Shown here piece after piece: positions 1 through 45,088 of a stretch of DNA of 45,088 nucleotides (positions are counted from its first letter, which is position 1; each line of letters starts with the position of its first letter). The stretch comes from Muribaculaceae bacterium (GTDB lineage Bacteria; Bacteroidota; Bacteroidia; Bacteroidales; Muribaculaceae): assembly GCA_017618355.1 (NCBI GenBank), contig JAFZUL010000049.1:1-45088 (forward strand), given 5' to 3'. The translations under genes were made by a program, and so were the position numbers. Below the pieces are notes generated by a model. It saw only the letters and a program-made list of their open reading frames with translations, was not told the origin of the DNA and did not search any database.

Positions 1-190
1 TAACGAGTAAGAGGAATAAAATTAAAGACAAAATGCACTTGGATATTTTGCTAAATGATTATCTCAAGCAGATGATGTGAAATAATATCAGACAAATCAG
101 TAATATTTAGATATTGTTAAGGGAATTTTACAGAAATAAATATATCGGTATCAAAATATTTTAAAAACACGCTGATTTTCAATGTTATAC

Positions 191-221
191 AATCGCAAGA
201 ATATCTTGCGATTATTTTTTT
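191..221 (+). terminator. Intrinsic terminator of the gene upstream of the window
   Basis: A perfect 10-bp stem (191-200 with 204-213) closes a 3-base loop and is followed by a run of T. It should end a plus-strand transcript whose gene lies before base 1. The remaining bases 1-190 are A/T-rich and hold no reading frame I can support. Confidence 0.8.
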
Positions 222-280
222 ATTTCCTAAATAAATTGGAATTTTGTGGTGATTTTTTAATGTAAAAAAACAACAAAGTT

Positions 281-544
281 ATGAGAATGATTATCACATT
301 TTCACTTGCACTATTAGCATTGACAACATTTGCTAATGGGAGAAATGACAAAGATGTTGTATTACATCAAAGTGGAGGTAGCAACGGTTTTAACCAAATC
401 TCCATTGAACCACCTTATGTGACTTATGATGATGACTTGAATGAACTTTATGTTCAACATTTTATTTCTCAACAACGGGATGTGATGCCAGTAGATTCTG
501 CTTTGCAAACAATGTGTTTGAGGGTGTGGCAAACGATATTATGA
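281..544 (+). CDS. Small secreted DUF3244-like protein, probably truncated by a frameshift
   Basis: The 87-residue product starts with a signal peptide (hydrophobic core FSLALLALTTFA, then a likely cut after ANG). Residues about 38-58 contain the pattern ISIEPPYVTYDDDLNELYV, which resembles the start of DUF3244 beta-sandwich proteins, small exported proteins of Bacteroidales with no assigned function. From about residue 72 the sequence stops looking like that family and ends at TGA. The frame two bases over runs from about 484 to TAA at 607-609 and encodes a plausible different tail (NNVFEGVANDIMTTILNYIG). The gene may therefore be frameshifted or a fusion remnant. It follows a strong terminator and I see no clear promoter. 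Family assignment is tentative. Confidence 0.4.
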   Translation: MRMIITFSLALLALTTFANGRNDKDVVLHQSGGSNGFNQISIEPPYVTYDDDLNELYVQHFISQQRDVMPVDSALQTMCLRVWQTIL

Positions 545-615
545 CGACAATCCTCAACTACATAGGCAGCCAGAATGTGACTAACGTAAATAACACTTTT
601 TTGAGTTAATGTTTT

Positions 616-1203
616 ATGATTATTGTCAAGAGAAAAATATTCGGAATTCTGGTGTTTCCATTGTCATTTATCTATTGGCTCGTCATGCCGAGACGGCTTA
701 GGGGGACAGTTATGGAAGACTTGCGGCAATGGTCACGATGGAAGCATTTGCCGTGCAACTTGTGGGGATTCTCTTACTTTATGGGCAGTATGCCGGAGTT
801 CAGGTCTGTTTTCTACAAGAGAGCTAGGTTGCTTGGCATATTGTCGCGGTGGTGGCTGCCTGGGAAAACCAACCTGGAAATCTCCACCAATGACATAGGT
901 GGAGGATTGATAATTCAACATGGCTTTTCTACCGTAATTTCTGCTGAGAAGATAGGCAGGAATTGCAAAGTTTACCAGCAGGTAACCATAGGTTTCAACC
1001 ATGACTTGCGTGCCCCAGTGATTGGTGACAACGTGGAAATATGCTGTGGAGCCAAGGTTATTGGTGGCATTACAGTTGGCGACAATGTACTCATCGGAGC
1101 CAATGCCGTGGTAGTCAAGGATATGCCATCTAACAGCGTGGTGGCAGGTGTGCCGGCACGCGTCATTAAGCACCTTGATCATGTGCGCGACTTGACTGAA
1201 TGA
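616..1203 (+). CDS. Hexapeptide-repeat O-acetyltransferase (serine acetyltransferase-like)
   Basis: This 195-residue protein has a short helical N-terminus with a hydrophobic stretch (residues 8-24) and a left-handed beta-helix domain from about residue 88 to 180. It carries the CysE-type acetyl-CoA site: DIGGGLIIQHG with likely catalytic His102, and hexapeptide turns IGRNCKVYQQVTIG, IGDNVEICCGAKVIG and VGDNVLIGANAVVVKD, ending in the usual VVAGVPARVI. Proteins of this form acetylate serine or, more often when short and unlinked to cysteine genes as here, sugars of capsule or O-antigen. The substrate is unknown. It sits 7 bases after the stop of the alternative frame of the preceding gene and has no Shine-Dalgarno site, which is normal for the phylum. 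Confidence 0.8.
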   Translation: MIIVKRKIFGILVFPLSFIYWLVMPRRLRGTVMEDLRQWSRWKHLPCNLWGFSYFMGSMPEFRSVFYKRARLLGILSRWWLPGKTNLEISTNDIGGGLIIQHGFSTVISAEKIGRNCKVYQQVTIGFNHDLRAPVIGDNVEICCGAKVIGGITVGDNVLIGANAVVVKDMPSNSVVAGVPARVIKHLDHVRDLTE

Positions 1204-1315
1204 GTCACGGCTTGTTAATGCATTCTAATCAAACGAATTGAATCCTAAGAAGAAAGATTGCCAATCGCTTTTTCTGATGAATGAGGGCAGAGTTTAAAGT
1301 GTGTTTTCCTTGTTG

Positions 1316-3112
1316 ATGAGAATGAATGAAAATAGGACAATAATACTGACAATGATGGTCACACAGCTTTGTTCTGTGTGCCATGCCTTTGATTTCAAGG
1401 GTGGTGATTATTATTTTGATAACAGCAAGCTTCATTTTTCCACAGTCAAGATGGTCTTGGGCGGCGGTGGAAAAGTGACGGTGCTTCAGATGGATTCACT
1501 CGTCGAGAATGACTGGTGGATTGTCACTCTAGACGGGGATATGGACAGTATTGATGGATACTCGTTCATTGAGAGTGAAGTTCAGCCAGGAACGTATTCC
1601 AGTGTTATGGAGTCATTTCTCGACAGTCTGTGCCTCGTTGAGCCGGAGTCTCGCATGACAATAATAAGAGATGGGGTGTCGTGTGAAAGTGATAGCATAG
1701 TTGGCTGGGTGTTCTGTCCTATTAACGACTGTACCTTCAGTGATGGCTATTGGCGTCCCTGTGACAGCTATGGCCTGTCGCCGACGAGGACTCTGCCTGT
1801 CATCCATATCACGACTCAAGATAGTGTAACGGTCTCAAGTAAGGATTACTACATTGATGCGACGTTTTGGCTTGACAACTGCGGCAACAGTGAATTCTCT
1901 GATATGGGGGATGAGGCAAATCAACTGGCTATCGAGATAAAAGGCCGGGGGAATTACACTTGGCGTATGTCATACAAAAAACCATACAAGATAAAATTTT
2001 TACACAAGCAGTCTCCACTCGGGTTGGATAACAGCAAGCATTTTATCCTGAGACCCGATTTCAATGACTCTTACGGCTACCTGCGCAATGAGACTGGGTT
2101 TGAGCTGAGCCGCCAGCTTGGAATGCCCTACACCCCGCGCCAATATCCTGTGGAACTGATACTGAACGGAGAGTATCAGGGATTATACTTTCTGTGTGAG
2201 AAGATAAGGGTGGAAGGTGGTCGTGTGGATATTATGGAGCAGCGAGATATGGATTACAACCCAGACAACGCCACAGGCGGATGGTTGCTTGAGACGGGTT
2301 TTGACAGCAATGTGGTTATAACGCAGTATCAGAACTGTGACTCCACTAATTCCTGGTTCGGAATAATGTCGCATTCTCCAGAGATATTATCACCTGTGCA
2401 AAAGGATTATATCCATTACTTATTGTTCAGGGTTGACAGTTGCATATATGTTGTTGACAAGAATGACAGGAGCTGGGAGACCCTCGTTGATATCAATTCT
2501 CTGGCTAGGTTCTATGTCATACATGAGGTGATGGATAATGTTGAGGCGTTCTCCGGGAGCATGTTTATGTATAAAGATTACGGCTGGGACGAAAAACTGA
2601 AGTTCGGGCCTGTATGGGATTTTGACAACAGCTTCAGTTTTTTCGTCTCATGCGACAATTTCATCTGTGACTATGAACCTGCTGTCTTCTCTTTTTTATG
2701 GATTAAAGAGGCAAAAAGGTTTCCCCGTTTCCAGAAACAGGTAAAAAGAGTGTGGAAAGAGTTTATGGACAACTCTACACTTGAGAAACTTATAGATCAT
2801 GCCGCGTGGTGGCGCTCATTGATAACGGAGGCTGAGCTGCAGGACGCCAAGCGGTGGAGGACCTATGCAAGCGTATATACCGGTTACTATGTCAATTATT
2901 TCCTTAATCTAATTGGCAATAAAGTGGCATGGCTCGATGAACAGTGGGGTAGCGACAGTGGCATTAATACAGTCGAATATAATAAAGAGGTTGAGACTGT
3001 GCGCTACTACAACCTCGCGGGCGTGGAAAGCGCCGAGCCATTCAAGGGTGTGAGCATCAAGGTGACGACCTACAGCGACGGCTCACGCAAGAGCGAGAAG
3101 ATTGTGCGGTAA
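1316..3112 (+). CDS. Secreted CotH-kinase family protein with a C-terminal sorting-like tail
   Basis: An open frame runs from a GTG at 1301, but ATG at 1316 or 1322 gives a conventional signal peptide ending CSVCHA, so I place the start at 1316 (598 residues). The middle of the protein matches CotH-type atypical kinases: an IEIKGRGNYTW...KKPYKIKF segment, the PVELILNGEYQGLYFLCEKI segment, and the metal-binding GPVWDFDNSFSF motif. CotH of Bacillus phosphorylates spore coat proteins; the role of Bacteroidales secreted homologues is not known. The last 40 residues (RYYNLAGVES, KGVSIKV, DGSRKSEKIV) resemble the short beta-rich C-terminal tails used for type IX secretion, and their DNA is noticeably more G/C-rich than the rest of the gene. 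It ends at a strong terminator. Confidence 0.8.
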   Translation: MRMNENRTIILTMMVTQLCSVCHAFDFKGGDYYFDNSKLHFSTVKMVLGGGGKVTVLQMDSLVENDWWIVTLDGDMDSIDGYSFIESEVQPGTYSSVMESFLDSLCLVEPESRMTIIRDGVSCESDSIVGWVFCPINDCTFSDGYWRPCDSYGLSPTRTLPVIHITTQDSVTVSSKDYYIDATFWLDNCGNSEFSDMGDEANQLAIEIKGRGNYTWRMSYKKPYKIKFLHKQSPLGLDNSKHFILRPDFNDSYGYLRNETGFELSRQLGMPYTPRQYPVELILNGEYQGLYFLCEKIRVEGGRVDIMEQRDMDYNPDNATGGWLLETGFDSNVVITQYQNCDSTNSWFGIMSHSPEILSPVQKDYIHYLLFRVDSCIYVVDKNDRSWETLVDINSLARFYVIHEVMDNVEAFSGSMFMYKDYGWDEKLKFGPVWDFDNSFSFFVSCDNFICDYEPAVFSFLWIKEAKRFPRFQKQVKRVWKEFMDNSTLEKLIDHAAWWRSLITEAELQDAKRWRTYASVYTGYYVNYFLNLIGNKVAWLDEQWGSDSGINTVEYNKEVETVRYYNLAGVESAEPFKGVSIKVTTYSDGSRKSEKIVR

Positions 3113-3206
3113 CAAATATGTCCTACGGAGTTTGAGAGTTTTTCATTTCCTTTGCTCTATGATTTCCTAGAATTGACTATTACGTGTTATAGGGCTAAGG
3201 AGCAAG

Positions 3207-3248
3207 AAAAACACTCTCGCCTGATTGTCAGGGGCGGGAGTGTTTTTT
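3207..3248. terminator. Strong terminator between convergent CotH-like gene and proS
   Basis: A 15-bp stem (3207-3221 with 3233-3247, one G-U pair) closes an 11-base loop and ends in six T on the plus strand. The matching A run on the other side could also serve the minus-strand proS transcript. Confidence 0.85.
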
Positions 3249-3282
3249 ATTAATTATAAGTGTGCTACTAGTAGTTTGGTTC

Positions 3283-4764
3283 CTAATAGTTTCTTGCGAA
3301 GATTACTCTACACTTAGATGGCTTGCCGGTGAGCATGTCCACGCCATCTTCGGGTTCGGCATCCAGTGGAATGCAGCGAATTGTTGCTTTAGTCTCTTCC
3401 TTGATGCGGTCTTCGGTCTCGGGAGTGCCGTCCCAGTGAGCCAGCACAAAGCCGCCCTTCTCGATTTGCTGCTTGAAGTCTTCGTAGTTGTCAACCTTAT
3501 AGGTCATTTCATTGCGGAAGTTGAGCGCCTTTTTGAAAATGTTGTCTTGAATCTCATCAAGAAGAGCCTTAACGGTGTTCTCAATTCCCTCAAGCGAAAT
3601 GCTTGACTTTTCGAGAGTGTCGCGGCGCATCACCTCGATAGTGCCGTTGGCAATGTCACGAGCGCCGAGCACCAGACGTACAGGCACGCCCTTGAGTTCA
3701 TAGTCGGCAAACTTAAAGCCTGGACGCTTGTTGTCGGCATTGTCATATTTAACCGAAATACCCATAGCGCGAAGGTTCTCAACGATGGGGTTGACCTTAG
3801 CGTTAATCTCATCGAGCTGCTCTTGGTTCTTGTAGATAGGAACAATAACTACTTGGATAGGAGCTAACTTAGGAGGCAGCACGAGACCGTTATCATCGCT
3901 GTGAGTCATGATGAGAGCACCCATCAGGCGGGTAGATACCCCCCAAGAAGTAGCCCACACGTAGTCGAGCTTGTTCTCGTTGTTTACAAATTTCACATCA
4001 AACGCCTTAGCGAAGTTCTGGCCAAGGAAGTGTGATGTGCCTGATTGCAGGGCCTTGCCATCTTGCATCATCGCCTCTATGGTGTATGTCTCGAGAGCGC
4101 CGGCAAAACGCTCATTGGCCGATTTCACGCCCTTTATAACAGGCACAGCCATATATTTCTCGGCAAAGTCGGCGTAGACGTTAAGCATCTGGATGGCTTC
4201 GGCTTGTGCTTCTTCTTTGGTGGCATGAGCTGTGTGTCCTTCTTGCCACAGGAACTCGGCGGTGCGCAGGAACATGCGAGTGCGCATTTCCCATCGCATA
4301 ACGTTTGCCCACTGGTTGATGAGCAGTGGCAGGTCGCGATAGGAGCTAATCCAGTTGCGATAGGTGTTCCATATAATGGTCTCGCTGGTGGGACGAATGA
4401 TGAGTTCTTCTTCAAGTCGAGCCTCGGGATCTACCACCACGCCGCTTCCGTCGGGGGCATTCATAAGACGATGGTGGGTGACTACTGCACATTCCTTAGC
4501 AAATCCTTCTACGTGCTCTGCTTCTCGGCTGAGGAACGACTTAGGGATAAGTAGAGGGAAATAGGCGTTCTGCACACCAGTTGCCTTAAACATCTCGTCG
4601 AGCTGACGTTGCATCTTCTCCCAGATAGCATATCCGTAAGGTTTTATTACCATGCATCCTCTTACTGCCGATTGCTCGGCGAGGTCGGCTTTAATCACCA
4701 GGTCGTTATACCACTGCGAGTAGTTAACACTTCTTTTTGTTAAATCTTTAATTTCAATAGCCAT
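3283..4764 (-). CDS. proS: Prolyl-tRNA synthetase (archaeal/eukaryal type)
   Basis: The enzyme charges tRNA-Pro with proline using ATP. The 493-residue length and sequence match the short ProRS class without the bacterial editing insertion: class II motif 2 is [21 protein letters not shown], motif 3 lies in [19 protein letters not shown], and the RPTSETIIW proline-pocket segment is present. An anticodon-binding domain follows (about residues 300-400) and the characteristic C-terminal domain ends in CRVIFARNY. The gene is monocistronic or heads the minus-strand block. Its upstream region is a short-word repeat that is shared with rimM. No Shine-Dalgarno site is visible before ATG at 4764. Confidence 0.97.
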
Positions 4765-4768
4765 TTTG

Positions 4769-4860
4769 TTTATCGTTTATCGTTTTTCGTTTATCGTTTT
4801 TATCGAAGATCGGGAATCGGGGATTGGGGATCGGGGTTCTCCATTCATCCCTCTCTACTT
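4769..4860. repeat. Short-word repeat upstream of proS, shared with rimM
   Basis: Repeats of GTTTATCG and variants of GATCGGGG are followed by CATCCCTCTCTACT. The same words occur in the same order at 6194-6264 upstream of rimM. The rest of the 4765-4964 gap has further low-complexity words (ATTACCCATTAAGC twice) and no gene. Confidence 0.75.
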
Positions 4861-4964
4861 TAACGTTTATCGTTGTTCGGAGATAGTGGAACGGCTCATT
4901 ACCCATTAAGCATTACCCATTAATCGGTGCGTAGCGCTTTCCATTCAGCATTCTGAGTTGTTCT

Positions 4965-5582
4965 TTATTGTTTATTCAATAGGTTTCTTTTCGCATTGTC
5001 TATCATAACATCGCCAGGAATTAGGTAAATGACCAGCCTGCGATTCATGCGGCGGTTATTCATTGAGTTGTTTTCAAGAATTGGGTTTTTATCGCCGAAG
5101 GAGAAAGAGGATATGTACTGACGGCTTTTTGAGTAGATAGTGAACCAGTCAGCGATGCTTTTTATGCGCTTATCGGTCAATTCTTTGCAGTATTGTGGCG
5201 AGCCGGTGTTGTCGTGATACATCGCAAGCGCGGCATGGTAGAAACCTGGCACTCTCAGGAATTGCGCGATTTTATATAGTATGTCGTCAGCCTTATCGCT
5301 TAGCTCCGTGGCATTGGCCTCAAAGAACAGGTCGGCAGGAATGGTGATTGCGACCACTTCTCCGTTTCTTATCAGGTTCACATTATAGTCTTTCACAAGA
5401 TCATTGACCAGTCTTGCCTGATATTCCACGATAGCATTGCGCACTTTGCTGTCTCTTATCGATGGTGAGTTGATGGCCTCATCTAAATTACGATACGCAT
5501 TGCCTTGCGCCATCGCCTGGAGGCAGCACACTGCGGCAATCATCAGAGCGATAAATCTTATGTTATATACGAACTTTTTCAT
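4965..5582 (-). CDS. Periplasmic OmpA-domain protein
   Basis: The 205-residue product has a signal peptide (hydrophobic core IALMIAAVCCLQ, likely cleavage after AMAQ). Residues about 75-190 form an OmpA C-terminal-like domain: IPADLFFEANATELSDKADDI at the start, SPQYCKELTDKRIKSIADWF in the middle and the signature NNRRMNRRLVIYLIP near the end. Such domains usually bind the diaminopimelate of peptidoglycan. There is no beta-barrel before the domain and no lipobox, so the protein is probably a soluble periplasmic or wall-associated factor. It lies downstream of rimM on the same strand with a 77-base gap of short repeats. Confidence 0.75.
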   Translation of the reverse strand: MKKFVYNIRFIALMIAAVCCLQAMAQGNAYRNLDEAINSPSIRDSKVRNAIVEYQARLVNDLVKDYNVNLIRNGEVVAITIPADLFFEANATELSDKADDILYKIAQFLRVPGFYHAALAMYHDNTGSPQYCKELTDKRIKSIADWFTIYSKSRQYISSFSFGDKNPILENNSMNNRRMNRRLVIYLIPGDVMIDNAKRNLLNKQ

Positions 5583-5599
5583 ATCAACTATTATATTTT

Positions 5600-5638
5600 T
5601 AGTTATCAGTTTTTAGTTCTTAGTTATCAGTTCTCAAC
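5600..5638. repeat. AACTRATAACT / AAAAACT word array before the OmpA-domain gene
   Basis: On the minus strand this region is a run of AACTGATAACT, AAGAACT and AAAAACT words just ahead of the start codon. Near-identical words precede nadD, the DUF5063 gene and the M18 peptidase gene. Confidence 0.6.
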
Positions 5639-5659
5639 TAATCCCTAATCGTGCTAATA

Positions 5660-6181
5660 TTATAAATCAAGGAGTTCGTCAGGAACCTCCATTTTTATTA
5701 TTCTGTCTTTGCTGTTGAAATCGGTGATGAATTCTTCCACTGCGGGGATAAGAATCGACTTGCCATCGGTGGTTTCAATGACAAAGAGGACGTTGGCTGT
5801 AGAATCGTCAATGTCCACGATGTTGCCTTGCAGTCCGTTGACCACGGCATTGAAGCCGATAAAGAAATCTACAGGCACTTGGTCTTCGTCTTCCAGGACC
5901 TCGCTGTACTCACTGCGTTTCACATAGATTTCCTTATTAACCAGCATCATGGCTTCCTGGTCGTTGTTGATGTCGTCGATGGTGAGCAGGAACATGTCTT
6001 GCGACTTGTAGCGGAAATCTTTTATGAAGAACGGCACAAAAATTCCGTCGATGTCACTCACTATGCAAGAGCAGTTGTCAAGCAATGCCTCGGGAGCGTT
6101 AATCGTTGCCGAAATCTCCCCATTGATGCCATGAGTCTTGTTGAACTTGCCTATTGAGATTATTTCATCGTTGGTAATCAT
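5660..6181 (-). CDS. rimM: Ribosome maturation factor RimM
   Basis: RimM binds ribosomal protein uS19 and helps mature the 3' domain of 16S rRNA in the 30S head. The 173-residue product has the N-terminal beta-barrel with the family motif ISIGKFNKTHGINGEI and a C-terminal PRC-barrel-like domain with FFIGFNAVV...GNIVDID and KSILIPAVEEFI, the position where the family has a P[A/F] - E/D - [F/V] - [V/I] core. Length is normal. In other Bacteroidales the gene commonly lies after DUF4290 and murA; here DUF4290 is directly upstream and murA is missing. Confidence 0.95.
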   Translation of the reverse strand: MITNDEIISIGKFNKTHGINGEISATINAPEALLDNCSCIVSDIDGIFVPFFIKDFRYKSQDMFLLTIDDINNDQEAMMLVNKEIYVKRSEYSEVLEDEDQVPVDFFIGFNAVVNGLQGNIVDIDDSTANVLFVIETTDGKSILIPAVEEFITDFNSKDRIIKMEVPDELLDL

Positions 6182-6193
6182 TGTATCTTGCCA

Positions 6194-6264
6194 CGTTTCG
6201 TTTATCGTTTATCGAAGATCGGGGATCGAAAATCGGCTCTCAACTCTTTCCATCCCTCTCTACT
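6194..6264. repeat. Short-word repeat upstream of rimM
   Basis: GTTTATCGTTTATCGAAGAT is followed by GGGGATCG words and CCATCCCTCTCTACT. It is a second copy of the array found upstream of proS at 4769-4860, in the same orientation relative to its gene. It overlaps no coding sequence. Confidence 0.75.
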
Positions 6265-6272
6265 CTTCACTC

Positions 6273-6866
6273 TTATTTCTTCTTTTTCTTCTTCGACGCT
6301 TGTTGCTGTGTTGGAGCCACCTTGAATTGATGTAGCGAGTGAGTTGCAGGGTCCAGGACTATCTGACCTTTAGAGAAATACTCAAGGTCTTTGAAAATCT
6401 TGGCATCTTCAACGTCTTCGTTGCTTATTTGATAGATGAGCTTCTTCATGTGGTTGGCGATGAGCATCACCAGTGCCTCCTTCTCGTCGCCGTCGGGGTA
6501 TTCGCAAGCGCGTTGAATCATCTGGTCAACAATCTTGCCATAGTGGCGCATCTTGATGCCTTCGTGCTTGTATTTTATGGGCACAGGCTTGCTGTCAAGG
6601 TTCTCGGGCTTAACAACTTCATAGGGGTAGTCGATGTCGAGTGTGAAGTTGCTCATTATTGCCAGATGGTCCCACAGCTTGTGCTGATAGTCGGTCTCCT
6701 GCTTGAGTTGCGGAAACAGGTTGCTCATGGTGTTGATGATAGAGCGTGCGCACTTGTTGCGCTCATCGCGGTCTTCGATAGTGCAGCAGTAGTCCACCAT
6801 TTGCTGGATGTTTCGACCATACTCGGGCAGAGCCAGTTTTTTGAGTTGTGAGTTATAAGTTAGCAT
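6273..6866 (-). CDS. DUF4290 family protein of unknown function
   Basis: This 197-residue protein matches the Bacteroidota-specific DUF4290 family: N-terminal LTYNSQLKKLALPEYGRNIQ, central FPQLKQETDYQHKLWDHLA, and MRHYGKIVDQMI followed by a helical region. It ends in a lysine run (ASKKKKKK), so it is probably cytoplasmic and basic at the tail. No enzymatic motif is visible. The gene begins a short minus-strand operon with rimM. Its promoter lies inside dispersed repeat copy A, about 25 bases ahead of the start codon. Confidence 0.85.
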   Translation of the reverse strand: MLTYNSQLKKLALPEYGRNIQQMVDYCCTIEDRDERNKCARSIINTMSNLFPQLKQETDYQHKLWDHLAIMSNFTLDIDYPYEVVKPENLDSKPVPIKYKHEGIKMRHYGKIVDQMIQRACEYPDGDEKEALVMLIANHMKKLIYQISNEDVEDAKIFKDLEYFSKGQIVLDPATHSLHQFKVAPTQQQASKKKKKK

Positions 6867-6890
6867 ATTGTATCAATCAAAAATAGTTTG

Positions 6891-6921
6891 CAAAGTTACT
6901 GCAAGCCGAGAGAAAAACAAA
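6891..6921 (-). promoter_or_regulatory. Promoter of DUF4290-rimM, inside repeat copy A
   Basis: The minus strand reads TTTG (6918-6921), 19 bases, TAACTTTG (6891-6898), an exact fit to the Bacteroidota housekeeping promoter. It implies a leader of less than 20 bases. Confidence 0.8.
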
Positions 6922-6980
6922 ATGAAAAACAAAGTTTTTTATTTTTATTTCCGAGGCGCAGCCTAATTTATCTGAAGTAA
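6891..6980 (-). repeat. Dispersed promoter repeat, copy A
   Basis: On the minus strand it begins AGATAAATTAGGCTGCGCCT, passes a T-rich centre with TTTTTCATTTTG and ends CTCGGCTTGCAGTAACTTTG. Related copies lie upstream of tsaB (two), kdsB and the transglutaminase gene (two). Confidence 0.85.
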
Positions 6981-7005
6981 CAAATAATTCAAGACAAGTG
7001 AAGCT

Positions 7006-7698
7006 TTACAGCACTTTTTTCTTTGCGACTGTGGCTTGGAAGTCTTTTAGGTAGAGAGGAGTAGAGTAGGCCACATCAATGAAATGTCTTTCTCTGAAAG
7101 CTTTCTCGGCCAGTGCCAGCATATCCACTGCCACTGGCTTGACGTCGGGCATGAATCGCGCGTTTTGATGCTTGATCACGTCTTTTGCCTTTTGCGCTCC
7201 GTTGCCTATAAGCACAAGCTGATGACTGGCGAGCAGAGATGCGAATGAATCCTCGTTCAATATCAAGGCTTGTGGCTCCTCGATGGCTTCTAAGGAGTTG
7301 TTATACACCGCTGTATATACTTCCATGCGACGGGCGTCAATCATAGGTACGTAAAGCGTATCGTCGTCAAAGAACTCTTGGAACATCGCTGTGACAGTAA
7401 GCAGCTGCAGCGTATTCACACCAATCAATGGCAAGTCTAACCCAAATGCCAAACCTTTGGCTTGCGACAAACCTATGCGCAAACCAGTGTAGGAACCGGG
7501 TCCTATGCTCACTGCGATGGCGTCGAGTGGCATTTCTTTGCGCTTTGCCGTGTTGAGCATGTCGTCGATGAACTGGCTTAACAGCGTGGCATGGTTTAGA
7601 CCATCATAGTTCTCGTGATGGTCAACTATCTGTCCCTCACTGCTTAATGCTACTGAGCACACAGCGGTTGAGGTCTCTATGTTGAGAATATTTGCCAT
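7006..7698 (-). CDS. tsaB: tRNA threonylcarbamoyladenosine biosynthesis protein TsaB
   Basis: TsaB is the inactive paralogue that dimerises with TsaD and supports transfer of threonylcarbamoyl to A37 of ANN-decoding tRNAs. The 230-residue product shows the ASKHA fold start ILNIETSTAVCSVAL, then the HATLLSQFIDDML and SIGPGSYTGLRIGLSQAKGLAF segments that define the family. A divergent C-terminal half with MIDARRMEVYTAVY follows. Length is typical. The gene is alone on the minus strand, back to back with yicC, and is served by two tandem copies of the dispersed promoter repeat. Confidence 0.95.
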   Translation of the reverse strand: MANILNIETSTAVCSVALSSEGQIVDHHENYDGLNHATLLSQFIDDMLNTAKRKEMPLDAIAVSIGPGSYTGLRIGLSQAKGLAFGLDLPLIGVNTLQLLTVTAMFQEFFDDDTLYVPMIDARRMEVYTAVYNNSLEAIEEPQALILNEDSFASLLASHQLVLIGNGAQKAKDVIKHQNARFMPDVKPVAVDMLALAEKAFRERHFIDVAYSTPLYLKDFQATVAKKKVL

Positions 7699-7717
7699 AA
7701 TAATTTAAAACTTGGTA

Positions 7718-7748
7718 CAAAATTAGTGCAAGTTGAGCGCAAAACAAA
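7718..7748 (-). promoter_or_regulatory. Promoter P1 of tsaB
   Basis: TTTG-N19-TAATTTTG on the minus strand is an exact match to the Bacteroidota consensus. Confidence 0.75.
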
Positions 7749-7799
7749 ATGAAAAACGAAGTTTTACATTTTTTTGCCGAAACGAAGCCTAATTTATCC
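7718..7799 (-). repeat. Dispersed promoter repeat, copy B1 (proximal to tsaB)
   Basis: On the minus strand it reads from GGATAAATTAGGC through TTTTTCATTTTG to CTTGCACTAATTTTG. It contains TTTG (7745-7748), 19 bases and TAATTTTG (7718-7725), 20 bases from the tsaB start. Confidence 0.85.
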
Positions 7800-7829
7800 A
7801 AAATTACTGCGAGCCGAGAGAAATACAAA
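7799..7829 (-). promoter_or_regulatory. Promoter P2 of tsaB
   Basis: TTTG-N19-TAATTTTG on the minus strand, exactly 81 bases upstream of P1, inside the second repeat copy. Confidence 0.7.
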
Positions 7830-7862
7830 ATGAAAAGCGTAGTTTTTAATTTTTTTTCCAAG
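7799..7862 (-). repeat. Dispersed promoter repeat, copy B2 (distal, partial)
   Basis: A second copy abuts B1 directly. It again has TTTG (7826-7829), 19 bases and TAATTTTG (7799-7806) on the minus strand, but it lacks the distal GATAAATTAGGC end. Bases 7863-7970, the rest of this 325-base gap, hold nothing I recognise. Confidence 0.8.
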
Positions 7863-7971
7863 GATCAGCATATCGTTTGCAATTGTATTTATTATAACAT
7901 TAGCATAATGATGTTAGTGTGTTCTCCAACTGTGGGAGCACATTTTGTTAATAAGTTAAGTCAATTAAATG

Positions 7972-8002
7972 TATGTAGAATAAGAAAAATTGTTTATTTT
8001 TG
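7972..8002 (+). promoter_or_regulatory. Promoter of the yicC-gmk-nadD run
   Basis: TATG, 19 bases and TATTTTTG (7995-8002). The -7 element is exact and the -33 element has one mismatch. It is about 21 bases from the yicC ATG. Confidence 0.6.
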
Positions 8003-8023
8003 CACCCAAACAAGACAAGAGCT

Positions 8024-8899
8024 ATGATATTATCAATGACAGGTTTCGGCAAGGCCACTATGGTGGTTTGTAACAAAAAGCTTACTGCCGAGATAAAATC
8101 GCTGAATAGCAAGCAGATGGATCTCACTGTAAAGGTCCCGCTGCTGTATAGAGAACTTGAATTGGATCTTCGCAACACAATTGCCAATGAGTTAGGTCGA
8201 GGCAAGGTGGATGTTTATATTACTAGCGAGTCAATTGACAATGCAGGAGCAGCGCAGCTTAATGTTGAGATGCTTCGCAGTTACAAGTCGCAAGTTGAGA
8301 ACTTATCGCAGAATTTAGGGCTTCCTGAACCTGAAGACTGGTATTCTACCTTGCTGCGTATGCCCGATGTGTATAAGCAGGATTTGAATGCCGAGGTTGC
8401 CCCAGAGGAGCTTGAAGGCGTGCGTGAGGTAGTTAGGCAGGCTTTGCAGGCAACGATCGATTTCCGTACTCAAGAGGGAACTAAGCTATATATCTTCTTC
8501 AAGGAGAAGATTGCTGTTATACAGAAGTTGCTTAACGATATTGCTCAGTATGAGTCCACTCGCACTGAGAAAATCAAGGCTCGCCTCATTGAGCAACTTG
8601 AACAGCTTGGGCAAGTCGATTATGACAATAACCGCCTGGAGCAAGAGCTTATCTTCTATATCGAGAAACTCGACATCACCGAGGAGAAAATAAGGCTGCA
8701 GAATCATCTCAACTACTTCCTTGAGACACTTGACGGCAGCGCGCGTCAAGGCAAGAAACTTGGTTTTATTGCACAAGAAATGGGCCGTGAGATAAACACC
8801 ACAGGTTCCAAGTCAAATCAAGCCGAGATGCAGAAACTCGTAGTTGAGATGAAAGACAATCTTGAACAAATTAAAGAACAAGTTCTTAATGTTTTGTAA
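8024..8899 (+). CDS. yicC: YicC family endoribonuclease
   Basis: YicC-type proteins are RNases reported in enterics to act with PNPase on small RNAs. The 291-residue product starts with the family hallmark MILSMTGFGKA and ends with the DUF1732 segment HLNYFLETLDG..GKKLGFIAQEMGREINTTGSK and a coiled-coil tail. The frame stays open upstream to 8000, but the promoter's -7 box ends at 8002, so ATG at 8024 is the only sensible start. gmk begins 4 bases after the stop, a pairing that is common across bacteria and points to one transcript. Confidence 0.93.
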   Translation: MILSMTGFGKATMVVCNKKLTAEIKSLNSKQMDLTVKVPLLYRELELDLRNTIANELGRGKVDVYITSESIDNAGAAQLNVEMLRSYKSQVENLSQNLGLPEPEDWYSTLLRMPDVYKQDLNAEVAPEELEGVREVVRQALQATIDFRTQEGTKLYIFFKEKIAVIQKLLNDIAQYESTRTEKIKARLIEQLEQLGQVDYDNNRLEQELIFYIEKLDITEEKIRLQNHLNYFLETLDGSARQGKKLGFIAQEMGREINTTGSKSNQAEMQKLVVEMKDNLEQIKEQVLNVL

Positions 8900-8903
8900 T
8901 AAT

Positions 8904-9485
8904 ATGGGAAAAGGTAAATTGATAGTAATTTCGGCGCCTTCGGGCACTGGTAAATCGACGATAATCGGTGAATTGATGAAGGATGCCGAGCTCAAGCTCG
9001 AGTTCTCAATTTCAGCCACCACACGTCCTCCACGAGGAGCTGAACAGCATGGAGTGGAGTATTATTTTCTCACTCTTGAGGACTTTAAGCAGCGCATAGA
9101 GAATGATGAGTTTGCCGAGTATCACGAGGTATATGAGGGCCGTTTCTATGGCACCCTAAAAAGCGAGATAAAGCGCATCACCGACAAGGGTCACAATGTT
9201 GTCCTTGACCTCGACGTGCTTGGTGGCATCGACGTAAAGAAGATTTACGGCAAGAAAGCTCTCGCTGTATTTATCAAGCCGCCCTCAATCGAGACTTTAC
9301 GCCAGAGATTGCTCTCTCGCGGCACCGACAGCATTGAGGACATCAATAACCGTGTGGCTCGTGCTGAGTATGAGCTGTCACTAGCTGACCAATACGACAC
9401 TTGCGTGGTAAATGACGTGCTTGAAAACGCTGTCGCCGAAACTCGAGAGATAATCACCAAGTTTATAACTAAGGCTAGGGTTTAG
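8904..9485 (+). CDS. gmk: Guanylate kinase
   Basis: The enzyme phosphorylates GMP to GDP with ATP. The product (193 residues from ATG 8904) has the P-loop SAPSGTGKST at residues 9-18, the GMP-binding SISATTRPPRGAEQHGVEYYF segment and the lid region RLLSRGTDSIEDINNR. The frame is open further upstream inside yicC, but homology starts at the MGKGKLIVISAPSG residues, so the upstream part is rejected. The gene ends in TAG, showing that TAG is used as a normal stop in this genome. Confidence 0.97.
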   Translation: MGKGKLIVISAPSGTGKSTIIGELMKDAELKLEFSISATTRPPRGAEQHGVEYYFLTLEDFKQRIENDEFAEYHEVYEGRFYGTLKSEIKRITDKGHNVVLDLDVLGGIDVKKIYGKKALAVFIKPPSIETLRQRLLSRGTDSIEDINNRVARAEYELSLADQYDTCVVNDVLENAVAETREIITKFITKARV

Positions 9486-9516
9486 GGTTTAGAGTTGAGA
9501 GGAGAGAGGTTTAAAA

Positions 9517-9543
9517 CTGACAAAAACTAATAACTAAAAACTG
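9517..9543 (+). repeat. ACTAATAACTAAAAACT word array before nadD
   Basis: A run of AACTGA, AAAAACT and AATAACT words ends 3 bases before the nadD start. The same vocabulary lies before three other genes in the window. Confidence 0.55.
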
Positions 9544-9545
9544 TA

Positions 9546-10142
9546 ATGAGACGTATCGGCATTTTTGGCGGCTCGTTCAATCCCATTCATGTGGGGCACG
9601 CTCTGATAGCTAACTATATTGTGGAGAGCGGTGCAATCGACATGTTGTGGTTGATGGTCTCGCCTCAGAATCCTCTTAAGGAGAACAGCGGGTTGGCAAG
9701 CGATTATCATCGGTTGCGCATGACCGAACTCGTGTCACGACGAATTGAAAACGTCATTACCTCGGCTTTTGAGTTTGACTTGCCCAAGCCTTCCTATACC
9801 ATCGATACCCTCAATTCCCTTCAAGCCAAGTTCCCTGACGACGAGTTCTATCTTGTGATAGGCGCCGACAATTGGTGCCTCTTTGACAAGTGGAAGAATG
9901 GCGAGGAGATAATCTCAAAATATCACATTCTGATTTATCCACGTCGAGGATATGACATTGTGATACCCGAGAAATACAGCGATAGGGTAAAGGTGGTGGA
10001 GGCTCCACTTATTGAGGTGTCTTCAACACAGATCAGAGAGCGACTTGCTCAGATGAAGCCGGTGTCGTTTTATGTGCCCGAAGCTGTGGAGAAATATATT
10101 CTTAAGAACAAACTATATATGGAAGCGCCATGCGCTGATTAG
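9546..10142 (+). CDS. nadD: Nicotinate-nucleotide adenylyltransferase
   Basis: NadD converts nicotinate mononucleotide and ATP to deamido-NAD in NAD synthesis. The 198-residue product has the nucleotidyltransferase signature IGIFGGSFNPIHVGHALIA at the N-terminus, the adenine-binding region FYLVIGADNWCLFDKWKN and the C-terminal EVSSTQIRERL motif. Length is normal. It follows gmk by 60 bases, as in many Bacteroidales, and probably shares the yicC promoter. Confidence 0.96.
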   Translation: MRRIGIFGGSFNPIHVGHALIANYIVESGAIDMLWLMVSPQNPLKENSGLASDYHRLRMTELVSRRIENVITSAFEFDLPKPSYTIDTLNSLQAKFPDDEFYLVIGADNWCLFDKWKNGEEIISKYHILIYPRRGYDIVIPEKYSDRVKVVEAPLIEVSSTQIRERLAQMKPVSFYVPEAVEKYILKNKLYMEAPCAD

Positions 10143-10198
10143 AGATTAGTTGTGCTTTGCACGATTAGGGATTAAAAACTAAGAACTTACATCTTAAT

Positions 10199-10723
10199 AT
10201 GGAAAACGATAAATTGTCTCCCACGAGTCTGGCATTCATTGCAATGGCCAATGAATACTGTGAGATAATCGAGAATTGCGTCGGACATGGTCGTGAGGGC
10301 GTAGTTGAATCAATGCTAAAACTATTGCCGCGCATCTATATTACAGTCAGTGATTTAGAGCCTAGTCTCGAATATTTTGATGCATTCATAAGTCAATCGC
10401 TCGATGAACCAACATACGACATGGTTCGTGGCAACCTTAGCGCTCTGATGGGAGAGGATGATGTTTATTTAGAGGTGTTCCTTGAGGACATGAAATATAG
10501 CGACACGCCCATTGCAGCCTCAATCTCGGAGAACCTTGCCGACTTGTATCAGGAGTTTTATAATGTGGTGTCTTCGCTACGTGACCTCAGCACCGATGAG
10601 CAGCGCCAAATCCTGGGCATGTGCAAGGAGAATTTCATCGAATACTGGGGGCAGACCTTGTGCAACGTGTTCCGCGCACTTCACTCATTGCGCATTGCCT
10701 ACCGTGATGAATTTGAGTGTTAA
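10199..10723 (+). CDS. DUF5063 family protein
   Basis: This 174-residue acidic, all-helical protein resembles DUF5063: an N-terminal LAFIAMANEYCEIIEN helix, a leucine-rich LLPRIYITVSDLEP segment and a C-terminal EYWGQTLCNVFRALHSLR helix. It has no signal peptide, membrane segment or catalytic motif, so it is probably cytoplasmic. Function is unknown. Its position after nadD and before an M18 peptidase does not suggest a specific role. ATG at 10199 is preceded by an A/T-rich word array rather than a Shine-Dalgarno site. Confidence 0.75.
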   Translation: MENDKLSPTSLAFIAMANEYCEIIENCVGHGREGVVESMLKLLPRIYITVSDLEPSLEYFDAFISQSLDEPTYDMVRGNLSALMGEDDVYLEVFLEDMKYSDTPIAASISENLADLYQEFYNVVSSLRDLSTDEQRQILGMCKENFIEYWGQTLCNVFRALHSLRIAYRDEFEC

Positions 10724-10746
10724 GAGAGCTAGTGCTATCCCTATGA

Positions 10747-10778
10747 AACTTATAACTGAAAACTAAAAACTGATAACT
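10747..10778 (+). repeat. AACTGAAAACTAAAAACTG word array before the M18 peptidase gene
   Basis: A run of AACTGAA, AACTAAAA and CTGATAACT words lies 9 bases before the start codon. The words match the arrays before nadD and the OmpA-domain gene. Confidence 0.55.
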
Positions 10779-10786
10779 ATTTTGAT

Positions 10787-12079
10787 ATGAAAAGCAAATA
10801 CATTGACTCATTATTGAAATTCATGGACAACAGTCCGTGTAACTTCCTTGCCGTTGACACAATGAAGAAAATTCTTGCCGACAATGGTTTCAAGGAGAAA
10901 AAACTCTCGGAGAAGATGAATGCCAAAGCAGGCGAGAAGTTCTTTTTCACCAAAAACGACTCGGCAATCTTTGCCGTGAAAGTGGGCAAGAAACCAATCA
11001 AAGAGACAGGTTATAAGATCATTGCTGCTCATAGCGACTCGCCATGTTTCCGAATCAAGCCTCATGCCGAGATGCGTTGTGATGGCGGTATAGTGAAACT
11101 CAATACCGAGGTGTATGGCGGACCAATCCTCTACACTTGGTTTGATCGCCCCTTGTCAATTGCCGGCAGGGTGATTCTCAAGGGCAAGAGTCCTCTCGAG
11201 GTGGTTTCTAGAAATATAAAGATTGACCGTCCGTTGATGCAGATTTCGCATCTCGCCATTCACTTCAACCGCGCTGTCAATGATGGCAATGCGCTGTCGA
11301 AGCAGAAGGATATGCTGCCAATTATCGCAAAGGTAAATAAAGATTTTGAGACAGGAAACATGCTTGTAAATTTAGTGGCTCAGGAACTTGATGTCGCAGT
11401 AGATGAGATACTTGATTTTGACCTGCTTCTTTATGATACAACCCCTGCTTGCACATTTGGCCTGAACAATGAATTCATATCATCGGGACGCCTTGATGAC
11501 CTGAGTATGGCTCATGCTGCTATCACTGCCATTACCGAGGCGACCGATGAGGATGCAACATGCATTGCCGCCATCTTTGACAACGAGGAGACGGGCAGTG
11601 GCACAAAGCAGGGCGCAGGTTCGCCTGTGCTCGCCAATGTGCTGCAACGCATGGCCGAGAACCAGGGCTGCAACTTCGACGATTACTGCATAGCATTGCA
11701 GAAGACCTTCCTAGTGAGTGCCGACAATGCTCACGCTCATCATCCTAACTATAGCGAGAAATATGACCCAACCAACCATCCCACTATGGGCAGTGGACCA
11801 TGCGTCAAGATAAACGCGAACTGCAAGTATATGAGCGATGCTCATTCGGCTGCTATCTTCAAGAACCTGTGTGATTCGGCTGGCTCGCCTTGCCAGTATT
11901 TTATCAATCACAGCGACGTGGCAGGTGGCTCTACACTAGGCAATATCCTTACTGGGCAGATTGATATTGAGGGTGTTGACGTTGGCAATCCATTGCTTGC
12001 CATGCACTCGGCACGTGAGACCGCTTCATGTGAAGACCATGTGAACATGATAAAAGTTTTCAAGACTTTTTTCAGTTGA
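10787..12079 (+). CDS. M18 family aminopeptidase (aspartyl aminopeptidase type)
   Basis: This 430-residue zinc aminopeptidase removes N-terminal residues, usually acidic ones, from cytoplasmic peptides. The M18 metal ligands are recognisable: IIAAHSDSPCFRIKP with the first histidine, SSGRLDDLSMAHAA, the FDNEETGSGTKQGAGSP segment with the catalytic glutamates, SADNAHAHHPNY, and the closing HSDVAGGSTLGNI. There is no export signal. The gene follows the DUF5063 gene by 63 bases on the same strand. The next gene has its own promoter, starting just after this stop codon. Confidence 0.93.
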   Translation: MKSKYIDSLLKFMDNSPCNFLAVDTMKKILADNGFKEKKLSEKMNAKAGEKFFFTKNDSAIFAVKVGKKPIKETGYKIIAAHSDSPCFRIKPHAEMRCDGGIVKLNTEVYGGPILYTWFDRPLSIAGRVILKGKSPLEVVSRNIKIDRPLMQISHLAIHFNRAVNDGNALSKQKDMLPIIAKVNKDFETGNMLVNLVAQELDVAVDEILDFDLLLYDTTPACTFGLNNEFISSGRLDDLSMAHAAITAITEATDEDATCIAAIFDNEETGSGTKQGAGSPVLANVLQRMAENQGCNFDDYCIALQKTFLVSADNAHAHHPNYSEKYDPTNHPTMGSGPCVKINANCKYMSDAHSAAIFKNLCDSAGSPCQYFINHSDVAGGSTLGNILTGQIDIEGVDVGNPLLAMHSARETASCEDHVNMIKVFKTFFS

Positions 12080-12080
12080 A

Positions 12081-12112
12081 TTTGCCAGATTGGCAAAAAA
12101 ATGCTACTTTTG
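12081..12112 (+). promoter_or_regulatory. Promoter of the phosphohexomutase gene
   Basis: TTTG (12081-12084), 20 bases, TACTTTTG (12105-12112). Both elements are exact. A small hairpin (TTTGCCA/TGGCAAA) overlaps the -33 element but has no T run and is not a terminator. Confidence 0.75.
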
Positions 12113-12148
12113 TGAAAAATAATACTAATATAATATAAACTAAGAATT

Positions 12149-13897
12149 ATGAATGACGAGAAACTTATTCAAGAATTGACCCTTAAAGCACAAAAATGGC
12201 TGGGAGAGGGTTATGACGAAGAGACCAAGGCACAAGTGAAGGCGATGATTGATGCCGATGACAAGACCGAGCTTATTGAGTCGTTCTACAAGGACCTCGA
12301 GTTTGGTACTGGTGGCTTGCGTGGCATTATGGGACCTGGTAGCAACCGCATGAACATATACACTGTGGGCGCCGCTACTCAGGGTCTTGCCAACTACATC
12401 AACGAGGCATTTAAAGACCTTCCTGAGCGCAAGGTGATTGTAGGACATGACGTTCGCAATAACAGCCGCCTCTTTGCTGAGACAGTTGCCAACATCTTCA
12501 GCGCCAACGGCATTAAGGTTTACCTTTTTGAAGGTCCACGCCCAACTCCCGAGGTGTCTTACGGCATCCGCCTGCTTGGCTGCCAGAGTGGTGTGAACAT
12601 CACAGCATCTCACAATCCTAAGGAGTACAACGGCTACAAGGCCTATTGGGACGATGGCGCACAGGTGGTATCGCCACACGATGTGAACATTATTAACTAT
12701 GTGAATGCCATCAAGGACGTCAGCGAGATTAAGTTTGAGGGCAACCCCGACTTGATTGAGATAGTAGGCAAGGAACTCGACGACAAGTATATTGAGGACA
12801 TCTACGAATTGTCGCTCAGCCCTGAGGTGAACGAGCGTTATAAAGACCTGAAGATTGTCTATACTCCAATTCATGGTGTTGGTCGCTATATCATTCCTCG
12901 CTCCATCGAGCGCTGGGGATTCAAGAACATCATCCACGTGCCCGAGCAGGACGTGATGAGCGGTGACTTCCCGACGGTTGAATCGCCCAATCCCGAGAAC
13001 GCCCCAACCATGCAGATGGCAATTGACAAGGCCGAGGAGACACAGGCCGACATCGCTCTCGCCAGTGACCCCGATGCCGACCGCATCAGCGTGGTGTTCA
13101 AGAACAACAAGGGTGTTTATGAGCTTGTGAACGGCAACCAGATTCAGATTATCTTCCACTATTACCTGCTCACCCGCAACCGTGAACTTGGCAAGCTCAC
13201 TGGCGATGAATATATCGTTAAGACCATCGTTACCAGCGAGACCATTAAGCGTATGGCCGACAAGCTAGGCGTAAAGATGTTTGACTGCTACACCGGCTTC
13301 AAGTGGATTGCTACTGTGATGCGCGAGATGGAAGGCAAAGGTCGCTACCTTGGCGGTGGCGAGGAGAGCTATGGCTTCCTGCCCGAGACATTCGCTCGCG
13401 ACAAAGACTCGGTTTCGTCAATTCCATTGATGTGCGAGATTGCCGCTTGGGCAAAGGACAAAGGCATGACCATGAACGAGATGCTCATTGATCTGTATCT
13501 CACTTATGGTTATTCTAAGGAGCGTGGCATCTCGGTAGTTCGCAAGGGCAAGAGCGGTGCTGAGGAGATTGTAGCGATGATGAAGAACTTCCGCGAGAAT
13601 CCACAGAAGGAAATTGCTGGTTCGCCAGTTGTCACTATCAAGGACTTCCAAAGTCTGGAGGAACTCGATGTCAAGACCGGCAAGATTACCAAACTCGACA
13701 TGCCAACTACCAGCAATGTGCTCCAGTATTACACCGAAGATGGCACTAAGGTCTCGATTCGTCCTTCGGGCACCGAGCCTAAGATCAAGTTCTACATCGA
13801 GGTTCACGACAAGCTCGAGAGCGCTGCTGAGTATGACGCCAAGAACGAGTGGGCCGATGCTAAAATCGACACCATCTGCCACGACTTGGGTATTTAG
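12149..13897 (+). CDS. Phosphoglucomutase/phosphomannomutase family enzyme
   Basis: The enzyme interconverts hexose 1- and 6-phosphates, feeding glycogen, sugar-nucleotide and envelope sugar pathways. All four alpha-D-phosphohexomutase signatures are present in the 582-residue product: the phosphoserine loop ITASHNPKEYNGYK (Ser154), the Mg loop DPDADRI (307-313), the sugar loop GGEESYGF (403-410) and the phosphate-binding RPSGTEPKIKFY (538-549). Length fits the long PgcA-like group rather than the 450-residue PMM group. Substrate preference cannot be read from sequence. It has its own promoter and ends in TAG. Confidence 0.93.
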   Translation: MNDEKLIQELTLKAQKWLGEGYDEETKAQVKAMIDADDKTELIESFYKDLEFGTGGLRGIMGPGSNRMNIYTVGAATQGLANYINEAFKDLPERKVIVGHDVRNNSRLFAETVANIFSANGIKVYLFEGPRPTPEVSYGIRLLGCQSGVNITASHNPKEYNGYKAYWDDGAQVVSPHDVNIINYVNAIKDVSEIKFEGNPDLIEIVGKELDDKYIEDIYELSLSPEVNERYKDLKIVYTPIHGVGRYIIPRSIERWGFKNIIHVPEQDVMSGDFPTVESPNPENAPTMQMAIDKAEETQADIALASDPDADRISVVFKNNKGVYELVNGNQIQIIFHYYLLTRNRELGKLTGDEYIVKTIVTSETIKRMADKLGVKMFDCYTGFKWIATVMREMEGKGRYLGGGEESYGFLPETFARDKDSVSSIPLMCEIAAWAKDKGMTMNEMLIDLYLTYGYSKERGISVVRKGKSGAEEIVAMMKNFRENPQKEIAGSPVVTIKDFQSLEELDVKTGKITKLDMPTTSNVLQYYTEDGTKVSIRPSGTEPKIKFYIEVHDKLESAAEYDAKNEWADAKIDTICHDLGI

Positions 13898-13929
13898 CAC
13901 TTCGTGCTGATTAGAGATTATGGATTAGT

Positions 13930-13957
13930 GATTAGGGAGGAGTTTGCCTCTCTAATC
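13930..13957 (+). other. Hairpin after the phosphohexomutase gene
   Basis: An 11-bp stem (13930-13940 with 13947-13957, one G-U pair) closes a 6-base loop. No T run follows, so it is more likely an mRNA-stabilising or attenuating structure than a classic terminator. The surrounding bases are GATTAG-word repeats. Confidence 0.5.
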
Positions 13958-13995
13958 ACGACTCCTAATAAAAACATAAAACTTCAAAAAACATT

Positions 13996-14322
13996 ATGGC
14001 AAACAAAAGACAATTAAAAAAAGCAATCTGCTACGCATGTGGTGAGATGGCAGGTGAGTGCTTCTTCGCTCAAAACACTTTTGAGAACACTAATCCAGAA
14101 GATTGGGACAAGATTATCATCAACATCGCTCTGCTTCAGGCCGAGGCAGTGAATCGCGTGTCGGTAGATTTTGACAAAGCGCCTAAAGACTTTGCCAACG
14201 GCAAAGAATACAAGAAAGCTCGTCGCACCTATTTCAAGGCTGTGGAGAAAGCCATAGGCAACTATATGAAAGAGGAAAGCGAGAAAATCGTGAGCGAGAT
14301 GAATGCTCTCGTTAAGAAGTAA
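13996..14322 (+). CDS. Conserved-looking small cytoplasmic protein, unknown
   Basis: The 108-residue product is helical and basic, with no signal peptide or membrane segment. It starts MANKRQLKKAICYACGEMAG and carries one CxxC-like pair (Cys12, Cys15) plus Cys22; the pattern KRxLKKxIxYxC at the N-terminus is one I associate with an unnamed Bacteroidales family. Codon use is like its neighbours, with no sign of transfer. It lies 98 bases after the phosphohexomutase gene, separated by a hairpin, and is followed by a large imperfect palindrome. No function can be assigned. Confidence 0.75.
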   Translation: MANKRQLKKAICYACGEMAGECFFAQNTFENTNPEDWDKIIINIALLQAEAVNRVSVDFDKAPKDFANGKEYKKARRTYFKAVEKAIGNYMKEESEKIVSEMNALVKK

Positions 14323-14346
14323 TAAAGCAAAAACAATGTATAATCA

Positions 14347-14397
14347 AGGATTTAGTGGGGATAAGCACTAGAGTCACTTATCCCCACCCACAATCCT
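14347..14397 (+). other. Long hairpin without T run
   Basis: The inner stem is 11 bp and perfect (14355-14365 with 14377-14387) with an 11-base loop; an outer 6-bp stem (14347-14352 with 14392-14397) extends it. There is no T tract on either strand. It may insulate the small gene from the acyltransferase gene or be a regulatory RNA structure. Confidence 0.6.
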
Positions 14398-14410
14398 CTA
14401 AACAAGCAGC

Positions 14411-14980
14411 ATGATAAGCAAGTTATTGGGCCGCATCATGAAAAATCATGGGTGGAAATTTGTTGTGAATATCCCACCTGTAAATAAATGCGTTATTTGT
14501 GTAGCGCCTCACACCAGCAATTGGGATTTTATCATGGGCGAGTTGGCAAGTCGATCGGTGGGGCTTAAGGCCAAGTTCTTAATGAAAGATACTTGGTTCT
14601 TTTTCCCGCTTAAGTATCTGCTTCGCGCATTAGGTGGCATTCCTGTCTCTCGTGTCCATCGCACTAATGTGACTGGCGGAGTTATCGACACTTTCAATCG
14701 TTGCGACAATCTCGCTGTGGCTGTGACCCCAGAGGGCACTCGCAGCCTCAATCCAAACTGGCACAAAGGGTTCTTGTATATCGCAAAAGAAGCAGGTGTG
14801 CCCATTGTTCTTGGATATTTCAACTACGATAAAAAGATTGTGTGCCTTGACCGCATCTTTGAGCCCACCGACGATGTGGATGCCGACATGCTTACTATTA
14901 AGCGTTACTACGATACCGTTGATTGTAAGGGCAAATACCCTGAAAAATTCACTACTGGGCTTAATGAAGACACAAAATAA
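14411..14980 (+). CDS. PlsC-type lysophospholipid/glycerol-phosphate acyltransferase
   Basis: This 189-residue protein carries the acyltransferase motif I HTSNWD (HX4D, about residue 34), the PVSR segment of motif II and PEGTRS of motif III, all in the normal order. The family transfers acyl groups to lysophosphatidate or other membrane acceptors at the inner face of the cytoplasmic membrane. It is shorter than housekeeping PlsC and has a hydrophobic FFFPLKYLLRALGGI segment but no clear transmembrane anchor, so the acceptor may be something else. It lies 6 bases ahead of the nitrilase gene and is probably cotranscribed with it. Confidence 0.85.
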   Translation: MISKLLGRIMKNHGWKFVVNIPPVNKCVICVAPHTSNWDFIMGELASRSVGLKAKFLMKDTWFFFPLKYLLRALGGIPVSRVHRTNVTGGVIDTFNRCDNLAVAVTPEGTRSLNPNWHKGFLYIAKEAGVPIVLGYFNYDKKIVCLDRIFEPTDDVDADMLTIKRYYDTVDCKGKYPEKFTTGLNEDTK

Positions 14981-14986
14981 ACTACT

Positions 14987-15784
14987 ATGATTACAAAAAA
15001 TTTGAAAATAGCTCTTATTGAGGACGACATCAAGTGGGGTGACAAATATGCTAACCTTGAGCAGTTGGGGTGTAATATTCAGAAGGTTTCTAATGGCACC
15101 GACATTATTGTACTGCCCGAATTGTTCACTACAGGCTTTATCGTTGATGACAGTGCCCGTGAACTAGCAGAGCGCAACTCAGGAGAGACAGTAAAATACC
15201 TGAAAAACTTGGCGAGTTATTACAATGTGGCATTTGCTGGCAGTTTTCTCGCCACCGACGACACTGGCAATCTCTACAATCGAGGCTTCTTCCTTGAGCC
15301 AAATGGCGACGAGATGTTCTATGACAAGATGCACCTCTTTACCATGTCGGGTGAGCAAAATGTTTATGCGGCAGGAAAGAAATCCTCGCCAATAGTGAGA
15401 TTCAGGGGATTTAATATCAAACTCATAGTTTGCTACGACTTGCGTTTCCCGGTATTCTGCCGCAATGTTAATAATGCATACGATGTGCTTATTGTGGTCG
15501 CAAACTGGCCCAAAGTGCGCCTTCATCCATGGAAAACACTGCTTCAGGCACGAGCCATTGAGAACGAATGCTTTGTGTGTGGCGTGAACCGATGCGGCAC
15601 CGATCCTAAAGGCCTGGAATATGCCACAGGAGCATCATTGATAGTTGACTTCAAAGGAAAAATAATAGGAGAGAGGACCACCTCGCCAATTATTGAAGCT
15701 GAGCTCTCGCCAGCCGACCTCGCTCGCTTCCGCGAGAAATTCCCCGCCTGGCGCGACGCCGACGAGTTCATATTGAAAACATAA
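14987..15784 (+). CDS. Carbon-nitrogen hydrolase, omega-amidase type
   Basis: The 265-residue protein has the nitrilase-superfamily Glu-Lys-Cys triad: Glu in VLPELFTTGF, Lys in FYDKMHLF and Cys in LIVCYDLRFPVFCR. The overall sequence resembles omega-amidases (YafV/Nit2), which hydrolyse alpha-ketoglutaramate or alpha-ketosuccinamate formed by glutamine transaminases. That would make it a metabolite-repair enzyme. There is no export signal. The stop codon is immediately followed by a terminator, so the plus-strand run ends here. Confidence 0.88.
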   Translation: MITKNLKIALIEDDIKWGDKYANLEQLGCNIQKVSNGTDIIVLPELFTTGFIVDDSARELAERNSGETVKYLKNLASYYNVAFAGSFLATDDTGNLYNRGFFLEPNGDEMFYDKMHLFTMSGEQNVYAAGKKSSPIVRFRGFNIKLIVCYDLRFPVFCRNVNNAYDVLIVVANWPKVRLHPWKTLLQARAIENECFVCGVNRCGTDPKGLEYATGASLIVDFKGKIIGERTTSPIIEAELSPADLARFREKFPAWRDADEFILKT

Positions 15785-15812
15785 TGAGTGGCATTTAGCC
15801 ACTCATTTTTTT
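15784..15812 (+). terminator. Terminator of the acyltransferase-nitrilase pair
   Basis: A 9- to 10-bp stem (AATGAGTGGC with GCCACTCATT) has a 5-base loop and seven T at 15806-15812. It begins at the nitrilase stop codon and ends one base before the convergent U32 gene. Confidence 0.85.
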
Positions 15813-17654
15813 CTATACAATTGAAATTGTCATCTCGCAGCTGGAGCAGTTGCAGTTCACTTTGAGTAAGGTCTTGCCGTTGCGCAGGAATAGTTGCTGT
15901 GGCAGTTTGCTGCGGCAATTTTTGTCTTTTAGGCATGCTCCGAGTTCGCGCCGCAGGCAGTAGCGGGTGGTCATTACCACTGTGCCTTTTTCTATATCGC
16001 TTGATTTACACTCGATTGCAGGTTCAATGCTGGTTGCTCCATGCTCTTTATAGAACTGGTGGGCGATATGGTTTGCCACATTATCGGCGCTGGCGAGATT
16101 CTGATATGGAAATGTTGCGGTCTTCTCTTCGCTTTGTCGTAGGTCACGGCAATAAGCGATGCGGTGGCTTCGCTCAAGCAGGTCAATTGTCTCGCGGCGG
16201 AGCTGTGCGATAACCGACACAGGAATGAAATAGTCACCCTTAATCTCGCAAGAGCACAATGAAAATATTGTGTCACCTAGTTTTGAGAGCACTTCACGCT
16301 GCCGCTCAGCTTGTGGTTTTAGAGCAGGTTGTGGCGTTTCATCAAGCATAATGGAGTGAACAACCGAGATGCCGCAATCATCACATGCTCTCAAGCATAA
16401 TTGTGAGCCAGCAACCCACATGTTGAAGTCCACATCAATCAATCTTTTTGCGCTTGGCTTTGAGAGCAGGTCGTTAAAAGTTTTGTCGAATGTGCGATAA
16501 ACCTTGTCGCCCCGTTTCATGTCGCATTGCTCTTTCAGGAAAATGCGGTTTCCTGAAACTTTGTTCACCCTGACACCATCATAGTTGCCATTGCTGTCGA
16601 TGAAACTCAAGCCGTCGCCATTGGTAAGTGGGGTGGATGTGTCAAGAATTATGCAGTTACCATTGATTGTCACTACTTTGCCCACATATTCGCCTTGAGA
16701 CTTAGGGGTGTGAATTGACGCCATTTTCATGCCATTCTTTGGATGACGCCCATCTATAAAATAATGTGTGAATGAGCGGTTGAAACTTTTGGCGAGGATT
16801 GGTGTGAATGTGTATTCCGATTTGCCGCATGAACTCCTTACTAGGTCATCGCGCGAGTCGATAATCCTGTCAACAGCCTGACGGTAGTATGCCACTACGT
16901 TTTTCACATAGTCCACATCTTTAAGGCGTCCCTCAATCTTGAAGGACGATATTCCTGCGTCAATCATCTGATGCAGACGGTCGCTGGCATTGAAATCGCG
17001 CAGCGAGAGCAGGTGCTTAGATTTCATCAGCTTGTTGTCGTGGGCATCCTCAAGGTCGTAGCTCAGTCGGCAGAACTGCGCGCATTCGCCACGGTTGGCA
17101 CTGCGGACCTTAAGGGCTTGGCTAATTTGGCATCGCCCACTGTAGCTCACACACAGAGCTCCATGGCAGAATCCCTCAAGAGGAACTTTTACACAGGAAC
17201 TGATGTCTTTGATTTCTTCAAGAGACAATTCTCGTGCTAACACTAGTTGGGCAAAGCCCATCTTTTCAAGAAACTGAGCCTTCTCGGGGGTGCGGATATC
17301 ACATTGTGTGCTGGCATGAAGGGCGATGGGAGGGATGTCGAGCCGCAAGAGCGCCATGTCTTGAACGATTAGCGCATCCACACCGGCACTATACAGCTGT
17401 TTTATCATCTGCTCCACATCATGAAGCTCGTCATCATAGACGATAGTGTTTACAGTGCAGTAGATTCGTGCATCAAATTGATGAGCAAAATCGGTTAGGC
17501 GCTTGATAGAATCAATGTCGTTACCTGCCTGCGAACGTGCACCAAAAGCTGTTGCTCCGATGTAAACAGCATCGGCGCCATGCTTAATCGCCTCAATGCC
17601 TATATCGCCATTCTTAGCAGGGGCGAGGAGTTCTATTTTTCTTTTTAAGTGCAT
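15813..17654 (-). CDS. U32 family protein, probably RlhA-like 23S rRNA hydroxylation factor
   Basis: The 613-residue product has the U32 core: ELLAPAKNGDIGIEAIKHGADAVYIG at the N-terminus, HASTQCDI, and the signature EGFCHGALCVSYSGRC followed by GECAQFCRL, cysteines thought to hold an Fe-S cluster. Long U32 proteins with this layout (core, middle DUF3656-type domain, cysteine-rich end) include E. coli RlhA, which is needed for hydroxylation of C2501 of 23S rRNA. Despite the family name, peptidase activity is doubtful. The C-terminal CLRRELGACLK and NCNCSSCEM clusters look like a small metal site. It converges on the nitrilase gene across a terminator. Confidence 0.85.
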   Translation of the reverse strand: MHLKRKIELLAPAKNGDIGIEAIKHGADAVYIGATAFGARSQAGNDIDSIKRLTDFAHQFDARIYCTVNTIVYDDELHDVEQMIKQLYSAGVDALIVQDMALLRLDIPPIALHASTQCDIRTPEKAQFLEKMGFAQLVLARELSLEEIKDISSCVKVPLEGFCHGALCVSYSGRCQISQALKVRSANRGECAQFCRLSYDLEDAHDNKLMKSKHLLSLRDFNASDRLHQMIDAGISSFKIEGRLKDVDYVKNVVAYYRQAVDRIIDSRDDLVRSSCGKSEYTFTPILAKSFNRSFTHYFIDGRHPKNGMKMASIHTPKSQGEYVGKVVTINGNCIILDTSTPLTNGDGLSFIDSNGNYDGVRVNKVSGNRIFLKEQCDMKRGDKVYRTFDKTFNDLLSKPSAKRLIDVDFNMWVAGSQLCLRACDDCGISVVHSIMLDETPQPALKPQAERQREVLSKLGDTIFSLCSCEIKGDYFIPVSVIAQLRRETIDLLERSHRIAYCRDLRQSEEKTATFPYQNLASADNVANHIAHQFYKEHGATSIEPAIECKSSDIEKGTVVMTTRYCLRRELGACLKDKNCRSKLPQQLFLRNGKTLLKVNCNCSSCEMTISIV

Positions 17655-17691
17655 AATTCACAATTAATCAAATGATTTAATGGTAGTTGTC

Positions 17692-17740
17692 ATACTCCTC
17701 AGTTGCTTCGTGACAGCTCCTCTAACTTAGAGGAGCAGCT
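17692..17740. repeat. CTCCTCAGT hairpin repeat, copy 1
   Basis: The words CTCCTCAGTTGCTTCGTGAC and AGCTCCTCTAACTTAGAGGAG form a perfect 9-bp hairpin at the right end. A close relative lies at 28572-28617, and partial relatives at 28498-28534 and 29475-29512. Confidence 0.75.
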
Positions 17741-17775
17741 AAAAATCATTTTGACACATGCTTCAACAATTATCT

Positions 17776-17813
17776 AAAAAAAAGAGACCCAAAAACATGT
17801 CTTTGAGTCTCTT
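17776..17813 (-). terminator. Terminator of tRNA-Met
   Basis: On the minus strand AAGAGAC pairs with GTCTCTT across a longer, partly paired loop and runs into eight T. It begins 7 bases after the tRNA 3' end. Confidence 0.85.
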
Positions 17814-17819
17814 GAAAAG

Positions 17820-17893
17820 TAGCGGGACTGAGAATTGAACTCAGGACCTCCGGGTTATGAATCCGACGCTCTAACCATCTGAGCTATCCCGCC
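17820..17893 (-). tRNA. tRNA-Met (CAT)
   Basis: A 74-base cloverleaf fits on the minus strand: acceptor GGCGGGA with TCCCGCT and discriminator A, a D-arm GCTCAGATGGTTAGAGC, an anticodon loop TTCATAA with CAT at 17857-17859, and a T-arm with GTTCAATTC. CCA is not encoded. The G-C-rich anticodon stem and discriminator A favour elongator methionine over the lysidine-type isoleucine tRNA, which also shows CAT. It has its own promoter and terminator. Confidence 0.93.
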
Positions 17894-17910
17894 TTTCACT
17901 TTTGCGACTG

Positions 17911-17941
17911 CAAAGGTACTGCTTTTTTTTATTCTGTGCAA
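17911..17941 (-). promoter_or_regulatory. Promoter of tRNA-Met
   Basis: TTG (17939-17941), 20 bases, TACCTTTG (17911-17918) on the minus strand, about 17 bases ahead of the tRNA. All core bases match the consensus. Confidence 0.8.
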
Positions 17942-17969
17942 GAACTACGGCATTTTTTTCATAAAAAGT

Positions 17970-19277
17970 TCATAAATTGTCGTTTTTAGGCAATTTGTTC
18001 TTGTCGCAAGCGATGACAGTGCGCAGTTTTTCTATGTCGAGATACCGTCGAGCGATGTCTTGCAACTGCTGGCTTGTGACATTCTTAATCTCCTTCACCT
18101 GTTCGTTTAGGTAGGAGGGATAAGTGCCATAGCAGAACATATTGCCTATATATGCAGCGATGTTGAATGGTGTGTCAAGGGTCTTTGCCAGGTCACTGAG
18201 CATGAAGCGTTTCACCGTCTCAAGCTCTTGCTGAGGGATGAGCTCGTCGTGTAGCGTCTTGATTTCGTTGTGGATTTGGTTAATTACGTTCCAAGTGTGG
18301 TTAGTGTCGCACTCAGTAGAAATGCCCACATATCCATCAAATGCTCTGCCGCTATGATGGGCGTTGATGCCATAGGTGTAACCTTTGTCCTCACGAATGT
18401 TTTTCATAAGACGACTACCGAAGTATCCGCCAAGCACAGTGGCGAGGATGCGCAGCTTGAAGTAGTCGGGATGCTTGCGGGGCACAGTTTTGAGCATCAT
18501 TATAATAGCAGATTGCACAGCACCTGGCTTGTTTACAATCTTGAGCATCTCGTCGGAGGGATTGAACGGAGGCTCCACTTGCAGTGTGGGCTCGCCATCG
18601 GGCAGCCAATCGCCAAGCACGGCTTCTACAGTGGCAATCTCCTTATCGCTGATGTTGCCAGCAAACACTAGGTTGCAATTTTGGGCTTTGTAGAAACTGG
18701 AGTGGAAGTCGCGCATGTGCTCATTTGTCAGCGAGTTGATGTCGTCGGGCATGGGATCGGTGGCGAGTGGGTGGTTCTCGCCATAATACAGCCTCATAAT
18801 CTCTTTGTTGGCAAGATATTTCACCTTCTCTCGCGCCAAGGCGCAGTTCACTGCTAGTTGTCGTTTCAGTGGCTCAAACTCATTGTTGGGGAAAGTTGGA
18901 GTCCTGAGACTCTCAATAAAGATGGGCAGCGTCTTGTCGAAGTTCTCGTTGAGCGACGATATCGAAAATGCTGTGCAGTTGTCTTCGACATGTGCCGACC
19001 GCCATGCGCCATAATAGTCGATGGCTTCGGCAATCTCGGCAAACGACATCTTATTGTTGCCGTTGAATACAGCAATCGAGCAAGCGGTTGCCTGCATGGG
19101 TCGTGATTCCTGAAATGCACCGCCAGTCATATATATGCTGAGTTTGTTGATTTCTTCCTCACCATTGCTGGCAATCCACATCTTCATGCCGTTAGAGAGC
19201 CTGATTGGTTCAGGGACATTGAGGCTGATGTCGCCAAAGTCGCTGACTGGTGGGGGAGTGCTGCGATCTACTGCCAT
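17970..19277 (-). CDS. M16 family protein lacking the zinc motif
   Basis: The 435-residue product has the two-lobed M16 layout, but where the family carries HxxEH the sequence reads MQATACSIAVFNGNN, so the zinc site is absent. The second lobe keeps SRLMKNIREDKGYTYGI, which contains the Arg/Tyr pair that in heterodimeric M16 proteases (mitochondrial MPP type and bacterial M16B pairs) completes the active site of the partner. An upstream ATG at 19310 would overlap kdsB by 26 bases; ATG at 19277, 7 bases after the kdsB stop, is preferred. No signal peptide is visible, so it is probably cytoplasmic. The zinc-bearing M16 protein at 43461 is a candidate partner. Confidence 0.85.
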   Translation of the reverse strand: MAVDRSTPPPVSDFGDISLNVPEPIRLSNGMKMWIASNGEEEINKLSIYMTGGAFQESRPMQATACSIAVFNGNNKMSFAEIAEAIDYYGAWRSAHVEDNCTAFSISSLNENFDKTLPIFIESLRTPTFPNNEFEPLKRQLAVNCALAREKVKYLANKEIMRLYYGENHPLATDPMPDDINSLTNEHMRDFHSSFYKAQNCNLVFAGNISDKEIATVEAVLGDWLPDGEPTLQVEPPFNPSDEMLKIVNKPGAVQSAIIMMLKTVPRKHPDYFKLRILATVLGGYFGSRLMKNIREDKGYTYGINAHHSGRAFDGYVGISTECDTNHTWNVINQIHNEIKTLHDELIPQQELETVKRFMLSDLAKTLDTPFNIAAYIGNMFCYGTYPSYLNEQVKEIKNVTSQQLQDIARRYLDIEKLRTVIACDKNKLPKNDNL

Positions 19278-19284
19278 GGTTTCA

Positions 19285-20046
19285 TTATTGGTTAAGGAAC
19301 TGCTCGGCACGCTCTAGGTCTTGTGGCGTGTCGATGCCTATAGATGAATGCTGGGTGATGCCCGCCTTGATAGTCATGCCGTTCTCAAGCCAGCGAAGCT
19401 GTTCGAGCGACTCGGCAAGTTCGAGCGACGATGGCTCCATGCTAGTGATGTCATTCAGCACCTTAGCGCGGTAGGCATAAATGCCGAGATGGGTATAATA
19501 CTGGTGCTTGCTGGGCCACAGCGACTTGTCGATGCCACGCAGGTGTGGAATCACCGACCGTGAGAAATACATCGCGTTCATGTTGCCGTTGAGCACCACT
19601 TTTACCGAGTTGGGATTTTCTAGTTCTTCATAAGTCTTTGCCTTGTCAAATGGTTTGACAAGCGTGGCGATGTCGGTGATTTCATCGTTGAAGCACAACT
19701 TTAGCGCCTCAATCTGCTCAGGAAGGATAAACGGCTCATCGCCTTGCACATTAATAATAATGTCCTCGTTGCCGCTGTTCTTTTGATAGGCCTCCCAGCA
19801 GCGGTCGGTTCCGCTGCGATGTTGAGAGCTGGTCATCACAGCCTTGCCGCCAAAGCCGACGACGTGGTTGAAAATGCGCTCATCGTCGGTTGCCACCAGC
19901 ACATTGTCGATGGCTTTAGATACTTGCTCATACACACACTGGATTACCGTCTTGCCGCCAAGCATTGCCAGCGGTTTACCAGGAAATCGCGTGGAGGCAA
20001 AGCGCGCAGGAATGATTGCTATAAATCTCGATGTTGCCATAGTCAT
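19285..20046 (-). CDS. kdsB: 3-deoxy-manno-octulosonate cytidylyltransferase (CMP-Kdo synthetase)
   Basis: KdsB activates Kdo with CTP for lipid A inner-core synthesis. The 253-residue product begins FIAIIPARFASTRFPGKPLA, the family's nucleotide-binding motif, and has SSQHRSGTDRCWEA, the IIINVQGDEPFI segment and HLGIYAYRAKVL. A second in-frame ATG at 20040 would fit the very short leader predicted from the promoter at 20060-20090 equally well. The gene is followed after 7 bases by the M16 protein and is driven from dispersed repeat copy C. Confidence 0.96.
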   Translation of the reverse strand: MTMATSRFIAIIPARFASTRFPGKPLAMLGGKTVIQCVYEQVSKAIDNVLVATDDERIFNHVVGFGGKAVMTSSQHRSGTDRCWEAYQKNSGNEDIIINVQGDEPFILPEQIEALKLCFNDEITDIATLVKPFDKAKTYEELENPNSVKVVLNGNMNAMYFSRSVIPHLRGIDKSLWPSKHQYYTHLGIYAYRAKVLNDITSMEPSSLELAESLEQLRWLENGMTIKAGITQHSSIGIDTPQDLERAEQFLNQ

Positions 20047-20059
20047 TAGTTCTTTGGCG

Positions 20060-20090
20060 CAAAATTAGTGCAAGTAGAGGGCAGAACAAA
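20060..20090 (-). promoter_or_regulatory. Promoter of kdsB, inside repeat copy C
   Basis: TTTG (20087-20090), 19 bases, TAATTTTG (20060-20067) on the minus strand, an exact match. The predicted leader is about 7 bases, close to leaderless. Confidence 0.75.
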
Positions 20091-20150
20091 ATGAAAAACG
20101 ATATTTTTTCATTTTTTATGCCTCGACGCAGCCTAATTTATCTAAAATTA
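20060..20150 (-). repeat. Dispersed promoter repeat, copy C
   Basis: On the minus strand it runs from TAGATAAATTAGGCTGCGTC through TTTTTCATTTTG to CTTGCACTAATTTTG. The -7 end lies 14 bases from the kdsB ATG. Confidence 0.85.
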
Positions 20151-20171
20151 CAAATTATCTGTGATATTCAC

Positions 20172-20209
20172 AAAAAAATACTGACCGCATCATTAAAGAG
20201 TGCGGTCAG
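20172..20209 (-). terminator. Terminator of rpsF-rpsR-rplI
   Basis: On the minus strand CTGACCGCA (20201-20209 on plus) pairs perfectly with TGCGGTCAG and is followed by TATTTTTTT. The loop is 11 bases. Confidence 0.85.
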
Positions 20210-20253
20210 CATTATTAGAATGAAGGTCTCTAGAAGAAACCAATGTTTTTTGC

Positions 20254-20808
20254 TTACTCAGCTGCGGGAGCTTCCTCGGCGTCCTCAACGGCGGGAGCCT
20301 CTTCCATTACGGGAGCTTCCTCTACTGCGGGAGCCTCTTCAACTACAGGAGCCTCCTGCTTGGGAGCGTTCTCAGAGATAACCTCGAAAGGAATCTCAAC
20401 AGCAACTTCCTTGTGCAGTTGTACGGTGGCAGTGTATTTGCCAAGTTCCTTAACATTGTCAACCTTGATGATCTTGCGGTCAACCTCGTGGCCGAGCTTA
20501 GCGAGCTCCTCAGCAATCTGGTTGCTGCCTACAGAACCGTAGATAGTGCCAAAGTTGTCGGTCTTAGCGCTGATAGTGAGAGCGATGCCCTTCATCGACT
20601 CGGCGATAGCCTCGGCGTCACCTTTGATCTTAGCGATCTTGTGAGCGCGCTGACGAAGATTCTCGGCGAGAACTTTTAAAGCTGAAGGCGATGCCATGAT
20701 GGCTTTGCCAGTTGGAATAAGATAGTTGCGGGCGTAGCCGTTCTTTACTTCAACAACGTCGTCCTTGTAGCCAAGGTTCATAACGTCTTCTTTCAATATA
20801 ATCTTCAT
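20254..20808 (-). CDS. rplI: Large subunit ribosomal protein bL9 with acidic tail
   Basis: bL9 bridges 23S rRNA domain V and neighbouring ribosomes. Residues 1-148 are standard: MKIILKEDVMNLGYKDDVVEVKNGYARNYLIPTGKA, a connecting helix and the C-terminal domain. Residues about 149-184 add a tail of repeated EEAPAV-type units rich in Ala, Pro and Glu, which most bL9 proteins lack. The gene is last in the rpsF-rpsR-rplI operon and has its own strong Shine-Dalgarno site, which is rare in this window. Confidence 0.95.
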   Translation of the reverse strand: MKIILKEDVMNLGYKDDVVEVKNGYARNYLIPTGKAIMASPSALKVLAENLRQRAHKIAKIKGDAEAIAESMKGIALTISAKTDNFGTIYGSVGSNQIAEELAKLGHEVDRKIIKVDNVKELGKYTATVQLHKEVAVEIPFEVISENAPKQEAPVVEEAPAVEEAPVMEEAPAVEDAEEAPAAE

Positions 20809-20816
20809 AGTGTATT

Positions 20817-20822
20817 ACCTCC
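20817..20822 (-). promoter_or_regulatory. Shine-Dalgarno site of rplI
   Basis: The minus strand reads GGAGGT, 8 bases before the rplI ATG. Nearly every other gene in the window lacks such a site. Confidence 0.75.
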
Positions 20823-20831
20823 AGTTTTAAA

Positions 20832-21101
20832 TTATTTCATCAAATCGGTTACGTAGGGCAGTAATGCCAAGTGGCGTGCGCGCTTGATGGCGCGGGCAAC
20901 GCGGCGTTGGAACTTGAGCGATGTGCCAGTGATGCGACGAGGCAAGATTTTACCTTGCTCGTTGAGGAACTTCTTCAAGAACTCGGGGTCCTTGTAGTCG
21001 ATGTACTTAATGCCACTTCTCTTGAAACGGCAATATTTCTTCTTCTTGGTATCTACACTCAGTGGGGTGAGATAGCGGATTTCGGATTGAGCTTGTGCCA
21101 T
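20832..21101 (-). CDS. rpsR: Small subunit ribosomal protein bS18
   Basis: bS18 sits on the 30S platform with bS6. The 89-residue product from ATG 21101 has the classic [20 protein letters not shown] and [24 protein letters not shown] segments. The upstream ATG at 21122 overlaps the rpsF stop codon and includes the ribosome-binding site, so the internal start is chosen. Spacing in the operon is tight: 20 bases after rpsF and 23 bases before rplI. Confidence 0.97.
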
Positions 21102-21111
21102 AGTTATGTTT

Positions 21112-21118
21112 CCTCCTT
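21112..21118 (-). promoter_or_regulatory. Shine-Dalgarno site of rpsR, decides the start
   Basis: The minus strand reads AAGGAGG, matching seven consecutive bases of the 16S rRNA 3' tail, 10 bases before ATG at 21101. It excludes the in-frame ATG at 21122. Confidence 0.8.
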
Positions 21119-21121
21119 GCA

Positions 21122-21535
21122 TTATTCGTTAGTTACTTCGTTAACTTCAGCTTGAGGTGCTTCGGCAACGGGTTCCTCGGCGGGAGTTTCCTCTACTTTA
21201 GGAGCATTCTTCTTCAAGCTTCTTCTCTTCAGTGCATACTCGTGAGCGAACTTGTCCTGACGGAAAGTCAAGAAACGGAGCACCTTCTCGTCGCGACGAT
21301 AGGCAGTCTCGAGCTTGCTTACGATAGTTGGTTCACCAGCGAACTCAAGGAACGCATAAAATCCGGTAGATTTCTTCTGGATGGGATAAGCGAGTTTGCG
21401 CATTCCCCACAGCTCTTCATTCTCGATTGTCGCACCGTTGTCGGTGAGAACAGTCTTGAATTTTTCTACCGCTTCCTTCATCTGAGGCTCAGACAAAACG
21501 GGAGTTAAAATGAAAACGGTTTCGTAGTTGTACAT
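21122..21535 (-). CDS. rpsF: Small subunit ribosomal protein bS6 with acidic tail
   Basis: bS6 pairs with bS18 on the 30S platform. The 137-residue product has the ferredoxin-like fold starting [16 protein letters not shown] and the [22 protein letters not shown] and [13 protein letters not shown] segments. Residues from about 112 add a tail with [16 protein letters not shown], longer than usual for the family and similar in composition to the bL9 tail. It heads the operon, has no Shine-Dalgarno site and has a consensus promoter at 21591-21621. Confidence 0.96.
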
Positions 21536-21590
21536 AAAATTTTTAAATAAATTAATTAATAAAATGTATGTGCTTTTTTAAAAAGCGGTG

Positions 21591-21621
21591 CAAAGGTAGT
21601 AAAACTCTGTGGATTACACAA
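21591..21621 (-). promoter_or_regulatory. Promoter of the rpsF operon
   Basis: TTG (21619-21621), 20 bases, TACCTTTG (21591-21598) on the minus strand, giving a leader of about 50 bases rich in A and T. Confidence 0.8.
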
Positions 21622-21701
21622 CTTTTTTGAACGTTTTTTTCAAATTTAGTGTAAAAAACGCATTTTCGTCATTATAATACGGCTGTGGAGGGGTGAAAAA
21701 C

Positions 21702-21732
21702 TTGCATATTTCAGAATTAATTGCGATATTTG
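21702..21732 (+). promoter_or_regulatory. Promoter of the GH13 lipoprotein gene
   Basis: TTG (21702-21704), 20 bases, GATATTTG (21725-21732), one mismatch to TAnnTTTG. It lies about 40 bases before the ATG. Confidence 0.6.
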
Positions 21733-21772
21733 CAGAAAATAAGTTATTCTAATTAATCAAAAACACACCATT

Positions 21773-23110
21773 ATGAGAAAGTTTTTATCTCTGGTTTTTA
21801 TTGCTGCATTGCTGAGTTCGTGCAGTACCGTAAAGAACCAACCATTAACTAATTACCAATTGCCGGCGACTAATGACGTGGTAATGTATCAGGTGAACCC
21901 ACGAGTGTTTGCCCCTAACAAGTCGCTTAAGGCTGTGGAGCAGCGTGTTGAGGCCATTCATGACCTGGGTGCCAACGTGATGTGGGTGATGCCCATCTAT
22001 CCCATCGGCAAGGTGAAGAGCAAGAACTCCCCTTATTCTATCAGTGATTATAAAAAGGTGAATCCTGAGTTTGGCACTATTGATGACATGAAGTCGCTTG
22101 TCAAGACCTGCCATGCCAACGGCATGTCGATTATCCTCGACTGGGTGGCAAACCACACCGCTTGGGACAATGTGTGGATGAAGAACCACAAAGACTGGTA
22201 CACCCAAGATGCCGACGGCAATGTGATATATCCTCCCGGTACCGACTGGACCGATGTCGCCGACCTTAACTACGACAACCCCGAGATGCGCGCCGCTATG
22301 ATTGACGCCATGAAGTTCTGGGTGAATGAGGTGGGTGTTGACGGCTTCCGCTGCGATGTCGCCGATCAAGTGCCTGCCGACTTCTGGAAACAGGCCATCA
22401 CTGAGCTTCGAAAGAGTGCCGGAGGCCGCAAGATATTGATGCTTGCCGAGGGTGCCAACCCCGATAATTTCACTGTTGGCGGCTTCGACATGAACTATGC
22501 TTGGGGCTTTATGGGTGTTCTTGACAAGGTGTTCGTTAAGGGCAACAAAGCCAGCGACTTGATTGACTGCGATAAGAGGGAATACAACGAGATTCCTAAA
22601 GGCAAAGTGAAACTGCGCTTCACCACAAACCATGATGAGGCGACGAAATACTCTACCGTTCAGCAGTTTGGAAGTGTGGATGGTGCCTTGGCGGCATTTG
22701 TTGCCACTACCTTCTTGCATGGCGGCATGCTCGTTTATGGCTCGCAAGAGGTTGCTTATCCCGAGAAAATCAACTTCTTCAACTATGTGCCGGTAGATTG
22801 GAACTCCAACCCCGATGTGCTCGCCACCTACAAGAAGCTCATAGCTATCTACAAGGAAAATCCCGCTATCAGCAAGGGCGACTTGGTAACTTATCCCGAC
22901 GACAACGTTCTCGTTTTTGAGAAGACCGACTACGTCAACGATTTCTTGGTGCTGGTAAATGTGCGCAACAGCAAACAGTCATTCAAGAATATCCCAAGCC
23001 AGTGGCAAAACATCAATCTTACCGATATGATGTCAATAAGAAACATTCGTGTCCGTCTGGGCAAGGAGATAGAATTGGCACCGTTCCAGTACATGATTCT
23101 TAAGAAATAA
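21773..23110 (+). CDS. GH13 alpha-amylase family lipoprotein
   Basis: The 445-residue product is exported and lipidated: the lipobox LLSSC places the lipid on Cys17. The GH13 regions are intact: DWVANH (123-128), GFRCDVAD with nucleophile Asp195, LAEGAN with acid/base Glu226 and TTNHDE with His287 and Asp288. A short beta domain ends the protein. It should cleave or rearrange alpha-1,4-glucans at the outer membrane or in the periplasm. It stands alone, with its own promoter and terminator and no SusC/SusD pair in the window, so it is not part of a complete starch locus here. Exact specificity is unknown. Confidence 0.92.
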   Translation: MRKFLSLVFIAALLSSCSTVKNQPLTNYQLPATNDVVMYQVNPRVFAPNKSLKAVEQRVEAIHDLGANVMWVMPIYPIGKVKSKNSPYSISDYKKVNPEFGTIDDMKSLVKTCHANGMSIILDWVANHTAWDNVWMKNHKDWYTQDADGNVIYPPGTDWTDVADLNYDNPEMRAAMIDAMKFWVNEVGVDGFRCDVADQVPADFWKQAITELRKSAGGRKILMLAEGANPDNFTVGGFDMNYAWGFMGVLDKVFVKGNKASDLIDCDKREYNEIPKGKVKLRFTTNHDEATKYSTVQQFGSVDGALAAFVATTFLHGGMLVYGSQEVAYPEKINFFNYVPVDWNSNPDVLATYKKLIAIYKENPAISKGDLVTYPDDNVLVFEKTDYVNDFLVLVNVRNSKQSFKNIPSQWQNINLTDMMSIRNIRVRLGKEIELAPFQYMILKK

Positions 23111-23146
23111 GAGGAATTTATTAGTAAATACTTCTATTAAAATATT

Positions 23147-23189
23147 TGGGTCCAAAAAGTCTTTGTTTTACTTTTTGGACCCATTTTTT
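23147..23189 (+). terminator. Terminator of the GH13 gene
   Basis: A perfect 14-bp stem (23147-23160 with 23170-23183) has a 9-base loop and a T run. It may also work in reverse for the convergent nitroreductase gene. Confidence 0.9.
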
Positions 23190-23233
23190 ACAGACAACCC
23201 AATCTGATTATGCATTGTGAATTATGCATTAAT

Positions 23234-23908
23234 TTACTCCCACTCGAAGTTTTCGGTGCCGGCGCCTATTTCGAAGTGGTATTTGACGATGCCCAGGTCA
23301 ACTTTGGCGTAGGGACCAAAGCCGGCTTTTGCAGCCACTTTGTTGCCTGGTTTCAGTTCAAATTTGAACTTCTGCTGGTTGATGGCTGTTGGAGCGAGCA
23401 GGGCGCAGCCAATGCCTTGCTGATACCATTGTGGAGCGGTCATCACATCGGTTTTGCTCACTTTTTCGGGTGACTTCCTTTTATGGTCCACACCCTGTGT
23501 GGCGCCATAACCTAACGAGATGAGGCACACTAATTTTTCGTCTTTATTAATGTCGAGCACGCTGCCAATTTTCTTGTACGACAATCCCACCCAGCAGGTG
23601 TTCAGGCCCATCATCTGCGCCTCAAGCACCAGCTTCTCACCGTAATAGCCTACAGTCTCATCTAGAGAGTCGCTCTTATTTCCAATCATAGCAAAATAGC
23701 AGGTCACACCACTGAACTTGCCATAACGCGCCAGCAGGCTCTCGCCAAAGGAACGAGGCTCGTTGGTGATAAGTTGAATGTGAAGCCCACTTTGAGCATT
23801 GTATTCATTAACAAGTTGTTGCAGACGTTCTATCTTTTCAGTCTCGATGACTTGGTCGGTGTAATGCCGCACTGAGTGACGGGCAGATATCGCTTCCAGA
23901 ATATCCAT
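23234..23908 (-). CDS. Nitroreductase family FMN protein
   Basis: This 224-residue protein fits the nitroreductase fold: the FMN-binding start ISARHSVRHYTDQ, a central YYGEKLVLEAQMMGLNTCWVG segment, and SLGYG followed by a C-terminal region with GIGCALLAPTAINQQKF. The arrangement resembles the two-domain TM1586-like nitroreductases, in which two half folds form a pseudo-dimer in one chain. Such flavoproteins reduce nitro compounds or quinones with NAD(P)H; the natural substrate is unknown. It is 3 bases downstream of the GNAT gene and certainly cotranscribed. Confidence 0.85.
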   Translation of the reverse strand: MDILEAISARHSVRHYTDQVIETEKIERLQQLVNEYNAQSGLHIQLITNEPRSFGESLLARYGKFSGVTCYFAMIGNKSDSLDETVGYYGEKLVLEAQMMGLNTCWVGLSYKKIGSVLDINKDEKLVCLISLGYGATQGVDHKRKSPEKVSKTDVMTAPQWYQQGIGCALLAPTAINQQKFKFELKPGNKVAAKAGFGPYAKVDLGIVKYHFEIGAGTENFEWE

Positions 23909-23911
23909 AGA

Positions 23912-24385
23912 TTACAATATTTTTTCAAGATAGGTTTTCAGAGGTTTCATGCCGCAAGTGTCATAGAACGCACGTGCTCCCGGGTTACATTCCCACACGT
24001 TGAGAGTGACGTTATAGAAGCCGTTATTGCGTGCAAAGTCTATCACATAGTCATATAACCGCTTGGCGATGTGTTGGCGACGACAATTCTCATCAACACA
24101 GAGGTCGTCGATGTAGAGTGTCTTGACATCTGTGCGGTTGTTGTCGTTGATGAACTGCTCCACAATACCGAAGCAGTAGCCTAGCACTATATCGTTGTCA
24201 TCGACCAGGACAAAGATTGGCGATTTCTCCCGGTCGGCGATTATCGCCACAAGTTGCTCATCGGTGTATTTGCGGTTTCCTTTTTTGAAAAGGTCGGGCC
24301 TTCCATCGGCATGCACGTTGTTGACCTGAGTCAGCAATTCGTGGATGCGAGGTATGTCCCGATTTTCGGCTCTGCGTATTTCCAT
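23912..24385 (-). CDS. GNAT family N-acetyltransferase
   Basis: The 157-residue protein starts MEIRRAENRDIPRIHELL and has the acetyl-CoA-binding motif A region LYIDDLCVDENCRRQHIAKR, followed by NVTLNVWECNPGARAFYDTCGM, a normal GNAT ending. The frame remains open to an ATG at 24451, but residues in that extension are translated dispersed repeat (copy D), so the start at 24385 is chosen. The substrate is unknown. It is the first gene of a two-gene unit with the nitroreductase. Confidence 0.88.
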   Translation of the reverse strand: MEIRRAENRDIPRIHELLTQVNNVHADGRPDLFKKGNRKYTDEQLVAIIADREKSPIFVLVDDNDIVLGYCFGIVEQFINDNNRTDVKTLYIDDLCVDENCRRQHIAKRLYDYVIDFARNNGFYNVTLNVWECNPGARAFYDTCGMKPLKTYLEKIL

Positions 24386-24401
24386 AATCATTATATTTTT
24401 A

Positions 24402-24470
24402 TATAAATTAGGCTGCGCCTCGGAAAAACTCAAATAAATTTGATTTTTCACTCGGCTTGCACTAATTTTC
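24402..24470 (+). repeat. Dispersed promoter repeat, copy D (degenerate)
   Basis: On the plus strand it runs from ATAAATTAGGCTGCGCCT to CTCGGCTTGCACTAATTTTC. It has TTTG (24439-24442), 20 bases and TAATTTTC; the last base of the -7 box is changed. Its distal end abuts the GNAT gene and it points towards copy E. Confidence 0.8.
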
Positions 24471-24472
24471 TA

Positions 24473-24501
24473 CAAAGGTATGCAGAAATCTCGTATGTCA
24501 A
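24473..24501 (-). promoter_or_regulatory. Possible promoter of the GNAT-nitroreductase unit
   Basis: The minus strand has TTG (24499-24501), 18 bases, TACCTTTG (24473-24480). The -7 box is exact but the spacing is one base short. Transcription would cross copy D before the ATG at 24385. Confidence 0.45.
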
Positions 24502-24550
24502 TAAAAAAATCAAAAAAAACATGATAAATCGTGTTGATATTTATTTTTTC

Positions 24551-24642
24551 ACTAATTTTAGATAAATTAGGCTGCACCTCGCAAATAAAAATGAAAATCT
24601 TCGCTTTTCATTTTGTATTTATCTCGGTTTGCACTAATTTTG
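24551..24642 (+). repeat. Dispersed promoter repeat, copy E
   Basis: The plus strand runs from CTAATTTTAGATAAATTAGG through CTTTTCATTTTG to TCGGTTTGCACTAATTTTG. It is the best-preserved copy. Confidence 0.85.
24612..24642 (+). promoter_or_regulatory. Promoter of the transglutaminase locus, inside repeat copy E
   Basis: TTTG (24612-24615), 19 bases, TAATTTTG (24635-24642), 27 bases from the ATG at 24670. An exact consensus match. Confidence 0.8.
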
Positions 24643-24669
24643 TGGGTTAAATCAAAAAAATACTATCTA

Positions 24670-25968
24670 ATGAAAAACTTTAGGACTATTTTGTTGGCGA
24701 TAGTTGTGATGAGCGCATCGGCGATGATGGCTCAAACCAACTGGCTGAATCAAGTGGAAGACTTGATGGAACAGGGTGAGTTTAAGAAGGCAGAAAACCT
24801 GATGAAGTCGCTGCCCAAAAAAGTTAAAGCCGCCGAAGAGGTGAGAATTGACTCCTTAAACACCATCATGACGCGAATCAGGAAAGATTTCAACATGACA
24901 CCTGACTCTGGTTTGAATCTGATTAAACAGAAAATGCCAGAAGTCACTGATCAGCAAATAGCCAAATGGAAAAGGACCAAGAAGATAGAATACATGATTA
25001 TAGACGGCCAGGAGTGGTGGTTCCGCAAGTCGGTGAGAAACCTGTGGCTACTTGCCGATGAGCTGAAAGAAGACCATGACGCTGATAAGATGGAGACCTA
25101 CAACATCCGCCGCAAGTATTATCTTGAGGCGATGCAGTCGCCCGCCGATGAGAATGGGCTTCGTGACTGGAGGCACATGAACGTGACATTCTATCTCGAT
25201 GTCAATGCCGATGCCATTCCTGCCGGCGAGACACTGCGGGTGTGGATGCCGTTTCCTTACGAGAATTTGAGGCAGAAAAACATAAAGCTTGAGAGCAGTA
25301 ACCGTGAAGTTACATTTAGCCAGGGCAGTAAGCATCACACGGTGTATATGGAAGGCATTGCCGAGAAGGGCAAACCAACGCATTTTGAATACACCTTCAG
25401 CTACGATGTCGCCGAGCGCCACATCTGCCAGCAAGACCTCTTGGCAATGCTCGAGCCATATAACACAGAGAGTCCCGAATACAAGGAATTTACTGGTAAT
25501 TACCCCCCACACATTGTTATAACAGATGACACCCGCGCACTAGCCCGTGAGATTGTGGAAGGAGAAACCAACCCCGTGCTTCAGGCGTCCAAGATTTTTG
25601 ACTGGATTTCAATGAACTATCCCTGGGCTGGCGCTCGCGAGTACAGCACCATAAAGAATATGCCCGAGTATGTTATGGCCAACGGTCATGGCGATTGCGG
25701 ACAGGTGGCTTTGATGTATATAACTTTGGTTCGCAGTCTCGGCATCCCAGCACGGTGGGAGAGTGGTTGGATGATTCACCCCGATGAGGTGAACTGGCAC
25801 GACTGGGCCGAGACCTATTATGAGGGTATAGGCTGGGTGCCTACCGACCAGTCCTTCGGCCGAAGCGCCGTGGGCACACCCATGAATAGCTATTACACTA
25901 CCGGCATCGACGTATATCGCATGGCATCAAACGAATCTATTGGCGACAAACTTAGTCCCGAGAAATAG
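24670..25968 (+). CDS. Exported transglutaminase-like protease with premature TAG
   Basis: From ATG 24670 the product has a signal peptide ending AMMAQ and 432 residues. The C-terminal domain is a transglutaminase-like cysteine protease fold with GHGDCGQVALMY (Cys343), NWHDWAETYY (His377) and GWVPTDQSFG (Asp393). An N-terminal helical and beta-sandwich region precedes it. Reading continues in frame after the TAG at 25966-25968 for 40 more codons with protein-like sequence, and the original stop would overlap the next start as ATGA. An upstream frame extension to 24613 is repeat DNA and is rejected. It heads a locus with murein-peptide genes, so a periplasmic role in peptide or wall processing is likely. 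Confidence 0.85.
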   Translation: MKNFRTILLAIVVMSASAMMAQTNWLNQVEDLMEQGEFKKAENLMKSLPKKVKAAEEVRIDSLNTIMTRIRKDFNMTPDSGLNLIKQKMPEVTDQQIAKWKRTKKIEYMIIDGQEWWFRKSVRNLWLLADELKEDHDADKMETYNIRRKYYLEAMQSPADENGLRDWRHMNVTFYLDVNADAIPAGETLRVWMPFPYENLRQKNIKLESSNREVTFSQGSKHHTVYMEGIAEKGKPTHFEYTFSYDVAERHICQQDLLAMLEPYNTESPEYKEFTGNYPPHIVITDDTRALAREIVEGETNPVLQASKIFDWISMNYPWAGAREYSTIKNMPEYVMANGHGDCGQVALMYITLVRSLGIPARWESGWMIHPDEVNWHDWAETYYEGIGWVPTDQSFGRSAVGTPMNSYYTTGIDVYRMASNESIGDKLSPEK

Positions 25969-26091
25969 TATATCCGCAGCGAGACTGTTGATTTCCAACC
26001 TGGTGAGGTGGAATGGCGCAAAGGAAACCTTTATTATGACACATGGAAATCGCATTTAATTGTTAACTCTAGAGAAAAAATTAAAAGATGA
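25969..26091 (+). pseudogene. Stranded C-terminus of the transglutaminase-like protein
   Basis: The 40 codons after the TAG read YIRSETVDFQPGEVEW and on to NSREKIKR before TGA at 26089-26091. The reading frame is the same as the transglutaminase, and the TGA overlaps the NlpC/P60 ATG by the classic 4 bases. A single-base change from AAG or CAG to TAG would explain the break; a sequencing error is the main alternative. Confidence 0.7.
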
Positions 26092-27272
26092 GTAATATGA
26101 AGAAACTTGTGACTTTTATTTTGGTCGTTCTTATCGCAATTACAGCAGCAGCTAACGATTTTAACATTGACATTAACAAAGTTGACATCAACAAGATGCT
26201 AAACGACCTTAAGGCTCGTGAGGCTCCCGATGCCAGGGTGGCAATATGGAACGTCGCGGTTTCTGATAGCTGTGACGGAATACCTATCGTGCGAGGTGTT
26301 GTTGGCAACTTCTTGCAGAAGATGATGATTAGTGACAAGTTGAATGGTGTCACTTATATTGATAGTGTTAGGGTGCTTGAAAATGACATTCCCGCTGAGA
26401 AGAAGTGGGCAATCGTGAAATTGTCTATTGCCACTTTGCGATGTGATCCTAAACACTCGGGCGAAGTAGCTACTCAGTGTGTTATGGGTACACCGCTGCG
26501 AGTGATGGAGGAAGTGGGTGACTGGCTTCGCGTGCAGTGTCCTGACGATTATATAGCCTACGTTCCTGAGAGCTCAGTTATATTCCTTAACGAAACGGCT
26601 TTTGAAGAGTGGAGGATGTCAGAACGCTACATCGTCACCGTCTATGACGACCAGTTAGTGACAAAGGCCAAGGGTGACGAGACCGTAAGCGACTTGGTGC
26701 TTGGCAATATTTTACAGTTCAAGAGCAAGAAAGGCAAGTGGATTGAACTTGCTACGCCTGACGGTCGCACTGGTTGGGTAAAAACCTCGAGTGTGGAGAA
26801 ATTTGACAAGTGGGCGCAGCAACCTCTTGACCTTAATAAAATAGAGAAGACAGCCCGCCGCATGATGGGCTCAAGCTACCTGTGGGGCGGCACATCGACT
26901 AAGGTCACCGACTGTTCGGGCCTTGCCAAGGTTGCCTATTTCTCTAATGGCATTATCTTGCAGCGCGACGCGTCGCAGCAAGCGCTAACGGGAAAGAAGA
27001 TTGCCGACTGGCACGATGCACAACTGTGCGACCTTCTGTTCTTTGGCAACAGCAAGACTGGTCGCGTGACTCATGTGGGACTTTATCTACGTGACGGCAA
27101 GTACATACATTGCTCGGGTCAGGTGAAAATCAATGATCTGAATCCCGATGCCCCGGATTATCTATATAGTCCGCTCTCAATAAGCCGCATTAACGGAATG
27201 GTAGGAACCAAAGGCATAAAATACGTGCGAGATCACGACTGGTATTTCTGGTCATCAATCCGTTGTTATTAA
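26088..27272 (+). CDS. NlpC/P60 murein endopeptidase with SH3-like domains
   Basis: The 394-residue protein has a signal peptide (core LVTFILVVLIAITA), two SH3b-like domains (about residues 105-165 and 180-240, the latter with GRTGWVKTSSV) and an NlpC/P60 domain. The catalytic residues are visible: Cys276 in TDCSGL, His329 in RVTHVGLYL and His341 in YIHCSG. Bacteroidales relatives with this layout cleave the gamma-D-Glu to diamino-acid bond of murein peptides and release L-Ala-D-Glu. That product is the substrate of the epimerase encoded next. A second ATG at 26097 is possible. Confidence 0.93.
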   Translation: MSNMKKLVTFILVVLIAITAAANDFNIDINKVDINKMLNDLKAREAPDARVAIWNVAVSDSCDGIPIVRGVVGNFLQKMMISDKLNGVTYIDSVRVLENDIPAEKKWAIVKLSIATLRCDPKHSGEVATQCVMGTPLRVMEEVGDWLRVQCPDDYIAYVPESSVIFLNETAFEEWRMSERYIVTVYDDQLVTKAKGDETVSDLVLGNILQFKSKKGKWIELATPDGRTGWVKTSSVEKFDKWAQQPLDLNKIEKTARRMMGSSYLWGGTSTKVTDCSGLAKVAYFSNGIILQRDASQQALTGKKIADWHDAQLCDLLFFGNSKTGRVTHVGLYLRDGKYIHCSGQVKINDLNPDAPDYLYSPLSISRINGMVGTKGIKYVRDHDWYFWSSIRCY

Positions 27273-27327
27273 CTTTGTCACTTATTATATAAAAACGAAT
27301 ATTTGATTAACACTAAACAATAATAAC

Positions 27328-28458
27328 ATGAATCGAAGAAATTTCCTTGTGGGCACTGGACTTGGCTTAATAGCAGCCTCAGCCCCTATTTCAATCTCTG
27401 CAAAGGGAAAAGCCACCAAGAAAGTGGCAAAAACAGGTAGGCTTAACCTCTCGTTTGAGCCTTATGAGTTAAAACTGCGTCACGCATTTAATCTTGCACG
27501 CTACAGCCGTACAACGACTCCCGATGTACAGGTGAAGCTTGAGTATGACGGCATTATTGGCTACGGTGAGGCATCAATGCCTCCTTATTTGGGAGAGAGC
27601 GTTGAAAGCGTTACCAAGTTCTTGAGCAGTCTTGACCTATCGCAGTTTAATGATCCCTTTAAGATTGAAGACATATTGACCTATGTTGATAATGTGGCTC
27701 CTAACAACCGCGCGGCAAAGGCAAGTGTGGATATAGCCCTTCACGATCTGCTCGGCAAGATTATGGGACAACCCTGGTATAAGATTTGGGGCTATAACCC
27801 CGACAAGACCCCAGTTACCAGCTTTACCATCGGTATTGACACCGAAGAGGTGGTTCGCCAAAAGGTGGAGGAGGCTTCTCCCTATAAGCTCCTGAAGGTT
27901 AAAATGGGTCTTGACAATGATAAAGAGACGGTAGAGATTATCAAGAGCATGACCAATGTGCCCATCTGTGTTGATGTCAACCAGGGCTGGAAGAACAAGG
28001 AAGAGGCTCTTGAGATGTGCTACTGGCTCAAGGACCGTGGTTGTATCTTTGTGGAGCAGCCTTTTGACAAGACAATGATTGACGAGACAGCTTGGCTGCG
28101 TGAGCGCTCGCCACTGCCTATTATCGCGGATGAGGCCTTCCAGCGCTTGCCCGATATCGTGAGATTCAAGGGCGTGTATGACGGCATCAACATCAAACTG
28201 ATGAAGAGTACAGGTCTCTATGAGGCTCACAAGATGGTCACTCTAGCTCGTGCCCTCGACATGAAGGTGATGATTGGCTGCATGACAGAGACTTCGTGCG
28301 CTGTGACTGCCGCCGCCAACCTGTCGCCAGTAGTTGACTTTGCCGACCTTGACGGTAACCTCCTTATCGCCAACGACCGCTTTGAGGGCATGACCGTAGA
28401 GAATGGTAAGATCACGTTGCACGACATTCCCGGCATTGGTGTTAAGCTGATAAAGTAA
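27328..28458 (+). CDS. L-Ala-D/L-Glu (dipeptide) epimerase, Tat-type leader
   Basis: This enolase-superfamily protein (376 residues) epimerises the Glu of L-Ala-D-Glu so that ordinary peptidases can use it. The active-site set is complete: the KVK pair (Lys190, Lys192), metal ligands Asp216, Glu243 and Asp268 in DVNQG, VEQPF and IADEAF, and Lys290 in NIKLMKSTG. Residues 1-26 form a twin-arginine type leader (MNRRNFLVG), so the enzyme is probably exported folded to the periplasm or membrane, unlike the cytoplasmic E. coli YcjG. It lies 55 bases after the NlpC/P60 gene. Confidence 0.92.
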   Translation: MNRRNFLVGTGLGLIAASAPISISAKGKATKKVAKTGRLNLSFEPYELKLRHAFNLARYSRTTTPDVQVKLEYDGIIGYGEASMPPYLGESVESVTKFLSSLDLSQFNDPFKIEDILTYVDNVAPNNRAAKASVDIALHDLLGKIMGQPWYKIWGYNPDKTPVTSFTIGIDTEEVVRQKVEEASPYKLLKVKMGLDNDKETVEIIKSMTNVPICVDVNQGWKNKEEALEMCYWLKDRGCIFVEQPFDKTMIDETAWLRERSPLPIIADEAFQRLPDIVRFKGVYDGINIKLMKSTGLYEAHKMVTLARALDMKVMIGCMTETSCAVTAAANLSPVVDFADLDGNLLIANDRFEGMTVENGKITLHDIPGIGVKLIK

Positions 28459-28497
28459 ATACTTGTGGTGGGTGTGTCAAAAATCGGGATTTGTTGA

Positions 28498-28534
28498 GCT
28501 CCCCCTCTAAGATAAAGGGGGCAGGGGGAGTATG
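28498..28534 (+). repeat. CCCCCTCTAA hairpin repeat, left inverted copy
   Basis: GCTCCCCCTCTAAGATAAAG is followed by GGGGCAGGGGGAGTATG. The reverse complement lies almost unchanged at 29475-29512, on the far side of the SGNH hydrolase gene. Confidence 0.75.
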
Positions 28535-28571
28535 ATATAATCAAAAGACTGAATACTAATCTATTTGATAT

Positions 28572-28617
28572 GCTCCTCAGTCACTTCGTGACAGCTCCTC
28601 TAAACTAGAGGATCAGC
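28572..28617. repeat. CTCCTCAGT hairpin repeat, copy 2
   Basis: CTCCTCAGTCACTTCGTGAC is followed by AGCTCCTCTAAACTAGAGGA. It has two small hairpins (TCAC/GTGA and TCCTCTA/TAGAGGA) and is a close match to 17692-17740. Confidence 0.75.
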
Positions 28618-28660
28618 TAAAATGAATTTTGAAACACCGATATTACATAACTATAATTAA

Positions 28661-29455
28661 ATGAAGAAAGCATATATTGCTATTTGTGCTATCCTGCTTG
28701 TTGGGTTGGGCGTGTTTTATGCTTTCTCTAATTCAGATTTAGATCTGAAAATTGGAGAAACAGAGATTAAAAAAGGCTCGTTTAATGAGACGCTTTTTGC
28801 CTCTGAGCAGCACCGTGTTGCCAAGCCTGGCGAGAAAGTGCCTCTGCCACCGAAGAAGAAATCGGGCAAAATGGAGATGGACACAACCAAGAAGACCATC
28901 CTGTTTATTGGCGATTCGATGGTGGAGTGCCTGTTCCCCCGTATGTCGGCCTATGCCAAGAAGAATGGCCACACCTTTTATTGCGTGGTTTGGTATAGTT
29001 CTTCTACCGAGGTTTATGGTACTCGCACGACGCTGAAGGACTATATCAACAAGTTTAAGCCCGATTACATCATGATTACTCTTGGCGGCAACGAGCTGTT
29101 TATCCGAGACATCAGGCAGAAGAGGCAGAAATATGTTGATGAGATTATAAAGCAGATGGGAAATATTCCATACGTTTGGATTGGACCTCCAAACTGGAAG
29201 GATGACACCGGTATCAACGACATGATTAGCGAAAGTGTGCCTACTGGCTGCTTCTATCTCTCATATACCCCCGATCAGCACTACAATCGCAAGAAAGACG
29301 GCGCTCATCCCAAGGCCGATTCGTCGATATTGTGGGCCGACCGCATCTGCAAGTGGATTATGACCAAATCGGCTCACCCCATCCGCCTCGAAGCGCCTCC
29401 TGCTGGTGAGACTGCCCGTCCCACCAAGCTCGAGTTGCTGCAGCCTCTGAGATAA
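28661..29455 (+). CDS. Membrane-anchored or exported SGNH hydrolase
   Basis: The 264-residue protein has an N-terminal hydrophobic segment (residues 4-22, IAICAILLVGLGVFYAF) that is more likely an anchor than a cleaved signal. The SGNH catalytic blocks follow: FIGDSMVE with nucleophile Ser86, LGGNE with Asn144, and KKDGAHP with Asp213 and His216. Such enzymes are esterases or acyltransferases acting on envelope glycans. Next to an MBOAT gene, the pair resembles two-part O-acetylation systems (PatA/PatB type), where the MBOAT moves acetyl across the membrane and the SGNH protein transfers it. It is flanked by inverted hairpin repeats. Confidence 0.85.
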   Translation: MKKAYIAICAILLVGLGVFYAFSNSDLDLKIGETEIKKGSFNETLFASEQHRVAKPGEKVPLPPKKKSGKMEMDTTKKTILFIGDSMVECLFPRMSAYAKKNGHTFYCVVWYSSSTEVYGTRTTLKDYINKFKPDYIMITLGGNELFIRDIRQKRQKYVDEIIKQMGNIPYVWIGPPNWKDDTGINDMISESVPTGCFYLSYTPDQHYNRKKDGAHPKADSSILWADRICKWIMTKSAHPIRLEAPPAGETARPTKLELLQPLR

Positions 29456-29474
29456 TTCTAATATGCTGGTAAGT

Positions 29475-29512
29475 CATACTCCCCCCAACCCCCTCTATCT
29501 TAGAGGGGGAGC
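29475..29512 (-). repeat. CCCCCTCTAA hairpin repeat, right inverted copy
   Basis: CATACTCCCCCCAACCCCCT is followed by CTATCTTAGAGGGGGAGC. It is the inverted counterpart of 28498-28534 with a few changes. Confidence 0.75.
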
Positions 29513-29538
29513 TACGAAATCAAATTACGACAATTTAC

Positions 29539-31032
29539 ATGGACGCAACGACATTTGATATATCAACAATGTTCCAGAACATCTGGCACATGTTGAGTTA
29601 TGACCCGCAGAACCCTATGCTATTTAATAGCGGGCTGTTTTGGGTGCTCTTCCTTATTTTCTTGCCGATTTATGGCTTGTTGAAGTCGCGCAAGACGCAG
29701 ATGATGATTTTTGTCATTGCTTTTGGCCTATATTTTTTCTATAAGTCGAGTGGGTTCTTCTTCTTGTTGCTTGTCGCCACATCGGTGATTGACTGGTTTT
29801 TGGCGAAACAGATTGTGCAAGAGCCGACCGTCAAGATGAAACGGTTCTGGCTCACGATAAGCATTGTACTCTCGGCCGGCACACTGTGTTTCTTTAAGTA
29901 CAGCGATGCGGTGATAACTAGTCTCAACGATTTGCTTCACAACAATTTCCAGCCGCTTGACTTGGTGCTGCCATTGGGAATCTCCTTCTACACGTTCAAG
30001 ACCATCAGCTATGTTGTTGATGTGTATAAGGAAAAGATAAAGCCTGCCGATAACTGGCTTGACTATCTGTTCTATTTGTCGTTCTTCCCTGCATTGGCGA
30101 TGGGTCCCATCGTCAGGGCGTCGCATTTCCTGCCGCAGCTCAAGGAGAATAAGCCACCTACAAAAAGCATGGTATATAGCGGCTTCTGGCTGGCGCTCAT
30201 TGGCGTGATCAAGAAGGCTGTCTTTGCCGACTATTTTGGTCAATATACCATGATTGCCTTTGGCAATGCCTCAGGTTACAGTGGCTTTGAGCTGGCGATG
30301 GCAGTGCTGGGATTCGGTCTGCAGATTTATTGCGACTTCTCGGGATATAGCGACATGGCAATAGGCATGGGCCGTATGATGGGCTTTGACCTAGGCATCA
30401 ACTTCGATTTCCCTTACCGCTCGCAGAACGTGACAGAATTCTGGAGGCGGTGGCACATTTCGCTCTCAAGCTGGCTCAAGGACTATGTCTATATCCCTCT
30501 CGGAGGCAACCGCAAGGGAAAGCCGCGTCAGTATTTCAACCTTATGGTGACGATGCTCATTGGTGGTATATGGCATGGCGAGACATTGAACTTCCTGGCG
30601 TGGGGCGGTGTGCATGGCGTGGCGCTATGCATGCACAAACTCACGAAAAAGCCTCTTGACGCTATCTTCCCAAGCGAGAATGTTGTGGTGAAATTCTTCT
30701 GCTGGCTCATCACTTTTGTGTTTGCCTGCTACACGATGATGATGCTTGCTGTTGACTCGTTTGAAACGGTGTGGACAGTTGTGTCTAAATCGTTCACCGA
30801 TTTTGATCTTGCTTATCTCGTACCATTCTTCACGGCAAGAAAAATGTGGTGCTACTTGATTATCATTATCTTTGTCCTTCACTTTGTGCCAAAGAAGGTG
30901 TATGAGTTCCTGAGCAAAATGTTTGTTAAATCGCCAGGGATAGTAAAACTCCTGGTCTTCATCATCGTAGTGCAACTGGTAATTCAGTTCTCCAGCGCCG
31001 AAGTGCAGCCATTCATCTACGGACAGTTTTAA
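29539..31032 (+). CDS. MBOAT family O-acyltransferase
   Basis: This 497-residue integral membrane protein has about ten hydrophobic segments and the MBOAT core: QIYCDFSGYSDMAIGMG, FWRRWHISLSSWLKDYVYIP and GGIWHG with the invariant catalytic His346. The family passes acyl, usually acetyl, groups from cytoplasmic acyl-CoA to an extracytoplasmic acceptor such as alginate, teichoic acid or peptidoglycan. With the SGNH protein upstream, an envelope polymer O-acetylation role is likely. The acceptor is not known; the murein-peptide genes in the same run make peptidoglycan a reasonable guess. Confidence 0.92.
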   Translation: MDATTFDISTMFQNIWHMLSYDPQNPMLFNSGLFWVLFLIFLPIYGLLKSRKTQMMIFVIAFGLYFFYKSSGFFFLLLVATSVIDWFLAKQIVQEPTVKMKRFWLTISIVLSAGTLCFFKYSDAVITSLNDLLHNNFQPLDLVLPLGISFYTFKTISYVVDVYKEKIKPADNWLDYLFYLSFFPALAMGPIVRASHFLPQLKENKPPTKSMVYSGFWLALIGVIKKAVFADYFGQYTMIAFGNASGYSGFELAMAVLGFGLQIYCDFSGYSDMAIGMGRMMGFDLGINFDFPYRSQNVTEFWRRWHISLSSWLKDYVYIPLGGNRKGKPRQYFNLMVTMLIGGIWHGETLNFLAWGGVHGVALCMHKLTKKPLDAIFPSENVVVKFFCWLITFVFACYTMMMLAVDSFETVWTVVSKSFTDFDLAYLVPFFTARKMWCYLIIIIFVLHFVPKKVYEFLSKMFVKSPGIVKLLVFIIVVQLVIQFSSAEVQPFIYGQF

Positions 31033-31082
31033 GTTTTTTAGAAGACGATTAAGGACAATATTGTTTCGCGTTAGATACAATT

Positions 31083-31124
31083 AATTAAGGACAATTGACT
31101 CGAGGGAGCTAATTGTCCTTAATT
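31083..31124. terminator. Hairpin between convergent MBOAT and feoAB genes
   Basis: A perfect 14-bp stem (31083-31096 with 31111-31124) has a 14-base loop. T runs are weak on both sides. A direct copy of part of the arm (TTAAGGACAAT) also lies at about 31049-31059. It probably blunts both convergent transcripts. Confidence 0.65.
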
Positions 31125-31137
31125 GTCTTAAAATCGG

Positions 31138-33657
31138 CTAAAGCAGTGAGCCGATCTGGAAGACGAGTGCGGAGACTATCCAGGCTACTGCTGTTGTGTA
31201 TAGGGCGGCGAAGATTGCCCATTTCCAGCTGCCGGTCTCGCCTTTGATGGCGGCGATGGTTGCCAGGCAGGGGAAGTATAGCAGCACGAACAGCAAGAAG
31301 CTAAATGCTTTGAGCGGCGTGATGCCGTCTGCTGTCATCTTGGCGTTAAGAGTGCTATATTTCGCTGTGTCGTTGCTTGCACTGTCGTCTTCAGCAAAGC
31401 TGTCGTCATTGCTGTAGATTACTCCAAGAGTTGAAGCCACAATCTCCTTGGCACCTACACCAGCTACTAGTCCCACGTCAAGTTTCCAGTCAAAACCGTT
31501 AGGAATGAACACAGGTTCGATAGTCTTTCCAATCTTTCCTAAATAGCTGTTCTCCTGCTGTTCTTGAGCATTGGAATATGCATTATGATTAGGGTAGTAG
31601 CCTAAAAACCACACGATTATTGATGCCACGAGGATGATGCCTCCCATCTTCTTGAGGTACTGCTTGCCCTTCGACCAAGTGTGGCGCCAGATTGCTTTGG
31701 CAGTAGGGAAGCGGTAGGGTGGCAGCTCCATCACAAATGGCGTGTCATCATTCTTGATTAAGAAGCGCTTGAGTACTCGGCTCATGATGATTGCCACCAA
31801 GATGCCTATGGCATAAAGAGACAGCATTATAACACTCTGATAGCTTGCAAAAAATGCGCCTATTATCATAATATAGATGGGCAAACGCGCCGAACAGCTC
31901 ATGAACGGCAGCACCAGCATGGTGATAAGGCGGCTGTTGCGGCTCTCAATAGTGCGTGTTGCCATGATAGCCGGCACATTGCAGCCGAATCCCATAATCA
32001 TGGGGATGAACGACTTGCCGTGCAGTCCCATGCCGTGCATGAGTTTGTCCATGATAAATGCCGCTCGCGCCATGTAACCAGAGTCCTCCATTATTGAGAT
32101 AAAGAAGTATAGGATAAGGATTTGCGGCAAGAAAACGATTACCGAGCCCACACCACCGATTATGCCGTCGGCAATCAGGTCTTTCAGCGGTCCATCGGTC
32201 ATATTGTTGTTGACTAAATCTTTCAGCCAATCCACGCCCATGTCAATCCAGTCCATTGGATATTGTCCTAGAGTGAAAGTCATCCAGAACATAAGCCACA
32301 GGAAGATGAAAAACAGCGGAAATCCAAGCCATCGGTTGGTTACTATGTTGTCGAGCACCTTAGTGACAAGATGAGCATCAGGATTGTTGCCCTGAATATA
32401 GCTTTCTTTCAACGCGCCGTTGATAAAGCCATATTTGGCGTTCATGATAGCTGTCTCGCTGTCCTCGTTGGTGCTAAGTTTGATGATTTTAGTCTGCTCA
32501 TCTCGAGTGGCGAGAATATCTTTGGCGTTAGGCAGAGACCTTACCGTCTTCTCGGCATCGGTATCGTTCTCAAGCAATTTGATGGCGAGGTAGCGTAACG
32601 AATAGCGGTGGCGGATGTGCGAGTTCTTCTCGAGTTCGGCTCTCACTTTTGTGATCGCGTCTTCGATATCAGCGCCGTGGTTGATGTGGATGTGACGGAA
32701 CACATTATTTCTCACCTTGTCGCCAGTAGCAAAATCCTCCTCATGCTCTATATCCTTGCTGTACTCACGGTGCCAGTTTTGAATCTCGGCGGCAATCTCG
32801 GGGTTGATGTTGCCATCGTCGTCAATATAGTCAACACCCTCATAGAGGTTGATGATGATATGGAACAGCAGATCCACGCCTTCACCCGTCTTGAAAACAG
32901 TGGGAATCATAGGCACGCCAAAGAGTTGCCCTAGTTTGGTGGTGTCTAACTTGTCGCCTTTGCGCTCCAAGTCGTCATACATGTTGAGCGCGCACACCAT
33001 GCGCAGGTTCATGTCGATGAGCTGGGTAGTGAGGTAGAGGTTGCGCTCCAAGTTGCTTGAATCGATGACGTTGATGACTACATCAGGAGTTTTTTCGATA
33101 ATCTGCTTGCGCACATAGAGTTCTTCGGGGCTGTAAGCAGTTAGCGAATAAGTGCCAGGCAAATCCACGAGATTAAAGGTATAGCCCTCGAAGTGGCACA
33201 CGCCTTCCTTGGCATCGACGGTGACACCGCTGTAGTTGCCCACGTGCTCGGTAGCTCCGCTGGCATAGTTGAAGAGCGAGGTCTTGCCGCAGTTTGGGTT
33301 GCCCACGAGCGCCACGTTGATAGTGCGGCGCTTCTTGGTAGCCAAATCTTTGAGGTTAGAATGCAATGACTCCTCTTGCACCACTTCTCCGCCATCATTC
33401 TTAATCTCTTGACTAGCCATTGTTGAGGCTTCCTCCTCACTCACGACCTCGATCATAGCTGCTTCTTCGTGCCTGAGCGATAGCTCATACCCCATGATTT
33501 TATATTTCACTGGGTCTTGCAGCGGCGCGTTAAGAATCACCTCGACAGTCTTTCCCTTAATAAAGCCCATCTCAATGATGCGCTTACGGAATCCGCCGTG
33601 GCCCATGACCTTAACGACAACACCTTTTTCGCCAGTTTTGAGTTCTGATAATAGCAT
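31138..33657 (-). CDS. feoB: Ferrous iron transporter, FeoA-FeoB fusion
   Basis: The 839-residue protein takes up Fe(II) across the inner membrane. Residues 1-75 are a FeoA SH3-like domain (GFRKRIIEMGFIKGKTVEV), a linker follows, and the FeoB GTPase starts with GNPNCGKTSLFN (119-130), then G3 VDLPGTYSL and G4 in ALNMYDD. The membrane part has the two gate regions with conserved cysteines, including GFGCNVPAIMATRTIES and LPFMSCSARLPIY. FeoA-FeoB fusions are typical of Bacteroidota. It is monocistronic with a consensus promoter; I see no convincing Fur site. Confidence 0.97.
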   Translation of the reverse strand: MLLSELKTGEKGVVVKVMGHGGFRKRIIEMGFIKGKTVEVILNAPLQDPVKYKIMGYELSLRHEEAAMIEVVSEEEASTMASQEIKNDGGEVVQEESLHSNLKDLATKKRRTINVALVGNPNCGKTSLFNYASGATEHVGNYSGVTVDAKEGVCHFEGYTFNLVDLPGTYSLTAYSPEELYVRKQIIEKTPDVVINVIDSSNLERNLYLTTQLIDMNLRMVCALNMYDDLERKGDKLDTTKLGQLFGVPMIPTVFKTGEGVDLLFHIIINLYEGVDYIDDDGNINPEIAAEIQNWHREYSKDIEHEEDFATGDKVRNNVFRHIHINHGADIEDAITKVRAELEKNSHIRHRYSLRYLAIKLLENDTDAEKTVRSLPNAKDILATRDEQTKIIKLSTNEDSETAIMNAKYGFINGALKESYIQGNNPDAHLVTKVLDNIVTNRWLGFPLFFIFLWLMFWMTFTLGQYPMDWIDMGVDWLKDLVNNNMTDGPLKDLIADGIIGGVGSVIVFLPQILILYFFISIMEDSGYMARAAFIMDKLMHGMGLHGKSFIPMIMGFGCNVPAIMATRTIESRNSRLITMLVLPFMSCSARLPIYIMIIGAFFASYQSVIMLSLYAIGILVAIIMSRVLKRFLIKNDDTPFVMELPPYRFPTAKAIWRHTWSKGKQYLKKMGGIILVASIIVWFLGYYPNHNAYSNAQEQQENSYLGKIGKTIEPVFIPNGFDWKLDVGLVAGVGAKEIVASTLGVIYSNDDSFAEDDSASNDTAKYSTLNAKMTADGITPLKAFSFLLFVLLYFPCLATIAAIKGETGSWKWAIFAALYTTAVAWIVSALVFQIGSLL

Positions 33658-33673
33658 AAAATAAAATTTTTTG

Positions 33674-33704
33674 CAAATTTACTGCTTTTAGTGATTGTGG
33701 GCAA
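33674..33704 (-). promoter_or_regulatory. Promoter of feoAB
   Basis: TTG (33702-33704), 20 bases, TAAATTTG (33674-33681) on the minus strand, 17 bases before the ATG. The remainder of the gap to ruvA (33705-33935) is A/T-rich and holds no gene. Confidence 0.75.
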
Positions 33705-33935
33705 TAGCAAAAATTAAGTATTTATAATGAAAAAAGTAGTATATAATAGTGAGCGATAGCTTGTTTGGAATATTAAACCAACACTTTAAAAATAATAGGA
33801 TAAAAATTTATAAAACAATATTTTAATTAGCAACAATGCGCCTTTTTCTGTAATTGCTGGATAAATTGTTTTTCGGTGGATTATATAAAAACAACTGTTT
33901 TTTCCGTTTATATTTTATTAAAAGAAATTTTTGAT

Positions 33936-34526
33936 ATGTACGATTACATCACTGGAAGTGTTACAGAGCTAAATCCTGCCTTTGCCGTTGTTGATAACAA
34001 TGGCTTGGGTTTTATGATTAATATATCCCTCAACAGTTACAACGAGGTAGCAAAAAAAGCTAAGGAAGGCTCAGTGAAGCTATATGTATATGAGGCAATT
34101 AGAGAAGATGCCCATGTGCTTTATGGCTTTGCGACTAAGCATGAGCGAGAATTGTTCATGATGCTCATCAGCGTGAGCGGAGTAGGGCCTAATACTGCCC
34201 GCATGATTCTATCGTCTTTGTCGCCAGCCGATTTGGAGCAATGCATAGCCAGCGGCAACGTTGGTATGCTGAAATCGGTGAAAGGAATAGTCGCAAAGAC
34301 TGCTCAAAGGATTTTAGTTGACCTCAAAGATAAAATAAAAACGGCATCGGATACGTTATTAGATAGTAATAACGCTACGAGTGCTGTCTATGACGAGGCT
34401 CTGTCGGCACTGGTGATGCTTGGCTTCACGCAACAGATGTCTCAGAAGGCTTTGCGCAAACTTCTTAAGGATGAACCCTCAATCACCGTGGAGGATGCAA
34501 TCAAGAAATCCTTGAAGATGATGTGA
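33936..34526 (+). CDS. ruvA: Holliday junction branch migration protein RuvA
   Basis: RuvA tetramers bind Holliday junctions and load the RuvB helicase. The 196-residue product from ATG 33936 has the OB domain (YDYITGSVTELNPAFAVVDNNGLGF), the two helix-hairpin-helix motifs (SVSGVGPNTARMIL and SVKGIVAKTAQRIL) and the flexible linker leading to the RuvB-binding domain III. The frame is open to 33876 but the extension is not RuvA-like. The stop overlaps a GTG that opens the sprA frame, so the two genes are probably coupled. Confidence 0.96.
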   Translation: MYDYITGSVTELNPAFAVVDNNGLGFMINISLNSYNEVAKKAKEGSVKLYVYEAIREDAHVLYGFATKHERELFMMLISVSGVGPNTARMILSSLSPADLEQCIASGNVGMLKSVKGIVAKTAQRILVDLKDKIKTASDTLLDSNNATSAVYDEALSALVMLGFTQQMSQKALRKLLKDEPSITVEDAIKKSLKMM

Positions 34527-34555
34527 TAAGGTCATTGAGTGAGCGGTATTTATAT

Positions 34556-37500
34556 ATGTTGACGATGTTTTTTAGAAATAAAGTTTATAGTCGCAAAACA
34601 TTGATGACACTGCTACTTAGCATAACGGCTTATGCTATGGGTAGTGGTTTTGCTCATGCCCAATATAAGCAGCCCGCTTTGCCTCCACCGCCTCCTGTCC
34701 TTGACAATAACGAGTATGACCAGAAGGGCAACCCCAAGATGCGCTATAGCGTACATCCTACTGTACCAGGCACTTATGACGACCTAAGAAGCAGAGAATA
34801 TGCTGCCGACCTTAAAGACCCAAGTAACATCGTCACTGAAGCCGAATATGACTACGAGACAGGCTGTTACATTATCCACACCAAAGTTGGCGACTTCGAC
34901 ATCATCACTCCATTCATACTCACAGCCGATGAGTATAACAACTTGACTCTTAGAGAGTCGATGATTCAGTATTATAGGCAGAAGAATGCCGAGTCGGCCG
35001 AAGAGAAAGCAAAGAACCCCTTCAACTTCCTTGACATGCAGTTTGGTCTGGGACCGCTCGAGAAGGTCTTTGGTCCTGGCGGTGTGCAGTTGAAGACTCA
35101 GGGCTCGGTGCAAATCAAGATGGGCATCAAAACCAACAAGACCGACAACCCCGCGTTGTCGATGAACGCCAAGCGCAAGACTTATTTCGACTTCGACCAG
35201 AAGATACAAGCCACAGTGCAGGCATCGGTAGGTGACAAGATGAAGTTCAACATGACCTACAACACCGATGCAACATTTGAGTTTGACAACAAAAACCTCA
35301 AACTTGCTTATGAAGGCAAAGAGGACGAGATAATCAAGAACATAGAAGCTGGTAATGTGAGCATGACCACTGGCTCACAGCTTATTAGGGGCGGATCAGC
35401 GCTCTTTGGTATAAAGACCAAGTTGCAGTTCGGACGTCTCACCGCCACCGCTCTAGTTTCTCAGCAGAACTCAGAGTCTCAGACTGTGAACACCCGTGGC
35501 GGCGCTCAAACGACCGATTTCTATATTACCGCCGACAAGTATGACCAGAACCGTCACTTCTTCTTGTCGCATTTTTTCCGTGACAACTACGACACTTGGA
35601 CTTCAAAGCTTCCTTTAGTTTCTAGCGGTATCAACATCACCCGCATTGAGGTGTGGGTAACCAACAAGCGTGGCAACTTTAACGAGTCACGCAACATTAT
35701 GGCGTTTATGGACGTTGGCGAGAGCCAGCACATTGGCAACAGTCATTGGCAGCCATCAGGCCCTGCAAACCCGACAAATACAAGCAACACTCTGCTTGAT
35801 GAAATCAAGACTAATTATCCCGATGCACGCTTTATAAGTCAAGCTTCAAATGTGTTGGCGCCATTGGCGGCCTACGACTTTGAGGGTGGTAAGGACTATG
35901 AGAAGATTGAGAGTGCAAGACTATTGTCATCGAGCGAATACAAGCTCAATTCCTCATTGGGATACATCTCACTGAACACTGCGCTTGCAAGCGATGAAGT
36001 TCTGGCCGTTGCCTACCAATACACCTACATGGGCAAAACTTATCAAGTGGGTGAGTTTGCCAACGATGTCGCCTCTACCGAGCAGTCATTATATGTAAAA
36101 ATGCTCAAATCCACGACTATCAACACGCAAGTGCCAATGTGGGATTTGATGATGAAGAACATCTACTCGCTGGGTGCCTACCAAGTGCAGAGTGCCAACT
36201 TCAAGCTCAATATCAAGTATCTGAACGACACTACGGGTATTGAGTTGCCTTATATTAACGAAGGTAATATCTCGGGAGTTCCTCTGCTGCGTGTGATGAA
36301 TCTTGACCGTTTGGATGCTAACAATAATTATAATCCCGACGGCCGTTTTGACTTCATTGATGGATACACTATCACCACTCAGGGCGGCAAAGTCATCTTC
36401 CCCGTTGTGGAGCCATTCGGTTCGCATTTGCGCAAGATGATTGGCAATGATGCCATAGCCGACAAATATGTCTATCAAGAGCTTTATACCATGCAGCTTA
36501 CTGATGCTCAGCAAGTGCAGGATAAGAATAAGTTTGTCCTTGATGGCGAATATCAGTCCACGAACAAGAACACCATCAACCTCAACGCAACCAACGTGCC
36601 ACGCGGTTCAGTAGTTGTGACAGCTGGTGGTGTGGTACTTACTGAGAATAGCGACTACACCGTTGACTACACAATGGGAACGGTGACCATTACAAACCAG
36701 AGCATCATTGATGCTGGCACCAACATTAGCGTCTCGCTTGAGAATCAATCTACTTTCAGCCAACAGCGCAAGACTCTGCTGGGACTGGATCTTGATTATG
36801 CTTTCAACGATAATTTCCATATTGGTGGTACATTGATGCATTATGGCGAACGTAACATTGTCGAGAAAGTCGCTATCGGTAACGAGATTGTAAACAACAC
36901 CATTTGGGGAGCACGCATTTCTTATAAGTCAAACTTCATGTGGCTCACCAACCTGTTGAACAAGATTCCAACGGTGAATGCCACTACGCCTTCGCAAGTG
37001 AACTTTAATGGTGAGTTTGCCCAACTGTTGCCGCATCAGTCAAGAACTGGCTCGAATGCAGGTAGCTCCTATATCGACGACTTTGAATCGACACAGACAG
37101 GTGTTGATTTGCGCTCGCCTTATTCTTGGTTCCTGGCGTCAACGCCCTACGATAATGCCAACGATGCACTGTTCCCTGAAGCAGCACTATCCAATGATGT
37201 TGCTTATGGCAAGAACCGTTCGTTGCTATCTTGGTATTACATTGACCGCCTGTTCACCCAGCGTAACTCGTCGTTTGTGCCTGGTTACATCAAGAACGAC
37301 CTCGACCAGTTGTCAAATCCCTACGTTCGTGAGATTCCTTACACTGAGGTGTTCCCTGGCCGCGAGCTGAACTATGGCGAATCATCGACCATTCAAACCT
37401 TGAACCTATCGTACTATCCTAAAGAGCGCGGTCCATACAACCTCGACGCCGAGAATATTGATTCCGAAGGCAATCTCCTGAATCCCGAGAATCGTTGGGG

Positions 37501-40500
37501 TGGTATCATGCGCAAGATTGAGAACACCGACTTTGTTACAAACAATGTAGAGTATATTAAGTTCTGGCTCTTGGATCCATTCCTTGACGAGACTAATCCT
37601 AACTTAGATGGTGGTGATTTCTATATAAACTTAGGTGAGATTAGTGAGGATATTCTGAAAGATGGTCTCAAGAGCTATGAGAACGGTCTTCCATATATCG
37701 ATACTGACAGTACTGCCGTAAAAGAAACCAATTGGGGTAGGGTGGCGTCGAAGTCGTCGCTGACCTATGCCTTTGAGACTGCCACTGGTTCGCGCATCAA
37801 GCAAGACGTGGGTCTCAATGGATTAAGCACCAACGATGAGCAGATATTTCCTACTTACAAAGCTTATGTAGACAAACTGCGCCAAGTGCTGCCAGCTGAG
37901 ACGATATCCATCATGGAGACCGATCAGTTCTCGCCAATCAATGACCCTGCCGGCGACAACTACCACTTCTATCGTGGATATGACTATGACGAGCAGAGAC
38001 TCTCGATTCTTGAGCGATATAAGCACTATAACGGAACCGAGGGCAACTCTTTGTCGCAAGAAGACGCAGCCGACGGAATGTACCAGAGTGCACGCAGTGT
38101 GCCTGATGTGGAGGATATAAATCAAGATAACACGCTTAATGAGTATGAGCGTTACTTCCAGTATAAGGTGTCAATACGCCCTGAGGACCTCCAAGTTGGT
38201 AAAAACTTCATTATTGACAAGCAGGAGTCAGTTCAGCGCACCCGCAACGGTGAAGACCAACATGTGACTTGGTATCAGTTCTGCATTCCTATCAAGAGTT
38301 ATGAGAAGGTGGTTGGAGCCATCAACGACTTCTCATCGATACGCTTCATGCGTATGTTCTTGACTGGCTTCAAAGAGACCACCCACTTGCGATTTGCTTC
38401 ACTTGAGCTCGTGAGAGGCGAGTGGCGCAACTATGACTACAACCTCAATGCACGTGCCGATATGCCAGGCAGCGGAAACATTGATGTAAATACAGTAAAC
38501 ATTGAGGAGAACGCCAGCCGCGAACCAGTGAACTATGTGCTTCCTCCAGGCGTGTCGAGAATTATCGACTCCGGACAATCGCAGATTACTCAGCTCAATG
38601 AGCAGTCAATGCAGATGAAGGTTGAAGGTCTTGAGGCTGGTGATGCTCGTGGTGTATATCGCAACACCAATCTTGACCTCCGCACATATAAGCGCTTGCA
38701 GATGTTTGTCCACAATGAGGCGTTTATTAACGATGCTACAAACTTGAAGAATGGAGATATCTCACTCTTCGTGCGTATGGGTTCGGACGTGAAGAACAAC
38801 TACTATGAGTATGAAATTCCTCTGATGGTGACCCCTCCAGGCCATTACAGCAACAATAGCAGTGCTGACCGTCTTGCCGTTTGGCCAAATGAGAATATGC
38901 TTGACCTTGATCTGGACATCCTCACCGCAGCCAAGAAAAACCGCAATGCCGAGAAGATGGCAGGCAACCCCGATGTGGCATACACACAGCGTTATCAAGA
39001 GCAAGACCCCAATAATCCTCGCAACCATGTGTATGTGATGGGTAACCCATCGTTGAGCAAGGTGAGAGTGATGCTTATTGGTGTGAGAAATAACACCGCT
39101 GGTACTACCAAGGACTTCGTGGTATGGGTTGATGAGCTCAGAGTTACCGACTTCGACAGTGAGGGCGGTTGGGCAGCAAAGGCCTCAATGAGTCTTAACC
39201 TTAGTGATATAGGTGTTGTGAATGTGGGATGGCACAAGGAAACTAGTGGCTTTGGTTCGGTAGATCAGAGCATGAATAACCGCCGTCTTGACAATTATGA
39301 CCAATATAATGTGGCAGTTCAGGCCGATATGGGCCGTTTCATCCCTGAGAAGGTGAAGTTGCGCGCGCCGGTATATTTCTCTTATAGCAATGAGAAGGTT
39401 ACTCCTAAATATAATCCCCTCGACGAGGATATCTTGCTCAAGGACGCTCTCGAAGCCTGTGCTACTGATGAGCAGAAAGACTCAATTAAGGCCTATGCAG
39501 TGAGCGAGACTGTAGTCAAAAACTTCTCAATATCGGGCTTGAAGTTTGATGTCAAGAGCAAGAACCCAATGCCTTGGGATCCTGCAAACTTCACTTTCAA
39601 CTACTCATTCAACAAGACTCACAAGTCCAATCCTGACTATGTGTATGAGAACACCAACGATTATCGAGGCAGCATGCAATATACTTGGACTCCTTACATT
39701 AAACCATTCAAGCCACTTGAGAAGGCCATTGACCAGAAGAACAAGAATATGAAGTTCTTCCGAGAGTGGGAGTTCCGTTGGTTGCCTACTTCGTTGGCTT
39801 TCAGCACAAATATCTCAAGATATTATTATGAGCAGCAAACCCGCAACGAGACCGATGTGGATATTGTGCTGCCAGTATCGGTGAGCAAGAACTTCTTGTG
39901 GGATAGACAGTTTGCCCTGTCGTGGAATTTTACCAAGTCAATCAACATGTCGTTCAACAGCCAGACAACGGCCCACATCCTTGAACCGATGGGCCAGGTG
40001 AACAAGAAACTGTTCCCCGATGAATACCGTGATTGGCGCGACAGCGTGTGGCGTAGCGTTAAGGATTTGGGTACTCCATGGGCCTATAATCAGACTTTTA
40101 CAGCTTCTTATAAGGCTCCTTTCAGCGCTATCCCAATCTTGAGCTTCATTACAGCCAATGCCACTTATAATGCAACTTACCGATGGGATCGTGGTACTGA
40201 AATTGCTGGCATCTATTCGGGCAACAATATTGCGAACCAGGCATCGCTTAATATCGACACTCGCTTCAACTTTGAGACGTTGTATGGCAAGCTTCCTTAT
40301 GTTAAGGATGTGCAGAAACGCTTCTCTTCGTCGGGAAGTGGCAACCGCGATAATAAGGATAAGAAGAACGAAAAGAAGAAGGCTAAGAAGTTTGACAGGA
40401 CCTTCCAATTAAGCGCCGATACAACCACCACCATCAAGCACAACATGAACGTGAAGAAGGTGAGGGTTACAGCCACCACTATCGACGGTAAGCGCTATAA

Positions 40501-42040
40501 CATTAAATACAATGTAAAGGACAATAACAACATTGAAATCTTAAACCGTGACTCTACAAGCATCAAGGTGACAGTCACTGAGGTTACTGCCAGCGACAAG
40601 AAGAACTTTGGCACAGAGATGGCGCAGTATCTCACACGCCTGCTGATTAGCGTCAAGAGTGTGAACGTGAAGTGGCGTCAAACCCAGTCGTTGTCGATAC
40701 CTCAGTTTGTGCCTAACGTTGGCGACATTTTCGGTCAGAACACTCATTATGATGTTATGGCTCCGGGGCTTGACTTCGCCTTCGGCTTTGTGGGTGAGAG
40801 CTATATCGATAAGGCAAAGAGTCGTGGATGGCTCCTTGGTGACTCAACTCAGACCTCACCGGCGATTTTCTCCAAGACACAGGAGTTCAGTGCCGAGGCA
40901 GTGATTGAGCCTATTAATGGTCTCAAGATTACTCTTACCGGAAATCGCACCGATAACCGCACCAATCAGATTCAGTTCATGTATGATGATGTGGGTGTGC
41001 TTTATTCGGGCTCCTATACCAAGACTCATGTTGCAATAGCTACTGCTCTGCGTGGTGTGACAGCCGACAACGAGTACTACAGCGAGGCGTTTAATAAGTT
41101 CTTGAATAACATCCCCATTGTGGCAGGCCGAATTGAACAACAGTATGTGGGTACCACTTATCCCGAGCGTGGTTTCTTGCGTGGCACATCATTCGCAGGT
41201 AATCCATTCAATCCTGGTAGCGGAACTGTCAATCCTGCTGGTAGCGATGTTATGATACCTGCGTTTATGGCGGCCTATTCAGGTAAAGACGCCGCGAAGG
41301 TTGACCTAAACCCATTCCCGGGTCTTAAGAGTATCTTACCCAACTGGCGTGTGACCTACGACGGATTATCTAAGATACCAGCTATGAAGAAGGTGTTCAA
41401 GAACTTCACACTTACACACGCTTACCAGTGTACTTACTCGGTAGGAAGCTTCTCGAGCTATACCGATTGGGTTTCGATAGGCGAGGGCTTAGGCTTCACG
41501 CAGGATGCGCTCACTGGCAATCCTATACCTAACTCTCCTTACAATATCTCGTCGGTGACTATTACTGAGAAATTTGCTCCATTGATTGGTGTCAATGCCA
41601 CTCTCAAGAATGACTTGAGCTTCAATGTGGAGTATCGTGATGCTCGTACTCTGGCGCTCAACATTTCGTCGTTGCAGCTTGTGGAGACACTTCAGAAGTC
41701 GCTTGTCATAGGTGCTAGCTACAAGATTGCTAACTTCAACACTGTGCTCAAAATGAAGAAGAAACAGGAGAACGTGAATAACGACCTGACACTTAACTTC
41801 AACTTGCAGCTTAACAATAACACCGCATTAATCCGCAAGATTGACGTGAACACCACCCAGGCAACAAGTGGCACACGCACTTTGGGCATAAACTTCGCGG
41901 CAAATTATCAGATGAGCAAGCGCATCACACTGGGTGCATTCTTTGACCATCAGGTGAACACACCACTAGTGTCTTCATCATCATATCCAACCACCAATAC
42001 CAACTACGGAATCTCGATTAACGTTTCGCTGACGAAGTAA
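34556..42040 (+). CDS. sprA: Type IX secretion outer-membrane translocon SprA (Sov)
   Basis: SprA forms the very large single-chain beta-barrel through which T9SS cargo crosses the outer membrane. The frame opens at GTG 34523, overlapping ruvA; ATG at 34556 or 34565 fits the signal peptide better (TLMTLLLSITAYAMG, cut near AHAQ), giving about 2494 residues, the usual size. Landmarks include FLDMQFGLGPLEKVFGPGGVQLKTQG near the N-terminus, RGGSALFGIK, and a barrel-like C-terminal end NYGISINVSLTK. A lysine-rich segment (NKDKKNEKKKAKKFD, about residues 1930-1945) interrupts the barrel region. It implies that the organism runs type IX secretion or kept the translocon. Confidence 0.95.
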   Translation: MLTMFFRNKVYSRKTLMTLLLSITAYAMGSGFAHAQYKQPALPPPPPVLDNNEYDQKGNPKMRYSVHPTVPGTYDDLRSREYAADLKDPSNIVTEAEYDYETGCYIIHTKVGDFDIITPFILTADEYNNLTLRESMIQYYRQKNAESAEEKAKNPFNFLDMQFGLGPLEKVFGPGGVQLKTQGSVQIKMGIKTNKTDNPALSMNAKRKTYFDFDQKIQATVQASVGDKMKFNMTYNTDATFEFDNKNLKLAYEGKEDEIIKNIEAGNVSMTTGSQLIRGGSALFGIKTKLQFGRLTATALVSQQNSESQTVNTRGGAQTTDFYITADKYDQNRHFFLSHFFRDNYDTWTSKLPLVSSGINITRIEVWVTNKRGNFNESRNIMAFMDVGESQHIGNSHWQPSGPANPTNTSNTLLDEIKTNYPDARFISQASNVLAPLAAYDFEGGKDYEKIESARLLSSSEYKLNSSLGYISLNTALASDEVLAVAYQYTYMGKTYQVGEFANDVASTEQSLYVKMLKSTTINTQVPMWDLMMKNIYSLGAYQVQSANFKLNIKYLNDTTGIELPYINEGNISGVPLLRVMNLDRLDANNNYNPDGRFDFIDGYTITTQGGKVIFPVVEPFGSHLRKMIGNDAIADKYVYQELYTMQLTDAQQVQDKNKFVLDGEYQSTNKNTINLNATNVPRGSVVVTAGGVVLTENSDYTVDYTMGTVTITNQSIIDAGTNISVSLENQSTFSQQRKTLLGLDLDYAFNDNFHIGGTLMHYGERNIVEKVAIGNEIVNNTIWGARISYKSNFMWLTNLLNKIPTVNATTPSQVNFNGEFAQLLPHQSRTGSNAGSSYIDDFESTQTGVDLRSPYSWFLASTPYDNANDALFPEAALSNDVAYGKNRSLLSWYYIDRLFTQRNSSFVPGYIKNDLDQLSNPYVREIPYTEVFPGRELNYGESSTIQTLNLSYYPKERGPYNLDAENIDSEGNLLNPENRWGGIMRKIENTDFVTNNVEYIKFWLLDPFLDETNPNLDGGDFYINLGEISEDILKDGLKSYENGLPYIDTDSTAVKETNWGRVASKSSLTYAFETATGSRIKQDVGLNGLSTNDEQIFPTYKAYVDKLRQVLPAETISIMETDQFSPINDPAGDNYHFYRGYDYDEQRLSILERYKHYNGTEGNSLSQEDAADGMYQSARSVPDVEDINQDNTLNEYERYFQYKVSIRPEDLQVGKNFIIDKQESVQRTRNGEDQHVTWYQFCIPIKSYEKVVGAINDFSSIRFMRMFLTGFKETTHLRFASLELVRGEWRNYDYNLNARADMPGSGNIDVNTVNIEENASREPVNYVLPPGVSRIIDSGQSQITQLNEQSMQMKVEGLEAGDARGVYRNTNLDLRTYKRLQMFVHNEAFINDATNLKNGDISLFVRMGSDVKNNYYEYEIPLMVTPPGHYSNNSSADRLAVWPNENMLDLDLDILTAAKKNRNAEKMAGNPDVAYTQRYQEQDPNNPRNHVYVMGNPSLSKVRVMLIGVRNNTAGTTKDFVVWVDELRVTDFDSEGGWAAKASMSLNLSDIGVVNVGWHKETSGFGSVDQSMNNRRLDNYDQYNVAVQADMGRFIPEKVKLRAPVYFSYSNEKVTPKYNPLDEDILLKDALEACATDEQKDSIKAYAVSETVVKNFSISGLKFDVKSKNPMPWDPANFTFNYSFNKTHKSNPDYVYENTNDYRGSMQYTWTPYIKPFKPLEKAIDQKNKNMKFFREWEFRWLPTSLAFSTNISRYYYEQQTRNETDVDIVLPVSVSKNFLWDRQFALSWNFTKSINMSFNSQTTAHILEPMGQVNKKLFPDEYRDWRDSVWRSVKDLGTPWAYNQTFTASYKAPFSAIPILSFITANATYNATYRWDRGTEIAGIYSGNNIANQASLNIDTRFNFETLYGKLPYVKDVQKRFSSSGSGNRDNKDKKNEKKKAKKFDRTFQLSADTTTTIKHNMNVKKVRVTATTIDGKRYNIKYNVKDNNNIEILNRDSTSIKVTVTEVTASDKKNFGTEMAQYLTRLLISVKSVNVKWRQTQSLSIPQFVPNVGDIFGQNTHYDVMAPGLDFAFGFVGESYIDKAKSRGWLLGDSTQTSPAIFSKTQEFSAEAVIEPINGLKITLTGNRTDNRTNQIQFMYDDVGVLYSGSYTKTHVAIATALRGVTADNEYYSEAFNKFLNNIPIVAGRIEQQYVGTTYPERGFLRGTSFAGNPFNPGSGTVNPAGSDVMIPAFMAAYSGKDAAKVDLNPFPGLKSILPNWRVTYDGLSKIPAMKKVFKNFTLTHAYQCTYSVGSFSSYTDWVSIGEGLGFTQDALTGNPIPNSPYNISSVTITEKFAPLIGVNATLKNDLSFNVEYRDARTLALNISSLQLVETLQKSLVIGASYKIANFNTVLKMKKKQENVNNDLTLNFNLQLNNNTALIRKIDVNTTQATSGTRTLGINFAANYQMSKRITLGAFFDHQVNTPLVSSSSYPTTNTNYGISINVSLTK

Positions 42041-42065
42041 TAAAGTTTTTGGTGTAACAAAACAT

Positions 42066-42101
42066 AGTATGCAGGGGTTATTTGCTCCTGCATACTTTTT
42101 T
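42066..42101 (+). terminator. Terminator of ruvA-sprA
   Basis: A 10-bp stem (AGTATGCAGG with CCTGCATACT) has an 11-base loop and six T. It lies 26 bases after the sprA stop. Confidence 0.9.
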
Positions 42102-42150
42102 AATATCTCAAATTATTGACTATAAAGTGCAAAATTTGAGAAAAAGTTTA

Positions 42151-42158
42151 TATATTTG
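42151..42158 (+). promoter_or_regulatory. Possible -7 element for the 126-residue protein gene
   Basis: TATATTTG matches TAnnTTTG and lies 22 bases before the ATG. No good TTG is present 19-21 bases upstream, so the promoter is weak or activator-dependent, if real. Confidence 0.4.
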
Positions 42159-42180
42159 CAGGTCTAAAACTGTTTTGTAT

Positions 42181-42561
42181 ATGGACGACGAATTGAAAAA
42201 ACGACTTGAGAAGGATGATAGTGGCTTGCTCACTTACGAGTATATCGCCAATAATATCAATAATGCCAACTTTCAACAAGAGGTTGATGAACTGGTAGAT
42301 AACATCATCAGAGTGGACAAGACCGGGCAGTTTGCAGTGAGTAGTGCTCGATACCTTAACGCCATTGACAAAGAGACGTTTGCTCCACAAATCGACCGCT
42401 TGATTAAAGCTGCGATAGTTGCCGACCGAGAGCGTGCTTATCTGGGTGTTCTTGCTGCCTCGATATGGGGTGACGATTATAAGGAACGTGCCACCACGCT
42501 CATCGCCAGCGACGACAACTTCCGCCGCATTTATAAGCGTTTGTATCCGATAGGAATATAA
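42181..42561 (+). CDS. Small acidic helical protein of unknown function
   Basis: The 126-residue product from ATG 42181 starts MDDELKKRLEKDDSGLLTYE and is predicted to be soluble, helical and cytoplasmic. It has no cysteine and no recognised motif; the helices around QEVDELVDNIIR and APQIDRLIKAAIVADRERAYL suggest a repeat or dimerisation fold. The frame is open upstream through the terminator, so the early start is rejected. It is first in a likely operon, 18 bases before the cyclophilin gene. Function is not known. Confidence 0.7.
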   Translation: MDDELKKRLEKDDSGLLTYEYIANNINNANFQQEVDELVDNIIRVDKTGQFAVSSARYLNAIDKETFAPQIDRLIKAAIVADRERAYLGVLAASIWGDDYKERATTLIASDDNFRRIYKRLYPIGI

Positions 42562-42579
42562 TTATAACCTTTAACAATT

Positions 42580-43464
42580 ATGATAAAAAAGAATATTTCA
42601 GTATTGGTTGCGATTGTGTCTGTTATGGCATTGACATTCAGCATGAAAGCGATGATTGCCAATGATGATGTCACAACCAATGAAAACAAAGCTCCTGTTA
42701 TGACCGTAGATTTAAGCAATACCACGCGAGTGCTGCTCGAAACTACATTTGGCGAGATTGAGCTAGCGCTATACAATGAAACACCTCAACATCGTGACAA
42801 TTTCATAAAACTCGTCAATGACGGGACATACGATGGCGTGCTGTTTCACAGAGTGATTAATAATTTCATGATTCAAACCGGTGATCCAGACTCAAAGACC
42901 GCCACGGTTGACGCTTTGCTAGGCAGTGGTGGACCAGGCTATGACCTGCCAGCCGAGATAGTTTATCCAAAACTGTTCCACAAGCGTGGCGCTTTGGCAG
43001 CTGCCCGAGAGGGCGACGAGACAAATCCTGAGCGTAAAAGCTCGGGTTCGCAGTTCTATATCGTTACTGGTCGCCGTTATTCAGAATACCAGCTTAATGT
43101 TATGGTCGAGAGACTCTCGGATCAAGCAAAGGCAATGAAATTCCAAACCCTTGCCCGTGAGCGTCTTGCCGAGATTGAGTCTCTACAAGCTCAAGCCGAC
43201 ACCACTGCGTTGATGAATCTTCAGAATGAGCTCATCAGGCAAACCGAGGAATGGTATGCCCAAAATCCCGTGCAGTTCACACAACAGCAGATTGACGCTT
43301 ATTCCACAATAGGCGGCACACCACACCTTGACGGAAGTTATACTGTCTTTGGCGAAGTGGTGAGAGGAATGGATGTTGTTGACAAGATTCAGAATGTCAC
43401 TACTGGCAAACATGATCGTCCCGTGGATGATGTTAAGATCATTTCAGCAAAGATTTTGAAATGA
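42580..43464 (+). CDS. Exported cyclophilin-type peptidyl-prolyl isomerase with insertion
   Basis: The 294-residue protein has a signal-like N-terminus (LVAIVSVMALTFSMKAMIA) and a cyclophilin domain: VLLETTFGEIELALYNET, VLFHRVINNFMIQTGD with catalytic Arg91, SSGSQFYIV, then TPHLDGSYTVFGEV and GMDVVDKI. About 78 residues (167-244), helical and rich in Glu and Gln, are inserted between the SSGSQFYIV strand and the TPHLDG strand, a layout I associate with Bacteroidales periplasmic cyclophilins. It should speed proline isomerisation during envelope protein folding. The stop overlaps the next ATG by 4 bases. Confidence 0.92.
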   Translation: MIKKNISVLVAIVSVMALTFSMKAMIANDDVTTNENKAPVMTVDLSNTTRVLLETTFGEIELALYNETPQHRDNFIKLVNDGTYDGVLFHRVINNFMIQTGDPDSKTATVDALLGSGGPGYDLPAEIVYPKLFHKRGALAAAREGDETNPERKSSGSQFYIVTGRRYSEYQLNVMVERLSDQAKAMKFQTLARERLAEIESLQAQADTTALMNLQNELIRQTEEWYAQNPVQFTQQQIDAYSTIGGTPHLDGSYTVFGEVVRGMDVVDKIQNVTTGKHDRPVDDVKIISAKILK

Positions 43465-44702
43465 TTCAATTCAACAAGTTTACTTTTGATAACGGATTGC
43501 GGTTAATCCATCACCACAATGCCGTGACCTCGATGGTCGCGGTGAACTTGTTGTATGATGTCGGCTCCAGTGATGAGGATTGCAACAAGACTGGACTTGC
43601 TCACCTGATGGAGCACCTGATGTTCTCAAGGACAAAGCACATCACGAAATTTGATGATGTCTTGACTGGAGTGGGAGGGAATAGTAATGCCTGGACTAAT
43701 ATCGATGTGACTGATTACTATGAGGAGTTGCCCGCAGTTAACCTTGAGACAGCATTGTGGCTTGAGAGCGAGCGGCTGCTGAATCTTGACCTCACGGATG
43801 AGAATATTGAGGTCCAGAAGAGTGTTGTGATAGAGGAGTTCAAGCAGCGTTATCTAAACCAGCCTTATGGCGACATCCTGCATTTGATGCACGGTCAAGC
43901 CTATCAAAAACATCCCTATCAGTGGCCTACTATTGGAAAAGATGTTGATACAATCAAATCTTTTACCCGAGATGATGTAATAGATTTCCATCGTCGCCAT
44001 TATTCGGTTAACAATGCGGTGATGTGTATTTCAGGGAATGTTGAGTTTGACGAAGCTGTTCGCCTGGTAGAGAAATGGTTTGGTGACATTGAGGGGCGTC
44101 CTCGACTACCACGTTCTCTGCCTCAAGAGCCCAAGCAGCTGAGTCCACGATTCATGACTTTTTACAGCAAAGTGCCAAACAACATGATATTTCGTTCTTA
44201 TCACATGTGCGGTCGCTGTGATGATGATTATCAAGCTACTGACTTGCTTAGCGATGTGCTTGGAAATGGCACTTCATCAAGATTTCACCGTGACCTGATT
44301 CAGGGCACCGACATGTTTAGCGAAGTCAGCGCTTCGGTACTTGGTTCTCGTGATCCAGGCTTGTTTTATATTAGGGCTTGCTTGGCGCCAGGCGTAGATT
44401 TTGAAAAAGCAAATGCCGCTATTGACGAAGTTCTCAATCGTCTAAATGCCGAGGGAGTGACTCAGCACGAAGTTAATAAGTATGTGAACAAATATATCTC
44501 TAACAAGCTGTTTGAGAGTGTGGGCTATGCTGAGAAGGCATCACTGCTGAGCAGTCATGAACTGCTGTGGGGGGCTGACGGCATAAATACTGAGAACGAT
44601 AGATATAGTCAGCTTGTTTCTGACGACATACAGCGTGTGGCCTCGCAAGTGCTAGATGCTAACAATTGTTCTACCATTTTCTATGGTCCCGATGCAAATT
44701 AG
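43461..44702 (+). CDS. M16 family zinc protease with intact HxxEH
   Basis: The 413-residue product carries the inverted zinc motif HLMEH (His48, Glu51, His52) and a downstream glutamate in VVIEEFKQR (125-126). The second lobe has SSRFHRDLIQGTDMFSEV where active homodimeric members carry Arg and Tyr (as in GLAYS), so the Tyr is replaced. This is the complement of the M16 protein at 17970. No signal peptide is visible. The ATG overlaps the cyclophilin stop (ATGA), so translation is coupled; the gene ends in TAG and a terminator. Confidence 0.92.
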   Translation: MIQFNKFTFDNGLRLIHHHNAVTSMVAVNLLYDVGSSDEDCNKTGLAHLMEHLMFSRTKHITKFDDVLTGVGGNSNAWTNIDVTDYYEELPAVNLETALWLESERLLNLDLTDENIEVQKSVVIEEFKQRYLNQPYGDILHLMHGQAYQKHPYQWPTIGKDVDTIKSFTRDDVIDFHRRHYSVNNAVMCISGNVEFDEAVRLVEKWFGDIEGRPRLPRSLPQEPKQLSPRFMTFYSKVPNNMIFRSYHMCGRCDDDYQATDLLSDVLGNGTSSRFHRDLIQGTDMFSEVSASVLGSRDPGLFYIRACLAPGVDFEKANAAIDEVLNRLNAEGVTQHEVNKYVNKYISNKLFESVGYAEKASLLSSHELLWGADGINTENDRYSQLVSDDIQRVASQVLDANNCSTIFYGPDAN

Positions 44703-44732
44703 ATAAAAAACTTCAGAAAAATTATAAACAAT

Positions 44733-44762
44733 AAAAACGGTGTCAAAAAACATCGTTTTTTT
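44733..44762 (+). terminator. Terminator of the cyclophilin-M16 operon
   Basis: A 10-bp A/T-rich stem (AAAAACGGTG with CATCGTTTTT, one G-U pair) has an 8-base loop and seven T at 44756-44762. Confidence 0.7.
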
Positions 44763-44835
44763 CGTTTTTTGCCAAAAAATGAGGTTATAATTGAAAAAAA
44801 CATCAATTTTTTTTCTCCATATAGCAAAAAAGCAG

Positions 44836-44843
44836 TATTTTTG
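44836..44843 (+). promoter_or_regulatory. -7 element for the truncated gene at the window end
   Basis: TATTTTTG matches the consensus. The -33 region is only T-rich. The leader would be about 40 bases. Confidence 0.45.
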
Positions 44844-44891
44844 GAGTTAAATTTGAAATTAGGTAAAAATACCTTTAAAAAATTGTAAACT

Positions 44892-45088
44892 ATGGTAACG
44901 CGTGAAATGTCAGAATCGGACGTAAATGTCGAGAAAGACGTAACTCTAAATGCTGAGACTGCCCCTGTAGAGAACGTGGCAGAAACAGTTGAAAACAAAT
45001 CTACTGAGATTGAAGAACCAGTAGCAGTTGAGAATCAAGTTGAAGTTGAGGAGGCAAAGACTCAAGAGCCTGAGCCAGAACCTGAGCA
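44892..45088 (+). CDS. Partial gene: acidic N-terminus, possibly a DUF349 protein
   Basis: Sixty-five codons are visible before the window ends. They start MVTREMSESDVNVEKDVTLN and are very rich in Glu and Val, with units such as ENVAETVENK and EEPVAVENQVEVEE, and end in PEPEPE. No domain is in view. Bacteroidales DUF349 proteins often begin with such a disordered acidic stretch, which is why I mention that family, but any protein with an acidic disordered leader would fit. The gene has its own likely promoter. Confidence 0.6.
   Translation, partial: MVTREMSESDVNVEKDVTLNAETAPVENVAETVENKSTEIEEPVAVENQVEVEEAKTQEPEPEPE

Follow-up and report, generated by a model that had tools for sequence, protein, structure and literature searches.

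Repeats that carry promoters are already known in bacteria, and their positions are usually credited to selection acting after insertion. In tRNA-targeting integration, the element enters a sequence that the host needs, and its own end then restores the 3′ end of that sequence. Porphyromonas gingivalis, a member of the order Bacteroidales like the host studied here, harbours the BrickBuilt MITE. According to the published description, BrickBuilt is repeated, always intergenic and non-autonomous, and its promoter activity has been demonstrated in E. coli (PMC4596501). The Correia elements of Neisseria are described as small mobile repeats which lie mostly immediately upstream of genes and carry promoters (PMC10969869). 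REP sequences, associated with TnpA-REP, are reported to be imperfect palindromes that occur in clusters, contain no internal gene and are likely processed as single strands (PMC6006769). In the accounts of the IS200/IS605 family and of IS608, the target lies next to the left end, a guide pairs with the target, hairpins take part, and the right end is target-like (PMC5934647; PMC6006769). The repeat analysed here, from the draft genome of a Sodaliphilus-like rumen gut bacterium (G000), has parallels with each of these systems. It is probably a non-autonomous, REP/MITE-like palindrome that inserts directly 3′ of the Bacteroidota −7 box (TAnnTTTG), possibly as a folded single strand.

The element and its copies in the window

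The element occurs in two length classes, of about 70 and of 82–85 nt, with a left end GATAAATTAGG or variants and a gene-facing right end CTAATTTTG. In the window, i.e., the whole analysed stretch of 45,088 nucleotides, the initial annotation had listed six copies. All six were confirmed, at positions correct to about 10 bases, with c3 running on to about 7872. An independent repeat search also groups them, and a search with the six-copy profile finds them again with E values of 1e-17 to 1e-27, which is circular as evidence. Copy c1 (long class, 6891..6972, minus strand) lies upstream of the DUF4290 gene (6273..6866, minus; PF14123, E 5e-75). Its −7 box TAACTTTG occupies 6891-6898, and its left flank TTACTTCA (6973..6980, minus) is presumably an old, decayed −7 box. 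Copies c2 (long class, 7718..7798, minus; −7 box TAATTTTG at 7718-7725) and c3 (7799..7872, end approximate, minus) form a true tandem upstream of the tsaB-like gene (7006..7698, minus; PF00814 of the TsaD family, E 2e-27). The −7 box of c3, TAATTTTG (7799-7806, minus), doubles as the left flank of c2, and the left end of c3 is degenerate and not recognisable. Copy c4 (long class, 20060..20142, minus; −7 box TAATTTTG at 20060-20067) precedes the kdsB-like cytidylyltransferase gene (19285..20046, minus; PF02348, E 2e-56), and its left flank TAATTTTA (20143..20150, minus) is presumably what remains of a target box; the names tsaB and kdsB are those of the initial annotation. Copy c6 (long class, 24561..24642, plus; −7 box TAATTTTG at 24635-24642) lies upstream of the transglutaminase-like gene (24673..25968, plus; PF01841, E 1e-21). 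Its left flank TAATTTTA (24553..24560, plus) is the former native −7 box, which reads TAATTTTG in three relatives. Every copy had been placed directly upstream of a gene and facing it, which needs correction for c5 (short class, 24402..24470, plus; terminal box TAATTTTC at 24463-24470; left flank TATTTTTA, 24394..24401, plus). This copy is separated from c6 by 90 nt and faces the transglutaminase gene only across about 200 nt, with c6 in between. It is antisense in the leader of a GNAT acetyltransferase gene (23912..24391, minus; PF00583, E 1e-17), 10-17 nt upstream of its start and pointing away from it.

The perfect TTTG-N19-TAnnTTTG promoter attributed to five copies was found exactly in five of the six, c5 having TTTG-N20-TAATTTTC. 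The sigma-ABfr promoter consensus of Bacteroidota is given as TAnnTTTG at −7 and TTTG near −33 (PMC7366714). The copies agree with this consensus, TTTG standing 19 or 20 nt ahead of the box in 44/49. The promoter, complete-looking and of Bacteroidota type, is directed out of one fixed end of the element.

Terminal inverted repeats are present (AAATTAG/CTAATTT), and much of the length pairs imperfectly. In this imperfect palindrome, 93.3% of pair cells are formed, compared with 38-54% in slid versions, and double-change (compensatory) cells number 112 against 41 in shuffles; one of the five palindrome measures, further pair types, was unexceptional (55/500 shuffles as high). The left end of the element can also pair with the −7 box of the same copy. 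Among 11 loci of seven other families, this pairing was perfect in five, had one mismatch in four and two mismatches in two, the best-matching 7-mer within a 55-nt stretch having been taken, which favours a match. The shuffle test of this pairing gave 8 mismatches versus 14.8 (P 0.001), a weak result because the 7-mers were pre-picked for matching their own box.

A hairpin at the RNA level is unsupported: the stem cells, which are not independent events, show 7 G.T/T.G versus 22 A.C/C.A pairs, and therefore no sign of wobble pairs kept in the sense RNA. The excess of A.C/C.A would fit folding of the opposite strand, as a weak lead. Among the matches listed, right-half-only matches were commoner than left-half-only ones; since conservation is higher in the right half, which is also more readily detected, no figure for half loss was drawn from them.

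Copy number and orientation

The pattern TTGCASTAAYTTTG had 48 matches across the source genome versus 1 for the reversed control, and the six-copy sequence model had 88 at E≤0.1. After iteration of the model on the fetched stretches, 76 copies were kept. Weak model matches at C160:11311, C178:9999, C176:13957 and C28:5144 were left out, and 6 of the 54 stretches yielded no final copy (L084, L097 and L099, found by the pattern only, and L112-L114, weak model matches). The orientation of the copies is not random. The start of a gene is faced by 74/76 copies, 73 of these genes being CDS of the gene caller and one a tRNA-Leu. In gaps between codirectional genes, 29/31 copies point downstream (p 4.6e-7), or 21/23 when one copy per gap is counted (p 7e-5). 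Copies are not frequent between convergent genes, where a single one of the 76 was found (L100:5022-5105), while 30/212 gaps of at least 60 bp in the same stretches are convergent.

The profile also matched 68/72 other genomes of the genus, four of these 68 (G003, G021, G030 and G064) having weak matches only, with a best E of about 1e-4. Matches were obtained in 17/294 other genomes of the order; in both surveys the numbers of matches per genome are lower bounds, capped at the number scored. Three genomes from other genera of the same family gave no match to the repeat. The copies point to gene starts elsewhere as well: 40/43 in G041 (43 copies read in 20 stretches, versus 56 genome matches), 23/24 in G072 (24 copies in 18 stretches, versus 32 genome matches, one copy overlapping a called gene start) and 10/10 in the two clusters read in G060.

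The shared promoter and the short, similar distance to genes might also be expected of an immobile repeat, i.e., a conserved type of promoter or operator (regulon) which arose in place. This explanation is extremely improbable, since the similarity extends over 70-85 nt upstream of unrelated genes, the joints are insertion-like, orthologues occur without a copy, and one copy, that at L100:5022-5105, sits in a convergent gap. A regulon or a convergent promoter is ruled out by the empty orthologous sites.

Insertion sites and their flanks

No copy was present at 28/29 tsaB, 29/29 kdsB and 79/80 transglutaminase loci of relatives, some of these loci being incomplete. Relatives are mostly without copies at the promoters of the window and at the RF-1 gene (PF00472, PF03462); therefore the copies move. 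The RF-1 site reads TACCTTTG-element-CACCC in G000 versus TACCTTTGC or TAACTTTGC in the aligned relatives, with a native −7 box at the empty site in 8/8 of them (11 fetched), and the two sides of the element have at most TTTG in common. In L339, the RF-1 gap contains a different copy with the opposite facing. The tsaB empty site is TAATTTTG or TAACTTTG in 6/6 aligned relatives. A native −7 box occupies the DUF4290 empty site in 5/6 aligned relatives and the kdsB empty site in 4/6, the box of the closest relative at kdsB (L176) being at a different distance. At the transglutaminase gene, the box was seen in 3/7 aligned relatives (CATTAATTTTG in L205-L207), and the other four are too divergent upstream to be read. 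Not every site is empty: the GSCFA gene has a full copy in L346 and the right half in L347 and L354 (9 aligned of 11 fetched), and the AI-2E transporter gene has copies in L358 and L361 (8 aligned of 11).

The left flanks carry a similar signature. TAnnTTT(G/A) directly abuts the left end in 15/34 non-tandem full copies, and with at most one mismatch in 24/34. The background of this motif is 0.35% of intergenic positions (416/118,523), so that the left flanks are about 125-fold above it (p ~3e-28). In the 15 copies, nn of the left box is AT in 7 and CT, CC, AG, AA or TT in 8, whereas most copies have AT as the nn of their right box; therefore the left box is derived from the target. A native −33 TTTG stands 18-20 nt upstream of the old box in only 6/23 copies. 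Right box and left flank are identical over 7-8 bases in L063 and L086, and the right box of c1 matches the native box of the relatives; these three cases would be compatible with a target duplication of 8-10 bp, such as a DDE transposase would leave. On average, the left flank agrees with the right box at 6.27/8 positions versus a maximum of 6.03 in 1000 shuffles, a slight excess with tandem copies included. The layout at the RF-1 site and in the left flanks would suit an IS200/IS605-type element, whose target lies against the left end and is imitated by the right end with no duplication, while c1, L063 and L086 would allow a duplication. The left box was also found in 9/16 copies of G072 and at 4/11 single loci of other genus genomes; the non-tandem copies of G041 have it exactly in 0/12 and with at most one mismatch in 3/12. 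In family G217, TATCTTTG or TAACTTTG precedes 7/7 listed copies (one tandem), with a small variable hairpin in between, judging by eye; L435, the eighth stretch, yielded no entry. The copies of G295 were unusable for defining ends because they are embedded in a longer repeat.

These observations bear on the view of the initial annotation. Its picture of a non-autonomous, mobile-looking repeat with a promoter is borne out by the 76 copies, the mostly empty orthologous sites and the promoter directed out of one fixed end. Its idea that the element distributes promoters stands in so far as the repeat carries one, but it is not supported that the genes lacked a promoter beforehand. If insertion were random and selection retained the gene-facing, promoter-supplying copies, the strong orientation bias would follow, and the GSCFA relatives L347 and L354 do retain the promoter half only. 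However, most readable empty sites already have a −7 box at the junction, and the enrichment of TAnnTTT(G/A) in the left flanks is not expected from random insertion. This explanation is very unlikely, and as a sole cause it is mostly refuted; selection may still act later.

At the readable sites, the alignments document the choice of site, the polarity and the lack of a copy at most orthologous sites. They also show that the right end puts a fresh TAATTTTG, in most copies with TTTG 19-20 nt ahead of it, at the position that the native box had occupied with respect to the gene. From this we infer that transposition is directed by the target and may involve a folded single strand. The target would be an existing −7 box, which the left end GATAAATTAGG abuts, with the right end CTAATTTTG lying towards the gene. 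The element would thereby swap the −33 and upstream part of the promoter for its own, which includes a −33 TTTG, and its terminal TAATTTTG would become the new −7 box, as far from the start codon as the old one. This box is probably used as a promoter, and such rebuilding on the spot may be why a core promoter tolerates the insertion. With less certainty, mobility may proceed via a folded single strand in which AAATTAG of the left end pairs with CTAATTT of the box, so that the box would be both target and transposition end. Tandem arrays probably arise by reinsertion behind the element's own right end, tandem duplication through recombination being a possible alternative. The orientation of copies would be due mainly to the directionality of the target, and selection on inserted copies may contribute as well.

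Candidate enzymes and comparison with known systems

The mobilising enzyme would act in trans, and neither an autonomous element nor a parent with the same ends was seen in the stretches fetched. The attB of IntDOT/CTnDOT in Bacteroides is GTAnnTTTGC (string GTANNTTTGC), a target class like that of the present element. An IntDOT-type tyrosine recombinase, integrating site-specifically a circular form with the joint TAATTTTG/GATAAATTAG, could explain why tandem joints resemble an attachment joint, and exchange could have produced the boxes of c1, L063 and L086. Such an enzyme is quite unlikely: the joints are not reciprocal hybrids, both boxes of c1 look native, the RF-1 site has a native left box and a right box of the element, and an 82-bp double-stranded circle is implausible on general grounds.

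A REP/RAYT system (REPtron), in which a Bacteroidetes TnpA-REP, for instance one of subclass 2.6, would have the repeat as its atypical REP, is likewise unlikely. Bacteroidetes genes of this subclass are described as having atypical structures on their flanks, further copies of which occur in other parts of the genome (PMC6006769, Quentin et al. 2018). An imperfect palindrome with compensatory stems agrees with this, as does the motif YIH[QN]NP of subclass 2.6 in 12/18 RAYT-like proteins (Table 1, PMC6006769); in L315, two good copies lie 0.8 kb from a RAYT-like gene with this motif. However, these proteins have 259-272 aa versus a tabulated median of 179 (Table 1, PMC6006769), and WQ was seen in 1/18 of them. 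They fall between subclass 2.1 by length and 2.6 by motifs. A broad profile applied to 19 RAYT-like loci found good copies in L315 only, L321 and L331 having weak matches (reversed control 0). A RAYT-like gene is present in only 30/76 genus genomes, some as fragments, with none found in G000, G072 and G060, and its presence does not follow that of the repeat. The 5′ GT[AG]G foot is absent, the foot being GATAAATTAGG or variants. PF01797 (Y1) occurs in 70/76 genus genomes, and its presence does not track the repeat: the six genus genomes without a Y1_Tnp match still have 12-41 copies among the matches listed, and the lack of a Y1 match at E≤0.001 in G045 and G057 (>90% complete) points against REP/RAYT. 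Small Y1 proteins (26/30 loci of L285-L314, plus L334) are mostly of the Y...Q..HH kind and by eye approximate subclass 1.2 as tabulated (Table 1, PMC6006769); repeat matches at these loci are weak and confined to L305 and L306. A PDB search with a RAYT-like protein returned one match at E 0.72, which was not useful.

A broader reading of the promoter-targeting insertion proposed here, which we regard as evenly balanced between right and wrong, is that of a widespread Bacteroidales class homing to the core promoter. The −7 box would be target, right end and partner of the left-end guide at once; the upstream half would be swapped and the start point kept; housekeeping promoters (RF-1 gene, kdsB, tRNA-Leu) would be rewired repeatedly, and from family to family the guide would evolve together with the box variants TAATTTTG, TATTTTTG, TATCTTTG and TATATTTG. 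Insertion at the core promoter, with the promoter rebuilt, would itself explain dozens of copies before housekeeping genes, apparently without silencing. It would allow promoter turnover in gut Bacteroidales to be measured from sequence and would offer a directly testable example of a mobile element that uses a transcription signal as its target rule. It would also caution against taking conserved repeats upstream of genes in these genomes for regulons.

A literature search, largely of papers outside subscription, found no description of this repeat or of any element targeting the −7 box. BrickBuilt differs in its 23-nt minisatellite, ISPg-like terminal repeats, bidirectional promoters and short target duplications, which vary in length and occur in 3/4 copies, and, as described, has neither a −7 box target nor a whole-length palindrome (PMC4596501); the copies aligned here have no 23-nt tandem bricks, and their ends are unlike the ISPg-like ones. 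Correia elements belong to another phylum and promoter type, and targeting or restoring of a core promoter is not part of the account consulted (PMC10969869). Compared with REP sequences as reported, the present element has 70-85 nt, no GTAG foot and a promoter at one end; its target is the −7 box, and no TnpA-REP gene was found to be consistently linked to it (PMC6006769). The IS200/IS605 elements described have two subterminal hairpins (PMC5934647; PMC6006769), whereas the present element forms a single hairpin over its whole length and has no linked transposase. As a promoter-carrying repeat it stands apart in that the core promoter itself appears to be the landing site and is seemingly rebuilt. 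The logic is similar to that of tRNA-targeting integrases, but here it is a core promoter that would be restored, by an element of just 70-85 nt.

The repeat and the orientation of its copies

The six repeats described in the window by the initial annotation proved to be real in a search and a profile of the window. Oriented with its own -7 box at the right end, facing the gene, the element has the profile consensus GATAAATTAGGCTGCGCCTCGG...hairpin...CATTTTGTTTTTCTCTCGGCTTGCACTAATTTTG. The perfect TTTG-N19-TAnnTTTG promoter is present in five of the six copies, as claimed, and copy c5 has instead an N20 spacer and TAATTTTC. TAnnTTTG at -7 and TTTG near -33 are cited, in an extract of PMC7366714, as the consensus of the primary sigma factor of this phylum.

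The source genome (G000), a draft assembly of 2.9 Mb in 178 contigs with a completeness of 89.5%, includes the window as contig 137. In this genome the pattern TTGCASTAAYTTTG gave 48 matches vs 1 for the reversed control, and a sequence model built on the six copies gave 88 matches at E<=0.1. After 54 stretches around the matches were fetched and the profile was iterated, 76 copies were kept. Genes were called by a codon-based script, with approximate start positions; 73 of the 76 copies face a CDS start, two face the end of a codirectional gene, one of these pointing at a tRNA-Leu gene, and one lies in a convergent gap. In codirectional gaps, 29 of 31 copies point downstream (p 4.6e-7; 21 of 23 counted per gap, p 7e-5), and the nearest copy is within 100 nt of a candidate start in 46 of 58 genes (median 34). 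Replicates in other genomes of the genus gave 40 of 43 copies pointing at a gene start in G041 (codirectional 16/19), 23 of 24 in G072 (codirectional 5/6) and 10 of 10 in G060, all of the last from two tandem clusters. No tRNA gene was present in the stretches of the four codirectional exceptions from G041 and G072. Based on these counts in the source genome and the three replicates, the orientation proposed initially withstood its own test: the outcomes named against it, random orientation and frequent convergent copies, did not appear.

The window also contains other repeats. A second dispersed repeat of palindromic look (17684-17758 and 28562-28636; 83% alike over 75 nt) has the sequence CTCCTCAGT.ACTTCGTGACAGCTCCTCTAA...TAGAGGA.CAGCT and falls, by eye, outside the -7-box repeat family. 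It is possibly related to an inverted pair of 32-mers rich in G/C runs (AGCTCCCCCTCTAAGATAAAGGGGG...) at 28497-28528 and 29482-29513, which are 91% complementary. Low-complexity dispersed repeats, ATCGGGGATC-like and AACTGAAAACTAAAAACTGATAACTA-like, occur at 4799-4894 and 6201-6236 and at 5600-5632 and 10747-10779; similar strings are found upstream of genes elsewhere, for example in the fetched stretch L109, and CTTGTTACTTCTTACTT arrays in L340. An 18-nt unit is repeated in the 3' end of the ribosomal protein L9 gene (20279-20350), and one open frame of 2505 codons spans 34523-42040.

Empty sites and target choice

Upstream of the RF-1 gene (PF00472 and PF03462), the filled site in the source genome reads CTATTCACTACCTTTG / GATAAATTAGG...CACTAATTTTG / CACCCAAAATTG, the slashes marking the junctions, and all eight aligned relatives have TACCTTTGC or TAACTTTGC with the element absent on that side. 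The transglutaminase site, filled as CACTAATTTTA / GATAAATTAGG...CACTAATTTTG / TGGGTTAAA, reads CATTAATTTTG / TAGGTTAAAA or nearly so in three close relatives, the upstream regions of four more being too divergent for reading. A native box is located near the start in the aligned relatives of tsaB (6/6), DUF4290 (5/6) and kdsB (4/6), the closest relative at kdsB (L176) being a misfit to this pattern. In the RF-1, transglutaminase, tsaB and DUF4290 genes, the sequence after the element's right box resembles that after the native box; therefore, the box stays at about the same distance from the start codon.

In relatives, the G000 profile at E<=1e-3 detected no repeat at 28 of 29 tsaB, 29 of 29 kdsB and 79 of 80 transglutaminase loci, counts which divergent copies could escape and which include some incomplete loci. 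The transglutaminase exception comes from a distant relative, whose own copy (L265:2880-2965) lies close upstream of the start and is likely an independent insertion at the equivalent promoter. Two more sites are shared in part: the GSCFA site (L086) carries a copy in G044 and a right half in G041 and G065, and at the AI-2E transporter gene (L110) copies occur in L358 and L361. Matches were found in 68 of 72 other genomes of the genus (four of the 68 at only about 1e-4), many with more than 30 each among the matches listed. Across the wider order, matches with E<=1e-5 came from 17 of 294 other genomes in 11 other genera, in some cases few and weak, and three genomes from other genera of the same family had no match. 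As judged from these locus comparisons, the copies of the repeat move.

The left flanks describe the choice of target. The left end is immediately preceded by TAnnTTT(G/A) in 15 of 34 non-tandem full copies, or 24 of 34 with at most one mismatch, against a background of 416 in 118,523 intergenic positions (0.35%; p 3e-28). The variable pair of these 15 left boxes is AT in seven and other in eight, and that of the right box is AT in most of 49 copies, so the left box derives from the target. The left flank of 15 further copies is similar to another copy's right end, which accounts for the 70-85-nt arrays. An exact left box is present in 9 of 16 copies in G072 and 4 of 11 single loci from other genomes of the genus; in G041 it is found in 0 of 12, with one mismatch in 3 of 12, a shortfall perhaps due to older copies. 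In G217, from another family, TATCTTTG or TAACTTTG precedes, by eye, all seven listed copies, one of them tandem. Off-target cases also occur, such as c5, inserted at a TATTTTT-like sequence antisense to a GNAT gene. Taken together, the aligned genomes show insertion to be directional and box-adjacent, with the -33/-7 pair replaced and the copies differing between relatives.

Palindrome and left-end complementarity

Along the length of the element, 21 pairs are formed in 93.3% of the cells of 49 full copies, vs 38-54% in slid versions, and double-change cells number 112 vs 41 in shuffles. Four of five palindrome measures exceed all 500 shuffles and the fifth, the number of further pair types, is unexceptional (55/500 shuffles), the tested structure having been picked on the same alignment, which biases the result in its favour. 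An unguided covariation scan returned 24 column pairs, of which nine, including the strongest (20-74, 26-67 and 30-64), lie exactly on the palindrome axis, and several others neighbour on-axis pairs; RNAalifold alone predicted nine pairs on the same axis. The element has two length classes with different centres. In G217 (L429-L434), the -7 box and the main palindrome are separated by a small hairpin, the stem of which is, by eye, variable but self-complementary. In G295, the related palindrome is embedded in a longer near-identical repeat (L420-L428), which may be a larger mobile element that has picked it up.

AAATTAG at the left terminus complements CTAATTT at the box end; in four copies, two in L062 and two in L106, AAAATAG is accompanied by CTATTTT or a closely similar sequence. 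At 11 other-genus loci from seven families, covering the boxes TATCTTTG, TATTTTTG and TATATTTG, the best left 7-mer was fully complementary to its own box in five, with one mismatch in four and two in two. Because the 7-mer was selected for its match, a weakness that the shuffle test shares, and the loci are related, co-evolution of left end and box is supported by these alignments, not proven.

Candidate enzymes and known relatives

The element may be mobilized by an enzyme acting in trans, and its left end may pair with the box during transposition. The new promoter would be used after insertion, and insertion ahead of housekeeping genes would therefore be tolerated. PF01797 (Y1 transposase) matches occur in 70 of 76 genomes of the genus, and the six without one still carry 12-41 copies each among the matches listed. 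A RAYT-like (TnpA-REP-type) gene is present in 30 of 76 and was not found in G000, G072 or G060. Among 19 such loci, good copies are near the gene only at L315, and this link may be due to chance, since another gene lies between. There, two good tandem copies are located 0.8 kb from the RAYT-like gene (L315:1698-1863 and 2674-3492, G041). The argument from enzyme tracking is weakened by incomplete drafts and by old, immobile copies. According to an excerpt of PMC6006769, Quentin et al. describe subclass 2.6 Bacteroidetes TnpA-REP genes with atypical structures on their flanks, further copies of which occur at other places in the genome.

Repeats that bear promoters are already known, since BrickBuilt (PMC4596501) and Correia elements (PMC10969869) carry them, as stated in extracts of both sources; the literature search gave no report of a repeat that targets a -7 box and rebuilds it. 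As neither of the two enzyme types searched for tracks the repeat, it was not filed under IS200/IS605. Members of that family, as outlined in the same excerpt of PMC6006769, have a target tetranucleotide next to the left end and guide sequences that determine where cleavage occurs; the likeness of the repeat to them, as far as this outline goes, lies in its polarity and in a right end that resembles the target.
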